DNA of 64,000 nt from Couchioplanes caeruleus. Lineage in GTDB: Bacteria; Actinomycetota; Actinomycetes; Mycobacteriales; Micromonosporaceae. The DNA lies in NCBI RefSeq assembly GCF_023499255.1, contig NZ_CP092183.1, positions 3,406,501 to 3,470,500 on the forward strand. Reading direction: 5' to 3'. Below the pieces are notes generated by a model that saw only the letters and a list, made by a program, of their open reading frames with translations, had not been told where the DNA came from and did not search any database. The position numbers and the translations under genes are program-made. Position 1 is the stretch's first letter; each line of letters begins with the position of its first letter. Shown piece by piece: positions 1 through 64,000 of the stretch.

Positions 1-448
1 CGAGGAAGGCGTCGAGGTCGATGAAGCGGAACTGCGCCCGGAACTCGTCGAGCGTGGCGAAATCGTCGAGGCCGCGGCTGACGGCCGACTCGATCCCGCC
101 CGGGTCGACGTCGGCGACGGTGTGCACGACGACCCGGGCCAGCAGGTCGACCCAGACCGGTCCGGCACCGTCGCGGGTGTCCACGGCGAGATCGGTGGTC
201 AGATACTCGGGATGATTGCGGGTCCACGACCCGCGGTGGCTTCGCACCGGGTACAGCGGCACCTGAGCTTCGACGCCGCTGACGGTGACCGCCGTGATCC
301 GGTCGATGCGCACGTGGTCCAGGTCGTAGACCGAGCCCAGCAGCATCGTCAGGTCGGCGGTCGGGATCGCGCCGGGCGGGGCGATCAGCGCTTGCAGCCG
401 GGCCGGGTCGGCCAGCTCCAGCAGCGCCCGATCGGCGAATCCCACCAT
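1..448 (-). CDS. Hypothetical protein, 3' end outside the window
   Basis: An open frame starts with ATG at 448 on the minus strand (MVGFADRALLELADPARL...) and runs without a stop off the left edge, giving at least 149 residues. It is moderately hydrophobic, shows no signal peptide or membrane segment, and I recognise no family. Codons are GC-rich at third positions as expected for a real actinobacterial gene, while the competing plus-strand frames here are proline/arginine-rich shadows. It is transcribed away from lon, and the 365-bp gap between the two start codons holds a strong palindrome that could control it. Function unknown. Confidence 0.6.
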   Translation of the reverse strand, partial: MVGFADRALLELADPARLQALIAPPGAIPTADLTMLLGSVYDLDHVRIDRITAVTVSGVEAQVPLYPVRSHRGSWTRNHPEYLTTDLAVDTRDGAGPVWVDLLARVVVHTVADVDPGGIESAVSRGLDDFATLDEFRAQFRFIDLDAFL

Positions 449-521
449 GGCTTGCGCCCCTTCCGTCGGCGCCGCGGCGCGGCGTCCGGGCTTCAGGATC
501 GGGGCGGGCCGGGGGCGACCG

Positions 522-541
522 CATACGTACTAGTGCGTATG
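522..541. promoter_or_regulatory. Near-perfect 20-bp palindrome, possible operator
   Basis: The sequence CATACGTACT/AGTGCGTATG forms two 10-bp arms with a single mismatch and no spacer. It sits between the divergent hypothetical gene (start 448) and lon (start 814), about 74 bp upstream of the former. The shape suits a dimeric TetR- or MarR-type repressor, but no such regulator gene lies beside it. The regulator is unknown. Confidence 0.5.
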
Positions 542-778
542 TGACCTGTACCGGACAGCGATCGACACACGCCGGAACCGCGGCAGAGCCGATGAGGGCT
601 GGCTCCACGCCGCGACCAGAGAGAAGGCAAGGCATCGATCGTCATGAGGCTAACGAACGTGATCGGACGACCGTGCAAATTCGGTCAGGGGCGGTCCGAG
701 GCGCAGCGGTGATCCCGGTGGCTGCCGTGCGCGGTGTTCGCCAGGAGTGAACGCTGGAAGATCGGCGGCGGCTTCGAG

Positions 779-799
779 GTTGAGCGGCACGTACTCAAC
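779..799. promoter_or_regulatory. HAIR-like HspR operator upstream of lon
   Basis: The inverted repeat TTGAGC-N7-ACTCAA (780-798, 7-nt spacer GGCACGT) closely matches the actinobacterial HAIR element CTTGAGT-N7-ACTCAAG bound by the heat-shock repressor HspR. It ends 15 nt before the lon start codon and just ahead of the ribosome binding site GGAGG (803-807). HspR control of lon is known in Streptomyces. Here the assignment rests on motif match and position. Confidence 0.7.
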
Positions 800-813
800 T
801 TTGGAGGTGCCGG

Positions 814-3123
<2,310 letters not shown>

Positions 3124-3176
3124 CCGGGTGCGTTCGGGGTTATGGTCGCCGGAGACCGCCGACGACGAGGACTGCC

Positions 3177-4730
3177 ATGACCCCGAGCGACACCGACGTC
3201 ACCCTTGATGCCGCGCTGGACCCGCTGGTCGTCGCGCTGGACATCGGGTCCACCGCCACGCGCGGCGGCGTGCACGACGCGTCGGGCCGGCGGGTCCACG
3301 GCCTGCAGCACAAGGTGGGGCACGCGTTCACCGTCGCGCCCGACGGGACCTCGGTCATCGACCCCGAGCAGGTCACCGCGGAGGTCGGGGAGGTCCTCGA
3401 CGCGGTGGCCGGTGACCGGCGGCTGGGGACCCGCATCGCCGGGGTCGCGATGGACACCTTCGCCGCCTCGCTGATCGGCGTCGACGCGGCCGGGCGCGCG
3501 CTCACGCCGTGCCTGACCTACGCCGACTCCCGCAGCGCCGACGCGGTCGCGGCGCTGCGGGAGGAACTCGACGAGCACGCGGTGCAGCAGCGTACGGGCA
3601 CCCGCCTGCACACGAGCTACCACGTGCCGCGACTGCGCTGGCTGGCCGCCACGCAGCCACGCGTCTTCGCCGAGGCCGCGTCCTGGTGGTCCCTGGGCGA
3701 GTTCATCTGGGCGCGGCTCATCGGGCAGCCACTCGCCGGGACGTCCACGATGGCGTGGACCGGGTTGCTCGACCGGCGCACCGGAGAGCTCGACGCGGAG
3801 CTCCTCTCGGCCGCCGGGGTCGGCGCCGAGCGGTTCTCCGGCCCGCGGGACCCTGCGCAGCCGGCGTCGCCGCAGGCCCCGGCGCGGTGGCCCGCCCTCG
3901 CCCGGGCCGGGTGGTTCCCCGTCATCACCGACGGCTTCGCCAGCAACATCGGGGCCGGGGCGCTCGACGCCACCGTGCTCACCGCGGCCACCGCCACCAG
4001 TGGCGCGCTGCGGGTGCTGCTCGAGGGCGCCGCTGATCCGCTTCCGTTCGGGCTGTGGAACTACCGGGTCAGCAAGGACCGTACGCTGCTCGGCGGGGCG
4101 ATCAACGACGTCGGCCGCGCCGTCAGCTGGGCGCAGAGCACGCTGCGCCTCAGCCCGGCGATCGCGCCCGTTCTCAGCGCGCCGCCCAGCGATGCCACGC
4201 CGCTCGTGCTGCCGTACCTCACCGGTGAGCGGGCGCCGGGCTGGGTCGGCGGGGCGCGTGCCGTGTTCGGCGGGGTGTCGGCGGCCACGGACGCCGACGC
4301 GCTGTTCCGCGGGATCGTCGAGGGCGTGGCCATGACGTACGCGCGCGTCGCCGATGAGCTGCACCCGGCCGCACCGCAGATCGTCGAGGTCGCGGCGGCC
4401 GGCCGGGTCAGCAACGACCAGCCCGAATGGCTCCAGATCCTCGCGGACGTGCTCGGCCAGCCCGTCACGCACGTCACCCGGCGACGCGCCACGCAGCGCG
4501 GCACCGCGCTGCTCGCCCTCGACGCGCTGGCGCCGGATGAGCCACGCGCGCCACGGGCGACCGGAGCCACCTATGAGCCTCGTGCCGAGCATGCCGGGTA
4601 CTACGAGGAGCGGCGCAGGCGATTCGCCGAGGCGTACGAGCGGTTCGTCGCCGTCCAGCGTGAGGACCGGCGTCAGCCGGCAGATGCGGGACCGGATGCG
4701 GCCGCGTCGCCGTGGGTGATGCGCAGGTAG
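3177..4730 (+). CDS. FGGY-family carbohydrate kinase (gluconokinase-like)
   Basis: The product (517 residues) begins with the actin-fold ATPase signature VVALDIGSTATRGGV and carries FGGY hallmarks: the first-domain segment GVAMDTFAASLIGVD, the substrate-loop region FASNIGAGALD, and a C-terminal nucleotide-binding stretch PYLTGERAPGW...GIVEGVAMTYARV. The family phosphorylates sugars or polyols; length and motifs are closest in feel to gluconate/xylulose kinases, but the substrate cannot be read from the sequence. GAGG about seven bases before ATG 3177 supports the start. No sugar transporter or metabolic gene lies nearby. Its last 58 bases overlap the end of the convergent VOC-domain gene. Confidence 0.8.
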   Translation: MTPSDTDVTLDAALDPLVVALDIGSTATRGGVHDASGRRVHGLQHKVGHAFTVAPDGTSVIDPEQVTAEVGEVLDAVAGDRRLGTRIAGVAMDTFAASLIGVDAAGRALTPCLTYADSRSADAVAALREELDEHAVQQRTGTRLHTSYHVPRLRWLAATQPRVFAEAASWWSLGEFIWARLIGQPLAGTSTMAWTGLLDRRTGELDAELLSAAGVGAERFSGPRDPAQPASPQAPARWPALARAGWFPVITDGFASNIGAGALDATVLTAATATSGALRVLLEGAADPLPFGLWNYRVSKDRTLLGGAINDVGRAVSWAQSTLRLSPAIAPVLSAPPSDATPLVLPYLTGERAPGWVGGARAVFGGVSAATDADALFRGIVEGVAMTYARVADELHPAAPQIVEVAAAGRVSNDQPEWLQILADVLGQPVTHVTRRRATQRGTALLALDALAPDEPRAPRATGATYEPRAEHAGYYEERRRRFAEAYERFVAVQREDRRQPADAGPDAAASPWVMRR

Positions 4731-5092
4731 TAGCCGTCGGGGTCGGTGACGCGGAAGTCGTGAAGGCCCCACGGTCGCAACTGCAGGGCCTCGACCACCA
4801 CGCCCTGGTCCACGCAGCGCTCGTGCAGCGCCGTCACCTGACGCAGCCGGTCGACTTCGAGCACGATTTCCACGCCCGCTCCCCGGTCCGCGGCCAGCCG
4901 CTGACGGGTGAATCCCGGGCCGGCGCCACGGGCGGGCAGTTTCGCCACCGGCCCGAGACCGAGCACGACCGAACCGCGGCGCAGGCTGACGTAGCCGTCG
5001 CTGCGGCGGGCGACCTCGAAGCCGAGCGTACGGGTGTAGAAGGCGATGCTGACGTCGAGGTCGTCGACGAACAGTTCCATTCGCAGTCGCAT
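4673..5092 (-). CDS. VOC-superfamily (glyoxalase/dioxygenase fold) protein
   Basis: A 139-residue protein with the single-repeat vicinal-oxygen-chelate pattern: an opening beta-alpha unit MRLRMELFVDDLDVSIAFYT, a middle LRRGSVVLGLG strand, and the terminal DPDGYYLRITH motif that usually carries a metal-ligand glutamate or its substitute. Such proteins act as glyoxalases, dioxygenases or drug-binding resistance proteins (bleomycin type); the substrate is not predictable. ATG 5092 opens the VOC fold exactly, although no good ribosome binding site precedes it. The same frame is open far upstream, but that extension is antisense to the SAP-repeat gene and is not believed. The 3' end overlaps the FGGY kinase gene by 58 bp. 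Confidence 0.75.
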   Translation of the reverse strand: MRLRMELFVDDLDVSIAFYTRTLGFEVARRSDGYVSLRRGSVVLGLGPVAKLPARGAGPGFTRQRLAADRGAGVEIVLEVDRLRQVTALHERCVDQGVVVEALQLRPWGLHDFRVTDPDGYYLRITHGDAAASGPASAG

Positions 5093-5207
5093 CTGTCGAT
5101 GATGCGTCGCCGACGCCAGGGCCGGTCGGGCACACCTGCGTGATCGGCGGATCGCTGGGTAAGGCTCTGATGCAGACGAACGACAATGGATTGCGAGGTT
5201 GATCGGC

Positions 5208-6113
5208 GTGGCTGCCAGCAAGAGCACCAAGAACCCGACCAAGGGCAACGACACTCCCAATACACCCGAAGTGAGTGAGAGTGCGATCGCGCGGATGAAG
5301 GTGGGCGAGCTGCGCCGGGAGTTGCAGGGGCGTGGGGTGAAGGGTACGGCTGATCTGAAGAAGCCTGAGCTGGTGAAGAAGCTGATCAGGCTGGAGACTG
5401 CGGGGGCGAAGCCGGGCCGGTCTGCTGCGAAGAAGTCGGCCGGTGGTAACGACACTCCGAACACGCCCGGGGTGAGTGAGAGTGCGATCGCGCGGATGAA
5501 GGTGGGCGAGCTGCGCCGGGAGTTGCAGGGGCGTGGGGTGAAGGGTACGGCTGATCTGAAGAAGCCTGAGCTGGTGAAGAAGCTGATCAGGCTGGAGACT
5601 GCGGGGGCGAAGCCGGGCCGGTCTGCTGCGAAGAAGTCGGCCGGTGGTAACGACACTCCGAACACGCCCGGGGTGAGTGAGAGTGCGATCGCGCGGATGA
5701 AGGTGGGCGAGCTGCGCCGGGAGTTGCAGGGGCGTGGGGTGAAGGGTACGGCTGATCTGAAGAAGCCTGAGCTGGTGAAGAAGCTGGTGAAGCTGGAGAC
5801 TGCCGGGGCGAAGCCGCGCCGGTCGGCGACGAAGAAGTCGAAGCCCGCCGTCGCGACCGAGTCGGCGAAGAAGCCGGGCTCCGTCGCAACGACGAAGAAG
5901 CTGGCGGCTGCCGCCATGGGCCGGTCGGAGGCGAAGAAGGTGGCGTCCGCCGCGGCGAAGCTGCCCACCACGAAGAAGTTGCTCTTCGCGCAGACGGATC
6001 TGCCCGCCGTCGACGAGGTTCCGGCCACTGTGGACGTGAGCGAGGGGCGCGGGTCGCGTGGCAAGGCCAACAGCCGTAAGCGGACGGGTAAGGCGACCGC
6101 CGTCATCCGGTGA
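5208..6113 (+). CDS. Lysine-rich protein with three SAP-like repeats
   Basis: A 301-residue, strongly basic protein built from three almost identical 67-residue units followed by a Lys/Ala-rich tail ending GKATAVIR. Each unit contains a Thr/Pro/Ser linker, then the helix-turn-helix core MKVGELRRELQGRGVKG and KKPELVKKLI, which fits the SAP DNA-binding fold (also like Rho N-terminal modules). The tail rich in AKK and TKK steps resembles histone H1-like actinobacterial nucleoid proteins. I infer DNA binding, perhaps chromosome packaging. The GTG at 5208 is preferred over the TTG at 5199 because GAGG (5195-5198) lies nine bases upstream. The repeats are nearly identical in DNA, indicating recent tandem duplication; copy number could vary between strains. 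Confidence 0.75.
   Translation: MAASKSTKNPTKGNDTPNTPEVSESAIARMKVGELRRELQGRGVKGTADLKKPELVKKLIRLETAGAKPGRSAAKKSAGGNDTPNTPGVSESAIARMKVGELRRELQGRGVKGTADLKKPELVKKLIRLETAGAKPGRSAAKKSAGGNDTPNTPGVSESAIARMKVGELRRELQGRGVKGTADLKKPELVKKLVKLETAGAKPRRSATKKSKPAVATESAKKPGSVATTKKLAAAAMGRSEAKKVASAAAKLPTTKKLLFAQTDLPAVDEVPATVDVSEGRGSRGKANSRKRTGKATAVIR
5244..5843 (+). repeat. Three tandem 201-bp repeats inside the SAP-like gene
   Basis: Units begin at 5244, 5445 and 5646 with a period of exactly 201 bp (67 codons), so the reading frame is kept. Units 1 and 2 differ mainly near their start (CCCAATACACCCGAA versus CCGAACACGCCCGGG). Unit 3 diverges only near its end, where LIRL becomes LVKL and the linker changes. 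Such identity at silent positions points to recent amplification or ongoing gene conversion. Confidence 0.9.
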
Positions 6114-6631
6114 CGTCTGATCAGCCGGCCGGTGAGTCGGAGCGGGTCGGTGATCACTTGGCCGGTGCGCATCCGGCGGGTGACGCCGGGCACGCAGATG
6201 ACGGCCGGGATGCCGTACTCGCGGGCCACCGTCGGGCCGTGCGCCATGATGGCACCGGTCTCGGTGACCAGCGCGGCGGCGGTCAGGAACAGCGGCGTCC
6301 GGCCCGGGTCGGTGGTGGCGGCGACGAGGATCTCGCCCGCTTCGATCCGGGCGGTGGCCGGGTCGCCGACGATCCGGGCGGGCCCGGTCGCTTGCCCGGC
6401 CGCCGCCCCGACGCCGACGAAGACGCCATCCGCCCCGGCGGCCCCACCCGCGCCGTCCGCGCTGTTCGCCCGGTCCGCGCCGGTTGCGGCAGGCATGACG
6501 GTCTCAACGTCCGTACCGTCCGACAGCAGCGCCACCGGCACCCTCTTGCGGCGGAGTTCGCGCTGGTGGACGCGGCGGCGGGCGGTGACCGTGCCGCGGT
6601 GGTCGGCGCCCTGCTCAGCCGGCGGCGTTGC
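6114..6631 (-). pseudogene. Remnant of a PEP-utilising enzyme (mobile phosphohistidine domain)
   Basis: The minus-strand frame reads RRRVHQRELRRKRVP, LLSDGTDVE, then a clear PEP-utiliser mobile domain: GQATGPARIVGDP, EAGEILVAATTDPG and GAIMAHGPTVAREYGIPAV, with the phospho-accepting histidine still present (AHG). Full-length relatives (PEP synthase-like proteins, rifampicin phosphotransferase) carry several hundred residues of ATP-grasp and other domains before this point. Here the upstream part is missing and the MaoC gene begins instead. At the 3' side the frame has no stop and runs into antisense of the SAP-repeat gene. A possible start is GTG 6535 with AGAGG six bases upstream, so a small stand-alone protein cannot be excluded. 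I read it as a decayed fragment. Confidence 0.6.
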
Positions 6632-7091
6632 GCCTCCGTAGGAAGTTGATGACCACGGCGCTCATGACCACCTCGCGGCCTTGGTTGAGCACCTCGACAC
6701 GGGTGTGCACGAGTCCGCGGCCGGGCCTGGAGCGCGACGGCCGAGCCTTCTCCACGGTGGCCCGGACGGTCAGCCTGTCGCCCGGGCGTACCGGAGCCGG
6801 CCACCGCAGCTCGTCGACGCCGGGGCCGCCGAGGCTCGCCACCCGGGAGAGATAGTGGTCGGCGTACATCCGCATCATGAGGGCGCAGGTGTGCCATCCG
6901 CTCGCGATGATGCCGCCGAAGGGGCCGTCGACCGCGGCGTCCTTGTCGACGTGGAACGGCTGCGGGTCGAACTCCCGGGCGAACGAGACGATGCTGTCCT
7001 CGGTGACCTCGGCGGCGCCGAACTCGTACGTCGCGCCGACGTCATAGTCTTCGAAGTATCGGTCCTCGATCGCGCTGGTGAACGTCGCCAT
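6615..7091 (-). CDS. MaoC-like (R)-hydratase/dehydratase
   Basis: A 158-residue hotdog-fold protein. The MaoC/hydratase-2 signature is visible as FDPQPFHVDKDAA, with the catalytic Asp and His, followed by the central helix ASGWHTCALMMRMY. Such enzymes add or remove water at enoyl-CoA or related thioesters; single-domain members of this size often act on short or unusual acyl-CoAs. ATG 7091 follows a GGGGGA ribosome binding site by several bases and is preferred to the ATG at 7109, which would place that site inside the gene. It abuts the decayed PEP-enzyme fragment on its 3' side. Substrate unknown. Confidence 0.85.
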   Translation of the reverse strand: MATFTSAIEDRYFEDYDVGATYEFGAAEVTEDSIVSFAREFDPQPFHVDKDAAVDGPFGGIIASGWHTCALMMRMYADHYLSRVASLGGPGVDELRWPAPVRPGDRLTVRATVEKARPSRSRPGRGLVHTRVEVLNQGREVVMSAVVINFLRRRNAAG

Positions 7092-7173
7092 GTCGTTCCC
7101 CCGATCCATCCGGGACGTCTTCGGACGACATGGTACCGGCGCGGCGAAGTCGTCGGGGCTGGAACGGTACGGG

Positions 7174-8697
7174 TCAGCCGTTGCGCGGGCGCCGGGCTAT
7201 GGCGAGGACATGGGTGGCCGGCCAGGGGAGCGGCCGGCCGTCCAGGTCGCTCAGCGACGCGACCGGGGCGATCCGGTTGTCGATCACCCAGTCGTTGCGG
7301 ACCGGGGCCGACGCCGCGTCGAGGTCGAAGCCGACCTCCGTGAGCAGGGCCGTCCAGTCGGCGAAGCTCAGCCCGCAGAACTGCTCCTGGGTCTCGGAGA
7401 GCCAGTTGTCGACGTAGTCCTTGCGGGTGAGGTAGTCCATCGCGGAGGCCTGGTCGAGCCGTACGGTGTCGTCGCCGACGGGCTCGTAGGTGAACGGGAA
7501 CGCGAAGTCGACGGCGAACTGGTCGAGGCGCGCACGGGTCGACAGGCCGGCCACGTACGCGTTGACCTCGGCCGGTGGGAGGTCGGCCAGGTCCGTGCGG
7601 GGCTTGCCGGGGTTGGCGCCGTCGTCGCGGGTGAGGCGCAGCAGGACCGGGCGGTGCGGGTCGTCGGGGCCGCAGACGTCGCTGTTGATCCAGATGCCGC
7701 CCGGGGCGGTGTGGGCGAAGATGCGGCGGGCGAACTGCAGCACCGACTCGCGGCGCCGGCCGTACGACCAGATCTCGTGGGTCAGGGCGAACGTGAGGGT
7801 GGTGTCGACCGAGCGGTCGTCGAAGATGGCGCCGCCGAGCACGTTGCGCTGGTAGAAGTAGACGTTGGCGTTGCGGAAGACGCCCTGGTCCTTCTTGTGC
7901 AGGCACTCCTGGTAGAGGTGCCGGGCGATCTCGACGCCGATCAGGTCGCTCTCGTGCAGGCCGGGCTCGCGGTCGGCGAGCTCCAGCAGCGAGCCGGCGC
8001 CGCAGCCGATGTCGACGATGCGGCCGGGCTGCACGTACTGCCGGACCGCCGCCCACTTGCGCTCGGCGGCGACGGCGAAGGCCTCGACATACGTACGGTA
8101 GTCGCGGGTGGCGGTGAGGCCGCCCTCGTCGCCGATGATCGGGTCGTTGATGACCGTACGGACCGTGTCGACCAGGCGGTACCGCTCGAGGACGTCGATC
8201 GTCGCGGGGTGCGCGAGGTCGCGCCACGTCTCGTCGCCCCGGCTCAGCCGCAGCAGCACGTCCCACGGCCGTTCGGGTGTCGTGGGGAGCGAGGGGTCCG
8301 CTTCCACCCAGGCGATCGGGAAGCCGAGACGCTCGTACAGCTTGGCGACCTGCGGGGTGGAGCACGCCACCAGCGTGTCCGCGGGCGTCAGGTCGAGGCC
8401 GGTGGCGACCGCGATGGTCTTGAGGGTCACCTCGGCGAAGGCGTCGGTGGGCGCGGTGTCGTAGACCGGGACGACCAGGGAGCGCAGGCCGGTGAGCACG
8501 CTGAAGCGTTCGATGGCGGCCTCGCGGCGGTGGTACGGGACCGGGTTGCGCTTCGTGTTCTCGTGGTTGGCCGAGGTGACCGCCCAGACGACCGTCGAGC
8601 CGCTCTCCGCGAGCCGGAGCAGATAGTCGGCCTGGAAACGGGTCAGCAGGTGATGCCGGCCGGGGAAGAGCACGTATGGAGCCACCGTGGTGACCAT
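7174..8697 (-). CDS. Nucleotidyltransferase-like plus SAM methyltransferase fusion
   Basis: The 507-residue product joins two folds. Residues about 8-60 resemble the NMN/nicotinate adenylyltransferase class: PGRHHLLTRFQADYL in place of the phosphate-binding GRFQPxHxGH loop, then VVWAVTSANHENTKRNPVP, which matches the conserved strand and TSxNxNTxxNP pattern of NMNAT. From about residue 220 a class I methyltransferase follows with motif I IVDIGCGAGSLLEL (227-240). The C-terminal part contains long family-specific segments. The first histidine pair of the HxGH motif is altered (GRHH), so nucleotidyl transfer is uncertain. I do not know a characterised protein of this architecture. ATG 8697 has no clear ribosome binding site. 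It is divergent from the serpin gene with a 74-bp gap. Confidence 0.65.
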   Translation of the reverse strand: MVTTVAPYVLFPGRHHLLTRFQADYLLRLAESGSTVVWAVTSANHENTKRNPVPYHRREAAIERFSVLTGLRSLVVPVYDTAPTDAFAEVTLKTIAVATGLDLTPADTLVACSTPQVAKLYERLGFPIAWVEADPSLPTTPERPWDVLLRLSRGDETWRDLAHPATIDVLERYRLVDTVRTVINDPIIGDEGGLTATRDYRTYVEAFAVAAERKWAAVRQYVQPGRIVDIGCGAGSLLELADREPGLHESDLIGVEIARHLYQECLHKKDQGVFRNANVYFYQRNVLGGAIFDDRSVDTTLTFALTHEIWSYGRRRESVLQFARRIFAHTAPGGIWINSDVCGPDDPHRPVLLRLTRDDGANPGKPRTDLADLPPAEVNAYVAGLSTRARLDQFAVDFAFPFTYEPVGDDTVRLDQASAMDYLTRKDYVDNWLSETQEQFCGLSFADWTALLTEVGFDLDAASAPVRNDWVIDNRIAPVASLSDLDGRPLPWPATHVLAIARRPRNG

Positions 8698-8771
8698 AGT
8701 TTATCGGTCGACTTCGATTTATTGCGCTGGGGCTCTGGCGTACCGGCGGAGGGCCGCTCTACCGTCGCTGC

Positions 8772-10058
8772 ATGGTGTCGCGTCGATCCGTCCTTCGGGC
8801 TGTGCCGCTCGGCGCGGCTGCCCTCGCCGTTCCCGTACCCGCGCGCCGAGCTGCCGGGTCGGCGGATCCCGGACGCGTGCCGCCCGACCCGGCCTCGGCC
8901 GAAGCCGCCGTGACCGCCGTCCGTGGCTTCACCGCCGACCTCTACCGCTCACTGGCCGCCGCCTCGGGCGATGGCAACGTGGTGTGCGCGCCGTACTCGG
9001 TGGCGCTCGCGCTGGCGATGACCCGCGCCGGCGCCGGCGCCGGATCGGCCACGGCCGACGAGATGGACGCGGTGCTGCACGCGCCGCAGCCGCGCCCCGC
9101 CGCGCTCGACAATGGGCTCAACACCGTCGATCAGGTGCTGGCAGCCCGGTACCGGAACGGCGACGGTGTCAGGACTTCCCGGCTGTCCATCGCCAATGCG
9201 TTGTGGACACGGCTCGATCCCGGTCTCCGGTCGTCCTTCGAGGACACGCTGGCCGGCTGCTACGGTGCCGCGGCGCATCCGGTCGACTTCCGCGGCGCGA
9301 CGGAGGCCGCCCGTCAGGAGATCAACGCGTGGGCATCGCAGCGGACCGACGCGAAGATCCCCGAGCTGCTGCAGCCCGGCTCGGTGGGTGCCGACACGAC
9401 CCTGGTCCTGACGAACACGATCTATCTGAAGGCGCCGTGGACGTACCCGTTCAGCGCCCCGGCGACCGCGACGGCGCCGTTCACCCGTGACGACGGCAGG
9501 ATCGTCGACGTGCCGCTGATGCGGGGCCCGTTCGACCGGATGGGCTACCTCGAAGGGGACGGCTGGCGGGCGGTCGACGTACCGTTCGCCGACGGCGCCC
9601 TCGCCATGGCCGTGGTCCTGCCGACGGCCCCGGGCCTGGCCTCGGTCGAGGCGCGGCTCGACGAGACGTGGCTGGGGGCGCTGCTGAGCGGCTTCCAGTT
9701 CCGGGACGTGCGGCTGCGGCTTCCGAAGTGGACGTTCCGGCTGCCGGCCCGGCTGGGCGGCACGCTGAGCGCGCTCGGCATGCCGACGGCGTTCACGGAC
9801 GCCGCCGACTTCACCGCGATGAGCACCGAGCCGTCCCTGAAGATCGACGACGTGGTGCACGAGACGTTCATCGGGGTGGACGAGAAGGGCACCGAGGCGG
9901 CCGCGGCGTCGGCCGTGATCATCCGGCCGCCGTCGGTGCCGAGCGGGCCCGACTTCTTCGTGGACCGGCCGTTCCTCTACGTCGTCCACGACCGGTCCAC
10001 CGGCGTGCCGCTGTTCATCGGCCGGGTCCACGACCCCTCGGTCACCGGGGCGGCCTGA
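8772..10058 (+). CDS. Tat-exported serpin (serine protease inhibitor)
   Basis: The 428-residue protein starts with a twin-arginine signal (SRRSVLR followed by an Ala-rich hydrophobic stretch and a likely cleavage region near residue 30), so it is probably secreted or lipid-free extracellular. The rest is a full-length serpin: the helix segment NVVCAPYSVALALAMT, strand LVLTNTIYLKAPW, and the reactive-centre hinge EKGTEAAAASA, whose small residues are those of inhibitory serpins able to insert the loop. The scissile bond lies near IIRPPSVPSG, roughly 17 residues after the hinge glutamate; exact P1 is uncertain. The ending FLYVVHDRSTGVPLFIGRV is the classic serpin signature. Bacterial serpins are uncommon and usually protect against foreign or own proteases. 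Convergent with the multicopper oxidase gene. Confidence 0.9.
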   Translation: MVSRRSVLRAVPLGAAALAVPVPARRAAGSADPGRVPPDPASAEAAVTAVRGFTADLYRSLAAASGDGNVVCAPYSVALALAMTRAGAGAGSATADEMDAVLHAPQPRPAALDNGLNTVDQVLAARYRNGDGVRTSRLSIANALWTRLDPGLRSSFEDTLAGCYGAAAHPVDFRGATEAARQEINAWASQRTDAKIPELLQPGSVGADTTLVLTNTIYLKAPWTYPFSAPATATAPFTRDDGRIVDVPLMRGPFDRMGYLEGDGWRAVDVPFADGALAMAVVLPTAPGLASVEARLDETWLGALLSGFQFRDVRLRLPKWTFRLPARLGGTLSALGMPTAFTDAADFTAMSTEPSLKIDDVVHETFIGVDEKGTEAAAASAVIIRPPSVPSGPDFFVDRPFLYVVHDRSTGVPLFIGRVHDPSVTGAA

Positions 10059-10075
10059 GGCCGGGCCGGTACGCC

Positions 10076-11665
10076 TCACACGACGTCGAAGTTGGCCATC
10101 ATCATCATGTCCTCGTGCTCCAGATTGTGGCAGTGGAAGACGTAACGGCCGCGGTACCCGTCGAAGCGGACCAGGATGCGTGCCACCTCGGCGGGGCGCA
10201 GGTCGATGGTGTCCTTCCAGCCGTGGTCGAACGGGCGTGGGCCCTTGGTCCCCCGGGCGAGCACCTGGAACGGCGCGAGGTGGATGTGCACGGGGTGGTG
10301 CAGGTCGCTGGTCAGCTCCCAGATCTCCGTCGCGCCGAGGGACACCGACGCCAGGGCCGTGCCGACGTCGAACGGCTTGCCGTTGATGACCCATCCGTGC
10401 CGGTTGCCGATGCTCTGGGAACGGAACACCATGCGCCGGACCCTGGTGGCGTCCGCCTCGCGCAGCTGCTCGAAGCTGCTGCTCAGCGTGGCCGGTACGG
10501 CACGACCGTCGGTGACCGCGCGGGTGACGTCGAAGCGCATGAGATGCCCGGTGCCCCCGTCGTCCAGGTCGTTGACCAGGGTGACCCGGCTGCCGACGGC
10601 GAGGGAGCGGAAGTCGATGAGCACGTCGAAGCGCTCCGCCGGGGACAGCTCGATGTGATCGTGCTGCAGGGGAGCGGGCAGCAGGCCGTGGTCGGAGCCG
10701 ATCTGGACGATCGGCAGGTCGTCGTCGCGCCCGTCCACGTCGAACCGGAGCCGGTAGCGGCGGGCGTTCGACGCGTTGAGGATCCGGAGCCGGTAGAGGG
10801 CGGTCTCGACCTGGTGGACCGGCCAGGGACGGCCGTTGACCAGGATCACGTCGCCCAGCACGCCCGCCTCGTAGGCATCGGTCACGCCCGGGGTGTGGGT
10901 GAGCGTGGGGTCGATGCTGGGGTACAGCAGCTCGCCGGTCTCGTCGAAGGCCCGGTCCATGACCGCGAGCGGGATGTCGCGGGCACCCCGGGGCAGGTCG
11001 AGCGAGCGCTCCTCGGCGTCGGTGATGAGGTGGAAGCCGGCGAGGCCGCGCCACACGGCCGGCGCGGTGTAGTCCATCCGGTGGTCGTGGTACCAGAGGG
11101 TGGCCGCGCGCTGCCGGGTCGGATACTCGTACGTCTTGGTGCCGACCGACGTGTTGCCGTGGTGGTCGGCGTGTGACTGCCAGCCCTCGGGCAGGATGAG
11201 GTCGGTGGGATACCCGTCGTGCTCCGGCGGGGTGACGCCGCCGTGCAGGTGGACGGCGGTGGGCGTCGGCAGCCGGTTGGTGTGGGTGACCACGACGCGC
11301 CGGCCGCTCTCGGCGACGATCGTCGGCCCGGGCACGCTGTTCTCGTACGCCCACAGCGTCGTCCGGTATCCCGGGATCACCTCGGCCCGGACGACCTGCT
11401 GGCTGATCGCGTAGTGGTCGGCGTCGGCGTCGCGGCGCACGGGGGAGAGCTGCGGCGGGATCACCAGCGGCCGGGTGAACGGCTCGGGCAGCGGGATGCG
11501 GCTGCGCAGGGTGGCGCCGGTCGAGGACTCACCACGCCAGCCCGCGAGCACGGGCAGGCCCACGGTGGAGACGGCCACGAGGCCGCCGGCCACGAGGAAA
11601 CCGCGCCGGCCCAGAGCGGGCCGCCCCCGGGCCGCGTCGCCGGGGTCCGGGGAGCCGGCGGTCAT
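10076..11665 (-). CDS. Tat-exported multicopper oxidase (CotA/bilirubin-oxidase type)
   Basis: A 529-residue copper oxidase that couples oxidation of phenols, metals or bilins to reduction of oxygen to water. All four copper-binding motifs are present: HLHGG, WYHDHRMD, HPVHIHLAPF and the C-terminal HCHNLEHEDMMMM with an axial methionine. A twin-arginine signal (LGRRGFLVAGG, about residues 19-29) indicates export folded with copper. Its ATG overlaps the stop of the upstream membrane-protein gene (ATGA), so the two are translationally coupled. The pair is divergent from a TetR regulator. Whether it serves the neighbouring antibiotic cluster (for example oxidising a quinone precursor) or general copper/phenol metabolism is open. 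Confidence 0.9.
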   Translation of the reverse strand: MTAGSPDPGDAARGRPALGRRGFLVAGGLVAVSTVGLPVLAGWRGESSTGATLRSRIPLPEPFTRPLVIPPQLSPVRRDADADHYAISQQVVRAEVIPGYRTTLWAYENSVPGPTIVAESGRRVVVTHTNRLPTPTAVHLHGGVTPPEHDGYPTDLILPEGWQSHADHHGNTSVGTKTYEYPTRQRAATLWYHDHRMDYTAPAVWRGLAGFHLITDAEERSLDLPRGARDIPLAVMDRAFDETGELLYPSIDPTLTHTPGVTDAYEAGVLGDVILVNGRPWPVHQVETALYRLRILNASNARRYRLRFDVDGRDDDLPIVQIGSDHGLLPAPLQHDHIELSPAERFDVLIDFRSLAVGSRVTLVNDLDDGGTGHLMRFDVTRAVTDGRAVPATLSSSFEQLREADATRVRRMVFRSQSIGNRHGWVINGKPFDVGTALASVSLGATEIWELTSDLHHPVHIHLAPFQVLARGTKGPRPFDHGWKDTIDLRPAEVARILVRFDGYRGRYVFHCHNLEHEDMMMMANFDVV

Positions 11666-12096
11666 GACGCGTCCTCACGAACAGGGCGGCCGCCGGCCTC
11701 GCGGACGGCCGGCTCGGTCCACGCGAACCAGGCGAGCACCCACACCAGCCCGATGACGAGGACGCCCAGGGGCACGTGGAGCCACACCATGCGGGCCGCC
11801 CCGCACGCGGCCTGGGCCTGGGAGACGAGGATCGTGGCGAGCACGCCGAGGAAGGGGCGCAACGATCCGCGCCCCCACTTCATCAGGGTCGTGGCGATCA
11901 GGGCGAGCGCCATCAGCCCGTCCGCGACCGTCGTGCCGAGCTGGTGCAGGCGAAGGAAGTCGTAGCCGCCGTCGAGGAACTGGCCCGCCGACACGGCCTG
12001 GAACAGATAGACGACGGCGGCGGCGCTGATCGCTGACCGGAAGAGCTGAAGGCCGACTTTGTGCCATCTCGTTCGCGTCTGGTCGGTTGTTGCCAT
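11662..12096 (-). CDS. Small four-helix membrane protein
   Basis: The 144-residue protein shows about four hydrophobic segments: AISAAAVVYLFQAV (about 19-35), TVADGLMALALIATTLM (about 55-72), FLGVLATILVSQAQ (about 81-95) and VPLGVLVIGLVWVLAWFAW (about 107-126), separated by short charged loops. No catalytic motif is visible. It is first in a two-gene operon with the multicopper oxidase (four-base overlap), suggesting a role in membrane electron transfer, copper handling or quinone chemistry, but that is inference from position. Start ATG 12096 lies next to the tetR operator region. Confidence 0.75.
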   Translation of the reverse strand: MATTDQTRTRWHKVGLQLFRSAISAAAVVYLFQAVSAGQFLDGGYDFLRLHQLGTTVADGLMALALIATTLMKWGRGSLRPFLGVLATILVSQAQAACGAARMVWLHVPLGVLVIGLVWVLAWFAWTEPAVREAGGRPVREDAS

Positions 12097-12103
12097 TCCG
12101 TCA

Positions 12104-12140
12104 CTCTACAGTGCAGTGCCGATCACGCTACAGCGTAGAC
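12104..12140. promoter_or_regulatory. Paired imperfect palindromes between divergent tetR and membrane-protein genes
   Basis: Two related sites, CTCTACAGTGCAGTG (12104-12118) and GCTACAGCGTAGAC (12127-12140), share CTACAG and partial dyad symmetry (CTAC-AGC-GTAG in the second). They fill the 80-bp gap between the start codons of the divergent genes at 12096 and 12177. This is the usual location of TetR operators, so autoregulation and control of the oxidase pair by the adjacent TetR is likely. Confidence 0.55.
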
Positions 12141-12176
12141 AAGCCTCCCGGGGGCCCGGGGCGGGTTGATGAGACG

Positions 12177-12812
12177 ATGGGGCCGGTGAGGACACCACGG
12201 CGCCGCTCCACCCCTCTGACCCGCGGGGAGATCGTGCGGATCGCGCTGGACCTGATCGACGAGGACGGCCTGGCGTCCTTCTCCATGCGCAAGCTCGGCG
12301 CGCGCCTGGAGGTGGACGTGATGGCGATCTACCGCCACGTCGACGATCAGGAGGCGCTGTTCGACGAGGTCGCCGCCGAGATGTTCCGCGGCGTCGACGT
12401 CGCGGGGCTGCCCTGGTCGCAGCCGTGGCCCGACCTCACGTTCGCCTACGGAATGGCGCTGCGCGACGCCCTCCTCCGGCATCCGGACGCCCTGCCGATC
12501 TACGCGCGCCGGCCCAACCGGTCGCCGGACGCCGTCGAATGGGGCGTACGGGCGTTGCTCAAGCTCTCCGACGAGGGCGTACCGGGCACCACGGCGCTCC
12601 AGGTGGCGCTGTGCATCAACGAGTTCGTCGTCGGGCACGCGATGGCGGTGAGCGCGTGGCAGACCGAGTCGCAGCGCAGCCGCCGCCCCGAGGAGGGCTC
12701 GGCCGGCTTCAACGTGCTCGCCGCCGCCGCGGCGGCCTCCCTGCCGGGTGCCCACTTCGAGCTCGGGTTGCGCGCGATCATCGACGGTCTGCGGCGGGCG
12801 GTCACCCGCTGA
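12177..12812 (+). CDS. TetR-family repressor with TetR_C-type ligand domain
   Basis: A 211-residue regulator. The N-terminal helix-turn-helix is clear: TRGEIVRIALDLIDEDG, then FSMRKLGARLEVDVMAIYRH, matching TetR helices 1-4. The C-terminal region (about 80-205) resembles the tetracycline-repressor class that binds hydrophobic drug-like ligands. It probably represses itself and the divergent membrane protein/multicopper oxidase pair through the paired sites at 12104-12140. ATG 12177 is used; GTG 12186 is a possible alternative. Whether it senses the product of the neighbouring cluster is speculative. A hairpin terminator follows its stop codon immediately. Confidence 0.85.
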   Translation: MGPVRTPRRRSTPLTRGEIVRIALDLIDEDGLASFSMRKLGARLEVDVMAIYRHVDDQEALFDEVAAEMFRGVDVAGLPWSQPWPDLTFAYGMALRDALLRHPDALPIYARRPNRSPDAVEWGVRALLKLSDEGVPGTTALQVALCINEFVVGHAMAVSAWQTESQRSRRPEEGSAGFNVLAAAAAASLPGAHFELGLRAIIDGLRRAVTR

Positions 12813-12839
12813 ACGCACCGGCGCGCCGGCGGTGCGTTC
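12811..12839. terminator. Bidirectional hairpin terminator
   Basis: Arms GAACGCACCG and CGGTGCGTTC (10 bp, perfect) enclose a 9-nt GC-rich loop. It begins inside the tetR stop codon and lies before the stop of the convergent gene ending at 12854, so it can serve both directions and marks the likely left edge of the biosynthetic cluster. Confidence 0.7.
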
Positions 12840-12853
12840 AGCGGTTCGACGGA

Positions 12854-13207
12854 TCAGGGATAGAGGCCCAGCTCCTGCCAGAGCTCCCGTTCCGCCTGGC
12901 TGAGCGGTACGTCGGGCAGGAGCCGTTCGGGATGTCCCCGCACCGGCCCGGTGTGTCCCGTGCGCTCGGGGTGGCCGGTGGCCGGCTCGTCGTCACCGGG
13001 CATCCGGCCCGCGTCCGGCGGCCCGCCGGGCTCGATTCGCGGTGAGCCGGCCGGCGGCGTGGTGTCGCCGGCCGGCCGACCGGCCGCCAGGTCACCCGCG
13101 GGCACCGAGCTGAGGCTCATGCCGAGGTGGACGAGGCCGTTGTGCACCAGTGCGACCACGATCTCCGCGCACTGCAGGCACCGCACCAGTAGGGGGTGGG
13201 CGGGCAT
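12854..13207 (-). CDS. Small hypothetical protein at the end of the SARP-GT-MT-rmlA operon
   Basis: A 117-residue protein. Its N-terminal 35 residues are ordered and hydrophobic (LLVRCLQCAEIVVALVHNG) and include a CxxC pair (RCLQC). The middle is Gly/Pro/Asp-rich and probably unstructured, and the end (LSQAERELWQELGLYP) looks helical. No family is recognised. The ribosome binding site GGAGG a few bases before ATG 13207 is strong, arguing that it is translated. It follows the nucleotidylyltransferase gene by 26 bp in the same direction and is the last gene before the terminator, so it belongs to the cluster by position. Confidence 0.7.
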   Translation of the reverse strand: MPAHPLLVRCLQCAEIVVALVHNGLVHLGMSLSSVPAGDLAAGRPAGDTTPPAGSPRIEPGGPPDAGRMPGDDEPATGHPERTGHTGPVRGHPERLLPDVPLSQAERELWQELGLYP

Positions 13208-13233
13208 GGATACCTCCGGGGGGACTTCGGCGG

Positions 13234-14109
13234 CTACGAGGTCTCCAGCACGCGGGTCAGGTACCGGCCCTGCTCGCTGGCCGGGCCACCGATGCGGGCG
13301 GCGAGGGCACCCAGGTCGTCACCGGAGATGAAGCGCATCCGGTACGCGACCTCCTCCAGGCAGGCGATCTGGACGCCCTGGCGCTTCTGCAGCACCTGCA
13401 CGAACTGACCCGCCTCGAGGAGGCTGTCCGCCGTTCCGGTGTCGAGCCACGCCGTTCCGCGTCCGAGGTCGACCAGGCGGGCGCGGCCCGCGTCGAGGAA
13501 CCGCCGGTTCAGGTCGGTGATCTCCAGCTCGCCGCGGGCGGAGGGGCGCAGCTCGGTGGCGTAGTCGAGGGCCTCGTTGTCGTAGAGGTAGAGGCCGGTG
13601 ACGGCGAGGTTTCCGCGCGGGGCGGAGGGCTTCTCCTCCAGGGCCACGAGGTGGTGGGACTCGTTGAGCACGGCGACGCCGTACCGTTCCGGGTCCGCCA
13701 CCGTGTAGCCGAACAACGTGCAGCCGTCGAGCTTCTCGACCTCCTGGCGCAGGGTGAAGCCGAAGTCGTGCCCGTAGAAGATGTTGTCGCCCAGGATCAG
13801 GCAGATCTGCTCGTCCCCGATGAACTCGCGGCCGATCAGCAGCGCGTCGGCCAGGCCGCGGGGAGCCGCCTGCGTCGCGTACTGCAGCTCGATGCCGAGG
13901 TGCTCCCCGTTGCCGAGCAGGGCGCGGAAGGCCTGCTCGTGGTCGGGCGTACAGATCACCATGGTCTCGCGGATGCCGGCCAGCATCAGCACCGAGAGCG
14001 GGTAGTAGATCAGCGGTTTGTCGTAGACGGGCAGCAGTTGCTTGGACGTGATGGTGGTCAGCGGCCGGAGCCGGCTGCCCGTCCCGCCCGCCAGGATGAT
14101 GCCTCGCAT
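13234..14109 (-). CDS. rmlA: Glucose-1-phosphate thymidylyltransferase
   Basis: This 291-residue enzyme makes dTDP-glucose from dTTP and glucose-1-phosphate, the first step to all deoxysugars of the cluster. The nucleotide-binding signature GIILAGGTGSRLRPLT and KQLLPVYDKP are complete, as are LGDNIFYGHD (metal and base contact), EEKPSAPRGN and the C-terminal GTAWLDTGT. Length is normal for RmlA. It lies in a minus-strand operon with SARP, GT and methyltransferase genes (21 bp from the latter). The following pathway enzyme, a 4,6-dehydratase, is not in the window. Confidence 0.95.
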   Translation of the reverse strand: MRGIILAGGTGSRLRPLTTITSKQLLPVYDKPLIYYPLSVLMLAGIRETMVICTPDHEQAFRALLGNGEHLGIELQYATQAAPRGLADALLIGREFIGDEQICLILGDNIFYGHDFGFTLRQEVEKLDGCTLFGYTVADPERYGVAVLNESHHLVALEEKPSAPRGNLAVTGLYLYDNEALDYATELRPSARGELEITDLNRRFLDAGRARLVDLGRGTAWLDTGTADSLLEAGQFVQVLQKRQGVQIACLEEVAYRMRFISGDDLGALAARIGGPASEQGRYLTRVLETS

Positions 14110-14130
14110 CGTGCGGGTCCTCCCGTTCGG

Positions 14131-15162
14131 CTAGGACTTCGTGGCGACTCGGCAGTCGACCAGGTGCAGGAAGGGGCCGACCGGGCGGATGCCGGTGACC
14201 TCCAGCCCGGCCCGGGCCGCGAGGGCGACCAGGTCGGCGGTGAGGTGCTTCTTGCCGTTCACGTTGAGCAGGAGCAGCAGGTCCATCCCGGTGGTGAAGG
14301 CACCCTCGCTGCTGCCGTCGATCAGGTTCTCGATGATGGCGATGCGGGCACCGGGCGGCGCGCTGCGGGCGACGTTGGCCAGCGCGGCGACCGTGCTCTC
14401 GTCGTCCCACTCCAGCACGTTCTTGAGCACGTACACGTCGGCCTCGACCGGTACGCCGCGGCGGCAGTCGCCGGCCACCGTGCTGACCCGGCCGGCGAGG
14501 GCGCCGCCGGGAGCGAGCCGCGGGTCCACGTTGCCGATGACGGCGGGCAGGTCGAACAGCACGCCGGTCAGGGCGGGGTCGCGCTCCAGGATGGTGGCGA
14601 GCAGATGGCCCTGCCCACCGGCGATGTCGGCGACCCGCGCCGTTCCGGTCAGGTCGAGCGCGGCGGCCAGGGCGTCCGACGACAGGCGGCTGGCCTGGGT
14701 CATCGCGCGGTCGAAGACCTCCGCGGACTCGGGGGCGTCGTCGTGGAGGTAGGTGAAGAAGTCCTTGCCGTGCTGCTCCTCGAACACGCCCTTGCCGGTA
14801 CGCACGGCGTCGGCCAGGTGCGGCCAGACGGTCCACGTCCACGGCTCCGTCGCCCACAGGACCATGTACCGCAGGCTGCGGGGGTGGTCCTCGCGCAGGA
14901 GCCGGGACGCCGGGGTGTGGCGGTAGCTGTCGCCGTCGTCGGAGGCGAACACCCCGTGCACGGACAGGGCACGCAGCAGCCTGCCCAGCGTCTCCGGAAC
15001 GGCGTTGACCTCGCCGGCGATCTGCGCCGTCGTCGCGGGTTCGTCGCCCACGGCGTCGGCCACACCTATCTCGGCCGCTGCCCGCAACGCCCCGGCGAAG
15101 CCGGCTGCCAGCGCGAGGCGCCGTATGGTCGTGACGGCATCCGCGGCACCTGTTGTCGTCAT
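14131..15162 (-). CDS. SAM-dependent O-methyltransferase (acyl/aromatic polyketide type)
   Basis: A 343-residue two-domain methyltransferase: an N-terminal dimerisation/winged-helix domain (FAGALRAAAEIGVADAV, then a helix set including TLGRLLRALSVHGVF) and a C-terminal Rossmann domain with motif I VADIAGGQGHLLATIL. The classic motif normally reads DxGGGxG; here it is DIAGGQG. Typical substrates are hydroxyls on aromatic polyketides or sugars. Candidates here are an aglycone phenol or the 4-OH of a 3-C-methyl sugar (as in dutomycin-type molecules). It is preceded by a 136-bp gap with an SARP-type promoter array, so it can start its own transcript with rmlA. Confidence 0.85.
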   Translation of the reverse strand: MTTTGAADAVTTIRRLALAAGFAGALRAAAEIGVADAVGDEPATTAQIAGEVNAVPETLGRLLRALSVHGVFASDDGDSYRHTPASRLLREDHPRSLRYMVLWATEPWTWTVWPHLADAVRTGKGVFEEQHGKDFFTYLHDDAPESAEVFDRAMTQASRLSSDALAAALDLTGTARVADIAGGQGHLLATILERDPALTGVLFDLPAVIGNVDPRLAPGGALAGRVSTVAGDCRRGVPVEADVYVLKNVLEWDDESTVAALANVARSAPPGARIAIIENLIDGSSEGAFTTGMDLLLLLNVNGKKHLTADLVALAARAGLEVTGIRPVGPFLHLVDCRVATKS

Positions 15163-15211
15163 GTGCTGCCTTCCCCTCGATCCGATCGCTGCGTCCCGGC
15201 GATGCGGTACG

Positions 15212-15254
15212 AGCCTGCCGGTCGCGCCTAAACCGCTGCTGGATCCGCGGTGGA
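15212..15254 (-). promoter_or_regulatory. SARP-type promoter array for the methyltransferase-rmlA operon
   Basis: Reading the minus strand: TCCACCG (15254-15248), TCCAGCA (15243-15237) and TTTAGGC (15232-15226) are spaced exactly 11 bp; after 8 nt comes CAGGCT (15217-15212), a NANNNT -10-like hexamer. The layout is the same as at the other cluster promoters. The third heptamer is the weakest match to TTGAGCA. It would let the methyltransferase, rmlA and the small orf be activated independently of the SARP-GT genes upstream. Confidence 0.55.
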
Positions 15255-15298
15255 GCTTCGCGGCGGCGCCTCGCGGGAAGCGCGGGCGACCGAGCGCG

Positions 15299-16411
15299 CT
15301 ACCGGCCGGCCGCGACGTCGGCGATGAGCAGGCGGGCGACCTCGGCCGCGGACGCCATGCCGTCGAGTTCGGCCGCGAGCCGGCGGGCGGCGCGCCGGGG
15401 TGGCGGGGAGTGCACGTGCCGGATCGCAGTCGCGAGTCCGCCGTCGCCCAGCTCGTCCCATCCCACCCGGCAGCCGGCCCCGAGTCCCGCCACCCGGGCG
15501 GCGTTCCACTCCTGGTCGGCGTTGTAGGGGACGACGACCGCGGGCAGGCCGTACCCGAGGGCGTGCATCAGTGAGCCGAAGCCGCCGTGGCACACCAGTG
15601 CGGTGCAGCCGGCGGCGAGCGTCCCGAGGTCGGCGAACGGGTGGACCTCGACGTGCGGGGGCGCCTTCCCGGCGATCTCGCCGGCCCGGTCCCCGGCGGC
15701 GAGGAGGCAGGGCATCCGGACGTGCGTCAGCTCCGCCAGCACCCGCTCGAGCAGGTCGCCCTGGTTGAGCAGGGTGCCGAGGGTGACCAGCAGGCGGGGT
15801 CCGGGGGGCGGTGCCGGTCCCGGCCCGCGGTCGGGCGCCCGCATCGTCGCCCAGGCGCCCGGCACCCGCTCGAAGCTGGGCGGCGTGGTGTGCACGTACC
15901 GGCTGCGGCTGAGGGCGTCGAGGTCGGCGGGCGTGGCCGGCAGCCCGGCCGCCGCCCGCAACCGCAGCAGCAGCTGTCCGCCGTCGCTCATCAGCCGGTC
16001 GCCGCTGCGGAAGAACCCGATGCCCACGGTGCTCACCGGCAGGCCGGCGAGCTCGGCCGCGAAGGAGACCCCGAACTCGGTCGGCTCCCGCAGCACCAGA
16101 TCGGGGGAGACTTCCTTCAGCACCGTGTTAGCGGCGTGAAAGGTCGCCCCGATCGTGTTCTCCGCGAACGAGTAGTCCGGGTGCCCGCCGGTGGGGCTCT
16201 CGCCGACCGTGAACGGCAGGGGCGCCCGGTGCGCGGCGAGCCAGGGCGGCCCGGCGCCCCGGAAGGGGAACCCCCGGCGTTCCACGAAGGCGCGGAACGC
16301 CGGGCTCGACACCACGACGACGTCGTGTCCCTGATCCTGCAGGGCCCGCAGGAGGCCCGACATGGGAAGGAAGTGCCCCGGGGCGGGCTGGGAGGTGCAG
16401 AGAACCCGCAC
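15299..16411 (-). CDS. Deoxysugar glycosyltransferase (GT1 family) 1
   Basis: A 370-residue GT-B enzyme of the antibiotic glycosyltransferase group, which transfers a deoxysugar from its nucleotide form to a polyketide. It starts with RVLCTSQPAPGHFLPMSGLL (the acceptor-domain loop with the conserved PGHxxP histidine). The C-terminal donor-binding motif is HGGFGSLMHALGYGLPAVVVP, here with two residues more than strictly needed, followed by NADQEWNAARV. The GTG start at 16411 is chosen because AGGA lies seven bases upstream and the protein then opens at the first beta strand. It sits 31 bp after the SARP gene, so the two are probably co-transcribed. Its donor and acceptor are unknown; two more GT genes exist in the window. 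Confidence 0.9.
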   Translation of the reverse strand: MRVLCTSQPAPGHFLPMSGLLRALQDQGHDVVVVSSPAFRAFVERRGFPFRGAGPPWLAAHRAPLPFTVGESPTGGHPDYSFAENTIGATFHAANTVLKEVSPDLVLREPTEFGVSFAAELAGLPVSTVGIGFFRSGDRLMSDGGQLLLRLRAAAGLPATPADLDALSRSRYVHTTPPSFERVPGAWATMRAPDRGPGPAPPPGPRLLVTLGTLLNQGDLLERVLAELTHVRMPCLLAAGDRAGEIAGKAPPHVEVHPFADLGTLAAGCTALVCHGGFGSLMHALGYGLPAVVVPYNADQEWNAARVAGLGAGCRVGWDELGDGGLATAIRHVHSPPPRRAARRLAAELDGMASAAEVARLLIADVAAGR

Positions 16412-16442
16412 GGTGCGTCCTATATGGAGGATCGGCGTCCGG

Positions 16443-17228
16443 TCACCGGCCGGTGCTTGCGAGCTCGGTGCTGCCCGTGAGGATCGCGTGGTGCAGTTCC
16501 TGCAATCTGGCGGACGGCTCCAGCCCGAGATCGTCGACGAGCAGGGTACGGAAACCCTGGAACGAGTCCAGCGCGGCGCGCAGACGGCCGGCGCGGAACA
16601 GGGCGACCATGTATTGCGCGCGGAAGCCCTCGTGCATCGGGTGGCGGCCGACGAGTTGGGTGAGCTCGCTGAGCACCTCGTGGAAATGCCCCAGGCGCAG
16701 TTCCGCCTCAATCCGGAGTTCGGTGATGATCAGACGGCTCTCCTCGAGCCGGCGCACATGCAATTCGAGCAGTGGCCCGGGGCGTACGTCTGTCAATGGC
16801 TCACCTCGCCAGAGACGCAATGCCCTGGTGAACGCGTCGCTCGCCTGCTCGTAGCGCTGCTCCGACATGTAGGCCTGTCCCTGCGTCACCAGGTTCTCGT
16901 AGATGCTCAAATCGTGAACCGACTCGTCCACACGCAGCATATATCCAGGCAGGCGGGTGACCAGAATGTTGCGGCCGGCCTGTCCCGCGTCGTGCAGATA
17001 CATTCCCCGAAACATTTTCCGGAGCTGCAGGACATACGTTTGCAGAGTCGTCAGTGCGCTGCGCGGCGGGTTTTCCTGCCACAATTCTTGGATGAGTGCG
17101 GTGGTGGAGACCGCGCGATTCGGTTCCAGCATGAGCATGGCGAGGACGCTACGTGGTTTCGGAGCCGTCATGATCTGTGATACTTCGACTCCATCGATCA
17201 TGAGTGGGCCCAGTACGCCGAATTGCAT
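16443..17228 (-). CDS. SARP-family pathway activator
   Basis: This 261-residue protein is a Streptomyces antibiotic regulatory protein: an OmpR-type winged helix (about 1-95, FGVLGPLMI... RSVLAMLMLEPNRAVS, TTLQTYVLQLRKMF) followed by a BTAD domain (about 100-250, ENLVTQGQAYM... RALRLWRGEPLTD). Size and layout match DnrI/ActII-ORF4 activators, which bind direct heptamer repeats spaced 11 bp upstream of target promoters. Eight such arrays are found at cluster operons in this window. ATG 17228 follows a strong GGGGGAGA site. It is the first gene of a minus-strand operon with a glycosyltransferase. Its GC content is somewhat lower than that of its neighbours. A 623-bp gap with several palindromes lies upstream. 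Confidence 0.92.
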   Translation of the reverse strand: MQFGVLGPLMIDGVEVSQIMTAPKPRSVLAMLMLEPNRAVSTTALIQELWQENPPRSALTTLQTYVLQLRKMFRGMYLHDAGQAGRNILVTRLPGYMLRVDESVHDLSIYENLVTQGQAYMSEQRYEQASDAFTRALRLWRGEPLTDVRPGPLLELHVRRLEESRLIITELRIEAELRLGHFHEVLSELTQLVGRHPMHEGFRAQYMVALFRAGRLRAALDSFQGFRTLLVDDLGLEPSARLQELHHAILTGSTELASTGR

Positions 17229-17744
17229 TGATTCTCCCCCGTGTGTTGTGCGGCGGAAACCGCACGATTTGTCCCGCCCTGTGCCGCGTCGACCGGACCG
17301 TCAGACCGGGAGTGCTCCTTCTCCGCCCGGTGGCCCGGTGGGCCCGGTGGTCGAAGGTGGCCCCTCGTCGTCGAGCGGGCCGGTGGTGACGGAAGTGGTC
17401 GTCGTCAAATTTCGCGGCTGTCGGTGATGCGACAGAGTTCCCTGGTGGAGGTCCCTCTCGTCGCCTGTGGGCGGTGGTCGGCGGACGTGGCCTTGCGGTT
17501 TTCCGCAATCTTCCTTTCCGGGTCCTGTCGGGCGTGATTCCGCAATAGGCCACGGCGTGCCGCAACCCATGGAACAACATGGCCAACGTCTATGCAAGAC
17601 CGTTCGGATTTGGGGGGTGCGGTAACCCGCAGGTCACATACCCCCCAATCCGGACGCCGGGCTACCGTCATGCTGCGGTCATGTTGCGCAAGCGTAAGAG
17701 ACTGCATTCTGTGAATCGGCTGGGCGTGGTCGGCCGGACCGCAC
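17229..17744. other. Long regulatory gap upstream of the SARP gene with repeated TGCGG/CCGCA palindromes
   Basis: No convincing gene is present; short frames lack coding bias. Three palindromes share TGCGG...CCGCA: 17249-17264 (6-nt spacer), 17493-17508 (TTGCGG-TTTT-CCGCAA, perfect) and 17618-17631 (4-nt spacer TAAC). Further CCGCAA half-sites occur at 17540 and 17560. The third palindrome lies in the loop of a longer inverted repeat at 17603-17655. The set looks like operators for a regulator acting on the SARP gene and/or the divergent operon. Confidence 0.5.
17603..17655. promoter_or_regulatory. Long imperfect inverted repeat with nested hairpin
   Basis: The left arm TTCGGATTTGGGGGGT (17603-17618) pairs with ACCCCCCAATCCGGAC (17640-17655) with one bulged base and minor mismatch. 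The loop contains a second small stem, GCGG-TAAC-CCGC. Six consecutive G:C pairs make it very stable. It could be an operator for a dimer, a transcript structure, or a terminator between the divergent units. It lies 90 bp before the SARP-type array of the plus-strand operon. Confidence 0.45.
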
Positions 17745-17798
17745 TCCACCATTCCTCCGGTCCGGCTCGAGTCTGAATCCATCCCTCTGCGCCACCGT
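17745..17798 (+). promoter_or_regulatory. SARP-type promoter array (four heptamers) for the 17.85-22.3 kb operon
   Basis: Four heptamers spaced exactly 11 bp: TCCACCA (17745), TCCGGTC (17756), TCGAGTC (17767), TCCATCC (17778). After 8 nt comes CACCGT (17793-17798), a NANNNT hexamer in the -10 position. Start codon 17852 is about 47 nt downstream of the expected transcription start. It has one more repeat than the other arrays. Confidence 0.7.
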
Positions 17799-17851
17799 TG
17801 CGGCAGGCGGGCCGACCCGCCGTGTCCCCACGAGGGAAGGAGGAAGGCCAG

Positions 17852-18634
17852 ATGGTCCAGGAAGGCTCGTCCCATCCCGTCCCTCAGCCGTTGCCCGGAC
17901 TCAAGGGCCGCGTGGCGCTCGTCATGGGCGGTACCCGCGGCGTGGGCCGCGCGGTCGCCGAGAAGCTCGCCGCCTCCGGCTGCGACGTCCTGGTGAACTA
18001 CGCGTCGTCCACGTCCGCCGCCCAGGCGCTGGTGGACGACCTCGCCGGCGAGGCCGGTACGGTCACCGCGGTCCAGGGAGATGCGCGGCGCCCGGCCACG
18101 GTGGAGCGGCTGTTCGACACCGTGCGGGAGCGCCACGGGCGGGTGGACATCGTCGTGCACTCCGTACCGTCGATGCATCCGATGCCCGCTGCCGCGCCGC
18201 GCATGAAGGACTTCCGCACCGACGTCGAGACGGCCCTGGTGCCGCTCGCCGCTCTGGCGGCGCCCGCGGCGGCGGCCATGGGCGAGGGCGGTCGCATCGT
18301 CGCCGTCTCGGCGAGCGTTGCCCGTACGGTGACGCCGAACTTCGTCAGCCTCGGTACCGCCAAGGCCGCGATGGAGGCCCTGGTGCGCTACCTGTCGGTG
18401 GAGTTCGCCGGCCGGGGGGTCACGGTCAACGCGGTATCGGCCTCCAAGCTGGACAAAGGTGCGGAGACCACGCTCCCACACGTGGCCCGGGCGCTGGCGG
18501 CACGCACACCGGCCGGCCGGCTCGCCACCCCGCGGGACATCGCCGACGTGGTGGGCCTGCTCTGCCTCCCGGAAGCACAGTGGGTCCAGGGACAGGTGAT
18601 AACCGTCGACGGCGGACTCCAGCTGACCGCCTGA
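17852..18634 (+). CDS. FabL/FabI-like SDR with Tyr-to-Phe change at the catalytic site
   Basis: A 260-residue short-chain dehydrogenase-type protein. The NAD(P)-binding region is ALVMGGTRGVGRAVAEKLAA. The family closest in pattern is the FabL-type enoyl reductase with a Tyr-x6-Lys active site (typically NYxxVGxSK). Here the stretch is NFVSLGTAK, so the tyrosine is Phe164 while Lys171 remains, and the C-terminal WVQGQVITVDGG is intact. Without the tyrosine hydroxyl, classical proton donation is lost, so the protein may bind the polyketide, act as a cyclisation aid, or use a changed mechanism. ATG 17852 follows AAGGAGG closely and begins the operon with FAD oxygenase, cyclase, methyltransferase and SnoaL-like genes. 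Its SARP-type promoter array is the longest in the window. Confidence 0.8.
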   Translation: MVQEGSSHPVPQPLPGLKGRVALVMGGTRGVGRAVAEKLAASGCDVLVNYASSTSAAQALVDDLAGEAGTVTAVQGDARRPATVERLFDTVRERHGRVDIVVHSVPSMHPMPAAAPRMKDFRTDVETALVPLAALAAPAAAAMGEGGRIVAVSASVARTVTPNFVSLGTAKAAMEALVRYLSVEFAGRGVTVNAVSASKLDKGAETTLPHVARALAARTPAGRLATPRDIADVVGLLCLPEAQWVQGQVITVDGGLQLTA

Positions 18635-18647
18635 AGGGAAGCGACTC

Positions 18648-19880
18648 ATGGACGACGAGACGGACGTCTGCGTGGTCGGCGGCGGCCCGGCCGGGATGAC
18701 GCTCGCGTTGCTGCTCGCCCGCAGCGGCATCCACGTCACGGTGGTCGAACGCAGCCCCACCCTCAATCGTGAGTACCGCGGGGAGATCCTCCAGCCGGGC
18801 GGCATCCGCGTGCTGGACGAGCTCGGCGCCCTGACCGGGGCGCGGGCCCGCGGCTCCTTCCCGCTGGCCCGGTTCCGCCTCGTCGAGCACGGCCGTGACC
18901 TCATGTGCTTCGAGTACGGCCGGCTGCCCGGCCCGCACAACTACCTGCTCAGCCTGCCGCAGGCCCACCTGCTCGCCGAGCTGCGGGAACGGTGCGCGGA
19001 GTACCCGCACTTCAGGTACGTCGTCGGCCGGGTCAACGAGCTCATCGAGCGCGACGGCGTGGTCCGCGGGGTCCGTACGGCCGACCGGGACGGCACCTCG
19101 CACACGGTGTCGGCGCGCTGCGTCGTGGGCGCGGACGGCCGGCACTCCCAGGTGCGCCGCCTCGCCGGCCTCCCCGACGGCCGGCTCGACATCTTCGACC
19201 AGGACGTCGCCTGGTTCCGGCTGCCGAACGAGAAGCCGCTCGGCGAGGTCACCGTGAACCGGGCCGGCGGCAACCCGGTGCTGGCGTACGACTCGCACCC
19301 GGGCCACGCCCAGCTCGGCTGGACGCTGCCGAAGGGCGCGTGGCGGGAGCTGGCCTCGGCCGGTATCGGCGAGATCCGCGACCGCGTCCGGCAGGCCGTA
19401 CCGCGCTTCGCCGACCGGGTCGACGACTCGCTGCGCAGCCTCGCCGACGTGTCCCTGCTGGACGTCTTCGGCGCGTGCGCCCCCCGGTGGTACGCCGACA
19501 GCCTGGTCCTCATCGGCGACGCGGCGCACACCCACGGCCCGCTCGGCGCCCAGGGCATCAACGTGGCGCTGCAGGACGCGGTGGTCCTGCACCCGATCCT
19601 GGTCGCCGCGCTGCGCGACGGCGACACCTCCGCGGCCCGGCTGGCCGAGTTCGACAAGCGCCGCCGGCCGGACGTCCAGGCCATCCTCAAGTTCCAGGCG
19701 ATCCAGAGCAAGGTCATGTTGTCGTCGGGCGGCGTCGCCGCCTTCGTCCGCCCGAAACTCGCCCGCGTCATGATGCGCACCCCCATCGGGGCGAAGTTCA
19801 CCCGGCAGGTGGCCTTCGGCAACCCCTCGGTGCGGATCGCCGGCGACCTCTTCACGGCATCCCGGAGGGCCTCCAGATGA
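18648..19880 (+). CDS. FAD-dependent aromatic monooxygenase, short (410 aa) type
   Basis: The product has the p-hydroxybenzoate-hydroxylase fold: FAD-binding GGGPAGMTLALLLARSG at the N-terminus, the DG motif GADGRHSQVRRLAG (about 158-171), and the second FAD motif LIGDAAHTHGPLGAQGINVA (about 286-305). Such enzymes hydroxylate polyketide rings or open rings by Baeyer-Villiger chemistry with NAD(P)H. At 410 residues it lacks the C-terminal thioredoxin-like domain of the two longer oxygenases of this cluster. Its stop overlaps the cyclase start (ATGA), so the two are translationally coupled. The exact carbon oxidised is unknown. Confidence 0.88.
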   Translation: MDDETDVCVVGGGPAGMTLALLLARSGIHVTVVERSPTLNREYRGEILQPGGIRVLDELGALTGARARGSFPLARFRLVEHGRDLMCFEYGRLPGPHNYLLSLPQAHLLAELRERCAEYPHFRYVVGRVNELIERDGVVRGVRTADRDGTSHTVSARCVVGADGRHSQVRRLAGLPDGRLDIFDQDVAWFRLPNEKPLGEVTVNRAGGNPVLAYDSHPGHAQLGWTLPKGAWRELASAGIGEIRDRVRQAVPRFADRVDDSLRSLADVSLLDVFGACAPRWYADSLVLIGDAAHTHGPLGAQGINVALQDAVVLHPILVAALRDGDTSAARLAEFDKRRRPDVQAILKFQAIQSKVMLSSGGVAAFVRPKLARVMMRTPIGAKFTRQVAFGNPSVRIAGDLFTASRRASR

Positions 19881-20680
19881 AGCTGATCGACCTGTCCGCA
19901 CCGGTTGACGCCTCCGGGTGGGAACCGGAGCCGCTGACCCACGAGATCATGAGCCCGGCCGACGGCGCCCGGCACATGGCCGCGGAGATGCGGGAGCACT
20001 TCGGCATCGACTTCGACCCGTCCGTGCTCGACGACGGCGAGCTGCTCTCCATCGACACGCTGCGGCTGACCACGCACACCGGTACGCACATCGACGCGCC
20101 GTCGCACTACGGCACCCGGGCGTCGTACCGGGCCGAGGGGCCGCGCACCATCGACGAGATGCCGCTGGAGTGGTTCTACCGGCCCGCCTGGGTGCTGGAC
20201 CTGACGGATGCGCCGGCCGGCGCGGTGGGGGCCGATCGGATCCAGGCGGCGCTGGACGGCCTCGACGGCCCGGTCCAGCCACTGGACATCGTGCTGCTGC
20301 GAACCGGCGCCGACCGGCACGTCGGCACGGAGAAGTTCTTCACCGACTTCGCCGGCCTCGACGGCCCGGCCGTGCACCTGCTGCTCGACCTGGGCGTCCG
20401 GGTCATCGGCACCGACGCGTTCAGCCTGGACGCGCCGTTCGCCGACATCATCGACAGGTTCCGCCGTACCGGTGACCGCTCGGTGCTCTGGCCGGCGCAC
20501 TTCGCCGGCCGGGACCGGGAGTTCTGCCAGATCGAGCGCCTCGCCAACCTGGACCGGCTCCCCACCGGCGGCTTCACCCTGGCCTGCTTTCCCATCAAGA
20601 TCGTCGGGGGCGGTGCCGGGTGGACCCGCGCGGTGGCCCTCGTGGACGGTCCGGACGACGGCGCCCTGGAGGCGATGTGA
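19877..20680 (+). CDS. Metal-dependent polyketide cyclase (kynurenine formamidase-like fold)
   Basis: A 267-residue member of the putative-cyclase family (PF04199), to which I recall later-ring cyclases of aromatic type II PKS clusters (DpsY/AknW/SnoaM/MtmY kind) belonging. The metal-binding signature HxGTHxDxPxH is complete at residues 67-77 (THTGTHIDAPSHYG), and further conserved acids follow (GTDAFSLDAPF). The expected role is closing the second/third rings of the polyketide after first-ring aromatisation by the didomain aromatase at 25515-26447. ATG 19877 overlaps the upstream stop codon; GGAGG lies just before. It ends two bases before the methyltransferase start. Confidence 0.85.
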   Translation: MKLIDLSAPVDASGWEPEPLTHEIMSPADGARHMAAEMREHFGIDFDPSVLDDGELLSIDTLRLTTHTGTHIDAPSHYGTRASYRAEGPRTIDEMPLEWFYRPAWVLDLTDAPAGAVGADRIQAALDGLDGPVQPLDIVLLRTGADRHVGTEKFFTDFAGLDGPAVHLLLDLGVRVIGTDAFSLDAPFADIIDRFRRTGDRSVLWPAHFAGRDREFCQIERLANLDRLPTGGFTLACFPIKIVGGGAGWTRAVALVDGPDDGALEAM

Positions 20681-20681
20681 C

Positions 20682-21764
20682 GTGACAGACACGACGGAAT
20701 CCGGGGTCTTCGACCTCGTCCGGCAGGGACAGTTCTACGACGCCGCCGCGGCGCCGGAGACCTCCCCGCGGCAGCGGCTGATGCTGCTCGCCAACGGGCA
20801 GCGGTTCGCCGCGGTGGTGTACGCCCTGGCCGAGCTGAACGTGGCGGACCAGCTGGCGGCCGGCCCGCGGCCGGTCACCGAGATCGCGGCGGCGGTCGGC
20901 GCGGACGAGTCCGCCCTCTACCGCCTGCTGCGCTGCGCGGCGCTGCTCGGCGTCTTCGTCGAGGTCGACGACCACGTCTTCGGGCTCACCCCGCTCGCCG
21001 AGGGACTGCGCACGGATGTGCCCGACGGTGTCCGCGACGCCGTGCTGCTGGACGGCTCGCGCTTCTTCTGGAGCTCCTTCGCGTCCATCCTGCACAGTGC
21101 GCGTACCGGCGGCCCGGCGTTCGACGCCGAGTTCGGCATGACGTTCTGGGACTACCTGACCGAGCACCCCGAGTCGGGCGGCGTCTTCGACGCGGCGATG
21201 ACCGCGATCAGCCGGCGGCTCGGCGACATGTACCTGGACCGGGTCGACTTCGGCCGCTTCGGCACGGTCGCCGACATCGGCGGCGGGCGGGGCTACTTCC
21301 TGGCCGAGGCCGCCCGGCGCCACCCCGGCCTGCGCGGCGTGCTGTTCGACCGCCCCCAGGTGGTCGAGGTGGCCGGCGCCCTGCTCGCCGAGCGCGGCGT
21401 CGCCGACCGGGTACGCGTCGTCGGCGGTGACTTCTTCGCCGACCCGCTGCCGACCGGCTGTGACGCGTACGTGATGAAGACCGTGCTGCACGACTGGCCG
21501 GACGAGCGCGCCCTGCAGATCCTGCGCCGGGTCCGTACGGCCATCGGCGACACCGGCGCCCGGCTGCTCGTCCTGGAGCAGGTCGTCGAGCCCGGCAACG
21601 CCTGGGACCCGGCCAAGTTCCTCGACGTCGACATGCTCGTCGTGATGGGCGGCCGCGAGCGCAACGCCGGCGAGTGGGCGCGGCTGTTCGGCCAGGCCGG
21701 GTTCGAGCTCGTCGACCCCCCGTCCACCGGTGGCTGGGCCGTGCTGGAGTGCCGGCCCCGCTGA
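20682..21764 (+). CDS. SAM-dependent methyltransferase acting on the polyketide
   Basis: A 360-residue enzyme with an N-terminal winged-helix dimerisation domain (FAAVVYALAELNVADQLAAG) and a C-terminal Rossmann fold: motif I VADIGGGRGYFLAEAARRHP, the aspartate loop GVLFDRPQVVE, and the catalytic-region sequence MKTVLHDWPDERALQILRRV. This is the layout of polyketide O- and C-methyltransferases (TcmO, OxyF relatives). In a tetracycline-like pathway the first candidate is C-methylation of the aglycone. GTG 20682 with GGAGG nine bases upstream is the start; an alternative longer frame is antisense-like and rejected. It is the fourth gene of the operon. Confidence 0.88.
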   Translation: MTDTTESGVFDLVRQGQFYDAAAAPETSPRQRLMLLANGQRFAAVVYALAELNVADQLAAGPRPVTEIAAAVGADESALYRLLRCAALLGVFVEVDDHVFGLTPLAEGLRTDVPDGVRDAVLLDGSRFFWSSFASILHSARTGGPAFDAEFGMTFWDYLTEHPESGGVFDAAMTAISRRLGDMYLDRVDFGRFGTVADIGGGRGYFLAEAARRHPGLRGVLFDRPQVVEVAGALLAERGVADRVRVVGGDFFADPLPTGCDAYVMKTVLHDWPDERALQILRRVRTAIGDTGARLLVLEQVVEPGNAWDPAKFLDVDMLVVMGGRERNAGEWARLFGQAGFELVDPPSTGGWAVLECRPR

Positions 21765-21834
21765 CCTGCGTCCCGTCTCCGGCCGCCGCGCAAGCGGCGG
21801 CCGGTCGCGTCCATCCGTGAAGGTGAGGCTGTTC

Positions 21835-22290
21835 ATGACCGTCGTTGAGGAACCCGTCACGTCCTCGTCGCTCTACCTGGAGGTGCAGCAGTTCTACGCC
21901 AGGCACATGCAGTTGCTCGACTCCGGCCGGGCCGGCGAGTGGGCCGAGACGTTCACCGAGGATGCCGTGTTCGCCCCCGAGCACGCCCCCGAACCCACGG
22001 TCGGTCGTGCCGCACTCGCCGCGGCGGTGCAGCGCAGCCACGAGAAGCTCGTTGCCGACGGCGAGGTCCGCCGGCACTGGCACGGCATGGTGGACGTGGC
22101 GCCCGGGCCTGACGGGACGCTGCGCGTCCGGTGCTACGCCCTGATCGTCGGCACCCGCGTCGGCGGAACCCCGGGCCTGCTCATGTCCTGCGTCTGCGAG
22201 GACGTCATGGTCCGCGACGGCGACGGCGGCCTGCTGGTCCGGGAACGCCGGGTCACCAAGGACGGGGTCGCCGCGCCGGTCCTGCCGTAA
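21835..22290 (+). CDS. SnoaL-like / NTF2-fold protein
   Basis: A 151-residue protein of the NTF2-like superfamily: helices SLYLEVQQFYARHMQLLDSG and WAETFTEDAVF, then the strand-rich core with HWHGMVDVAPGP and MSCVCEDVMVRD. In aromatic polyketide clusters this fold includes the aldol cyclases SnoaL/AknH and small hydroxylases (SnoaW type). The HWH stretch offers possible catalytic histidines. Fourth-ring closure or a hydroxylation of the aglycone is a reasonable guess. The ribosome binding site AAGGTGAGG precedes ATG 21835. It is the last gene of the operon and a strong hairpin follows. Confidence 0.75.
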   Translation: MTVVEEPVTSSSLYLEVQQFYARHMQLLDSGRAGEWAETFTEDAVFAPEHAPEPTVGRAALAAAVQRSHEKLVADGEVRRHWHGMVDVAPGPDGTLRVRCYALIVGTRVGGTPGLLMSCVCEDVMVRDGDGGLLVRERRVTKDGVAAPVLP

Positions 22291-22301
22291 ACCCACGTGC
22301 G

Positions 22302-22340
22302 ACGAGGCCCCCGCCGGGATTCCGGCGGGGGCCTCCTCGT
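22302..22340. terminator. Strong bidirectional hairpin terminator
   Basis: Arms GAGGCCCCCGCCGG (22304-22317) and CCGGCGGGGGCCTC (22322-22335) pair perfectly over 14 bp with a 4-nt loop (GATT). It lies between the convergent SnoaL-like gene and the sugar C-methyltransferase gene and can stop both operons. Confidence 0.85.
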
Positions 22341-22370
22341 GGTGGGCGGGACGCCTCGGGCGGGTGCGGC

Positions 22371-23603
22371 TCACACGATGTCGAGCATGGGCAGCGGGAA
22401 GACGAGCTTGCCGCCGCCGGCAAGGTACTCCTGCTCCCGCTCGACGAAGCCGTCCCGGTAGATCCAGGGCAGCACCAGCAGCTGGTCCGGCCGCTGGGCC
22501 TTGGCCTCCTCCTCGGAGACGATCGGGATGCCGGTGCCCGGGGTGACGCGGCCGGACTTGTCCTTGTTGGGTTCGCCGATGCAGGGCAGGTCGGCGCTGG
22601 AGATGCCGCAGTACTGCAGGATGACGTTGCCCTTGGTGGAAGCGCCGTACCCGATGGTGAGCAGGCCGCGGGCGCGGGAGTCGTCCAGGAAGGTGCGCAG
22701 TTCGTCCCGGCGCTGCTCGACCCGGGCGGCGAAGGCCTCGAACGGCGCCATGGTCTCCAGCGCCATGTCCCGTTCACCGGCCCGGATGCGGGCGATCGCG
22801 GCCTCGTCGGCGACGTGCCGGCTGCCCTGCTTGGCCAGCGTCAGGCAGAGGCTGCCGCCGTACACGTCGTTGAGCTCGGCACGGATCACCCGCAGACCGG
22901 TACGCTGCGCCATCCACTCGATCTGCGCCAGCGCGTAGTAGTCGAGGTGCTCGTGGCACACCACGTCGTACGCGGTGACGTCGAGCATGGCCGGCAGGTA
23001 GCTCTGCTCGAGCAGCCACACCCCCTCGTCGTCGAGGACGTCGGCCACCTCCTGCATGAACTCGAGCGGGCGCGGCAGGTCGTAGAACATGGCGATCGAC
23101 GTGACCGCCTTGGCCTTGCGGGCCCCGAACCGCTCGGTGAAGACCTTCTTGGAGAAGAAGTCGGTGATCAGCTCGACGTGCCCGGGGTAGTACGGCCGGA
23201 ACTTCTCGCCGCACGGGTCGATCCCGACGAGCGTCGCGCCGCCGGCGGGGTAGCCGCGCAGCAGCGTCGAGTCGTTGCTGCCGATGTCCAGGACCAGGTC
23301 GCCGGGGCCCGGTTCGACGAGCTGCCGGATCGCCGCCACCTTGCCGTGCAGGTGGTTCACCATGAAGGGCCGGATGCCCGACCGGTAGCCGTAGTCGTCG
23401 GTGTACATCAGCTCCGAGTCGGCGGTGTGCCGCAACTGGACCAGGCCACAGCCGTCCGGGCCGCACTTGAGCAGCTCCAGCGGGATCATGGGGACGTCGT
23501 CGTCCGCGCTGCGGGGGAAGAGGCCGGTGAGGGCCTGGGGCCCCAGATCGAGCACCGGCAGCAGGTTACGGTTGCCGCAGATGCGGCACTCATCGATGAT
23601 CAT
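22371..23603 (-). CDS. NDP-hexose C-methyltransferase (sugar C-3 methylation)
   Basis: A 410-residue enzyme with the three-part build of TylCIII/EvaC-type sugar C-methyltransferases. First comes an N-terminal zinc-binding unit with C6 and C9 (CRICG) and C47 and C52 (CGPDGC). A SAM-binding core follows with VLDIGSNDSTLLRGY, and then the C-terminal domain with YGASTKGNVILQYCGI and the conserved catalytic-region sequence CHEHLDYYALAQIEW. It adds a methyl at C-3 of an NDP-4-keto-2,6-dideoxysugar, giving for example axenose or mycarose-type sugars. ATG 23603 is chosen because the zinc motif starts there. It is the last gene of the six-gene minus operon. Confidence 0.92.
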   Translation of the reverse strand: MIIDECRICGNRNLLPVLDLGPQALTGLFPRSADDDVPMIPLELLKCGPDGCGLVQLRHTADSELMYTDDYGYRSGIRPFMVNHLHGKVAAIRQLVEPGPGDLVLDIGSNDSTLLRGYPAGGATLVGIDPCGEKFRPYYPGHVELITDFFSKKVFTERFGARKAKAVTSIAMFYDLPRPLEFMQEVADVLDDEGVWLLEQSYLPAMLDVTAYDVVCHEHLDYYALAQIEWMAQRTGLRVIRAELNDVYGGSLCLTLAKQGSRHVADEAAIARIRAGERDMALETMAPFEAFAARVEQRRDELRTFLDDSRARGLLTIGYGASTKGNVILQYCGISSADLPCIGEPNKDKSGRVTPGTGIPIVSEEEAKAQRPDQLLVLPWIYRDGFVEREQEYLAGGGKLVFPLPMLDIV

Positions 23604-23676
23604 GGGCTCTCTCTCGTCGAGTCGCCCGCCCGCCACTCGGGCGGGCGGGCAAGGGGCCTGATCCGGCTGCGGCCGG

Positions 23677-23970
23677 TCAGCTGTGCGCGGTTTCCCCGAC
23701 CTCCGCGTAGAGGTCGGCGTCCGGAGTCGCGAGGCCGGCCATCTGCTTGACCCGCTCGCGGAACTCCTCGCTCTGCACGGCGTTGCGGTGCGACTGGGCG
23801 TCCGCCCAGACCGCGGTCTCGACGTACACGTCGGGCCGCCGCAGCGAGCGCAGCAGCTGATGGTCCAGGTAGCCGGGCTGATCCCGCATGTACGCGCTGA
23901 TCTCCGAGAGCACCCGGCGGAACTCGTTGTCGTCGCCGGTCACGGTGAACTTGTTGACCAGGGTGACCAT
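23677..23970 (-). CDS. ABM-domain protein (antibiotic biosynthesis monooxygenase fold)
   Basis: A 97-residue protein with the dimeric alpha/beta ABM fold: NKFTVTGDDNEFRRVLSEI, QPGYLDHQLLRSL, YVETAVWADAQSHRNAV. Members include quinone-forming, cofactor-free oxygenases (ActVA-ORF6, TcmH) and cyclases. In this cluster it may oxidise an anthrone-like ring to a quinone or assist a cyclisation. The start ATG 23970 has AAGGAG upstream. It lies 13 bp after the acyl-CoA ligase and is co-transcribed with ketoreductase and aromatase genes. Confidence 0.85.
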   Translation of the reverse strand: MVTLVNKFTVTGDDNEFRRVLSEISAYMRDQPGYLDHQLLRSLRRPDVYVETAVWADAQSHRNAVQSEEFRERVKQMAGLATPDADLYAEVGETAHS

Positions 23971-23983
23971 TGCTGTCTCCTTC

Positions 23984-25522
23984 CTAAGCGGCGCCCGGCG
24001 CGGCGCCGGGTGCCAGGTCCTCGAGGGTCAGGCGTCCCCGGATCTCGTCACGCAGCTGCCGGCGGGGCACCTTGCCGCTGGGTGAGCGCGGAATCGCCGG
24101 TACGGCCTGCACGTGCCGGATCCACTGGTAGTACGGCAGGTCGCGGTTGACGTCGGTCGCCACGGCGGACACGTCGGCCGGGTCGCCGCCGGCGCCGGTA
24201 CGGGGTACGACCAGCGCCACCGCCACCGCGCCGCTGAAGGGCTCCGGGTAGTCCAGCACGACGCAGTCGGCGACGGCCGGGTGCCGCCGCAGCACCGCCT
24301 CGAGCTCGCTCGGCGCGACCAGCCAGTTGTCGCACTTGAAGACGTCCTTGAGCCGGTCGACCACGAACAGGTAGCCGTCGTCGTCGGTGTATCCGACGTC
24401 CCCGGTGGCGAACCAGCCCTCGGCGTCGAGCGCCGCCCCGTCCGGCTCGTCCAGGTAGCCGGGCATCAGCTGCGGCCCGCGTACCTGGATCTCGCCGCGT
24501 TCACCCGGCGGGAGCACCTTGCCCGTCTCCAGATCGACGATCCGGCACTCGGTGTCGGCCACCAGCGGCCCGCAGGACCCCGGCTTGGGGCGGTCCGGCT
24601 GGTCGCAGTGGGTCATCGGCGAGGTCTCGGCCAGGCCGTAGCCCTGCAGGACCGGGATGCCGAAGTGGTGCGAGAGCGCCCGGGTCACCGGGACGGCGAG
24701 CGCGGACCCGCCGGAGTTGATCGCCTCGACGGTCCGCAGGCTGGTCCCGGCCAGCCTCGGGTCCGCCGCGAGCCGGGTCAGCCGTACGGGCAGGCCGTAG
24801 TAGCGGGTGGCGCCCACCCGCCCGGCGAGCTCGACCGAGGCGATCGGGTCGGGGTCGGTGCAGAGCACCTGCGTGGCGCCGGCGTGCAGCGCCGAGTTCA
24901 GGTGCATCGGGTGGTACGTGGGCAGGTGGTTGAGCGTCACCGAACCCTCGTGCAGCTGGTGCGCCCGTACGGTCTGGGCCGCGTTGACGGCCAGGTTGCG
25001 GTGGGTCTGCCGGATCCCGCGGGGCAGCCCGGTCGTGCCGCTGGTGAACTGCACGCAGGCCAGCCCGCCGGACGGCACGGGTTCCGGCGTGAAGTCCGTG
25101 AGCGGGCTGCGCACCTCGTCGCCGGCGAGGTCGAGGACCGTACGCAGCAGCGGCAGCCGGTCCCCGATGGCGGCCACCCGGGCGGCCAGCTCGGCCGGGG
25201 CGAAGAGCACGCTCACCCGCGCGGCGGCGAGCTGGTGCGCCAGGGCGTCCTCGCGGAGCAGGGGTATCAGGGGCATGACGACGTGCCCGGCCCGCAGCAC
25301 GCCGTAGTACGCCACCGCGAAGGCGGGATCGAGCACCGACGCGACGGCGACGGTCGAGCCCGGCGCCGGCGCCAACCGGCGCAGGTGCGCGGCGCAGCCG
25401 TTCACGAGCCGGTCCAGCTCGTCGTAGGTCAGCGCCGCCCCGCGATCGTTGCGGATCGCCACCCGGTCGCCCGGCCCGGGTGCCCGGGCCAGGTCGTCCA
25501 GGCGGCCGACGGGTTCACGCAC
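23984..25522 (-). CDS. Acyl-CoA/AMP ligase within the aromatase operon
   Basis: A 512-residue ANL-superfamily enzyme that activates a carboxylate as adenylate and then thioester. Core motifs are visible: A3 QFTSGTTGLPRG, A5 GYGLAETSPM, A7 GWFATGDVGYTDDDG, A8 VDRLKDVFKCDNW and A10 PRSPSGKVPRRQ with the catalytic lysine. The cluster has a second, different ligase in the aryl-acid cassette, so this one likely has another task: release or reactivation of polyketide acids, or starter supply. Similar ligases of unclear function are known from tetracycline-type clusters. Its GTG start overlaps the aromatase stop by eight bases. Confidence 0.85.
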   Translation of the reverse strand: MREPVGRLDDLARAPGPGDRVAIRNDRGAALTYDELDRLVNGCAAHLRRLAPAPGSTVAVASVLDPAFAVAYYGVLRAGHVVMPLIPLLREDALAHQLAAARVSVLFAPAELAARVAAIGDRLPLLRTVLDLAGDEVRSPLTDFTPEPVPSGGLACVQFTSGTTGLPRGIRQTHRNLAVNAAQTVRAHQLHEGSVTLNHLPTYHPMHLNSALHAGATQVLCTDPDPIASVELAGRVGATRYYGLPVRLTRLAADPRLAGTSLRTVEAINSGGSALAVPVTRALSHHFGIPVLQGYGLAETSPMTHCDQPDRPKPGSCGPLVADTECRIVDLETGKVLPPGERGEIQVRGPQLMPGYLDEPDGAALDAEGWFATGDVGYTDDDGYLFVVDRLKDVFKCDNWLVAPSELEAVLRRHPAVADCVVLDYPEPFSGAVAVALVVPRTGAGGDPADVSAVATDVNRDLPYYQWIRHVQAVPAIPRSPSGKVPRRQLRDEIRGRLTLEDLAPGAAPGAA

Positions 25523-26447
25523 CTGCCCGCTCCTCGGCGAACTGCTTGGCCAGGCGCAGGTTCGTCATGCTGTTGGTGCTCAGCACCTTGCGCAGGTAGC
25601 GCCGGGCGTCCTCGACGGTGGTGCCCGGGCCCAGGATGTGCAGCGCGGACGGCTTGATCACCGCGGTGTGCCGGGACTCGATGACGAGACCGTCGCGGTC
25701 CTCGGTGAACCGCCAGTGCCCGGTGTGCGCGTCCAGCAGGGCGGGCAGGCCGATCTGCTTGTAGATGATCTTGTAGTGCGGGAAGCACAGCCGTACCGAG
25801 CGGGTGGTGTGGGCGCGGCCGTCCGGGGTCGAGGTGTCCATGTCGAAGAACTGGACGTTGGGCACGTTCTCCGTCATGTCGATGCGGGCCACGTGGTGCA
25901 GGCGCTCGGGCCACTTGTCCGCCTCGTACAGGATCTGGTAGGCGTCCTCCGCGGAGCCGGCGGCGTACAGCGGGTCGGTGAAGTCGACGACCAGGTCCGC
26001 CAGTTCGTCGCGGCGCTGCGCCGCGTCGGTGACCGTGGTGAGCAGGTCCAGGCGGGCGGCCTCCAGCCGCTCCGGCGACTCCGGAGCCTCGCCGTCGATC
26101 TCGAAGGCCAGCTCCACCTCCGTCTTGCCGCCGGAGACGTCCCGCAGCGTCCAGGCGCCGCGGACGCCGGTCGGCTGCCCGTCGGCGTCCTCGTCGACGA
26201 ACGAGACGCGCAGCGCGGCCCGGTCGAGGCTGCGCCGGATGGTACGGCTCCACACCTGTTCGTCCTTGGTCACCGTCCAGATCTGCACGACGTCCTCGTC
26301 GTCCTTCACCGGGTCGTGCTCGGTGTGCAGGATCGTGGGGGACAGGTGCGGCAGCGGTGCGACGTCGACGATGTGGTCGAAGACCGTGTCGGCGGGCGCG
26401 TCGACCGTGGTGGACGAGGCGGTGCGGGTCGGTGTCACGTGGGGCAC
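25515..26447 (-). CDS. Didomain aromatase/cyclase for the first ring
   Basis: A 310-residue protein with two tandem START-like polyketide cyclase domains. The first (about 1-145) opens with TRTASSTTVDAPADTVFDHI. The second (about 150-305) contains DAYQILYEADKWPERLHH and ends near STNSMTNLRLAKQF. Didomain ARO/CYCs act with reducing type II PKSs whose C-9 keto group is reduced by a ketoreductase, and the KR gene lies just upstream (26485-27234). They close and aromatise the first ring. GTG 26447 is used, with GGAGG about seven bases upstream. The gene overlaps the following ligase by eight bases, so expression is coupled. Confidence 0.92.
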   Translation of the reverse strand: MPHVTPTRTASSTTVDAPADTVFDHIVDVAPLPHLSPTILHTEHDPVKDDEDVVQIWTVTKDEQVWSRTIRRSLDRAALRVSFVDEDADGQPTGVRGAWTLRDVSGGKTEVELAFEIDGEAPESPERLEAARLDLLTTVTDAAQRRDELADLVVDFTDPLYAAGSAEDAYQILYEADKWPERLHHVARIDMTENVPNVQFFDMDTSTPDGRAHTTRSVRLCFPHYKIIYKQIGLPALLDAHTGHWRFTEDRDGLVIESRHTAVIKPSALHILGPGTTVEDARRYLRKVLSTNSMTNLRLAKQFAEERAGA

Positions 26448-26484
26448 GGTGTTCCTCCAAAAGGGTGAGAGACCGGGGCGCGGA

Positions 26485-27234
26485 TCAGCCACCGACCATC
26501 GAGACCACCTCGCCCGAGATGTTCTGGTTGGCGGCGGAGGCATAGAAGACGATCAACCGGGCGACGTCGTGCGGGTCGCACAGCCGGCCGGTGGGCATGC
26601 GGGTGGCCGCGGCGGCGAGCACGGGCGCCGGCAGGTACGCGAGCGCGTCCGGGGTGGCGGTCAGGCCGGGGCTGACCACGTTGACCAGGACGCCGTGCGG
26701 GCCGACGGAGCGGGCCAGGCTCACCGCGAAACCGTGCAGGGCGGCCTTGGCCGCGCCGTACGCCTCCTGCCCGGCGTCCCCGCGGGTCGCCACGTGGGAG
26801 GAGACCAGGACGACCCGCCCGCCGCCGCGGCCCCGCATGGCGGCCACCGCGAGCTGCACCGTACGCAAGGTGGGGTCGACGTTGCTGCGCAGCGTGTCCG
26901 CCCACTCGGCCGGGTCGATCTCGTCGAAGGCGGGTCCGGGCGGGCGTGCGGGCCGGCGGACGGCGTTGGCCACCAGCACGTCGATCCCGCCGCACCGGGC
27001 GGTGACCTCCGGCACCAGCCGCTCCACCGAGCCGGGGTCCGCCAGGTCGTAGCGCACGGGCAGCACCTGTCCGGCGCCGAGCTCCTCGGCCAGGGCCGCG
27101 GCGCGGTCCTTGTTCGAGGCGTACGTCGCCACCACGCGGGCGCCCTCGGCGGCGAACGCGCGTACGGCCGCCTCGCCGATGCCCCCGGTGCCGCCGGTGA
27201 CCACGACGACCTTGCCGCGCAGCCCGAGATCCAT
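26485..27234 (-). CDS. Polyketide ketoreductase (SDR)
   Basis: A 249-residue SDR with the cofactor loop VVVTGGTGGIGEAAVRAF, VLVANAVRRP, the catalytic serine region VVLVSSHVA and an intact YxxxK (EAYGAAKAAL). Being next to a didomain aromatase in a type II PKS cluster, it is the likely C-9 ketoreductase, although it is closer in feel to general FabG-type SDRs than to ActIII; a role in aglycone tailoring is possible. ATG 27234 starts five bases after the oxygenase stop codon. The following aromatase starts 37 bp further on. Confidence 0.82.
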   Translation of the reverse strand: MDLGLRGKVVVVTGGTGGIGEAAVRAFAAEGARVVATYASNKDRAAALAEELGAGQVLPVRYDLADPGSVERLVPEVTARCGGIDVLVANAVRRPARPPGPAFDEIDPAEWADTLRSNVDPTLRTVQLAVAAMRGRGGGRVVLVSSHVATRGDAGQEAYGAAKAALHGFAVSLARSVGPHGVLVNVVSPGLTATPDALAYLPAPVLAAAATRMPTGRLCDPHDVARLIVFYASAANQNISGEVVSMVGG

Positions 27235-27239
27235 GCCGT

Positions 27240-28880
27240 TCAGCCGACCGTGGAGAGCGGGCTGACCAGGCACACCCGCTCGAGGGCCGCGGCGAGCGTG
27301 TCGCAGGCGAGCGTGGCGCCGCGGGACTGCACGTAGCCGTCGGGCCGGACCAGCACCCAGCCGCCGTCGCGCAGCCCGAGGCGGTCGCGGACGCGGCGGT
27401 CCTGGTCGGGGATCACGCCGGCGCCCTCCACCGTGGCCTCGTCGGTGATCCACCAGACCGACAGCCAGCGCCGGTACGCGTCCTCGGCCCTCTTCGCCAC
27501 GTCCATCGCCTGGGCGTTGTCGGCCTTCGGGCTCAGCAGCAGCAGCCAGCGCGGTTCACGCAGCGCCTCGAGCAGGACGGGCCAGCCGCAGCTGCGCTCG
27601 TCCTCCCGCGTCACCCGGGTGACCCGCTGACCGGGCGCGGGGCCGTCGTGCGAAGGCGTGCCGGGCGCGCTGAGCGGCGACTCGTGGTACGACAGGTTGA
27701 GCCCGGACATGCCGCCGAGCAGCTGCGCCTGCACCCGCTTGCGGATCTGGCGGACCCGGCTGATCACGCCGAACAGCACCGGCAGCGCCAGGTCGGTGAA
27801 CGGCGTACGCATCTCGATCATCTGGGTCGCCTTCTTCGTCGACTCCAGCAGCTCGGCACCGACCGGGACGCGCTCCACCTCGTAGGTGTCGAGCAGCTCC
27901 GGCCGGGAGTCCCCGGCGATCACCATCGCGAGCTTCCAGCTGAGGTTGATCGCCTCCTGCACGCCGGTGTTCATGCCCTGGCCCGAGGCGGGACTGTGCA
28001 CGTGCGCGGCGTCGCCGGCCACCATGCAGCGGCCCGCCCGCATCCGCGGCACCATGCGCTGCTGCGCCGTGAAGACCGACACCCAGGTGGGGCGCTCCAC
28101 CGTGACCCGGTGCCCGATCCCGGCGCTGATCTTGCGCTGGAAGCGCTGCGCGATCCGGTCGTCGTCGCCGTCGTAGTCGACCTCGACCGTGTCCAGCAGC
28201 CGCCAGCGGTCACCCGAGAGCGGTACGGCCATCAGCGTGCCGCCCTTGGCGCGGATCCAGTAGATGCTGTTGGGCGGCAGCTTCGTCGTCATGACCGCGT
28301 CCGCCAGCAGCCAGGTCTGGTTCGCCGCGCCGGACAGCGGCAGGTCCAGCATCTTGCGGACGGTGCTGTGCCCGCCGTCGCAGCCCACCACCCACGGCAC
28401 CGTGGTCTCCTCGACCCGGCCGCCGGTGTGCCGCAGCCGGACGGTGGCGGCCGAGCCACTCTGCTCGAGGCCCTCCAGGCGCACCCCCCATTCCGGGGTC
28501 ACGCCGTACGCGGCCAGCGCGTCGCGGAAGACGGCCTCGGTGCTGGTCTGCTCGATCGCGACGGTGAACGGGTACCGCGTCGGCATGGTGGAGTAGTCGG
28601 CGTCCAGCCGGGCCAGGCGACGCCCGTCCTGGTAGAGCGTGAAGGCCGAGATCTCGCGGCCGCGCCGCAGTATCTCGTCGATCACCCCCATCTGGTCGTA
28701 CAGCTCCAGCGTGCGCGGGTGCGTCGCCACGGCGCGGCTGGTCACGGCCGGTCCGTCGGCGGCGTCGACGAGCCGCACCCGGACGCCCCGCCGGACGAGT
28801 TCGTGGGTGGTCGTCAATCCGACCGGACCCGCGCCCACGACCAGCACCTGAGGCATTTCCGGCATGCCTGACCCCGTCAT
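27240..28880 (-). CDS. FAD-dependent polyketide monooxygenase, long (546 aa) type
   Basis: This flavoprotein has the aromatic hydroxylase fold: VLVVGAGPVGLTTTHELVRRG at the N-terminus, the DG motif VVGCDGGHSTVRKMLDLP and the FAD motif RCMVAGDAAHVHSPASGQGM, then a C-terminal thioredoxin-like domain (about 410-546, ending near WVLVRPDGYVQSRG). This is the layout of PgaE/OxyS/MtmOIV-class enzymes, which hydroxylate or oxidatively rearrange aromatic polyketides using NADPH and O2. ATG 28880 follows GGGGAGG by four bases. It is first in a six-gene minus operon and divergent from a second long FAD monooxygenase, each side having its own SARP-type array. Confidence 0.9.
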   Translation of the reverse strand: MTGSGMPEMPQVLVVGAGPVGLTTTHELVRRGVRVRLVDAADGPAVTSRAVATHPRTLELYDQMGVIDEILRRGREISAFTLYQDGRRLARLDADYSTMPTRYPFTVAIEQTSTEAVFRDALAAYGVTPEWGVRLEGLEQSGSAATVRLRHTGGRVEETTVPWVVGCDGGHSTVRKMLDLPLSGAANQTWLLADAVMTTKLPPNSIYWIRAKGGTLMAVPLSGDRWRLLDTVEVDYDGDDDRIAQRFQRKISAGIGHRVTVERPTWVSVFTAQQRMVPRMRAGRCMVAGDAAHVHSPASGQGMNTGVQEAINLSWKLAMVIAGDSRPELLDTYEVERVPVGAELLESTKKATQMIEMRTPFTDLALPVLFGVISRVRQIRKRVQAQLLGGMSGLNLSYHESPLSAPGTPSHDGPAPGQRVTRVTREDERSCGWPVLLEALREPRWLLLLSPKADNAQAMDVAKRAEDAYRRWLSVWWITDEATVEGAGVIPDQDRRVRDRLGLRDGGWVLVRPDGYVQSRGATLACDTLAAALERVCLVSPLSTVG

Positions 28881-28919
28881 CGGACCTCCCCAACCAGGAC
28901 GGATCGCTCAGTGCCGTCG

Positions 28920-28962
28920 AGGTTGAGCGGTCCGGCTCGAGGCGGCCTCGACGCTCGGTGGG
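28920..28962 (-). promoter_or_regulatory. SARP-type promoter array for the 28.9-22.4 kb operon
   Basis: On the minus strand: CCCACCG (28962), TCGAGGC (28951-28945), TCGAGCC (28940-28934), each 11 bp apart; then 8 nt and CAACCT (28925-28920) as the -10-like hexamer. The two TCGAGN heptamers match the DnrI/ActII-ORF4 consensus very well. The start codon of the oxygenase is at 28880. Confidence 0.75.
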
Positions 28963-28973
28963 GCGCCCTGCGG

Positions 28974-29016
28974 TCCGCCCCGTCTCGAGCGTGGCTCGAG
29001 GCCCGATGGCCACGGT
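28974..29016 (+). promoter_or_regulatory. SARP-type promoter array for the 29.1-34.1 kb operon
   Basis: TCCGCCC (28974), TCGAGCG (28985) and TCGAGGC (28996) are spaced 11 bp; 8 nt later CACGGT (29011-29016) takes the -10 position. The start codon TTG lies at 29064. Together with the opposite array it makes the 183-bp gap a bidirectional SARP-controlled promoter region. Confidence 0.75.
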
Positions 29017-29063
29017 GGGCAGCGGGAACCGGCGCGCGCCGGCATGCGGAAGCGAGGAGACCC

Positions 29064-30602
29064 TTGGACTTCGACGTGATCGTCGTCGGCGGCGGACCCG
29101 TCGGCGCATTGCTCGCCGCGGAGCTGCGGCTCGGCGGCGCGCGGGCGGTGGTGCTGGAACGGCTCACCGAGCCGAGCGGGCACTCGAAGGCCTTCCGCCT
29201 GCAACCGCGGACGCTGGAGCTCTTCGACCAGCGCGGCATCCTCGAGCGGTTCCTCGAGGGCAACCGGATCTGGCCCCGGGCCCACTTCGCCGGCATCGAA
29301 CCCCTGCTGGAACTCGACAGGCTGGACGCGGCGCACCCGCACGCCCTGCTGATCCCGCAGGCCCGCACCGAGGAACTGCTCGAGAAGCACGCCCTCGACC
29401 TGGGCGCCGAGATCCGCCGCGGGCACGAGCTGACCGGGCTGGCCGCCGGCGGCGACGAGGTGGTGGCCCGGGTCCGTTCCGCCGCCGGCGAGTACGAGCT
29501 GCGTGCGGCGTACCTGGTGGGCTGTGACGGCGGGCGCAGCACGGTCCGCCGGCTCGCCGGCATCGGGTTCACCGGCACGGATCCGAGCGTGAGCGCGCTC
29601 CTGGGCGACGTGGAGCTGCCCGAGCCCGGACAGCTGCCGGCCGGCGTGCCGGGCACCATGCGGACGCCGCGCGGCCTGCTCATGGCGATCTCCGTGCTGC
29701 CCGGGGTGACCCGGGTGCTGACCACCGAGTTCGACCGGCCCCTGCCGGACCGGGACACCCCGGTCACGCTCGACGAGCTTCGGACCACTGTGGAGCGCGT
29801 CACCGGCCTGCAGGTCACCATGCGCGAGCCGCGGTGGCTCTCCCGGTTCACCGACGCCACCCGGCTGGCCGACGAGTACCGCACCGGGCGCGTCCTGCTC
29901 GCGGGCGACGCGGCGCACGTGCACTTCCCGATCGGCGCGCAGGGGCTGAACCTGGGCCTGCAGGACGCGATGAACCTGGGCTGGAAGCTGGCGGCCACCG
30001 TCGCCGGGTGGGCCCCGGACGGGTTGCTGGACAGCTACGGCGCCGAGCGCCGGCCGGCTGCGGTCCGGGTGCTGCGCGAGACCCGGGCCCAGGTGGCGTT
30101 GATGAATCCGGAGCCCCGCGTCGACGCGCTGCGTGACCTGGTCGGGGACCTGCTGGCCCTGCCCGAGGTCAACCTGTGGCTGTCGCGGGAGCTGTCCGGC
30201 CTGGACGTGCGCTACGAGAGCATGGCCGGCGACGCCGGCCACCCGCTGGTGGGCCGGCCCTGCCCGGCACTGACCGCCGATGCCGGCGCCGGCCCCGTGC
30301 CGGCCGCCACGCTGCTGCGCAACGGCCGCGGCCTCCTGCTGCTGCCGCCGGACGCTACGGACCCCGCCACCGCCGGGTGGGCCGACCGCGTCGACGTGCT
30401 GCCGGACGTACGCCTCGACGCCGGTGACCGCAGCGACGTGCCCGCGGCGCTGCTGCTGCGGCCGGACGGACACGTCGCGTGGGCCGGCGCCACCGGACCG
30501 GACGGGGCCGCCGCGCTCGGCGCCGCGCTGCACCGGTGGTTCGGCGCGCCGCACGAGCTCACCTCAACCGTGGACCACGCGCAGAACCGGGGGACTTCGT
30601 GA
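29064..30602 (+). CDS. FAD-dependent polyketide monooxygenase (512 aa)
   Basis: A second long FAD hydroxylase: DFDVIVVGGGPVGALLAAEL, DG motif LVGCDGGRSTVRRLAG, FAD motif RVLLAGDAAHVHFPIGAQGL, and a C-terminal thioredoxin-like region from about residue 395 ending in LLLRPDGHVAWAG. It belongs to the same class as the gene at 27240-28880 but is clearly a separate paralogue. It may catalyse another ring hydroxylation, or the two may act in sequence. The TTG start at 29064 is supported by GAGGAG five bases upstream and by the Rossmann fold beginning at once. Its stop overlaps the GTG of the epimerase gene (GTGA). Confidence 0.9.
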   Translation: MDFDVIVVGGGPVGALLAAELRLGGARAVVLERLTEPSGHSKAFRLQPRTLELFDQRGILERFLEGNRIWPRAHFAGIEPLLELDRLDAAHPHALLIPQARTEELLEKHALDLGAEIRRGHELTGLAAGGDEVVARVRSAAGEYELRAAYLVGCDGGRSTVRRLAGIGFTGTDPSVSALLGDVELPEPGQLPAGVPGTMRTPRGLLMAISVLPGVTRVLTTEFDRPLPDRDTPVTLDELRTTVERVTGLQVTMREPRWLSRFTDATRLADEYRTGRVLLAGDAAHVHFPIGAQGLNLGLQDAMNLGWKLAATVAGWAPDGLLDSYGAERRPAAVRVLRETRAQVALMNPEPRVDALRDLVGDLLALPEVNLWLSRELSGLDVRYESMAGDAGHPLVGRPCPALTADAGAGPVPAATLLRNGRGLLLLPPDATDPATAGWADRVDVLPDVRLDAGDRSDVPAALLLRPDGHVAWAGATGPDGAAALGAALHRWFGAPHELTSTVDHAQNRGTS

Positions 30603-31186
30603 ACATCCGCAAGCTGGGCGTAACCGGCGGCTTCGCCTTCACCCCGGAGGTCCACCGCGACCGCCGTGGGCTGTTCGTGTCGCCGCTGCAGGAATCGGCG
30701 TTCGCCACCGCGATCGGGGGGCGGTTCCCGGTGGCCCAGACCAACCACAGCGTCTCGGCGCGCAACGTGCTGCGCGGTGTGCACTTCACCGTGGTGCCGC
30801 CGGGACAGGCGAAGTACGTCTACTGCGCCCGCGGCCGCGCCCTGGACGTGATGGTGGACATCCGGGTCGGCTCGCCGACGTTCGGGCAGTGGGAGGCGAC
30901 CGAGCTGGACGCCGAGTCGTACCAGGCCGTGTACTTCCCGGAGGGCGTCGGGCACGCGTTCCTGGCGCTCGAGGACGACACGACCATGTCGTACCTGGTC
31001 TCCAGCGGGTACCGGGCCGAGCAGGAGAAGGGGATCGACCCGCTCGACCCCGAGCTGGGCCTGCCCTGGCCGGCGGGGATCCGGCCACTGCTGTCCGACC
31101 GGGACGCGGCCGCGCCGAGCCTCGCCGAGGCGGAGGCGCTCGGGCTGCTTCCCCGGTACGTCGACTGCCTGCCCGGACAGGGGTGA
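30599..31186 (+). CDS. NDP-4-keto-deoxyhexose 3,5- or 5-epimerase (RmlC-like)
   Basis: A 195-residue cupin-fold epimerase that converts an NDP-4-keto-D-sugar to the L-series. Recognisable parts are GLFVSPLQESAF, the SARNVLRGVHF motif with the catalytic histidine, the KYVYCARGRALDVMVDIR core, and YFPEGVGHAFLALEDD with the second conserved histidine. Deoxysugar clusters usually use 5-epimerases of the EvaD/TylK kind here. Its presence shows at least one L-configured sugar. GTG 30599 overlaps the oxygenase stop. The 4-ketoreductase follows directly, which fits with epimerisation then reduction. Confidence 0.92.
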   Translation: MNIRKLGVTGGFAFTPEVHRDRRGLFVSPLQESAFATAIGGRFPVAQTNHSVSARNVLRGVHFTVVPPGQAKYVYCARGRALDVMVDIRVGSPTFGQWEATELDAESYQAVYFPEGVGHAFLALEDDTTMSYLVSSGYRAEQEKGIDPLDPELGLPWPAGIRPLLSDRDAAAPSLAEAEALGLLPRYVDCLPGQG

Positions 31187-31194
31187 GCGGCGCG

Positions 31195-32166
31195 ATGACC
31201 GCCGATCCGAGCCGGCCGGCCGCCGTCGTGGTCGGCGGCACCGGCTGCGTCGGCCGCCGGTTCTGCGCCGCCCTCACCGACGCCGGGTACCGGGTGTACG
31301 CGGTCGCCCGGCACCGGCCGTCGCGGCCGGTCGCCGCCGAGATGCTCGCGATGGACGTCGCCGCGACACCGGTCGCCGAGCTGGCCCGTACCCTGGCCGA
31401 GCTGCGCCCCGCCGCGGTGGTGAACGCCACCGGCGGCTGGGGGCTGGCCGAGGGGGAGACGCGCGACGGCGCCCTGGCCGTGGTGGCCCCGCTGACCGAG
31501 GCCGTCCGCCGGCTGCCCGGGCCGGCCCGGTTCGTGCACGTCGGCAGCGTCCACGAGTACGGCCCGGTGCCGCGGGACGGGTGGATCACCGAGGAGACCG
31601 AGCCGGCCCCGCCGACGCCGTACGCGCGGACCAAGCTCGCCGAGTCGCGCCACGTGCTGGAGCTGATCCGCGCCGGCCGCCTCGACGGCGTGGTGCTGCG
31701 CCTGGCCAACACCGTCGGGCCCGACCCGGCGCCGGAGAGCTTCTTCACCGTCGTCGCCACCCGGCTGCACCGGGCCGGAGCCGAGGGCATCGAGCTGAAC
31801 GTCACCGACGTCGAACGCGACTATGTGGACTCGCGCGACGCGGCTTCCGCGGTGCTGGCCGCGATCGGCGACCGCGGCGCCGACCCACTGCTGAACATCG
31901 GCAGTGGCCGGGCGCTGCCGATCCGGGAACTGCTGCGGATCCTGGTGGCGGCCGGTGGCCTGCCGGCGTCGGCGGTGCGGATGCGCACCGGTGCGGTGGC
32001 CAGCAGGGGAGCCGACTGCACCCGGATCGACATCTCCCGGGCCCGGCGGCTGCTGCGCTGGCGTCCCCGCTACACGGTCGCCGAGTCGATGCGGGCCACC
32101 TGGGACAGCGTCCGGGCCGCGGACGACGCCGGCATGACGGCCGGGACCACGTCATCGATAGGGTGA
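31195..32166 (+). CDS. NDP-hexose 4-ketoreductase 1
   Basis: A 323-residue extended SDR with AAVVVGGTGCVGRRFCAAL, VHVGSVHEYGP (catalytic Ser region) and an intact YxxxK (PYARTKLAES). LVLRLANTVG-type and RDYVDSRDAASAVL segments match sugar 4-ketoreductases (UrdR, EvaE kind). It reduces the C-4 keto group to fix the final stereochemistry of one sugar, most likely the L-sugar because it directly follows the epimerase gene. ATG 31195 is used; an in-frame GTG at 31183 overlaps the upstream stop and is a possible alternative. The following laccase begins four bases after its stop codon. Confidence 0.88.
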   Translation: MTADPSRPAAVVVGGTGCVGRRFCAALTDAGYRVYAVARHRPSRPVAAEMLAMDVAATPVAELARTLAELRPAAVVNATGGWGLAEGETRDGALAVVAPLTEAVRRLPGPARFVHVGSVHEYGPVPRDGWITEETEPAPPTPYARTKLAESRHVLELIRAGRLDGVVLRLANTVGPDPAPESFFTVVATRLHRAGAEGIELNVTDVERDYVDSRDAASAVLAAIGDRGADPLLNIGSGRALPIRELLRILVAAGGLPASAVRMRTGAVASRGADCTRIDISRARRLLRWRPRYTVAESMRATWDSVRAADDAGMTAGTTSSIG

Positions 32167-32170
32167 GCGC

Positions 32171-34069
32171 ATGATCGAGCGAGTTCTGCTGACCTCGCAC
32201 ATTGCCGGGTTCGTGCTCCTGCTCCTCGATCCGTTCTGCGAGTTCCTCTGGCTGAGGCGGCAGGGAACGGCGCGGGAGAGCGCGCGGAGCACCCGCGTCC
32301 TGTGGGTCTTCAACCGGATCGCCCCGTACGGATACGTCCTGCTCGTCATCAGCGGCGGCTTCATGGTCGCCCGCGGCTGGGACCTCACCTCTCCGTGGAT
32401 CCTCGGCGGATTCATCGGCTACGCCGTGGTGGCGGTCGTCCCGGTGCTGCTGGTCCGCCCGCGCGGCGAGCGGGCGGAACGCCGGAAGGCGTACGTGGGC
32501 CTCGCCGGCCGGTTCGGCGCCCTCATGTTCATCACCTACGCCATGGTGCTCAAGCCGTCGTGGACGGTGCTCGCCTGGGCGGTCGCCGCGTTCGCCGTCG
32601 GCTCCGCGCTGCTGGCGACGGCGGCCACCGGTCCGCGGCCGGGCCGCCGCCTGGCCGCCCGGGTCGTGTTCCTCGCGGCGGCGGTGGTCGCCGTCTCGCT
32701 GTGGCGCTGGCAGGCGTCGATCCTGCCGCCGTCGTTCGCCCCGGCCGGTCACAGTGGACACGCCGGGATGGCCGGCATGCGCTCGGTGACCGACCTGACC
32801 CAGCCGCCCACCGACGCGCCGGTCGTCCAGGTGGCGCTGACCGCCGAGGTCAAGCGGGTCGAGATCGGTGGTATCGGCAAGGACGCGTGGACCTACAACG
32901 GCACCGTCCCGGGGCCCGCGCTGCGGGTCGCCGTGGGACAGCGGCTGCGGGTCACGCTGACCAACCGGCTGCCCGAGCCGACCACCATCCACTGGCACGG
33001 CGTCCTGGTGCCCAACGCGGCCGACGGGGTCGCCGGCGTCACCCAGGACGCGGTGCCGCCGGGCGGTCAGGGCGTGTACGACTTCGTCGCCACACACCCC
33101 GGCACGTACTGGTACCACTCGCACAACAACCCGTCGGCGCAGATCGAACGAGGGCTGTTCGGCACGCTGGTGGTCACGCCGGCCGCCGGCGCCGACGGGG
33201 CCGTGCCGGCCGACCAGGACCACGTCATCACGCTGCACACCTGGGGCGGCGCCCAGGCGTTCAACGACAGCACCCGGCCGGAGCCGATAGCGGCCACCCC
33301 GGGCCGGCCGGTGCGCCTGCGGCTCGTCAACACCGGCAGCACCCGCGAGCGCCTCTCGATCAGCGGTGCGCCGTTCACGGTGGCGGCCTTCGACTCCGGT
33401 CCGGTGCACGGGGCGCAGCCGCTCGGCGCCAGCCACGTGGACGTGGCCGGATCCGGGCGGGTCGACCTGCTCACCACCCTCGCCGCCGGCCAGGAGCTGG
33501 ACGTCCGGGCCGGCGGCACCACCCTGCGCGTGGTCACCCCGGGCAGCCGGCTCGCCGTACCGCCCGACAAGGACTTCCGGCTGCTCGACGCCATGGCGTA
33601 CGGCTCGGCCGCGGGCACCGCGCCGCTGCCGCAGCCGGACCGGTCGTGGAACCTGCGGATCGACGAGTCGATGGGGTTCTTCGACGGCCGCCTCACCCCG
33701 CTCTACCGCATCAACGGCACGCTCTTCCCGAACGGCGAGATGCTGATGGTGGAGCAGGGGAAGACCTATGACCTCACCTTCGACAACCGCAGCGACGACG
33801 ACCACCCGATGCACCTGCACGGCCACCTGTTCCAGGTGATGGCGGTCAACGGGAAGGCCGGCACCGGCAGCCCGCTGATCGTCGACAACGTGAACGTCGG
33901 GCCGCACGACAAGGTCACCATCCGCTTCACCGCCGACAATCCCGGCATCTGGATGGCGCACTGCCACAACCTGCCGCACGCCGCGGCGGGCATGGACCTC
34001 ATGGTGGGCTACGAGGGCATCACCTCGCCCTTCCGAGCCGGTCGGGACACGGTCAACAAGCCGGAGTAG
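32171..34069 (+). CDS. Membrane-anchored laccase-type multicopper oxidase
   Basis: A 632-residue fusion. Residues about 1-180 hold about five membrane segments (SHIAGFVLLLLDPF, YGYVLLVISGGFMV, IGYAVVAVVPVLLV, VLAWAVAAFAVGSALL, VVFLAAAVVAVSLW). Residues about 210-620 are a complete laccase with copper motifs HWHG, WYHSHNN, HPMHLHGHLF and HCHNLPHAAAGM. Between them is a His/Met-rich stretch (GHSGHAGMAGMRS) of the kind that handles copper. The oxidase domain therefore probably faces the outside. Its start codon is four bases after the sugar ketoreductase stop, so it belongs to the biosynthetic operon. Oxidising a hydroquinone to the quinone, or phenol coupling, during or after export is a plausible role. 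Confidence 0.88.
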   Translation: MIERVLLTSHIAGFVLLLLDPFCEFLWLRRQGTARESARSTRVLWVFNRIAPYGYVLLVISGGFMVARGWDLTSPWILGGFIGYAVVAVVPVLLVRPRGERAERRKAYVGLAGRFGALMFITYAMVLKPSWTVLAWAVAAFAVGSALLATAATGPRPGRRLAARVVFLAAAVVAVSLWRWQASILPPSFAPAGHSGHAGMAGMRSVTDLTQPPTDAPVVQVALTAEVKRVEIGGIGKDAWTYNGTVPGPALRVAVGQRLRVTLTNRLPEPTTIHWHGVLVPNAADGVAGVTQDAVPPGGQGVYDFVATHPGTYWYHSHNNPSAQIERGLFGTLVVTPAAGADGAVPADQDHVITLHTWGGAQAFNDSTRPEPIAATPGRPVRLRLVNTGSTRERLSISGAPFTVAAFDSGPVHGAQPLGASHVDVAGSGRVDLLTTLAAGQELDVRAGGTTLRVVTPGSRLAVPPDKDFRLLDAMAYGSAAGTAPLPQPDRSWNLRIDESMGFFDGRLTPLYRINGTLFPNGEMLMVEQGKTYDLTFDNRSDDDHPMHLHGHLFQVMAVNGKAGTGSPLIVDNVNVGPHDKVTIRFTADNPGIWMAHCHNLPHAAAGMDLMVGYEGITSPFRAGRDTVNKPE

Positions 34070-34078
34070 ACCCCCTCA

Positions 34079-34124
34079 GCACGCCGCTGCCGCCCGGATC
34101 CGACACCGGGCGGCAGCGGCGTGC
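34079..34124. terminator. Very strong hairpin terminator (19-bp stem)
   Basis: Arms of 19 bp (34079-34097 and 34106-34124) pair without mismatch around an 8-nt loop. It follows the laccase stop codon by 9 bp and separates the 29-34 kb operon from the aryl-acid cassette. Confidence 0.85.
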
Positions 34125-34173
34125 GCTCGTACGCGCCGGTGCCGGGCGGCTCCAGCGCGAACCCCCGGCCAGG

Positions 34174-34216
34174 TCCGTTCCGCCTCGAGCCGATCCCGAG
34201 CGCACCGGACTGCAAT
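34174..34216 (+). promoter_or_regulatory. SARP-type promoter array for the aryl-acid cassette
   Basis: TCCGTTC (34174), TCGAGCC (34185), CCGAGCG (34196), spaced 11 bp, then 8 nt and TGCAAT (34211-34216). The -10 hexamer is less ideal than in the other arrays (it lacks the A at position 2). Start codon 34273 follows about 50 nt downstream. Confidence 0.7.
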
Positions 34217-34272
34217 GAGCTGAATCGCCGGACGACGCCGGGCGGGCAACGGCCCGGAGGGGAGCAGCTTTC

Positions 34273-35319
34273 ATGACCGCAAGCCGCAACATCACCGTGA
34301 CCGAGGCCGACTACCTGCGGATCATCATCCACGGGACGACGGCCTTCGAGCTTCTGCGCACGGGCCTCGAGTTCGATCTGTTCGAGCGGCTGGAGGCCGC
34401 CGGCGGCATGACCGTGGAGGAGACCGCCGAGGCGATCGGTGTCGAGCCGCAGCCGGCCCGGATCCTGCTGCTCGGCCTCGCCTCGCTGCGCCTTCTGGAG
34501 AAGGCCGACGACAAGTACGTCAACAGCGCGCTCGTGAAGCGCAAGGTGCTCCGCGACGGGGAGCGCTTCCTGGGCCCCCTGATCGACATCCAGGCCCGGA
34601 TCATCAACGCGAGCCTGGTGGACTTCGCCGAGTCGATGCGGCAGAACACCAACGTCGGGCTGCGGCACATCGAGGGCCCCGGCCCCACGCTGTACGAGCG
34701 GCTGACCGCGCACCCCGAGCTGCAGAAGGTGTTCTACGACAACATGGGCGACGCCTCCAAGCGGGCCTTCGCGCAGATCCTCGACCAGTACGACTTCTCC
34801 GGCATCCGGCACGCCATCGACATCGGCGGCGGCGACGGCACCAACAGCATCGAGCTCGCCCGGCGGTACCCGGACCTCGAGGTCACCGTCTTCGACCAGG
34901 AGAGCGTGACCCGGCTGGCCGCCGACCGCATCGAGGACCCGGACCTGCGCAAGCGGGTGCACTTCCACCCCGGCGACCTGTTCGCCGACGCGCTGCCCGA
35001 GGGCGCCGACGCGATCCTCTTCTTCCACATCTTCGAGATCTGGTCGCTGGAGCGGAACACCGAGCTGCTGCGCAAGTGCCACGACGCGCTGCCCGAGGGC
35101 GGCGTGTGCCTGGTCTACAACTTCGTCTCCGACGACGAGGGCACCGGCTCGATGAGCGCGGGCCTCGTCTCGCCGTACTTCCTCACGCTCGCCTCGGGTG
35201 AGGGGATGACGTACTCGCCCGCCGACATGGAGCAGGCCGTGCGCGACGCCGGTTTCTCCCGCGTCGAGCGGCACGCGGGCCTGGGCTTCAGCCACGCGCT
35301 CGTGGTCGGCCACAAGTGA
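34273..35319 (+). CDS. Methyltransferase of the aryl-acid cassette (PokMT1/NcsB1-like)
   Basis: A 348-residue two-domain methyltransferase: an N-terminal helical domain (FELLRTGLEFDLFERLEAAGG) and a SAM domain with motif I AIDIGGGDGTNSIELARRYP and the acceptor-side region FFHIFEIWSLERNTELL. Placement at the head of the operon that makes and activates a 6-methylsalicylate-type acid suggests it methylates that acid. From memory, the polyketomycin homologue C-methylates 6-methylsalicylate to 3,6-dimethylsalicylate, whereas the related NcsB1 is an O-methyltransferase, so C- versus O-methylation is not settled by sequence. GGAGG and GGAG lie before ATG 34273. Compared with the other two methyltransferases of the cluster it is clearly a different branch. 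Confidence 0.85.
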   Translation: MTASRNITVTEADYLRIIIHGTTAFELLRTGLEFDLFERLEAAGGMTVEETAEAIGVEPQPARILLLGLASLRLLEKADDKYVNSALVKRKVLRDGERFLGPLIDIQARIINASLVDFAESMRQNTNVGLRHIEGPGPTLYERLTAHPELQKVFYDNMGDASKRAFAQILDQYDFSGIRHAIDIGGGDGTNSIELARRYPDLEVTVFDQESVTRLAADRIEDPDLRKRVHFHPGDLFADALPEGADAILFFHIFEIWSLERNTELLRKCHDALPEGGVCLVYNFVSDDEGTGSMSAGLVSPYFLTLASGEGMTYSPADMEQAVRDAGFSRVERHAGLGFSHALVVGHK

Positions 35320-35351
35320 CACCGGCCCCACGTTCCTAGAGGAGGGACCGC

Positions 35352-36386
35352 ATGCAGGGACAAGACATCTACCTGACGTCCATCGGGGCGTACCTTCCGC
35401 CGGTCTTCAGCACCGAGCGGGCCGTCGCCGAGGGCCTGGTCAAGCCGGACTGGGTCGCGGACGGCCAGCTGACGGGCGTCCGCGTGGCCGGCGACGAGCC
35501 CGCGCCGGAGATGGCCGTGCGCGCGGTCCGCCAGCTCTTCGACCGCGGCGGGGACGACCCGGCCGCGGTGGACCTGATCATCTACGCCAGCGTCTGGCAC
35601 CAGGGCCCGGACGGCTGGGGCCCGCAGTCGTACGTCCAGCGCGCCATCGGCGGCGACGCGCTGGCCGTCGAGCTCCGGCACGGCTGCACCGGCGGGTTCA
35701 GCGCCATGCAGCTCGCCTCGGGGTACCTGCGCGGCAACCCGGAGCACACCAGCGCGCTCATCGTCGGCGCCGAGAACTTCGGCACCGCCATGATCGACCG
35801 GTGGAGCACCACCGGGCAGGGAATGCTGGTGGGCGACGGCGCGAGCGCCGTACTGCTGAGCAAGAACCGCGGCTTCGCGAAGCTGCTCTGGGCCGACTCG
35901 ATCGCCGTGCCGGAGCTGGAGGAGATGCACCGCAGCGGCGAGCCGCTCTTCCCGCCGGGCGCCACCACCGGCCGGCAGCTGGACTTCTCCGACCGCAACC
36001 GGCTCTTCCTGCAGAGCGGCGGGATGGAGAAGATGCGCCCGCTGCTCGCCAAGGCGCACCACGAGCTGTACCTGAGCTGGACCGGCGCGACCGGCCTGAG
36101 CATCGACGACGTCACGTACTTCGGCTACATGAACACCTCCCTCGACGTGATCGAGAAGCGGCTGCTGCCGCTGATCGGCCTGCCACCCGAGCGCACCACC
36201 TGGGAGCTCGGCCGCGACGTCGGGCACCTGGGCATCAGCGACCAGCTAGTGGCCCTCGACCGGCTCCTGGCCGACGGGAGCCTGAAGCCCGGCGACCACT
36301 ACCTGATGAACGGGCTGGGCCCCGGCATGACGGTGGCCGGCGCACTGGTGGAGATCCTCGACGTTCCGGGGTGGGTGGCCCGATGA
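35352..36386 (+). CDS. KAS III-like aryl acyltransferase
   Basis: A 344-residue thiolase-fold protein like FabH but of the acyltransferase group (ChlB3, CerJ, PokM2 kind) that moves an acyl unit rather than condensing. The nucleophile Cys112 is present (ELRHGCTGGFSAMQ). The usual FabH His motif (HQANxR) is replaced by FGYMNTS (257-263), and the Asn motif GNTSxAS by GHLGISDQ with His292. This altered triad fits acyl transfer to an alcohol or carrier. It most likely hands the salicyl-type acid from PKS, ACP or CoA to the sugar. AGAGGAGG precedes ATG 35352, and its stop overlaps the PKS start (ATGA). Confidence 0.85.
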   Translation: MQGQDIYLTSIGAYLPPVFSTERAVAEGLVKPDWVADGQLTGVRVAGDEPAPEMAVRAVRQLFDRGGDDPAAVDLIIYASVWHQGPDGWGPQSYVQRAIGGDALAVELRHGCTGGFSAMQLASGYLRGNPEHTSALIVGAENFGTAMIDRWSTTGQGMLVGDGASAVLLSKNRGFAKLLWADSIAVPELEEMHRSGEPLFPPGATTGRQLDFSDRNRLFLQSGGMEKMRPLLAKAHHELYLSWTGATGLSIDDVTYFGYMNTSLDVIEKRLLPLIGLPPERTTWELGRDVGHLGISDQLVALDRLLADGSLKPGDHYLMNGLGPGMTVAGALVEILDVPGWVAR

Positions 36387-39300
36387 GCGGGGCGGAACCC
36401 ATCGCGATCATCGGCATGTCCTGCCGGTTCGCCGGGGGCGTCGACTCGCCGGAGAAGTTCTGGACGCTGCTGACCGAGGGCGCGGACGTCGTCTCCGAGG
36501 TGCCGGACTCCCGCTGGGAGTGGTACGCCTCGCGCGGCCGGGAGAACGCGGCGGCGCTGCGGGACGTGACCCGCGGCGGGGCGTTCCTCAGCGACGTCGA
36601 GGGGTTCGACGCGGACTTCTTCGACATCACGCCCCGCGAGGCGGCGCTGATGGACCCGCAACAGCGGATGATGCTGGAGCTGTCCTGGGAGGCCCTGGAA
36701 CGGGCCGGCATCCCCCCGGCCCGGCTGGGCGGCACCGACGCCGGCGTCTTCATGGGGGTGGGCGCCGACGACTACGGCCGCCGCATGCTCGAGGACCTGC
36801 CCGGCATCGAGGCGTGGACCGGGATCGGCGGCGCCTACTGCGCGGTCGCCAACCGGGTGTCGTACCTGCTCAACCTCCGCGGTCCGAGCATGGCCGTGGA
36901 CACCGCCTGCTCGTCCTCGCTGGTCGCCATCCACCTGGCCGTACAGGCGCTGCGTGCGGGGGAGTGCCCGGTGGCGCTGGCCGGCGGTGTCCTCGTGATG
37001 GCCGCACCGGGTCTGTCCCTGGTGCTGGACGCGGCCGGTGCGACGTCCCCGGACGGCCGGTGCAAGTCGTTCGACGCCTCGGCCGACGGATACGGCCGGG
37101 GCGAGGGCGGCGGCGTGGTGGTGCTCAAGCGCCTCAGCGACGCGCGCCGCGACGGTGACCCGGTGCTGGCCGTGCTGCGGGGGAGCGCGGTGCACCAGGA
37201 CGGCCGGACCAACGGCATCATGGCGCCGAACGGGGAGGCCCAGGCGCACGTCATGCGCCAGGCGTACCGCGCTGCGGGCATCGACCCGGCCTCGGTGCAG
37301 TACGTCGAGGCGCACGGCACCGGGACCCGGGTGGGCGACCCGCTGGAGGCCGGCGCGATGGCCGCCGTCTTCGGGCAGGGCCGGCCGGCGGACCAGCCGT
37401 GCCTCATCGGCTCGGTCAAGCCCAACGTGGGTCACCTGGAGGCGGGCGCCGGCGTGGCGGGCGTCATCAAGACGGTGCTGGCCCTGCAGCACGGCGTCAT
37501 CCCGCCCAGCATCAACTGTTCCACCCCGAACCCCGCGATCCCGTGGGAGCAGGCCCGCCTGCGGGTCGTGACGGAGCCGACGCCGTGGCCGGGGGAACCC
37601 GGGCGGCGCCGGGCCGGCGTGTCCGCGTACGGCTACGGCGGCACCATCGCCCACGTCGCCCTGGAAGCCGGTGATCCCCCGGCCGGACGGGACCGGCGGA
37701 CCGCCCCGGAGCGCCCGGTGCTCGTGCCGATCTCCGGGCGCAGCGCCGAGGCGGTACGGCGGTTCGCCGGCGCGCTGGCCGATCACCTCACCGCCGAGCC
37801 GGGCCTCGACCCGCGCGACGTGGCGTACACCCTGGCGCACCGGCGTGACCAGCTGCCCCACCGGGCCACCGTGGTCGGTGCGGACCGTGCCGAGGTCGTC
37901 GACCAGCTCCGCGAGTTCGCGGTGGAGGGCACCGGAGCCCAGACCGGATCGGTCCTGGGAGCGGCGGCACGCGGCGTGGTCTGGGTGTTCTCCGGGCACG
38001 GCTCGCAATGGCTGGGCATGGCCCGCGGCATGCTGGCCGACGAGCCGGTCTTCGCCGGCGTCATCGACCGGGTGGAGCCCGTGTTCGTCACGGAGATGGG
38101 GGTCTCGCCGCGCCGGGTGATCGTCGAGGCGGCCCCGCAGCCGGTGGACGTCATCCAGCCGATGATCTTCGCGATCCAGGTGGCCCTGGCCGCGGTGTGG
38201 CGCTCGCGCGGCGTACGACCGGCAGCGGTGATCGGCCACTCGGTGGGCGAGATCGCCGCCGCCGTCACAGCGGGCGTCCTGACGCTCGAGGAGGGCGCGC
38301 GGCTCGTGTGCCGGCGCTCGGTGCTGCTGCGGCAGGTGGCCGGCAAGGGCGCCATGGCGATGGTGGGCCTGCCGGCGGACGAGATCGAACGCCGGCTCGC
38401 GGGCCGCAGCGACGTCGCCGCCGCGGTGGCCGCCGCCCCCGGGTCGACGGTGATCTCCGGCGACATCGCGGCGGTCGAGGAGCTCGGAGCGCGGTGGCGT
38501 GCCGAGGGGTACGCGGTCCGCCCGGTCGACTCGGACGTCGCCTTCCACAGCCCGCAGATGGAGCCGCTCTGCGGACCCCTGGCGGCCGCGGTCGACGACC
38601 TGTCTCCGCGTCCCGCCGAGGTTCCGCTGTACAGCACGGCCCTGCCGGACCCGCGTTCCGGCGCGCCGCGCGACGGCTCGTACTGGGCGGCCAACCTGCG
38701 CGGACAGGTGCGCTTCGCGCCGGCGGTCACGGCGGCCGCCGAGGACGGGTACCGGTTGTTCCTCGAGGTCTCCCCGCACCCGGTGGTGGAGCACTCGATC
38801 GGCGAGACGCTGGAGCAGCTCGGCATCGAGGACGCGTTCGCCACGCACACCCTGCGCCGCAACCGCCCCGAGATCCCGACGCTGCTGGGCAACCTGGGCC
38901 TGCTGTACTGCCACGGGCTCGAGGCCGACACCGCGGTGCTGTGGGGGGACGGGGCGTTCGCCGACCTGCCCACCACGGTGTGGCAGCGCCGGCCGTACTG
39001 GCTGGAGAGCCGGCCCGTGCCGGCCGCGACCGAACCGCACGACCCGCGGAGCCACACGCTGCTCGGCGGCCGGCGGCGGGTCAACGGCGTCACGCCGGCC
39101 GAGATCTGGTCCACCTACCTGGACCGGGACTGCCGGCCGTACCCGGGCGCCCACCCGGTGCGCAACGTGGAGATCATCCCGGCCGCGGTGCTGCTCAACA
39201 CGTTCTTCACCGCCGCGGCCTCGACCGGGCCGTGGCCGGACCTGGGCGACGTCGGGCTGCGGGTGCCGGTGTCGGTCACCCACCCGCGGGACGTGCAGGT

Positions 39301-41569
39301 GGTGCTCCAGGACGGCGCGCTGCGGCTCTCCTCCCGGGTGGTCGAGGAGGAGGCCGACGACAGCGGCTGGGCGACCCACACGACCGCGGTCCTCGAACCG
39401 CGTACCCGGCTGGCCGACGAGTCACCGGCCACCGTGGTCACCGGCGAGAGCCTGGACACCGGGTACGTGATCGACCGGCTGGCGACCCTCGGGGTGGCCG
39501 CGATGGGCTTCCCGTGGGCCGTCGAGCGGATGGAGCGCGGCGACGGGGCGCTGCGGGCCACCGTGGTCGCCGAACCGGAGACCGGTGCGACCCCGCAGAC
39601 CTGGGGTTCCATTCTGGACGCCGCGCTGTCGATCGCCTCGGTGGTCTTCACCGGTCCGCCGATCCTGCGGATGCCGCAACACATCCGCCGGGTGTCGCTG
39701 GCCGAGTCCGCACCCGCCCGCGCGCGCATCCTCGTCCGGGTGGTCGACACCGACACCGTCGACCTGGAGATCTGCGACCTGGACGGGGCCGTGGTGGGCC
39801 GGATGTCCCGCCTGCGGTACGGCGTGCTCGACCGGGACACCGGCGGGAACACCGACACCCGCAGCCTCGTGCACACCCTGGCGTGGCAGCCGGTCGACCT
39901 GCCCGGTCAGGTCGCCGCGCCCCGGCTCGTCGTGGTCGGCGCCGCGTCCGAGATGGTCTCCCGGCTGCAGGAGTGGCTGCCCGAGCACATCGCCCGGGTG
40001 GTCGAGCGGCCGGAGGACCTGCGGCCGGACGAACTGAGTGCCGGCCACCACCTGGTCGTCGTCGCCCCGCCCGTCTCGGGTGGCTACGACGACGCCGCGG
40101 TGGAGGGTGCGTGGCTGCTCGCGCGCACGGCCCAGCTGGTCGCGGCCGGCCGGGCGGCGAAGCCGGCGCAGCTGTGGTGCCTGACCCGCGGGGTGTGGGA
40201 GAGCACCGACGCCGCCTCGGTGAGCCAGGGCGCGCTCTGGGGCCTGGGCCGCGTGATCGGCGGCGAGCACCCGGACTTCTGGGGTGGAGTCATCGACGTC
40301 GGCGGCCCGCCGTCGGACATCGCGGTGATCCCTCAGGTGATCGGCGCGCTGCGGGGCGAGGACGTGATCGTCGTCCGCGACGGCGCGCCGATGGTGGGCC
40401 GCCTGCGGCACCTCGAGGGCAAGCCGATGCGGCCGCCGATGCGGTGCGAGCCGGACGGCACGTACCTGATCACGGGGGGCTTCGGCGCCCTCGGCAGCGA
40501 GGTGGCGCACTGGCTGGCCGACCGCGGCGCCCGGCGGATCATCCTGGTCGGGCGCACGACCGTCCCGGAACGCGACGGATGGTCGCGGGTCACCGACCCG
40601 CGGGTGCTGGAACGGATCGAGATCGTCCGCTCGCTCGAACGCCTGGGCGTCACGGTGGTCCCGGTGGCGCTGGACCTGGCCGACGCGGAGGAGGCGGCGA
40701 AGCTGCTCTCCGCCGCGTCCTACGGCCTGCCGCCGGTCCGTGGGGTGGTGCACGCCGCGGGCGTGCTCGACAACCGCATGCTCTCCGCGCTGGACGAGGA
40801 CTCGCTGCGCGCGGTGCTGCGGCCGAAGGCGTACGGGGCCACCACGCTGCACGAGCTCTTCCCGCCCGGCTCGGTCGACTTCTTCGTGCTCTTCTCCTCC
40901 TGCGGTCTGCTGCTCGGGCTCCCCGGCCAGGCGAGCTACGCGGCGGGCAACGCGTACCTGGACGCGCTGGCGGCCTACCGCCGCGCGGCCGGGGACACCG
41001 GGACGATCAGCTTCGGCTGGACGTCGTGGCGCGGGCTGGGCATGTCCACCTCCACCGAGGTGATCGACATCGAGCTGGCCGCGCGCGGTACGGCCGACAT
41101 CAGCGCCGCCGAGGCGTTCTCCGCGTGGGAACTGGCCGAACGGTACGACCTCGGCTATGCGGCCGTGCTGCGGATGCTGCCGGCCGCCGAGCGCGGTGAA
41201 CTGCGGCTCCCGCTGCTCAGCGAGCTGCCGCTGGACTCCGCCACGGACGAGTCGGCGGAGGTCTCCGGGGAGCGGCCGTGGGCCACCCTGCACGGCGCGG
41301 AGCTGGTGGCCTTCCTGACCGGCGAGATCCGCCGCCAGGTGGCCGTCGAGTCCAAGCTGTCGGCCGACGAGGTGGACCCGCGCCGGCCGCTCATCGAGAT
41401 GGGTCTGGACTCGGTCATGACCGTCCGGATCCGGCGCGCCCTGGAGCGCACCTTCCACCTGCCGTTGCCCGCGACGCTGTTCTGGGACCGGCCGACCATC
41501 AGCGCCGTGGCGGCTCTGGTCGCCGAGCGGCTCGACGACGACCCGGCTCCGGCCGCGGAGGAGGAGTGA
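36383..41569 (+). CDS. Iterative type I PKS, 6-methylsalicylate synthase type (KS-AT-DH/TH-KR-ACP)
   Basis: A single-module PKS of 1728 residues. Domain order: KS (about 5-430) with Cys176 in DTACSSSLVA and the histidines in EAHGTGT and NVGHLEAGAG; AT (about 520-840) with Ser620 in GHSVGE; a DH/thioester-hydrolase-like domain with His924 in AHPVRNVEIIP; a structural region; KR (about 1355-1600) with TYLITGGFGALGSEVA and SYAAGNAYLDAL; ACP with Ser1677 in GLDSVMT. There is no ER, methyltransferase or TE. Possession of a KR distinguishes it from orsellinate synthases; the build equals bacterial 6-MSA synthases (ChlB1, PokM1) and also the naphthoate synthase NcsB. 6-methylsalicylate from one acetyl and three malonyl units is the best guess. 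ATG 36383 overlaps the upstream stop. Confidence 0.93.
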   Translation: MSGAEPIAIIGMSCRFAGGVDSPEKFWTLLTEGADVVSEVPDSRWEWYASRGRENAAALRDVTRGGAFLSDVEGFDADFFDITPREAALMDPQQRMMLELSWEALERAGIPPARLGGTDAGVFMGVGADDYGRRMLEDLPGIEAWTGIGGAYCAVANRVSYLLNLRGPSMAVDTACSSSLVAIHLAVQALRAGECPVALAGGVLVMAAPGLSLVLDAAGATSPDGRCKSFDASADGYGRGEGGGVVVLKRLSDARRDGDPVLAVLRGSAVHQDGRTNGIMAPNGEAQAHVMRQAYRAAGIDPASVQYVEAHGTGTRVGDPLEAGAMAAVFGQGRPADQPCLIGSVKPNVGHLEAGAGVAGVIKTVLALQHGVIPPSINCSTPNPAIPWEQARLRVVTEPTPWPGEPGRRRAGVSAYGYGGTIAHVALEAGDPPAGRDRRTAPERPVLVPISGRSAEAVRRFAGALADHLTAEPGLDPRDVAYTLAHRRDQLPHRATVVGADRAEVVDQLREFAVEGTGAQTGSVLGAAARGVVWVFSGHGSQWLGMARGMLADEPVFAGVIDRVEPVFVTEMGVSPRRVIVEAAPQPVDVIQPMIFAIQVALAAVWRSRGVRPAAVIGHSVGEIAAAVTAGVLTLEEGARLVCRRSVLLRQVAGKGAMAMVGLPADEIERRLAGRSDVAAAVAAAPGSTVISGDIAAVEELGARWRAEGYAVRPVDSDVAFHSPQMEPLCGPLAAAVDDLSPRPAEVPLYSTALPDPRSGAPRDGSYWAANLRGQVRFAPAVTAAAEDGYRLFLEVSPHPVVEHSIGETLEQLGIEDAFATHTLRRNRPEIPTLLGNLGLLYCHGLEADTAVLWGDGAFADLPTTVWQRRPYWLESRPVPAATEPHDPRSHTLLGGRRRVNGVTPAEIWSTYLDRDCRPYPGAHPVRNVEIIPAAVLLNTFFTAAASTGPWPDLGDVGLRVPVSVTHPRDVQVVLQDGALRLSSRVVEEEADDSGWATHTTAVLEPRTRLADESPATVVTGESLDTGYVIDRLATLGVAAMGFPWAVERMERGDGALRATVVAEPETGATPQTWGSILDAALSIASVVFTGPPILRMPQHIRRVSLAESAPARARILVRVVDTDTVDLEICDLDGAVVGRMSRLRYGVLDRDTGGNTDTRSLVHTLAWQPVDLPGQVAAPRLVVVGAASEMVSRLQEWLPEHIARVVERPEDLRPDELSAGHHLVVVAPPVSGGYDDAAVEGAWLLARTAQLVAAGRAAKPAQLWCLTRGVWESTDAASVSQGALWGLGRVIGGEHPDFWGGVIDVGGPPSDIAVIPQVIGALRGEDVIVVRDGAPMVGRLRHLEGKPMRPPMRCEPDGTYLITGGFGALGSEVAHWLADRGARRIILVGRTTVPERDGWSRVTDPRVLERIEIVRSLERLGVTVVPVALDLADAEEAAKLLSAASYGLPPVRGVVHAAGVLDNRMLSALDEDSLRAVLRPKAYGATTLHELFPPGSVDFFVLFSSCGLLLGLPGQASYAAGNAYLDALAAYRRAAGDTGTISFGWTSWRGLGMSTSTEVIDIELAARGTADISAAEAFSAWELAERYDLGYAAVLRMLPAAERGELRLPLLSELPLDSATDESAEVSGERPWATLHGAELVAFLTGEIRRQVAVESKLSADEVDPRRPLIEMGLDSVMTVRIRRALERTFHLPLPATLFWDRPTISAVAALVAERLDDDPAPAAEEE

Positions 41570-43215
41570 TGCCACGACCCGGTGTCGTGCCGTGGCCGGA
41601 GGAGGCGGCCCGGACCTACCGGGCCGCCGGATGCTGGCGCGGCCACCCCTTGGGGAAGTACATGTGGGACTGGGCCCAGCGGTGGCCCGGCCGGACCGCG
41701 CTGGTCGACGGCGCCCAGCGGCTGACCTACGCCGAACTGGCGGAGAGCGCGGACGTGCTCGCCGAGGCGATGCTCGAGCGCGGGCTGGCGCCCGGCGACG
41801 CGATCCTGGTCCAGCTGCCGAACTGCGCCGAGTTCGTGGTGGTGACGCTCGCCTGTTTCCGGGCCGGGATCCTGCCGGTCATGATGCTGCCACCGCACCG
41901 CGAGCACGAGCTCACCTCGATCGGCGCGCACGTGCGGGCCCGGGCGCTGGTGGTCCCCGACGGCTGGCGCGGGTACGACCACCAGGACCTCGCGTACCGG
42001 GTCGCCGCGGACCTGCCCGAACCGGCCCAGGTGTGGGTGGTCGGCGACGACGTACGGCCCGGGTCGGCGGACGTGCGCCGGCTGTCCCGCCGCACCGGCG
42101 ACGCGCAGGCCCGCCGGCGCCGGCTGGACGAGCGTGCTCCGGCCAGTTCGGAGGTGGCCCTGTTCCTGCTCTCCGGCGGCACCACGAGCGTCCCGAAGGT
42201 GATCAGCCGGACGCACGACGACTACGAGTACAACATCCGCCGGAGCGCCGCGGTGTGCGGGCTCGGCCCGGACACCGTCTACCTCACCGTGCTGCCGGCC
42301 GGGCACAACTTCCCGCTGGCGAGCCCGGGGATCCTCGGCACCCTCTACTCCGGAGGGCGGGTGGTCATGGCGCCCTCACCCAGGCCCGAGGGTGTGTTCG
42401 CGGCCATCGAGGCCGAGGGCGTCACCGACACCTCCGCGGTTCCGGCCGTCGCGCTGCGCTGGGCGGAGGCGGCCGCCACCACGCCGCGTGACCTGTCCTC
42501 GCTGCGCCACGTCCACGTCGGCGGGTCGATGCTGTCACCGGAGGTCGCGGCGGGCATCGGGCCCGCGCTCGGCTGCCGGCTGCAGCAGGTGTACGGGATG
42601 GCCGAGGGGCTGATCTGCTACACCCGGCCGGACGCGCCGGACGCCGTCGCGCACGCCACCCAGGGCAAGCCGGTCAGCCCGTACGACGAGCTGCTGGTCG
42701 TGGACCCGGACGGGCTACCGGTCCCGCCCGGTGAGGTCGGCGAGATGCTGACCCGGGGCCCGTACACGCCGCGGGGCTACTTCGGCGTGCCGGAGCAGAA
42801 CCGGGTGTCGTTCACGCCGGACGGCTGGTACCGCACCGGTGACCTGGTCCGGATCACCGCGGACGGCGACGTGGTCGTGTGCGGCCGGGTCAAGGACCTG
42901 ATCAACCGGGGTGGCGAGAAGATCGCGGCGGGCGAGATCGAGACCCTGGCCCAGGAGATGCCGGAGGTCGCCGAGGCGGCCGCGGTGGCGGTGCCCGACC
43001 CCGTCGTGGGCGAGCGGGTCTGCCTCTTCGTCCGGCTGCACCCCGGTCACGACCTGACCCTGGACGGCCTGCGCGAGGTGCTGACCGGTCGCGGGCTGGC
43101 CGCGTTCAAGATCCCGGAGCGGCTCGAGGTCGTCGAGGACTTCCCGCACACGCCCGTCGGCAAGCCCGACAAGAAGGTGCTGCGGAGCCTGCTGCTGAGC
43201 GAGACGCCGGTCTGA
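41569..43215 (+). CDS. Aryl-acid AMP ligase (salicylate/2,3-DHB ligase type)
   Basis: A 548-residue ANL enzyme similar to EntE/DhbE and NcsB2/PokM3. It activates an aromatic acid to the adenylate and then to CoA or a carrier. Motifs: LLSGGTTSVPKV (A3), QQVYGMAEGLICYTR (A5), GWYRTGDLVRI (A7), RVKDLINRGGEKIAAGEIE (A8), and HTPVGKPDKKVL (A10). The QxxYGMAEG segment and the HNFPLASPG aryl-binding loop are typical of aryl ligases rather than fatty-acid ligases. With no thioesterase on the PKS, the ligase probably re-activates the free methylsalicylate before or after methylation. Start overlaps the PKS stop (TGATG), so the three genes are coupled. Confidence 0.9.
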   Translation: MPRPGVVPWPEEAARTYRAAGCWRGHPLGKYMWDWAQRWPGRTALVDGAQRLTYAELAESADVLAEAMLERGLAPGDAILVQLPNCAEFVVVTLACFRAGILPVMMLPPHREHELTSIGAHVRARALVVPDGWRGYDHQDLAYRVAADLPEPAQVWVVGDDVRPGSADVRRLSRRTGDAQARRRRLDERAPASSEVALFLLSGGTTSVPKVISRTHDDYEYNIRRSAAVCGLGPDTVYLTVLPAGHNFPLASPGILGTLYSGGRVVMAPSPRPEGVFAAIEAEGVTDTSAVPAVALRWAEAAATTPRDLSSLRHVHVGGSMLSPEVAAGIGPALGCRLQQVYGMAEGLICYTRPDAPDAVAHATQGKPVSPYDELLVVDPDGLPVPPGEVGEMLTRGPYTPRGYFGVPEQNRVSFTPDGWYRTGDLVRITADGDVVVCGRVKDLINRGGEKIAAGEIETLAQEMPEVAEAAAVAVPDPVVGERVCLFVRLHPGHDLTLDGLREVLTGRGLAAFKIPERLEVVEDFPHTPVGKPDKKVLRSLLLSETPV

Positions 43216-43327
43216 GGCGGTACGCGTCACGACGACGAGGCCGGTGTCCCGGCGGGCGTACGGCGACCGGCATGCCGCCGGTGGCCGCGGTGCTCGCCCG
43301 GCGCCGGCCTTGCGACATACTGATGCG

Positions 43328-46300
43328 GTGCCCGGCGAAGTCGTGATCGGTGTCCTCGGCGCCCTCCGGGTGCAGGTGGACGCTCGGGTGGTCCGGCTGA
43401 ACGGGGTCCGGCTGCAGACGCTCGTCGCCGTGCTGGCGCTCGACGCCGGCCGGGAGGTGACCCGCGCCGACCTGGCCGACGCGGTCTGGGGCGACCGGGC
43501 ACCGTCCGCCCCCGACAACGCCCTGCAGGCGCTGGTGTCCCGGCTGCGGCGGGCCGTGCCGGAGCTGGTCGTCGACTCCCGGCCCACCGGATACCGGGCC
43601 CTGATCCGGCCCGACCAGGTCGACGCCCACCGGTTCGAGACGCAGGTGGACGCCGCCCGGGAGATCCCGGACCCGGAGCGCCGCGCCGCCGCGCTGCGGG
43701 AGGCGCTGGACCTCTGGCGGGGCGCGGCCCTGCCCGGCCTCGCCGACGCCCCGGTCCTGCGCGCCCACGCGGCCCGGCTCAGCGAGCTGCGCCGCTCGGC
43801 CACGGAGGAGCGGATCGCGGCCGACATCGCCGACGGCCGCGGCGCCGAGGTCGTTCCCGAGCTGGAAGGGCTGATCGCCCAGTTCCCGCTGCGCGAGACG
43901 CTGCGGCTGTATCTCATGCAGGCCCTGCGTGCCGCCGGGCGGCACGCCGACGCCCTCTCCGCCTACGAGGACGCCCGCACCGAGCTCGCCGAGCAGCTCG
44001 GCGCGGACCCTTCGCCGACCCTCCAGCGCACGCACCTCGCGCTGCTGCGCGACGGCTTCGCGCCGCCGGATCCGCCCGCCCCCGCGGGCCCGCCGCCACC
44101 CGGCCCGGCGCCGCGTGGCCGGCTGCCGGTCCCGCTGACGCCGATGGTGGGGCGGGACGACGACGTACGCGCGCTGGTGCGGATGATCACCGGCAACCGG
44201 CTCGTCACCGTGGTGGGCGCGGGCGGTATGGGCAAGACCCGGCTGGCGGTGGAGGCCGGGCGGACCGTCGTCGGCGCCGAGGCCGACGGGGGCGTACTGG
44301 TCGACCTGGGCGCGGTGGGCGACGCCGGCGACGTGTCCCGCGCGATCCTCGCCGCGTGCGGTGCCGGCGACGGCGGCCTGCTGTTCGCCCCGGCCGGCCC
44401 GGCCGCCCGGCCCAGCGTCGCCGACCGCCTGATCAGCGTGGTCTCCCGGCGTCCGCTGCTGCTCATCCTCGACAACTGCGAGCACCTGCTGCCGGCCGTC
44501 GCCCGGGAGGCGGAGGCCCTGCTGGCGAGCTGCCCGGGCCTGCGCGTGCTGGCCACGAGCCGGCAGCCGCTGGGCGTGCGCGGCGAGGTGCTGTTCCCGC
44601 TCGCCGGTCTCGCCACCCCGGCGCCCGGCGCACCGGTCACCACGGAGAGCCCGGCGGTGCGGCTGTTCGTCGAACGCGGGCGCGCGGTGCGGCCCGCGTT
44701 CACCGTCGACGAGCGTACGGCCGAGCAGGTCGGTGCCGTCTGCCGGGCGCTGGACGGCCTGCCGCTGGCGCTGGAGCTGGCCGCCGTGCGGCTGCGTTCG
44801 CTGTCGGTCGCCCAGCTGGAGGCGCGGTTGCAGGACCGGTTCGACGCCCTGTTCGCCGGACCGGACACCGTGGCCGAGCGGCAGCGCACCCTGCGGACGG
44901 TGGTGGACTGGAGCTGGGACCTCCTGGACCTCCCCGAGCGGGTGCTGGCCCGCCGGATGGCGGTCTTCGCCGGGCCGGTCGACGGCGACGTCGTACGGCG
45001 GGTCTGCGCGGACCTCGAGCTGCCCGACGACATCGAGGCGGCCCAGGTCGACCGCCTCCTCGCCGCGCTGGTGGACAAGTCGATGGTGCAGGTCGACGCC
45101 GAGCGGGAGCCGCCACGGTTCCGGATGCTGAACACGATCCGGCTGTACGCGGTCGAGCGGCTGGCCGAGGCGGGGGAGACCGGGCACCTGCGGTTGCGGC
45201 ACGCGCGCGTGCTGGCGGCGATCGCCGAGGAGCTCGAGCCGCAGCTGCGCCGGGACGGTCAGCTGCACGCGCTGGCGTACCTGTCGTCCTACGTGGATGA
45301 CGTGAACGCCGCCCTGCGGTGGTCGATCGACGAGGCGCCGCCCGAGGTGTCCGTACGGCTGGTGGCCATGCTGGAGTGGTTCTGGCTGCTCAGCGGCCGC
45401 CGCGCCGAGGGTCTGGAGTGGACCGGCCGGGCGCTGGCGCTGGACGGGTCGGCCGTACCGGTGCACCGCGCGTTGCTCTGCGCGGTCGGTGCCCTGGTGT
45501 ACGGCGCGATCCTGGGCGACCCGCAGGGTCTCGCCTGCCTGCGTGAGGCGCTGGAGCTGGCCGGCCGGATCGGCGACCGGCCGGGCGCCGGGCACCCGCT
45601 GGTGGTGCTGCTGGGCGCGATGACGTCGCTGCTGACCGGGGACAGCGGGGTCATGCTGGCGGAGCTGCGGCACCACGGCGGGCACGCCGACCCGTGGGTC
45701 CGGGCGCAGAGCCGCATGCTGGCCGGCCGTACGTTGATGAACCTGGGCCGCCCGGAGGAGGCGCGCGCCGAGCTCGCGGCGTCGTTGGCGGAGTTCCGCA
45801 GGATCGGTGAGCGGCTGGGCCGGGCGCAGACCCTGTCCGCGCTGGCCGAGCTGGACGGGGCGAGCGGCGAGCACGCCGGCGCGGCCGCCGCCCTGCGTGA
45901 GGCGCTGCAGGCCGCCGGCGAGCTGGGCGCCGCCGAGGATCTCGCCATGCTGCGGGTCCGGCTCGGCGCGGTGCACGCCCGGTCGGGTGACGGCCCGGCG
46001 GCGCGCCGGGAGCTGGACACCGCCCTGGCGGAGGCCGACCGGCTTGGCCTGGGGGAGACCGTGGGAGCGGCCCATCACGTGCTCGGTGACCTCGCCCGCT
46101 GGGAGGGGCGGTACGCGGACTCCCGTGACCTGCTCGGCCGCGCCCTCGGCGAACTGCGCGAGCACGGGCGCGGCGTCGGGCTGGTCCCCGCGGTCCTGCT
46201 CAGCCAGGGGTACCTCGCGGTCGCGGAAGGACGGCTGCAGGAGGCCACCGACCTGTGCCGGGACGCGTACGACCTGGCCCGGCGGGGACGCGACGCCCAT

Positions 46301-46543
46301 GCCACGTCCCGGGTCGCCGTGCTGGCCGCCGACATCGCCCTCGCCCGCGCCGACGTGGGCCGGTCCGCCGCCCTGCTGACCGCCGCGGTGTCGATGCGCG
46401 GTCAGCACATCGCCGGCGACCCGGACGAGACCCGCCTCGACGACGCCGTCCGCGACCGGCGGCCGGGGCTGGCACCCGACGGCGCCCCGGTGGACGGGGC
46501 CGCCATCGAGGCGCTGCTGTCGCCGGTGCTGCAGGGCAGCTGA
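43328..46543 (+). CDS. Large AfsR/SARP-type regulator (BTAD, NB-ARC ATPase, TPR)
   Basis: A 1071-residue regulator: an N-terminal OmpR-type DNA-binding domain (about 1-95, VIGVLGALRVQVDARVV... QALVSRLRRAVP), BTAD (about 100-245, LRLYLMQALRAAGRHADAL), an NB-ARC ATPase with Walker A VVGAGGMGKTRLA (about 296-308) and LLLILDNCEHLLP, and a long TPR-like alpha-helical C-terminus. This is the AfsR layout: ATP binding and possibly phosphorylation or ligand contacts modulate DNA binding. GTG 43328 is taken as start because the fold begins here and a CATACT hexamer (43316-43321) lies seven bases before it, suggesting a leaderless transcript; no ribosome binding site is visible. GTG 43343 is the alternative. 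It is the second BTAD regulator of the cluster. Confidence 0.88.
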   Translation: MPGEVVIGVLGALRVQVDARVVRLNGVRLQTLVAVLALDAGREVTRADLADAVWGDRAPSAPDNALQALVSRLRRAVPELVVDSRPTGYRALIRPDQVDAHRFETQVDAAREIPDPERRAAALREALDLWRGAALPGLADAPVLRAHAARLSELRRSATEERIAADIADGRGAEVVPELEGLIAQFPLRETLRLYLMQALRAAGRHADALSAYEDARTELAEQLGADPSPTLQRTHLALLRDGFAPPDPPAPAGPPPPGPAPRGRLPVPLTPMVGRDDDVRALVRMITGNRLVTVVGAGGMGKTRLAVEAGRTVVGAEADGGVLVDLGAVGDAGDVSRAILAACGAGDGGLLFAPAGPAARPSVADRLISVVSRRPLLLILDNCEHLLPAVAREAEALLASCPGLRVLATSRQPLGVRGEVLFPLAGLATPAPGAPVTTESPAVRLFVERGRAVRPAFTVDERTAEQVGAVCRALDGLPLALELAAVRLRSLSVAQLEARLQDRFDALFAGPDTVAERQRTLRTVVDWSWDLLDLPERVLARRMAVFAGPVDGDVVRRVCADLELPDDIEAAQVDRLLAALVDKSMVQVDAEREPPRFRMLNTIRLYAVERLAEAGETGHLRLRHARVLAAIAEELEPQLRRDGQLHALAYLSSYVDDVNAALRWSIDEAPPEVSVRLVAMLEWFWLLSGRRAEGLEWTGRALALDGSAVPVHRALLCAVGALVYGAILGDPQGLACLREALELAGRIGDRPGAGHPLVVLLGAMTSLLTGDSGVMLAELRHHGGHADPWVRAQSRMLAGRTLMNLGRPEEARAELAASLAEFRRIGERLGRAQTLSALAELDGASGEHAGAAAALREALQAAGELGAAEDLAMLRVRLGAVHARSGDGPAARRELDTALAEADRLGLGETVGAAHHVLGDLARWEGRYADSRDLLGRALGELREHGRGVGLVPAVLLSQGYLAVAEGRLQEATDLCRDAYDLARRGRDAHATSRVAVLAADIALARADVGRSAALLTAAVSMRGQHIAGDPDETRLDDAVRDRRPGLAPDGAPVDGAAIEALLSPVLQGS

Positions 46544-46545
46544 CG

Positions 46546-46563
46546 CCGGCTGTCGTCAGCCGG
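46546..46563. terminator. Short hairpin between convergent regulator and GT genes
   Basis: CCGGCTG (46546-46552), loop TCGT, CAGCCGG (46557-46563) pair perfectly over 7 bp and cover the stop codon of the minus-strand glycosyltransferase. Only 12 bp separate the two convergent genes, so this is the only possible shared terminator. Confidence 0.5.
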
Positions 46564-47704
46564 TGACCGGCGCGCCGGCCAGCTCGGCCAAGGTGCGTAC
46601 GGTCCGGACCGGGTCGGGCTGGCGGTGCATCTCGTCGCGCAGCCGTTCCGTGGCGGTGCGGTATCCGGGGTCGGTGATGACCTGCCGGAGGACGTCCGCG
46701 ATGACCTCGGGCTCCCGGTGCTCGCCGTCCAGGTCGAGCTCCCGGCCCGCGCCGCACGCCGCCACCCGCTCGCCGTGCGCCGCGTACGACGGGTTGGGGT
46801 GGGCCAGGACGAGCTGGGGAACCCCGTGGTGCACGGCGGTCAGGCAGGTGCCCGAGCCGCCGTGGTGGATCAGCGCGGCGGCGTCGTCCAGCAGGAGGGT
46901 GATCGGGACGGGGCCCTCGGCGCGTACCCCGGGCGGCACCGCGGCGCCGGGCGGCGGCTTGCTGGTGATGACCGGCTCGATGCCGTCGATCGTCGTGAGC
47001 GCCAGCATGAAGCGGTCCCACAGGACCGGGTCGGCGAGCATCGACGTCTCCGCCCCGAACGAGACCACGACCCGGCGGCGCGGCGCGGGCCGCAGCGCCC
47101 AGTCCGGCACGGCGCCGGAGCCGTTGAACGGGACGAAGCGGATCGGCTGCGCCGGGTCGGCGTCCGGGCACTGGAGGGTGGGCGGGCACGGGTCGAGCAC
47201 CAGGGCGGGCGCCGGGATGCCGTCGCGGGCGCCGTGCCGCTCCGCGATGTCGGCCAGGGCGGTGGCCGCGAGCGGCAGCGACCGGCTGCTGACCCGGTCG
47301 GCGCCCCACCGGTGGACCACCACGGGGACGCCGAGGACACCGCCGACGATGAGCCCGCTGAACTCGATCGGGTCGCACAGGATGAGGTCGGGCCGCCAGT
47401 CGCGCGCCACGGCGAGATGCCGGCCGACCACGGCGCCGACCCGGTGCCGCCACCGTTCCGCCATGGCGTCCCAGCCCATCAGGTGCGCGGCGCGGCCCGC
47501 GGCGGGATCGGCGGACGCCGCGGCCGGCCGGTGCGGCGGCGGGTCCGGCACGGCGACGCCGGACAGGCCCGCCAGGCCGGCGCGGGCCACGAACCCCGCG
47601 CTGCCACTGACCAGCACCTCGTGGCCGGCGGCGCGCAGGGCCCAGGCCAGCGGTGCCATCGGCATCAGATGCGCGGGGACGACCCCGGCAATGAGCACCC
47701 TCAC
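46556..47704 (-). CDS. Deoxysugar glycosyltransferase (GT1 family) 2
   Basis: A 382-residue GT-B enzyme: the N-terminal domain opens with RVLIAGVVPAHLMPMAPLAW, and the donor-binding site is HHGGSGTCLTAVHHGVPQLV followed by NPSYAAHGERVAACGAG. SFGAETSMLADP is the family strand-loop region near the cleft. It differs clearly from GT 1 and is more like GT 3. It is the last gene of the exporter operon, 12 bp after the permease, which suggests it acts late, perhaps adding the outer sugar. Donor and acceptor unknown. It converges with the large regulator gene. Confidence 0.9.
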   Translation of the reverse strand: MRVLIAGVVPAHLMPMAPLAWALRAAGHEVLVSGSAGFVARAGLAGLSGVAVPDPPPHRPAAASADPAAGRAAHLMGWDAMAERWRHRVGAVVGRHLAVARDWRPDLILCDPIEFSGLIVGGVLGVPVVVHRWGADRVSSRSLPLAATALADIAERHGARDGIPAPALVLDPCPPTLQCPDADPAQPIRFVPFNGSGAVPDWALRPAPRRRVVVSFGAETSMLADPVLWDRFMLALTTIDGIEPVITSKPPPGAAVPPGVRAEGPVPITLLLDDAAALIHHGGSGTCLTAVHHGVPQLVLAHPNPSYAAHGERVAACGAGRELDLDGEHREPEVIADVLRQVITDPGYRTATERLRDEMHRQPDPVRTVRTLAELAGAPVTG

Positions 47705-47716
47705 GACGGTCCTCTC

Positions 47717-48550
47717 TCAGCGTTCCCGGCGGTACGCCATCAGGGCCAGCGGCGCGAAGACCACGGTGAGCACCGCGCAGGAGATGAGCGTCTGCGTCAC
47801 CGGGCCGCTGACCGGTCCGCCGACCAGCATTCCGCGGATGGCATCGGCGAGACTCGAGACCGGGTTGACTTTGACCACCGCCTGCAGCCAGCCGGGCATG
47901 GTCTCCACCCGCACGTACGCGCCGCTGAGGAAGGTGAGCGGCAGCATCAGCCCGAAGGCCAGCGCCTGCACGCTCTCCGGCGAGGAGGCTAGCAGTCCCA
48001 GGTAGACCGCTGCCCAGGAGAAGGCGAGCATGAAGAGCAGCAGGAGCAGGCACACCGGCGCCAGCATGAACCAGTGGGTGTGTACCCGGAACCCGAGCGC
48101 GGTGCCGGCGACCACCAGGATCAGCACCGACCACAGCAGCATCACGTAGTCGGCGAGCATCCGGCCGAGCAGGGGCGCCACCCGTGAGATCGGCAGGCTC
48201 CGCAGGCGGTCGAAGATCCCGGTGGTGACGTCGGTGTTGATGCCGATCGCGGTACGCGCGCTGACCAGCACCGCCGACTGCACCATCAGGCCCGGCACGA
48301 CGTACAGCATGTACGCCTGCCGTGAGCCGGCCAGCTGGCCGGCGAGCACGAACGCGAAGAGGAAGACGAACATCAGCGGCTGGATGCCGACCTCGACGAG
48401 CTGCTCGGGATTGCGTTTGATCTGGACGAGCTGCCGCCACGCCACGGTGGCGCTCTGGCGCACCGCCCGCGCGGGGCCCGCCCGGCGGGGGCGGGGCGCC
48501 TCGGCGGCCTCCGGGGCCTCGTGGTCCGATGCGGTGGCGATCGAGGTCAT
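47717..48550 (-). CDS. ABC-2 type drug exporter permease (DrrB-like)
   Basis: A 277-residue membrane protein with a charged N-terminus and about six hydrophobic segments: PLMFVFLFAFVLAGQL, MLYVVPGLMVQSAVLV, LLWSVLILVVAGTALGF, LLLLLFMLAFSWAAVYLGLL, ALAFGLMLPLTFLSG, and ISCAVLTVVFAPLALMAY. The FLSGAYVRVETMPGWLQAV segment before the last helix is typical of DrrB/ABC-2 permeases of antibiotic exporters. It pairs with the ATPase gene upstream through an ATGA overlap. The system probably exports the glycosylated product and gives self-resistance. Confidence 0.92.
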   Translation of the reverse strand: MTSIATASDHEAPEAAEAPRPRRAGPARAVRQSATVAWRQLVQIKRNPEQLVEVGIQPLMFVFLFAFVLAGQLAGSRQAYMLYVVPGLMVQSAVLVSARTAIGINTDVTTGIFDRLRSLPISRVAPLLGRMLADYVMLLWSVLILVVAGTALGFRVHTHWFMLAPVCLLLLLFMLAFSWAAVYLGLLASSPESVQALAFGLMLPLTFLSGAYVRVETMPGWLQAVVKVNPVSSLADAIRGMLVGGPVSGPVTQTLISCAVLTVVFAPLALMAYRRER

Positions 48551-49479
48551 GCGGCCACTCCTTGGCTCGTCAGCTGCTTGAACACCTCGTCGAGGCTCGG
48601 CTGGCGGATGCCGATCTCGGCGACGCCGATGCCGGCCGCGTCGAGCCGCCGCACCATCTCCGGCAGGACGCCGGTGTCCGCCGCCGGTGCGGTGATGACG
48701 GCGTTGTCGACCTCGTGCCGGCCGGCCACCTCGGTGACGATGAGGGCCACCCGGTGCAGGTCCGCCGGATCGGCGGGCTGCACCTGCAGCGTCTGGCCGC
48801 CCACCCGGCGTTTGAGCTCGGTCGGCGTGCCGTGGGCGACGGCCCGGCCCCGGTCGATCACCACGATGTCGTCGGCGAGCTGGTCGGCTTCCTCGAGGTA
48901 CTGCGTGGTCAGCAGGACGGTCACGCCCCGCCGCACCTCGCCGCGGATGCTCTCCCACAGCTGCTCGCGGGCGCGCGGGTCGAGGCCCGTCGTCGGCTCG
49001 TCGAGGAAGACCACCCGGGGGCGGCCGACCAGGCAGGCGGACAGGTCGAGCCGCCGGCGCATGCCACCGGAGTACGTCCGGGCGGGGCGGTCGGCGGCGT
49101 CGGACAGCGAGAAGCGCTCCAGCAGACCGCGGGCGGTCTCGCGCGCCTCGGACCGGGACTGGCCGATCAGGCGGGCCAGGAACACCAGGTTCTCCACCCC
49201 GGTGAGGTTCTCGTCCACCGCGGCGAACTGACCGGTCAGCCCGATCAGGCCGCGGACCGCCTCGACGTCGTGCCGCGGATCGTGGCCGAGGATGCGTACC
49301 GCACCGGCGTCCGGGCGCAGCAGGGTGGCGAGGATGCGCACCATGGTGGTCTTGCCGGCCCCGTTCGGGCCGAGCAGGCCGAGCACCGTACCGGCGCCGA
49401 CCTCGAGGTCGACGCCGTCCAGCGCGGTGACGGCGCCGAACCGTTTGACGAGCCCCTCGGCCCGGATGGCATGTTTCAC
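48547..49479 (-). CDS. ABC drug exporter ATPase (DrrA-like)
   Basis: A 310-residue ATPase with Walker A GPNGAGKTTM, Q-loop GLTGQFAAVDENLTG, signature YSGGMRRRLD, Walker B VVFLDEPTTGLD and H-loop region LTTQYLEEADQL. The tail (about 225-310) is the regulatory domain typical of DrrA and ends with LDEVFKQLTSQ. Together with the permease it forms the antibiotic efflux pump. The GTG start at 49479 is set by homology-type reasoning, since KHAIRAEGLVKRFG begins the nucleotide-binding fold. Its upstream region holds a variant 11-bp repeat array at 49511-49553. Confidence 0.93.
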   Translation of the reverse strand: MKHAIRAEGLVKRFGAVTALDGVDLEVGAGTVLGLLGPNGAGKTTMVRILATLLRPDAGAVRILGHDPRHDVEAVRGLIGLTGQFAAVDENLTGVENLVFLARLIGQSRSEARETARGLLERFSLSDAADRPARTYSGGMRRRLDLSACLVGRPRVVFLDEPTTGLDPRAREQLWESIRGEVRRGVTVLLTTQYLEEADQLADDIVVIDRGRAVAHGTPTELKRRVGGQTLQVQPADPADLHRVALIVTEVAGRHEVDNAVITAPAADTGVLPEMVRRLDAAGIGVAEIGIRQPSLDEVFKQLTSQGVAA

Positions 49480-49510
49480 CTGCGGTCTCTTTTCACTCGT
49501 TCCCGGTCCC

Positions 49511-49553
49511 ACTCTCGTCCCCGGCTCTGACGTGTGGCTGACATCGGGCTGAT
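49511..49553 (-). promoter_or_regulatory. Variant 11-bp repeat array facing the exporter operon
   Basis: On the minus strand ATCAGCC (49553), GTCAGCC (49542) and GTCAGAG (49531) are spaced 11 bp, then 8 nt and GAGAGT (49516-49511) as NANNNT. The geometry equals that of the SARP arrays but the heptamer core is TCAGCC instead of TCGAGC. It may be bound weakly by the same SARP or by the second BTAD regulator. Confidence 0.5.
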
Positions 49554-49560
49554 GTGCGCT

Positions 49561-49603
49561 TCCATCGACGGTCCAGTTCCGCTTGAGCAGGTCGGCCAAG
49601 ACT
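49561..49603 (+). promoter_or_regulatory. SARP-type promoter array for the GT 3/ketoreductase/3-dehydrase operon
   Basis: TCCATCG (49561), TCCAGTT (49572) and TTGAGCA (49583) at exact 11-bp steps; 8 nt later AAGACT (49598-49603). Start codon 49663 is about 54 nt downstream of the expected transcription start. Order and type of heptamers agree with the other plus-strand arrays. Confidence 0.65.
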
Positions 49604-49662
49604 GCGGTCAGCGCCGGCGGCCAGCGATGGCGCCGACACCGACTCCCGGACGGGGTAGAGCC

Positions 49663-50868
49663 ATGCGCGTTCTGTTCGTGACCTGGGCGGCTCCGGGACA
49701 CCTGTATCCGATGGTGCCGCTGGCCTGGGCCCTGCAGGCCGCCGGCCACGACGTACGGGTCGCCGTGCCGGCGCCGGTCGCGGACGCCGTGGCCGGGCTG
49801 GGCCTGTCCGCGGTCGGCGTGGGGCACGACGTCACCACCGCCGAGAAGGGACGCCGCCCGGAACTGGCCGAGTGGGGCCGGCCGGCCCGGTGGCCCGCGG
49901 GCTGGTCGAGCGACCTGGACCTGCTCGACGAGCACAAGCGGCGGGTGGTCCGCGCCCTCTACGAGAAGCAGGTGGCGGTCGCCGCCGCGATGCTGGACGA
50001 CCTGGTCGGTTTCGGCCGGTGGTGGCGGCCGGAGCTGATCGTGCACGACGTGCTCGGCCTCGCCGGCCCGGTGCTCGGCGCGGTGCTGGGCGTACCGGCC
50101 GTCGGGCACGGCTGGGAGGTCGGCAGCACCCTGCACTCGCCGACCGACCTGTCGATGGCGGACCCGCTGCCGTCGTACCGCGAGCTGTTCGCCGCGTACG
50201 GGGCCGAGCCGGCCGAGCCGGTGGGCTGGATCGACATCTGCCCGCCCGCCATGCGACTGCCGGACAATCCGCCGGTCAACCGGATGGACATGCGCTGCGT
50301 GCCGTACAACGGCGCGGCCACCCATCCGCAGTGGCTGGCGCGGACCGACGGCCGGCCGCGGGTCTGCGTCAGCGCCGGGGTCGCCGGCAGCCGGTACCGG
50401 GACCCGAACGGGCCCGACGTGCTCACCCTGACCCTCGACGCGCTCGGCGACCTGGACGCCGAGATCGTGCTGGCACCCTCCGGCGCGCTCGACGAGTCGC
50501 GGTTGCCGCCCAACGTCCGGGTCGCCCGCGGCGTGCCGTTCCGGATGCTGCTGCCCACCTGCGCGGTCGCCGTGCACCACGGCGGCGCCGGCACGGCCCT
50601 GACCGCGGCGGTGCTCGGCGTCCCCCAGGTGATCCTTCCGCCGGCACCCATCTGCGCCGAGATCGGCGACCGGGTGACCCGGGCCGGCGTCGGCACGATG
50701 ATCGGCCCGGACGGGCCGGACGACACGGCGGTGCTCTTCAAGACGGTCGAGCAGATGACGACGGCACCGGAATGGCGGGAGGCCTGCGCCCGCCTGCGGG
50801 CCGGCATGGCGGCGTACCCGTCCCCCTCCGCGATGGCGGAGACGCTGGCCGATCGCTGGTCGGCATGA
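49663..50868 (+). CDS. Deoxysugar glycosyltransferase (GT1 family) 3
   Basis: A 401-residue GT-B enzyme with VLFVTWAAPGHLYPMVPLAW at the start and donor site VHHGGAGTALTAAVLGVPQV. VLAPSGALDESRLPPNVRV lies before the cleft. The PGHLYPM histidine is the likely catalytic base. It heads an operon with a 4-ketoreductase and the 3-dehydrase, enzymes of the 2,3,6-trideoxysugar branch, so it may transfer that sugar (amicetose or rhodinose type). GGGGTAGAG precedes ATG 49663. Assignment of donor is inference from neighbours only. Confidence 0.9.
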   Translation: MRVLFVTWAAPGHLYPMVPLAWALQAAGHDVRVAVPAPVADAVAGLGLSAVGVGHDVTTAEKGRRPELAEWGRPARWPAGWSSDLDLLDEHKRRVVRALYEKQVAVAAAMLDDLVGFGRWWRPELIVHDVLGLAGPVLGAVLGVPAVGHGWEVGSTLHSPTDLSMADPLPSYRELFAAYGAEPAEPVGWIDICPPAMRLPDNPPVNRMDMRCVPYNGAATHPQWLARTDGRPRVCVSAGVAGSRYRDPNGPDVLTLTLDALGDLDAEIVLAPSGALDESRLPPNVRVARGVPFRMLLPTCAVAVHHGGAGTALTAAVLGVPQVILPPAPICAEIGDRVTRAGVGTMIGPDGPDDTAVLFKTVEQMTTAPEWREACARLRAGMAAYPSPSAMAETLADRWSA

Positions 50869-51812
50869 GCGTTGTCGTCGTCGGCGGCGCCGGGTTCCTG
50901 GGCCGGGCCGTCGCCTCGGCGCTGGCGTCCGCGGGGACCGGGGTCGTGAGCCTCGCACGCACCCCGCGGCCGGGCGTCACGGCGGCGCTCGACCTCGCGC
51001 GCTGCCCCCCGGCGGAGCTGGCTGCCCTGCTGGAGGCGCACCGCACCACCGCGGTGGTCAACGCCGCCGGTGCGGTGTGGACCGAGGATCCCGAGGCGAT
51101 GCGGCGCGCGAACGTGGCCGTGGTGGAGACCATCCGGGACGCCGTCGCCGCGGTGCCGTGGCCGGTCCGGGTCGTGCAGCTGGGCACCGTCTTCGAGTAC
51201 GCGCAGCCCGCCACCGGCCGGTACCTGACCGAGCTCAGCCCGTGCGTGCCCGCGAGCGACTACGGGCGTACGAAGCTGCGGGCGAGCGAGATCGTGCTGG
51301 CGGCCACCCGTGACGGCCTGCTCGACGGGGTCGTGCTGCGGCTGACCACGTGCGCCGGGCCCGGCATGCCGCCGTCGAGCCTGCTGGGCCGGGTCGCCGG
51401 CGAGTTGCGGCGCTCGGCCCTGACCGGCGTACCGGCGCGGCTGCGCCTGGCCCCGCTCACCGCCGAGCGCGACTTCGTGGATCTGCGGGACGCCGTCTCC
51501 GCCGTTTCCGCGGCGATCACCGCGCCCGTCGCCGGCGCGGTGCTCAACGTCGGGAGCGGCCGGGCGGTGGCGGTACGGCAGGTGGTTCGGCGCCTCATTG
51601 AGGTGAGCGGCGTACCGGCCCGGGTCGACGAGGCGGAGGTGGCGGCCGGACGCAGCGCCGGCGTCCCCTGGCTCGCCACCCGGATCGGGGAGGCCGGGCG
51701 CAGGCTCGGCTGGCGTCCGCGGCATGACGTGGTCTCGATGGTGGAGGCGATCTGGGCGACGGTCGATCCGAGAGCGAGTTCGTGGCACCGGCAAGCGGAG
51801 GAAGTGACGTAG
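50865..51812 (+). CDS. NDP-hexose 4-ketoreductase 2
   Basis: A 315-residue extended SDR: VVVVGGAGFLGRAVASAL, VVQLGTVFEYAQP, an intact YxxxK (SDYGRTKLRAS) and ERDFVDLRDAVSAVSA. It is a paralogue of the gene at 31195-32166. Two 4-ketoreductases imply two sugars with different C-4 stereochemistry or C-5 series. Because it sits with the 3-dehydrase gene, it is the better candidate for the trideoxysugar. ATG 50865 overlaps the GT stop (ATGA). Confidence 0.88.
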   Translation: MSVVVVGGAGFLGRAVASALASAGTGVVSLARTPRPGVTAALDLARCPPAELAALLEAHRTTAVVNAAGAVWTEDPEAMRRANVAVVETIRDAVAAVPWPVRVVQLGTVFEYAQPATGRYLTELSPCVPASDYGRTKLRASEIVLAATRDGLLDGVVLRLTTCAGPGMPPSSLLGRVAGELRRSALTGVPARLRLAPLTAERDFVDLRDAVSAVSAAITAPVAGAVLNVGSGRAVAVRQVVRRLIEVSGVPARVDEAEVAAGRSAGVPWLATRIGEAGRRLGWRPRHDVVSMVEAIWATVDPRASSWHRQAEEVT

Positions 51813-51815
51813 TTG

Positions 51816-53114
51816 ATGGACACCCGAAACGAAGTGTTGGAGCTGGTACGCAAGTACCACCAGGAGTACGCCGGGGAGACGTTCGTGCCCGGGGAGACAC
51901 CGATCCTGACCTCGGGGGCGGTGCTCGACGAGGACGACCGGGTGTCGCTTGTCGAGGCAGCCCTGGACATGCGCATCGCGGCCGGCCTGCATGCGCGCAA
52001 GTTCGAGAGCGCGCTCGCGCGGGCGCTGCAGGTGCGCAAGGTCCACCTGACGAACTCGGGTTCGTCGGCGAACCTGCTGGCCCTGACCGCGCTCACCTCG
52101 CCGCAGCTCGGTGATCGCCGGCTGATCCCGGGCGACGAGGTGATCACCGTGGCGACGAGCTTCCCGACCACGGTGAACCCGATCCTGCAGAACGGCCTGG
52201 TGCCGGTCTTCGTCGACATCGAGCTGGGCACGTACAACGCCACGGTCGAGCGGATCGCCCAGGCGATCGGCCCGCGGACCCGGGCCATCATGATCGCGCA
52301 CGCGCTCGGCAACCCGTTCGCGGTGGCCGAGGTGGCGCAGCTGGCCGAGGATCACGACCTGTTCCTCATCGAGGACAACTGCGACGCGGTGGGCTCGCTC
52401 TACCGCGGCCGGCCGACCGGGACCTTCGGTCACCTGTCCACGATCAGCTTCTACCCCGCGCACCACATCACCATGGGTGAGGGCGGCTGCGTGATGACCA
52501 ACGACCTGGCGCTGGCCCGGATCGTGGAGTCGCTGCGGGACTGGGGCCGCGACTGCTGGTGCGAGCCGGGCGAGGACAACCGCTGCCTGCGCCGCTTCGA
52601 CTTCACCCTGGGCACGCTGCCGAAGGGCTACGACCACAAGTACGTGTTCTCGCACGTCGGGTACAACCTCAAGGCCACCGACCTGCAGGCGGCGCTCGGC
52701 ATGAGCCAGCTGAACCGGCTCGAGCAGTTCGGGGCGGCGCGCCGGCGCAACTGGGCGCAGCTGCGCGCCGGCCTCGAGGACCTTCCCGGCCTGCTCATGC
52801 CGGAGGCGACCCCGGACAGCGACCCCAGCTGGTTCGGTTTCGTGGTGACGGTCCGGCCGGACGCGTCGTTCACCCGGCACGACCTGGTGACCTTCCTGGA
52901 GTCCCGGAACATCCGGACCCGCCGGCTCTTCGCCGGCAACCTCACCCGGCACCCGGCCTACCAGGGCCGCACCTACCGGGTGGTGGGCGACCTGACCAAC
53001 AGCGACGTCACCACCGAGGAGACGTTCTGGATCGGCGTCTACCCCGGCATCACCGCCGAGATGATCGACTACGTGGTGCAGTCGTTCCGGGAGTTCGTCC
53101 ACGCCTCTCGGTGA
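51816..53114 (+). CDS. NDP-4-keto-hexose 3-dehydrase (PMP, [2Fe-2S]; ColD/E1/SpnQ/UrdQ type)
   Basis: A 432-residue enzyme that removes the C-3 hydroxyl to give 2,3,6-trideoxysugars. The fold is of the DegT aminotransferase family, but the PLP-binding lysine is replaced by histidine (SFYPAHHITMGEGG, about His217), the hallmark of E1-type dehydrases. The iron-sulphur ligands fit C-x57-C-x1-C-x7-C exactly: Cys189, Cys247, Cys249, Cys257 (RDCWCEPGEDNRC). Such enzymes take electrons from a ferredoxin-type reductase; no dedicated reductase is in the window, so a general cellular one is likely used. ATG 51816 is chosen; TTG 51813 has slightly better spacing to GGAGGAAG and would add one residue. 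Confidence 0.93.
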   Translation: MDTRNEVLELVRKYHQEYAGETFVPGETPILTSGAVLDEDDRVSLVEAALDMRIAAGLHARKFESALARALQVRKVHLTNSGSSANLLALTALTSPQLGDRRLIPGDEVITVATSFPTTVNPILQNGLVPVFVDIELGTYNATVERIAQAIGPRTRAIMIAHALGNPFAVAEVAQLAEDHDLFLIEDNCDAVGSLYRGRPTGTFGHLSTISFYPAHHITMGEGGCVMTNDLALARIVESLRDWGRDCWCEPGEDNRCLRRFDFTLGTLPKGYDHKYVFSHVGYNLKATDLQAALGMSQLNRLEQFGAARRRNWAQLRAGLEDLPGLLMPEATPDSDPSWFGFVVTVRPDASFTRHDLVTFLESRNIRTRRLFAGNLTRHPAYQGRTYRVVGDLTNSDVTTEETFWIGVYPGITAEMIDYVVQSFREFVHASR

Positions 53115-53118
53115 GCCG

Positions 53119-53208
53119 CCCGGCCCGGGGCACGCCGTGGTGCCCCGGGCCGGGACATGCCGCCGCAAATACATCGGGGGTGTGCTGCCGGCCGGCAGCA
53201 CACCCCCG
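53119..53208. terminator. Two tandem hairpins between convergent operons
   Basis: The first hairpin has 15-bp arms (53119-53133 and 53140-53154) with a 6-nt loop GCCGTG. The second is a perfect 34-nt palindrome (53175-53208) centred on GGCC. They fill the gap between the 3-dehydrase stop and the convergent monooxygenase stop and should end both transcripts. Confidence 0.8.
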
Positions 53209-53217
53209 AGGCCGTCG

Positions 53218-54366
53218 TCAGGCGATGGAGCCGCCGCCGAGGACGTGGTTCGCCCAGCCGTCCGCGCTCTGGTCGGGCTGCAGGGCGCTGTGCCCGGCCA
53301 TGCAGTGCACGTCCCGCCAGACCCGCTGGATCGGGTTGGACTCCGCCTGCCCGTGGGTGCCGCTCACCCGGAACAGCCGGTTGGCCGCGGCGACCAGCAG
53401 GTCGGCCGCGGCCGCGAAGTCGCGGGTGCTGCGTACCGGCAGCTCGGGGGTGACCTCCGCCAGGTCGGCGGCCGCGGCGGCCCGCGCGATGAGCATGGTG
53501 GCCGTGTCCACCTCGGTGCCGGCGGTGGAGACGGCGAATCGCACGCTGGGCCGGTCCACGGTCCGGCTCCGGTTCGCCTCCCGCCGGCCCGCCGTCCAGC
53601 GCGCCCACTCGTGCAGCGCCTCCCGGACGGCGCCCACCCCGGGCGCGACGAACAGGATGCCGTTGAACAGCTTGTACGGGATGCGGTGGCAGGGCGGGTC
53701 CGCCGCGGAACCGGACCCGTTCAGCACGGCGGCGTGGGTGAACGAGCGGTGCCGCGGCACGAACGCGTCCGCCACCACCACGCTGTTGCTGCCCGTACCG
53801 CGCAGGCCGACGTTGCGCCAGGTCTCGCGGACCGTGTAGTCGCCGCGGGGGAGCACGAAGTGCCGGAACACCGGTTCGCCGGGGCTGTGGTCGAGCCCGC
53901 CGACCGTGGTCCACCGGGCGAAGTCCACGCCGCTGGCGTACGGCCACTCGCCGGACAGCCGCCACCCGCCGGGGACCGCCTCGACGCGCCCGGCGGGCAG
54001 GACCGAGCCGGCGAGGTGCACGTCCGGCCCGTCGCCCCAGATCTCCTGCTGGCCCTCCGCCGGCAGGTTCGCGCACATCCGGCCCAGGGCCAGCATCACC
54101 CCGCCGGTCCAGGCGGCCGACATGCAGCCCTCGCCGACGATCGACAGGGCCTGCGCGGCGTCGGCGACACCGCCGGCCGTGCCGCCCCAGCGGGCCGGGA
54201 CGAAGTGGCGGGCGAAGCCGGCGGCGGTCAGCGCCTCGGCGGCCGCGGGTTCGAGCCGGTACCGGCGGTCGGCCTCGGCGGCGTGCTCCCGGGCGACGGC
54301 CCGGGCGGACCTGGCCCCGTCGAGCAGCGCCGCGGACTCGCGTACCGGATGGGTGGAGACGGACAT
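53218..54366 (-). CDS. Two-component flavin-dependent monooxygenase (acyl-CoA dehydrogenase fold)
   Basis: A 382-residue protein of the ACAD-fold, group D flavin monooxygenase class (HpaB/HsaA/ActVA-ORF5 type), which uses free FMNH2 or FADH2 to hydroxylate aromatic rings. The N-terminal helical part includes AAALTAAGFARHFVPARWGG-type sequence; the middle beta domain reads LSGEWPYASGVDFARW, and the C-terminal helices contain RLFRVSGTHGQAESNPIQR, the conserved flavin contact. A flavin reductase gene lies 22 bp upstream in the same operon as the matching partner. It could also be a sugar N- or C-oxidase of the nitrososynthase kind, but no aminosugar genes are present, so polyketide oxidation is favoured. 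Confidence 0.85.
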   Translation of the reverse strand: MSVSTHPVRESAALLDGARSARAVAREHAAEADRRYRLEPAAAEALTAAGFARHFVPARWGGTAGGVADAAQALSIVGEGCMSAAWTGGVMLALGRMCANLPAEGQQEIWGDGPDVHLAGSVLPAGRVEAVPGGWRLSGEWPYASGVDFARWTTVGGLDHSPGEPVFRHFVLPRGDYTVRETWRNVGLRGTGSNSVVVADAFVPRHRSFTHAAVLNGSGSAADPPCHRIPYKLFNGILFVAPGVGAVREALHEWARWTAGRREANRSRTVDRPSVRFAVSTAGTEVDTATMLIARAAAAADLAEVTPELPVRSTRDFAAAADLLVAAANRLFRVSGTHGQAESNPIQRVWRDVHCMAGHSALQPDQSADGWANHVLGGGSIA

Positions 54367-54388
54367 GCAGTCACCTCGCGTAAGAGTG

Positions 54389-54883
54389 CTAGAGCGCCCG
54401 GAAGTCGCGGGCGAAGTAGACCAGCGGTGTGCCGTCGAAGGTCTCGGCGGCGTGCACCAGGCCGATCAGGATGATGTGGTCGCCGGCCGAGATGCGGCGC
54501 ACGAGCCGGCACTCCAGCCGGCCGAGCGTTCCCGGCAGCAGCGGTACCCCGCCGAGGCCGCGGTCCACGGCCAGACCGGCGAACTTGTCGATGCCCTTGG
54601 TGGCGAACCGGACCGCCACGTCCGCCTGGTCGTCGCGGAGCAGGTGGATCGCCATGGCCGGGGCGGTCGCGAACGCCGGCAGGCACTGTGAGCCGCGGTC
54701 CAGGCACACCAGCACCGACGGCGGCGCCATGGACAGTGAGGCGAACGCGGTGGCCGTGAAGCCGCGATGCCCGCCGCCGGCGTCGACGGTGGTCACCACG
54801 GCGACCCCGCTCGGCCATCGGGACAGGCACTCGCGGAGTCCGTCGGCGTCCACCGGCGACTGGGGCAGACTCGTATGCGTCAT
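54389..54883 (-). CDS. Flavin reductase (partner of the two-component monooxygenase)
   Basis: A 164-residue member of the flavin reductase-like (HpaC/ActVB) family: LRECLSRWPSGVAVVTTV, the FMN-binding GFTATAFASLSMAPPSVLVCL and the C-terminal GDHIILIGLVHAAE with the conserved GDH motif. It supplies reduced flavin with NAD(P)H to the neighbouring oxygenase (53218-54366). AGGAG lies seven bases before ATG 54883. Its start overlaps the stop codon of the 3-ketoreductase by one base (TGATG). Confidence 0.93.
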   Translation of the reverse strand: MTHTSLPQSPVDADGLRECLSRWPSGVAVVTTVDAGGGHRGFTATAFASLSMAPPSVLVCLDRGSQCLPAFATAPAMAIHLLRDDQADVAVRFATKGIDKFAGLAVDRGLGGVPLLPGTLGRLECRLVRRISAGDHIILIGLVHAAETFDGTPLVYFARDFRAL

Positions 54884-55863
54884 CACGCTGCTCCTGACGT
54901 GGTCACCACGGCCCGGTCCCGGACGGCCTCCACGAGCTCGGCCTGCCGCAACGATGCCCGGACCAGGTCGGCCGGGTCCTGCTCGCCGCGGACCGCGGCG
55001 GCGAACCGGCCGACCAGGCGGCCGAGCTGGTCGTCCGCGGGCAGCGTGAGCTCCTGTATCCGGTTCTGGTGCTCGATGCCGAGCACCGGGGCGAAGCCCG
55101 CGGGCGGTGTGAAGGCCCGGCGTACGGTCATCCGGCCCGCGCTTCCCCACAGCACGTAGGCCGAGCGGTAGGAGTGCGTGAAGCCGAAGCGGATCTGGGC
55201 GCTGCGTCCCTGCGGGGTCGTCAGGACGGCGGCGCCCGCGACGTCCACCCCGGAGACCGGGTCGTGCTCCAGCGTGGCCCCCGCGACGGTAAGGTCGGGA
55301 CCGAGGAAGAGCTGGGCCACGCGCAGCGGGTACACCCCGGCGTCCAGCAGGGCGCCGCCGCCGAGCTCGGGCCGGTAGCGGATGTCGGAGGAGGGCAGCG
55401 GGGGGAACGCGAAGTCGGCGTCCAGCGCCCGCAACGTGCCGATCTCGCCGGCCTGCAGCCGCCGCTGCACCTCGGCGTGCTGGCTGTGGTGGACGAACGC
55501 GAAGCACTCCAGCAGCACCAGCCCGGCGGACCGGGCCAGCTCCACCAGCCGGTGGGCGTCCTTGGCGGTGGTCGTCAGCGGCTTCTCGGCCAGGACGTGC
55601 TTGCCGGCGTGCAGCGCCCGCTCGACCCAGACGGCGTGCAGGGCGGGCGGCAGCGGGACGTACACCGCGTCGATGTCCGGCCGCTCCAGCAGCCGCTCGT
55701 ACCCGTGCACGGGTGTGGCGCCGAAGCGCTGCGCCGCCGCCTCCGCCTTCGCCGGGTCCCGGCTCGCGATCGCGGTGACCCGGACGCCGGCGTCGGCGGC
55801 CAGCGCCGGTACGGTGCGCCGCAGGGCGATGCTGCTGCACCCGAGGACTCCGACCCGAAGCAT
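54883..55863 (-). CDS. NDP-hexose 3-ketoreductase (Gfo/Idh/MocA family)
   Basis: A 326-residue oxidoreductase that reduces the 3-keto group formed after 2,3-dehydration, giving 2,6-dideoxysugars. The NAD(P)-binding motif is RVGVLGCSSIALRRTVPAL, the catalytic lysine lies in EKPLTTTAKDAHRLV, and GGGALLDAGVYPLR is the conserved histidine/tyrosine region of the family. It directly follows the 2,3-dehydratase gene, its usual partner (TylCVI/TylCX2 kind). GGAGG precedes ATG 55863 by about four bases. Confidence 0.93.
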   Translation of the reverse strand: MLRVGVLGCSSIALRRTVPALAADAGVRVTAIASRDPAKAEAAAQRFGATPVHGYERLLERPDIDAVYVPLPPALHAVWVERALHAGKHVLAEKPLTTTAKDAHRLVELARSAGLVLLECFAFVHHSQHAEVQRRLQAGEIGTLRALDADFAFPPLPSSDIRYRPELGGGALLDAGVYPLRVAQLFLGPDLTVAGATLEHDPVSGVDVAGAAVLTTPQGRSAQIRFGFTHSYRSAYVLWGSAGRMTVRRAFTPPAGFAPVLGIEHQNRIQELTLPADDQLGRLVGRFAAAVRGEQDPADLVRASLRQAELVEAVRDRAVVTTSGAA

Positions 55864-55874
55864 GCCGCCTCCGC

Positions 55875-57326
55875 TCACCACAGCGAGTGCAGGCAGGCGA
55901 CGAGACTGCGCGCCTGCACGTTCACGTAGTAGCTGTGCTGGAGCAGGGCGGTGAGCTGGGCGACCGTGAGCCACCTGTAGTCCGGCGGGACGGCGTCCGG
56001 GAGGTCGTCGCCGACGTCCACGATCACGTACCGGTTCTCCGCGTGGTAGAACCGGCCGCCCTCCTCCGACTGCACCGTGTCGAACATGATCCGGTCCGCC
56101 GGTACGGTCCCCAGGTAGTCGAGGAACGGCGGCTGGGCGTCGTCCGGCAGGCCCTCGTAGTTCACCGGCATGCACTGCACCGTCGGCGCCAGCTCGGCCA
56201 CGTCCAGGTAGCCGCCCTCGATCCGGGCGTGCATCAACACGTGCAGGACACCGCCGATCGACTTGGTGAGCAGCGCCGCCACGCCCACCCCGCGCGGGAC
56301 GAGCAGCGGCTGCGACCAGCTGTGCACCTCCCGGCTGCCCGCGGTGACCTGCGCCGCGATGATCGAGAAGTGCTTGCCGTCGGCGTGGCTGATCTCGTGC
56401 TCGTCGCGCCGCCAGCCGCGCACCTGGCGCAGCGGGATCGGGCTCACCCGGCGATGGTGGCGCGCCTTGCTCTCGACGAACCAGCTCAGCAGCTCCCGCA
56501 TCGTGTGCCGGGCGGCCCCGCCGGGAACCAGCGAGCGGTGCAACGCCCGGCGGAACGCGCTGTCGCCGTGCCGGTCGCCTGCCCCGGCGGCCGGCCGGTC
56601 GAACGGGATGCAGGAGAGCACCGTACGGGCGTCCATGTTGACCATGTTGTCCTGGCGCAGCATCCGGTGGAGCTCACCGATCGTCATCCAGCGGTAGTCC
56701 TCGTGCGGCGGTACGTCCTCGTCCACCTCGACGACCACGTTGCGGTTGCGCTTGCCCAGGAACCAGGCGCCCTGCTCGGACTGCAGCACGTCCACCAGCA
56801 CCCGGCTGCGGCCCGGATCCGTGAAGTACTCGAGGTAGCGGGTGTGCGTACCGCCGTGTACCCGGGTGTAGTTGCTCCGGGTGGCCTGCACGGTCGGTGA
56901 CAGCTGCAACGTGTTGATGTTGCCCGGTTCCATCTTCGCCTGGACCAGGCAGTGCAGGACCCCGTCGATCTCCTTGGTGATCATGCCGAGCGTGCCGATC
57001 TCCGGCTGGTTGATGATCGGTTGCTGCCACTGGCCGACGGGACCGTAGTCGGTCTCCACCTCGATGCCCTCGATCGTGAAGAACCGGCCCGAACGGTGCG
57101 CCAGGTTGCCGGTGGTGGGCTCGAAGAACCAGTCGCGCATGCCGAGGAACGGGATCCGTTCGACCTCGAAGCGGTGCGCCGCCCGGCGCTCCTCCAGCCA
57201 CCGCTCGACCCGGCCGGGCCTCGACGGGTCCCCGGTCGCGACCCCGGAGCCGGTGAACCGGGCCGGGATGGCCGTGTCCTCGGTGGTCAGCGGGGCAGGG
57301 AGAACCGTCGTGGAAGTGTCCACCAT
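55875..57326 (-). CDS. NDP-hexose 2,3-dehydratase
   Basis: A 483-residue enzyme built of two related halves: FFTIEGIEVETDYGPVGQW with ITKEIDGVLHCLVQAKMEPG in the first, and HFSIIAAQVTAGSREVHSW with TKSIGGVLHVLMHARIEGG in the second. This duplicated Nudix-like form is specific for NDP-4-keto-6-deoxyglucose 2,3-dehydratases (TylCX3, SpnO), which start 2-deoxygenation. ATG 57326 is preceded by GAAGGTGG. It heads the minus operon that also holds 3-ketoreductase, flavin reductase and monooxygenase; an SARP-type array lies upstream at 57366-57408. Confidence 0.95.
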   Translation of the reverse strand: MVDTSTTVLPAPLTTEDTAIPARFTGSGVATGDPSRPGRVERWLEERRAAHRFEVERIPFLGMRDWFFEPTTGNLAHRSGRFFTIEGIEVETDYGPVGQWQQPIINQPEIGTLGMITKEIDGVLHCLVQAKMEPGNINTLQLSPTVQATRSNYTRVHGGTHTRYLEYFTDPGRSRVLVDVLQSEQGAWFLGKRNRNVVVEVDEDVPPHEDYRWMTIGELHRMLRQDNMVNMDARTVLSCIPFDRPAAGAGDRHGDSAFRRALHRSLVPGGAARHTMRELLSWFVESKARHHRRVSPIPLRQVRGWRRDEHEISHADGKHFSIIAAQVTAGSREVHSWSQPLLVPRGVGVAALLTKSIGGVLHVLMHARIEGGYLDVAELAPTVQCMPVNYEGLPDDAQPPFLDYLGTVPADRIMFDTVQSEEGGRFYHAENRYVIVDVGDDLPDAVPPDYRWLTVAQLTALLQHSYYVNVQARSLVACLHSLW

Positions 57327-57365
57327 CGCGGGCCACCTTCGTCGAGGAGGGCGAGTGTCGCAGCA

Positions 57366-57408
57366 AGACTCGGCCCGGGTGCTCGAATCCCGCTTGAGCT
57401 GCTCTCGG
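57366..57408 (-). promoter_or_regulatory. SARP-type promoter array for the 57.3-53.2 kb operon
   Basis: On the minus strand CCGAGAG (57408), TCAAGCG (57397) and TCGAGCA (57386) at 11-bp steps, then 8 nt and GAGTCT (57371-57366). TCGAGC is the exact DnrI-type core. The 2,3-dehydratase start codon is 40 nt further on. Confidence 0.7.
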
Positions 57409-57442
57409 CTCGGCGCCGCCGGCCGGGCGGCGGCCCGAGCGC

Positions 57443-57485
57443 TCCGGTCTCTGTCGAGGACGCCTTGAGCACCGGCCGGAATGCT
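57443..57485 (+). promoter_or_regulatory. SARP-type promoter array for the minimal PKS operon
   Basis: TCCGGTC (57443), TCGAGGA (57454) and TTGAGCA (57465) at 11-bp steps, then 8 nt and AATGCT (57480-57485). The first and third heptamers recur identically at other cluster promoters (TCCGGTC at 17756, TTGAGCA at 49583). The KS-alpha start codon is about 147 nt downstream, so this transcript has a long leader. Confidence 0.75.
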
Positions 57486-57631
57486 CGCATCGGTGCGACG
57501 ACGTCCCGGTGATCCGAAGGTGGCCCGCGTGGCGCGCCACCGGCCCGGACGAGCGGCAATGGCGGAGCGGAGGTTCCGGTGGATGGGTTGAACAGCTGGC
57601 GGCAGCGGCCGAGGCACGGACGGTCCCGCAC

Positions 57632-58903
57632 ATGACGCGGCGGGTAGCGATCACCGGTATCGGGGTCGTCGCCCCGGGCGGCGTCGGCGTGAAGCCGTAC
57701 TGGGACCTGCTGGTCTCGGGGCGGACGGCGACCCGGACCATCACGTCGTTCGACCCCACCCCGTTCCGTTCCCGGGTGGCGGCCGAGTGCGACTTCGACG
57801 CGGCCCGCGAGGGGCTGACGCCGCAGGAGACCCGCCGGATGGACCGGGCGACCCAGTTCGCCGTCGCCTGCGCCGGCCAGGCCGTCGCGGACAGCGGGCT
57901 GGAACTGGGCGACCTGGACGCGTTCCGCACCGGCGTCAGCCTCGGCAGCGCCGTCGGCTGCACCACGAGCCTGGAACGCGAGTACGTGGTGGTCAGCAAC
58001 GGCGGCCGGGAGTGGCAGGTGGACGAGGACTACGCGGTCCGCCACCTGTACGACTACCTGGTGCCGAGCTCGATGGCGGCGGAGGTGGCCTGGACGACGG
58101 GCGCCCAGGGACCGTGCGCGGTGATCTCGACCGGCTGCACCTCCGGCCTGGACGCGGTCGGCCACGCCATGCAGCTCATCGAGGAGGGCACCACCGACGT
58201 GATGATCGCCGGGGCGACCGACGCGCCGATCTCCCCGATCACGGTGGCCTGCTTCGACACCATCCGCGCGACCACGCCCCGCAACGACGAACCGGAGACC
58301 GCGTCCCGTCCGTTCGACGCGACGCGCAACGGGTTCGTGCTGGGTGAGGGCGCGGCGGTCTTCGTGCTGGAGGAGCTGGGCCGGGCCCGGCGCCGCGGCG
58401 CGCACGTCTACGCCACCATCGACGGGTTCGCGAACCGGTGCAACGCCTTCCACATGACCGGCCTGCGCCCGGACGGGCGGGAGATGGCCGCGGCGATCAC
58501 CGACGCGCTCGACGAGGGCGGCTGGAACCCGGCGGACGTCAGCTACGTCAACGCCCACGGCTCGGGGACCAAGCAGAACGACCGGCACGAGACCGCGGCG
58601 ATCAAGCGTGCGCTCGGCGAGCACGCGTACCGGACGCCGGTCAGCTCGATCAAGTCGATGATCGGCCACTCGCTGGGGGCGATCGGGTCACTGGAGCTGG
58701 CGGCGTGCGCGCTCGGCATCGACCAGGGCGTCGTGCCGCCGACCGCGAACCTGCACCACCCGGACCCCGAGCTCGACCTCGACTACGTACCCCTGACGGC
58801 CCGCGAGCGCCGCCTCGACGTCGTGCTGAGCACGGGCAGCGGCTTCGGCGGCTTCCAGAGCGCCGTCGTGCTGAGTCACCCGGAAGCCAGGGAGCGCCGA
58901 TGA
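57632..58903 (+). CDS. Type II PKS ketosynthase alpha
   Basis: A 423-residue ketosynthase with the active-site cysteine at residue 169 ([10 protein letters not shown]), the canonical position for KS-alpha, and the histidines in [11 protein letters not shown] and [15 protein letters not shown]. It condenses malonyl units on the ACP to build the aromatic polyketide chain together with the chain length factor. Length is normal. ATG 57632 gives the usual [12 protein letters not shown] start although its ribosome binding site is weak. The next gene starts within its stop codon (ATGA). Confidence 0.97.
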
Positions 58904-60180
58904 GCACCGTGACCGCCGCCGGATCCGCCGGATCCGCCGGACCCGCCGTGCCCGCACGGGCGACGAACGCCGTCGTCACCGGGATCGGCGTGATGTCGCC
59001 GATCGGCCTCAGCACCGAGGCGTACTGGGCCGCGCTGCTGGCCGGCACGTCCGGCATCGGGCGGGTCACCCGCTTCGACCCGGACCCGTACTCGGTGCGG
59101 CTGGCCGGCGAGATCCGCGACTTCGACCCGGCCCAGCACGTGCCGGACCGCCTGCTGGCGCAGACCGACCACGTCACCCGGCTCTCCCTGGCGGCGGCCG
59201 GTGAGGCGCTGGCCGACGCCGCCGTGGAGCCGGCGGAGCTGCCGGAGTACGGCATCGGCGTGATCACCGCGAGCAGCGCCGGCGGCTTCGAGTACGGGCA
59301 CCGCGAGCTGGACAAGCTGTGGCGGCAGGGGCCGGCGCACGTCAGCGCCTACCAGTCGTTCGCCTGGTTCTACGCCGTGAACACGGGGCAGATCTCGATC
59401 CGCCACAGCCTGCGCGGCTCCAGCGGCGTGCTGGTCAGCGACCAGGCGGGCGGCCTCGACGCGGTCGCGCACGCACGCCGCCGGGTACGCCGCGGCACGC
59501 CGGTCGTGGTGACCGGCGCGGTCGACGGGTCGCTGTGCCCGTGGGGCTGGGTGGGCCAGGTCAGCAGCGGGCAGTTCAGCAGCTCCGACGACCCGGCCAC
59601 CGCGTACCGTCCGTTCGAGCCCGACGCGAGCGGCGCCGTGCCGGGCGAGGGCGGCGCGATCCTGATTCTCGAGGACGAGCAGGCCGCCCGCGCCCGGGGT
59701 GTGCCGCGCGTGTACGGCCGCATCGCCGGCTACGCGGCCACCTTCGATCCCGCACCGGGGCGCGACGGCGAGCCCGGCGCCGCTCTGCGCCGGGCGATCG
59801 AGCAGGCGCTGGCCGAGGCCGGGGCCGAGCCCGGGGACATCGACGTCGTCTTCGCGGACGCGGCCGGCACCCCGGAGCTGGACCGGTCGGAGGCGGCGGC
59901 GTTGCAGGCGGTGTTCGGCCCGGCCGGCGTGCCGGTCACCGCCCCCAAGACCATGACCGGCCGGCTCTGTGCCGGCGGCGCGGCCCTCGACCTGGCCACG
60001 GCGCTGCTCGCCATCCGCGACGGGGTCGTCCCGCCGACCGTGCACGTGCGCAACCCCGACCCGGGCCACGCCCTGCGGCTGGTCACCGGCACGCCGCGGC
60101 GGATGCGGGTGCGCTCGGCTCTCATCGTGGCCCGCGGTTTCCGCGGCTTCAACTCGGCGCTGGTCGTCACGGCCTCCTGA
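58900..60180 (+). CDS. Type II PKS chain length factor (KS-beta)
   Basis: A 426-residue KS-like partner in which the cysteine is replaced by glutamine ([10 protein letters not shown], Gln182), the diagnostic CLF feature. It forms the heterodimer with KS-alpha and sets chain length; by comparison with related tetracyclic pathways a decaketide is likely, but the tunnel-gating residues cannot be judged by eye. An unusually Ala/Gly-repeated N-terminus ([14 protein letters not shown]) precedes the fold. It overlaps KS-alpha by four bases. Confidence 0.96.
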
Positions 60181-60215
60181 CGCCGGCTCCATCACCACCG
60201 GAAGGGACGAAAAGC

Positions 60216-60473
60216 ATGTCTCAGCTGACCATCGCCGATCTCGCCGAACTGCTCCGGAGCACCACCGGGTCGGGGGAGAGGGTCACCGACTACGGCGCGT
60301 TCGCGCAGACGGAGTTCGCCGAGCTGGGCTACGACTCGCTGGCCCTGCTCGAGGCGGCCAGCCGGTTGCAGCGCGAGCACGGGGTGACGCTGTCCGATCT
60401 CGAGATCAGCGAGCTGCACACCCCCGGCGAGCTGCTGGCCCTGGTGCAGAGCCGCACGGTCGGGGCGGCGTGA
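60216..60473 (+). CDS. Type II PKS acyl carrier protein
   Basis: An 85-residue ACP with the phosphopantetheine serine at residue 41 ([16 protein letters not shown]). It is acidic and four-helical as expected and carries the growing chain for the KS-alpha/CLF pair. ATG 60216 follows GAAGGG. Its stop overlaps the GTG of the carboxylase gene (GTGA). It completes the minimal PKS in the classic KS-CLF-ACP order. Confidence 0.95.
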
Positions 60474-62140
60474 CCGCCACCGTCGAGCGGCCCGCGGAGG
60501 AGCAGAGCTGGCTGCTCTGCGCCCATTGCCGCAGCCCGCTCTACGCGAAGCGGTTCCGGCGGGCGCTGGGGGTGTGCGCGCGCTGCGGGCACCACGGCCG
60601 GCTGACGGCGCGGGAGCGGATCGCCCAGCTGCTCGACCCGGAGTCGATCGAGCCGATCGAGGTGCCACCGGCGCCCGACGACCCGCTCGGCTTCACCGAC
60701 CGGCTGCCGTACCCCGAGCGGCTGGCCGCCGCTCGGCGGGACACCGGGCTGGCCGAGGCCGCCGTCGGCGCGCGGGGCACGCTGGAGGGGAACGCGGTCG
60801 CCGCGGTGGCCATGGACTTCGGGTTCATGGGCGGCAGCCTGGGCGGCGGCGTGGGCGAGATCATCACCCGGACCGCCGAGGTGGCGCTCGCCGAGCGGCG
60901 CCCGCTGCTCATCGTCTCGGCCTCCGGCGGCGCCCGGATGCAGGAGGGCCCGCTCTCGCTGATGCAGATGGCCAAGACCAGCCAGGCGCTGCGCCGGCTG
61001 GACGAGGCCGGCGTACCGACCGTCTCGCTGGTCACCGACCCCACGTACGGCGGGGTGGCGGCGTCCTTCGCCTCGCTGTGCGACGTCATCGTCGCGGAGC
61101 CCGGCGCGCGGATGGGCTTCGCCGGTCCCCGGGTCATCGAGCGCACCATCGGCCAGAAGCTGCCCCCCGACTTCCAGACCGCCGAGTTCCTGCTCCAGCA
61201 CGGGCACATCGATGCCATCCGGGCGCGTGCCGAGCTGCGCCCCGCCCTGCGCCGGATCCTGGCGGGGCTGGGTGCGGCCGGGCCCGGCCCGGCGGCAGCG
61301 GAGCCCGCCGTCACGGACGCGCTCGCCGTCGACCCGGACGAGCTCACCACCCAGGACCCCTGGCAGACCGTACGCACGGCCCGCGCCACCGAACGCCCCA
61401 CGGCGCTGGACTTCATCGGCCTGCTGGTCGGCGACTTCGAGGAGCTGCACGGCGACCGGATCGGCGGCGACTGCCCGGCCACGGTCGGCGGCGTCGGGCT
61501 CCTCGACGGGCAGCCGGTCATGGTGATCGGCCAGCAGAAGGGGCACACCCCCGCCGAGCTGACCGCGCGCAACTTCGGCATGCCGGTGCCCGCCGGGTAC
61601 CGCAAGGCCGGCCGGCTGATGCGGCTCGCCGAGAAGGCCGGCATCCCGGTGGTGACGTTCGTGGACACCGGCGGCGCGTACCCGGGTGTGGAGGCGGAGC
61701 AGAACGGCCAGGCCGCGGCGATCGCGGAGAACATCCGGCTGATGTCGGGGCTGCGCGTCCCGGTCGTCTCGGTGGTGCTCTCCGAGGGCGGCAGCGGCGG
61801 TGCCCTCGGCCTCGCCGTCGCCGACCGCGTGCTGATGCTGGAGAACGCCTTCTACTCGGTGATCAGCCCGGAGGGGTGCGCCGCGATCCTGTGGCGGGAC
61901 CCGGCCGCGGCCGCCATCGCCGCCGCGGAGCTCGGGCTGACGGCGCCGCGGCTGCTCGCCACCGGCGTCGTCGACGGCGTCGTGCGGGAACCACCGGGCG
62001 GCGCCCAGGCGGACCACTTCGCCGCGGCCGACGCCCTGTCCGCCGCCCTGCGGTCCGTACTGGCCGACCTGCGGACGCGATCCACGGCCGAGCTGCTGGA
62101 GAGCCGCCACGCGCGGTTCCGGCGGTTCGGCGCCACGTAA
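60470..62140 (+). CDS. Acetyl-CoA carboxylase carboxyltransferase, AccD-AccA fusion
   Basis: A 556-residue fusion of the beta and alpha carboxyltransferase subunits. The AccD half starts with a four-cysteine zinc ribbon (C17, C20, C36, C39) and contains [20 protein letters not shown]; the AccA half (from about residue 300) has [11 protein letters not shown] and [18 protein letters not shown]. It transfers the carboxyl group from biotin to acetyl-CoA, making malonyl-CoA for the type II PKS and the salicylate PKS. Actinobacteria normally use a different AccB-type carboxylase for growth; fused AccDA genes in aromatic PKS clusters serve as dedicated precursor supply. GTG 60470 overlaps the ACP stop. 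Confidence 0.95.
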
Positions 62141-62170
62141 GGACAACCAGGACCTCCGGCACGAGACGAG

Positions 62171-62701
62171 ATGAGCATCAGCATGGACGACGGAGTGGGA
62201 GAGCTCGACCGTTTGATGGGCGACAGCCGGCAGGACACCCTGCCGGCCACACTGGAGATGACGCGGGACAGCGTCATCGAACTACTGGCCAAGATCTCGC
62301 CGATGCCGCGGACCCTGAAGGTCTCCGTCGGCCCGGTGGCCATCGAACTGGACTGGACGGAGGGGATCGCGGGCCCGGTACGGCACGAGGCGCCCGCCCT
62401 CCCCGCGGCCGCGCCGGAGACCCGGCCCGCGGCTGTCGCGGCCGACGACGACGTGGACCACGTGCACGCACCCATCGTCGGGGTGTTCTACGTGGCGCCG
62501 GAGCCGGGGGCCCGGCCCTTCGTCTCCGTGGGCGACGTGGTGACCCCCGGGCAGCAGATCGGGCTGGTCGAGGCGATGAAGCTGATGATCCCGGTGGAGG
62601 CCGACCGGCACTGCCGGATCGTGGAGTTCCTCCAGCCCAACGGCACCGCGGTGGAGTACGGCGATCCGCTGTTCGCCGTCGCGCCGGTGCAGGGCGGGTG
62701 A
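62171..62701 (+). CDS. Biotin carboxyl carrier protein (AccB-like)
   Basis: A 176-residue carrier with a C-terminal biotinyl domain: the acceptor lysine is Lys137 in VEAMKLMIPVEAD. The N-terminal third (LDRLMGDSRQDTLPATLEMT) is not typical and precedes a helix and an Ala/Pro-rich swinging linker. It shuttles carboxybiotin between AccC and AccDA. It lies 30 bp after accDA and five bases before the accC start, so the three carboxylase genes form one unit. Confidence 0.94.
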   Translation: MSISMDDGVGELDRLMGDSRQDTLPATLEMTRDSVIELLAKISPMPRTLKVSVGPVAIELDWTEGIAGPVRHEAPALPAAAPETRPAAVAADDDVDHVHAPIVGVFYVAPEPGARPFVSVGDVVTPGQQIGLVEAMKLMIPVEADRHCRIVEFLQPNGTAVEYGDPLFAVAPVQGG

Positions 62702-62705
62702 CGCG

Positions 62706-64000
62706 GTGTTCCGGAAGATCCTGATCGCCAATCGGGGCGAGATCGCGCTGCGGGTGGCGCGTGCGTGCCGCGAGATGGGCATCGCCACCGTCGCCGTCTA
62801 CTCGCTGGAGGACCGCGACTCGGCCGTGGTGCGGTACGCCGACGAGGCGGTCCGGATCGGGCCCGCGTCGTCGCAGATGAGCTATCTCAACATCCCGGCG
62901 GTCGTGGAGGCGGCGCTGCGTACCGGGGCGGAGGCCATCCATCCCGGCTACGGCCTGCTGTCGGAGAACCCGGACTTCGCCGAGGTCTGCGTGGCCAACG
63001 GCATCACGTTCGTCGGCCCGCCGCCGCAGGTGCTGGAGTCGCTCGGGGACAAGTCGACGGCGCGGTCGCTGATGCGCGCCGCCGGCCTGCCGCTGCTGCC
63101 CGGTGGCGCCGAGCCCGCCGACACGCTGGAGGAGGCGCGTTCGCTCGCCGAGGACATCGGGTGGCCGGTCGTCCTCAAGGCGGTGGCCGGCGGCGGGGGC
63201 CGGGGCATCACGGTGGTACGCGCGCCCGACGACCTGGCCACCGCGTACCGCGCGACGCGCCGTACGGCGGCCGCGGTCTTCGGCGACGACCGGGTCTACG
63301 TCGAGCGCTACCTCGACCGGGCCCGGCACGTGGAGGTCCAGGTGCTGTGCGACGGCGCCGGCAACGCCGTCCACCTGGGCGAGCGGGACTGTTCGGTGCA
63401 GCGCCGGCATCAGAAGCTGGTCGAGGAGTCACCGGCGCCGGGCCTCCCGCCGGAGGTACGCGAGGCGATGTGCGCGGCCGCCGTACGCGGCGCGCGCGCC
63501 GTCGGTTACGTGGGCGCGGGCACGTTCGAGTTCCTCGTCGACGACCTGAACCGCTTCTACTTCATGGAGATCAACTGCCGGGTGCAGGTCGAGCACCCGG
63601 TCACCGAGATGGTCTCCGCGGTCGACATCGTGCAGGAGCAGCTGCGGATCGCCGCGGGGGAGCCGCTGCGCATCACGCAGGACGACGTCCGGCTGTCCGG
63701 GGCCGCCATCGAGTGCCGGATCAACGCCGAGAACCCGGACGCGGACTTCAACCCGGCGGCCGGCCGCATCGACGACTTCGAGATGCCGGCCGGTCCGTTC
63801 GTCCGCGTCGACACGCACGCCTATCCCGGATACCGGATCTCGGTCTTCTACGACTCGCTGCTGGCCAAGGTGGTGGTCTGGGCGCCGGATCGGGCCGGGG
63901 CGGTGGCGCGGATGCGGCGCGCCCTCTCCGAGGTGCGGGTGACCGGCCACGGGGTGCGCACCACGACAGGGTTTCTCGACGGGGTGATGCGCAGCCCGGA
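62706..64000 (+). CDS. Biotin carboxylase (AccC), 3' end outside the window
   Basis: The frame opens with GTG 62706 (FRKILIANRGEIALRVARAC) and is uninterrupted to the right edge, about 431 codons of an expected 445-460. ATP-grasp features are all present: LKAVAGGGGRGI, HVEVQVLCDGAGNAVHLGER, DCSVQRRHQKLVEE and FMEINCRVQVEHPVTEM with the catalytic residues. It carboxylates BCCP-bound biotin with ATP and bicarbonate. As the only missing part is the C-terminal tip, it is very probably intact. More cluster genes, possibly the sugar 4,6-dehydratase, are expected to its right. Confidence 0.95.
   Translation, partial: MFRKILIANRGEIALRVARACREMGIATVAVYSLEDRDSAVVRYADEAVRIGPASSQMSYLNIPAVVEAALRTGAEAIHPGYGLLSENPDFAEVCVANGITFVGPPPQVLESLGDKSTARSLMRAAGLPLLPGGAEPADTLEEARSLAEDIGWPVVLKAVAGGGGRGITVVRAPDDLATAYRATRRTAAAVFGDDRVYVERYLDRARHVEVQVLCDGAGNAVHLGERDCSVQRRHQKLVEESPAPGLPPEVREAMCAAAVRGARAVGYVGAGTFEFLVDDLNRFYFMEINCRVQVEHPVTEMVSAVDIVQEQLRIAAGEPLRITQDDVRLSGAAIECRINAENPDADFNPAAGRIDDFEMPAGPFVRVDTHAYPGYRISVFYDSLLAKVVVWAPDRAGAVARMRRALSEVRVTGHGVRTTTGFLDGVMRSP

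Follow-up and report, generated by a model that had tools for sequence, protein, structure and literature searches.

The window analyzed here, a 64,000-nt stretch of the Couchioplanes caeruleus genome (contig NZ_CP092183.1, positions 3,406,501 to 3,470,500), carries a gene complement of polyketomycin type, with a minimal PKS, an iterative PKS, ligases, cyclases, and sugar genes identified by tblastn against locus G067. The initial annotation had described arrays of heptameric direct repeats before eight of its operons as a shared promoter grammar; all eight were located in the window sequence at the coordinates and on the strands given below, each with a heptamer pitch of 11 bp and a gap of 8 nt between the last heptamer and a -10-like hexamer. 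Two SARP genes lie in the same region, of which the initial annotation names only the small one. Gene starts are those of a home-made caller, except that 17852 (SDR_B) and 29064 (FADmo_D) were read from the sequence.

Array A, 15212..15254, (-): TCCACCG/TCCAGCA/TTTAGGC, 8 nt, CAGGCT; before O-methyltransferase (start 15162), NTP transferase (rmlA-type), and DUF6059 genes.
Small SARP, 16443..17228, (-): winged-helix and BTAD domains, 261 aa; the proposed reader.
Array B, 17745..17798, (+): four repeats, the last TCCATCC, 8 nt, CACCGT; before SDR (start ~17852), FAD monooxygenase, cyclase, O-methyltransferase, and SnoaL-like genes.
Array C, 28920..28962, (-): CCCACCG/TCGAGGC/TCGAGCC, 8 nt, CAACCT; before FAD monooxygenase (start 28880), SDR, cyclase, AMP ligase, ABM monooxygenase, and C-methyltransferase genes.
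Array D, 28974..29016, (+), divergent from C: TCCGCCC/TCGAGCG/TCGAGGC, 8 nt, CACGGT; before FAD monooxygenase (29064), rmlC, epimerase-type sugar, and multicopper oxidase genes.
Array E, 34174..34216, (+): TCCGTTC/TCGAGCC/CCGAGCG, 8 nt, TGCAAT (non-canonical hexamer); before methyltransferase, KSIII-like, iterative type I PKS, AMP ligase, and probably also large SARP genes.
Large SARP, 43328..46543, (+): BTAD and TPR domains; rival reader or downstream target.
Array F, 49561..49603, (+): TCCATCG/TCCAGTT/TTGAGCA, 8 nt, AAGACT; before glycosyltransferase (49663), epimerase-type sugar, and DegT-family enzyme genes.
Array G, 57366..57408, (-): CCGAGAG/TCAAGCG/TCGAGCA, 8 nt, GAGTCT; before NDP-hexose 2,3-dehydratase (57326), MocA-type oxidoreductase, flavin reductase, and acyl-CoA dehydrogenase-like flavoprotein genes.
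Array H, 57443..57485, (+), divergent from G: TCCGGTC/TCGAGGA/TTGAGCA, 8 nt, AATGCT; before KS-alpha (57632), KS-beta, ACP, acetyl-CoA carboxylase, biotin carrier, and biotin carboxylase genes.

The hexamer reads NANNNT in seven of the eight arrays, as described earlier, the exception being TGCAAT at 34174, where sequence inspection found no canonical -10 either in this register or one repeat further. The word order proposed for the plus-strand arrays is followed only loosely, with a final CCGAG at 34174, a middle TCCAG at 49561, and a final TCCAT at 17745. The weak arrays are 57408(-) and 34174(+), the latter with a hexamer lacking the conserved A. Distances from hexamer to start codon are compatible with predicted transcription starts just past the hexamer. 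Direct repeats 11 bp apart, characteristic of SARP operators, are present in the window arrays, and TCGAG is the repeat word of the DnrI and ActII-ORF4 operators.

On protein comparison, the window cluster is orthologous to the polyketomycin cluster of Streptomyces sp. Tue6028 (S. diastatochromogenes), named as the polyketomycin producer in PMC5318452. Most cluster genes have orthologs there at 49-85% identity and arrays lie at the same gene heads, although gene order is rearranged, and rmlA and rmlB of the window cluster resemble another lineage (37% and 45%) and are located elsewhere. GT1, laccase, DUF6059, and MMPL had no separate match (E ≤ 1e-15, weaker overlapping matches dropped) in the 100 kb around the Tue6028 cluster. 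In that 100 kb, all nine array matches scoring at least 14.5 fall inside the cluster, and the array-headed units are OMT_A, SDR_B, FADmo_C, FADmo_D, OMT_E, GT3, KS-alpha, metK, and ABC, the last of which carries an array (17.9), unlike the ABC-exporter/GT unit of the window. A nitro-sugar reading of the acyl-CoA dehydrogenase, flavin reductase, and DegT genes was dropped because all three have orthologs in the Tue6028 cluster.

Rarity was assessed against 35 control stretches of 20 kb each, 700 kb of the same genome in all (~1.4 million positions), comprising 33 of 36 planned stretches, with three omitted, and two around other SARP genes (L035, L038); one further stretch, L032, also contains a SARP gene. 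When three TCGAG words at 11-bp pitch were scored out of 15 with nothing fitted, nine window positions reached at least 12 vs 1.46 expected from control DNA, and 28 reached at least 11 vs 12.26 expected. The nine clump in three intergenic regions (28.9, 57.4, and 17.8 kb), four being the registers listed above and the others reading the same words in a shifted register or on the opposite strand, and this clumping inflates the count; seven of the eight arrays are among the 28, with 15254 missing. When each array was held out of a matrix of heptamers plus hexamer, five of eight scored above every control position, and the remaining three were exceeded by 1 (28962), 27 (57408), and 35 (34174) control positions. 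Heptamers alone placed four of eight above all controls, with 57408 exceeded by 84, and spacers alone gave no signal in the same comparison. A whole-genome scan, proposed with the initial annotation and run here as a pattern search (8.42 Mb, ≤2 mismatches), yielded 12 matches, namely seven of the arrays, one 4.8 kb past the window end, and four elsewhere; eight of 12 fall in this locus, as do all five with ≤1 mismatch, and the reversed pattern gave no match in the whole genome at ≤2 mismatches. Of the four off-locus matches, two are inside coding ORFs; the other two lie in sequence without a called coding ORF.

Counterparts of the arrays were found at the corresponding promoters of related clusters: array A before OMT_A in Tue6028, G069, and L065; array B before SDR_B in Tue6028 and G069; arrays C and D in Tue6028 and G069; array E before OMT_E in Tue6028 and L065; and array F before GT3 in Tue6028, while no array precedes GT3 in G069 (best score 5.8). 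Array G has the same register upstream of the 2,3-dehydratase in L063/G069 (score 12.9), and its register at 57408(-) agrees with L063 in alignment; array H has counterparts (AATGCT/AATACT) before KS-alpha in L061, L063, and L065. Arrays E and G were excluded from the six aligned pairs of arrays. One G069 match (87196, 15.1) falls outside the cluster; it and an overlapping L065 register (8015) were left out of a matrix built solely from arrays in related clusters, for whose scoring the gene heads of SDR_B and FADmo_D were approximate. This relatives-trained matrix placed seven of nine locus arrays (the ninth is described below) above every control position, with 57408 exceeded by three and 34174 by 38. 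No KS-alpha above 76% identity was found among 354 family genomes (E ≤ 1e-200, five candidates scored each), making a short-range footprint impossible.

The geometry recurs more widely. In the best 80 KS-alpha loci of the matches listed, from other genomes and some near-identical, 158 TCGAG arrays were located without -10 information, and NANNNT stood at spacer 8 in 79 of them, compared with at most nine for each of the other spacer lengths between 0 and 25. The proportion was 67 of 138 after removal of the six nearest loci; the 59 other permutations of the TCGAG word gave at most three in the same test, and control DNA gave 0/16 at the same threshold and 3/134 at a looser one. Such clusters often share the grammar but do not all have it, since 57 of these 80 loci have no array scoring at least 12 in the 400 bp before KS-alpha. 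A possible fourth repeat, preceding the third, began with TC in 16 of 148 arrays vs 7.5 expected, a weak excess, and a candidate depletion of T at the first -10 position was rejected (6% at arrays vs 2.4% in NANNNT words generally). That a GC-rich genome simply supplied such words to a selective eye has negligible probability: arrays E and G are singly unexceptional and the literature-word count is inflated, but this explanation is contradicted by the number of matches genome-wide and by the spacer result in the KS-alpha loci, which combine with the held-out arrays, the relatives-trained matrix, and the permutation test to confirm the arrays as real signal beyond chance.

The match past the window end, recovered by both matrix and pattern, is a ninth array at window coordinate 68811-68853, directly upstream of a dTDP-glucose 4,6-dehydratase gene (rmlB, at 68870) that is absent from the window; only one other gene in the genome passes the 4,6-dehydratase cut-off. 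It was an out-of-sample prediction and is counted for the SARP-operator explanation; with it, NANNNT stands 8 nt beyond the last repeat in eight of nine arrays, E excepted. Comparison with Tue6028 suggests that the cluster also takes in the MCO/TetR genes (10076-12812) on the left, where no array was found before MCO, and metK/PfkB/rmlB (66543-69859) on the right, a region in which a tenth array is probable. Within the cluster, the relatives-trained matrix detected no array for the SARP-GT unit (15299-17228; best score -0.4) or at the head of the ABC/GT unit (46556-49479; best score 3.5). The earlier proposal that one array-borne promoter per operon serves nearly all structural operons is supported. 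Its claim that the arrays mark the cluster limits is not, as the cluster appears to run further and these two inner units lack arrays. A candidate at 47868(-), inside the ABC permease and upstream of GT2, scored 20.0 with the relatives-trained matrix and is probably a coincidence, since part of it is conserved as coding sequence in Tue6028 and G069, neither of which has an array there. Over the window and 100 kb of flanks, the next score with this matrix was 16.5 at 108456; with the window-trained matrix, the next after the nine arrays were 17.3 at 96585, 16.6 at 108456, and 16.2 at 104(-).

The small SARP, which the initial annotation had named as the activator, is the best candidate reader, as judged from its orthologs and predicted recognition residues. 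It consists of an OmpR-type winged helix (PF00486, 39.7 bits) and a BTAD domain (PF03704, 137.9 bits) with nothing further, within the 260-300 aa typical of small SARPs, and aligns with the AfsR SARP domain and EmbR; no array was found for its own gene. Three loci of polyketomycin type (G067, G069, and L065) carry orthologs at 60-64% identity, and two clusters of greater distance, G070 and G072, both with arrays, carry them at 43-48%. The arrays could instead be SARP operators read by the large SARP, alone or with the small one, and as the large SARP is likewise conserved (54% in Tue6028, 53% in G069), co-occurrence alone cannot separate the two. We regard this as unlikely. No separate large-SARP match was found within the 80 kb examined of each of G070 and G072, where arrays occur, and the predicted recognition helix differs: at the positions of AfsR Q48, T88, and R92, nine small SARPs (that of the window and eight chosen from related loci) have Lys, Thr, and Gln (once Lys), whereas two large SARPs have Arg, Ala, and Arg, in an alignment that takes its positions from AfsR, whose operator word differs. 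The large SARP gene also ends an array-led, putatively co-transcribed gene run, after ligase_E with a gap of 112 nt in the window and after metK-PfkB-C3MT in Tue6028. It is very unlikely that a SARP acting genome-wide, for instance an AfsR homolog, reads the arrays and the cluster taps a global regulon: the genome has 17 BTAD matches to draw on, but the strict pattern is nearly confined to this locus, and the AfsR operator word is given in PMC10972967 as CGTT(T/C)ATCGNN, not TCGAG.

We thus favor, with a probability of about 0.78, the reading that the arrays are SARP-type operator-promoters and that the small SARP is their most likely reader, binding and activation being predicted from the sequence. 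SARP protomers would occupy adjacent direct repeats spaced by one helical turn, with 8 nt between the end of the last repeat and a poor -10 hexamer downstream, and would recruit RNA polymerase to promoters that have no functional -35 box. In this way the small SARP would turn on at least nine transcription units jointly (eight in the window and rmlB), probably also metK/PfkB, with the large SARP, the last gene of the array E operon, as a downstream target, not a reader. The mechanism is taken from AfsR cryo-EM and the accompanying SARP operator rule (8 bp, and 11 or 22 bp) in PMC10936776; the grammar is already published and the principle known. By the same paper and structures (PDB 8hvr, 8jke, 8k60), the proposed system would resemble AfsR at afsS in SARP fold, poor -10 (CACTGT), and sigma region 4 docking, but afsS has two 11-bp repeats of another word where most arrays here have three, AfsR is a large SARP with NOD and TPR domains that the small SARP lacks, and its DNA-facing R92 is Gln here. 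DnrI and ActII-ORF4 are likewise small SARPs of type II PKS clusters with three heptameric repeats at some promoters, yet their products differ and their sites are listed as protein-binding, whereas those here are predicted (PMC10972967). The closest organization is that of OtcR (oxytetracycline) and Ctc11 (chlortetracycline), where, according to PMC4393881, one cluster-situated SARP is associated with 11-bp-spaced repeats in divergent intergenic regions, the last 8 bp from the -10, and five promoters were activated in an E. coli reporter; those tetracycline clusters use another repeat word (two 9-nt repeats for oxy), whereas nine arrays, mostly of three repeats, are known here from sequence. 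No description of the control of a polyketomycin-type pathway appeared among the papers listed in the literature searches. The arrays provide a cluster-wide predicted operator set for such a pathway and assign to it the distant rmlB, and probably metK/PfkB; the quantified rule (TCGAG repeats, 8-nt gap) is usable for delimiting SARP regulons and may guide the choice of activator to over-express in silent clusters.

A more tentative extension, which we consider possible and somewhat less probable than its converse, is that the array acts as a portable regulon tag, with operators staying at their promoters as different genes are swapped in behind them, and that the small SARP commands the large one in a feed-forward loop. 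The other-lineage sugar genes rmlA and rmlB would have been set behind arrays, rmlB being drawn into the regulon across intervening DNA that includes an MMPL gene with no array. The large SARP lies at the end of different array-led gene runs in the window and in Tue6028, and the KS-alpha array is kept with a divergent partner that is OMT_E in Tue6028 and L065 or the 2,3-dehydratase in the window and G069.

The initial annotation described eight arrays of heptamers in this part of the 8.42-Mb single-contig genome (bases 3406501-3470500), here designated A to H: 15254-15212 (-), 17745-17798 (+), 28962-28920 (-), 28974-29016 (+), 34174-34216 (+), 49561-49603 (+), 57408-57366 (-), and 57443-57485 (+). 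Inspection of the sequence found all eight as written, with an 11-bp heptamer pitch and an 8-nt gap; the -10-like NANNNT followed the gap in seven but was absent from the remaining one. The array at 17745 contains four repeats and the other seven contain three each.

Chance occurrence was assessed against 700 kb of stretches from the same genome. With a score taken from the literature word (three TCGAG at 11-bp pitch, maximum 15, nothing fitted), nine window positions reached ≥12, compared with 1.46 expected, although these were clumped in three intergenic regions and only four matched the annotated registers; at ≥11 there were 28 positions versus 12.26 expected, among them seven of the eight arrays. 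When heptamers and hexamer were scored leave-one-out, five of the eight arrays exceeded every control position, the exceptions being 28962, 57408, and 34174 (one, 27, and 35 control positions higher, respectively). In a whole-genome search, the pattern TCCR-TCGAG-TYGAG-A...T with ≤2 mismatches, derived from the arrays themselves and not independent of them, had 12 matches in 8.42 Mb, eight of them at this locus (seven annotated arrays, 57408 being missed, and one new) and four elsewhere, versus none for the reversed pattern. Because this pattern was built from the arrays, the out-of-sample evidence weighs most, namely the ninth array, a matrix trained on relatives, and a spacing test.

Matrix and pattern searches placed the ninth array past the window end (stretch L003), upstream of a sugar gene:

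68811-68853 (L003:4811-4853), + strand, ninth array, 4.8 kb past the window end
68870-69859 (called start to end), + strand, dTDP-glucose 4,6-dehydratase (rmlB), TIGR01181 462 bits (cut-off 365)

The array reads TCCACGC/TCGAGGT/GCGAGCC, 8 nt, TACCTT, and translation from an alternative in-frame ATG, at 68861, would leave the rmlB message nearly leaderless. No 4,6-dehydratase exceeded the cut-off in the window, despite an rmlA-type gene, rmlC, a 2,3-dehydratase, and further sugar genes; the whole genome has two.

By gene strand and spacing, the nine arrays head the inferred units OMT_A-rmlA-DUF6059, the SDR_B, FADmo_C, and FADmo_D sets, the OMT_E-KSIII-iPKS-ligase set, the GT3, 2,3-dehydratase, and KS/ACP/carboxylase sets, and rmlB. 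The hexamer lies 39-59 nt from the start codon for A to G, 16 nt for rmlB, and 146 nt for KS-alpha (leader 57486-57631; 55 nt in the Streptomyces sp. Tue6028 and S. cylindrosporus counterparts). No array was found at the heads of SARP-GT1, the large SARP, ABC-ABC-GT2, MMPL, or MCO. An array-like sequence at 47826-47868, within the ABC permease coding region and 128 nt before GT2, is partly explained by coding conservation.

The nearest KS-alpha relative among the matches listed (79%) belongs to Streptomyces sp. Tue6028, the polyketomycin producer (PMC5318452). In tblastn of the cluster proteins against 100 kb of Tue6028, most genes have orthologues (49-85% identity); rmlA (37%) and rmlB (45%) seem to come from another lineage. 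A survey of 354 genomes from the family to which this genome belongs revealed no closer cluster. Among the papers listed in a literature search that covered few subscription journals, none dealt with polyketomycin regulation. Daum 2009 is reportedly the polyketomycin cluster paper.

All nine Tue6028 array matches scoring ≥14.5 in the 100 kb lie inside its cluster, heading FADmo_C, FADmo_D, SDR_B, OMT_A, KS-alpha, OMT_E, GT3, ABC, and metK. S. cylindrosporus has arrays before FADmo_C, FADmo_D, SDR_B, OMT_A, KS-alpha, and a KSIII-like gene, a weaker one (12.9) at the 2,3-dehydratase, none upstream of GT3, and one match (87196) outside its cluster. A matrix from 18 arrays of these two loci and a third polyketomycin-type locus, L065, scored seven of the nine window-locus arrays above all control positions. 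When arrays A, B, C, D, F, and H were each aligned with their Tue6028 counterpart (six pairs), agreement was 96/126 at core positions versus 62/132 elsewhere, a comparison biased towards core agreement by preselection of arrays on score.

The proposal that the array set defines the cluster limits was not supported. On the right, metK and PfkB adjoin rmlB in divergent orientation (metK-PfkB-rmlB, 66543-69859; L003:2543-5859), and since their orthologues belong to the Tue6028 cluster, the cluster very likely continues for about 5.9 kb beyond the window end. The metK head carries a probable degraded array (TCCACCG/TCGAGTC, 8 nt, GATAGT; first repeat lost) scoring 7.5, against 16.6 for the full array of the Tue6028 orthologue, which was in the matrix's training set. 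On the left lies:

10076-12812, multicopper oxidase (MCO), small ORF, and TetR regulator

As these have tblastn orthologues beside Tue6028 metK (57, 55, and 48%, respectively), the array set probably fails to mark the cluster's left edge as well.

Two of the genome's 17 BTAD matches are in the window, the small SARP (16443-17228, -), proposed as array reader, and a rival:

43328-46543, + strand, large SARP (BTAD plus TPR), separated by 112 nt from the final ligase gene of the array E run upstream

At the AfsR DNA contacts Q48, T88, and R92 (PMC10936776), nine aligned small SARPs have Lys, Thr, and Gln (one Lys), and two large SARPs Arg, Ala, and Arg. Arrays occur together with a small SARP (48 and 43%) in the more distant clusters G070 and G072, where the 80 kb covered at each gave no separate match to the large SARP. 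The large SARP follows array E genes here and metK-PfkB-C3MT genes in Tue6028, which suggests that it is a target, possibly in feed-forward; the small SARP is the predicted reader.

Published work already covers the 8-bp and 11-bp rule, operators of three repeats, and sets of SARP promoters spanning a cluster (PMC10936776, PMC10972967, PMC4393881, PMC5930380). In the best 80 KS-alpha loci among the matches listed from a scan of genome contigs, some near-identical, TCGAG words alone (≥12/15, overlaps merged) found 158 arrays, 79 of which, from 33 loci, had NANNNT at spacer 8, compared with ≤9 at any other spacer from 0 to 25. Control DNA gave 3/134 (threshold 11) and 0/16 (threshold 12), the best of 59 other word permutations gave 3, and removal of the six nearest loci left 67/138. 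Within 400 bp upstream of KS-alpha, matrix scores reached ≥16 in 22 loci (1.04 expected) and ≥12 in 23, the other 57 having none at ≥12. The annotated order, a weak TCC-type word followed by TCGAG words beside the -10, generalised to these loci: in 148 sites detected with the distal repeat left out of the search, this repeat was weaker but present (TC start in 70 versus 7.5 expected), and one repeat beyond, TC started 16. Four KS-alpha loci of other genomes (L123, L128, L115, L080) have six array matches each with a matrix score of ≥15 and are candidate SARP regulons.
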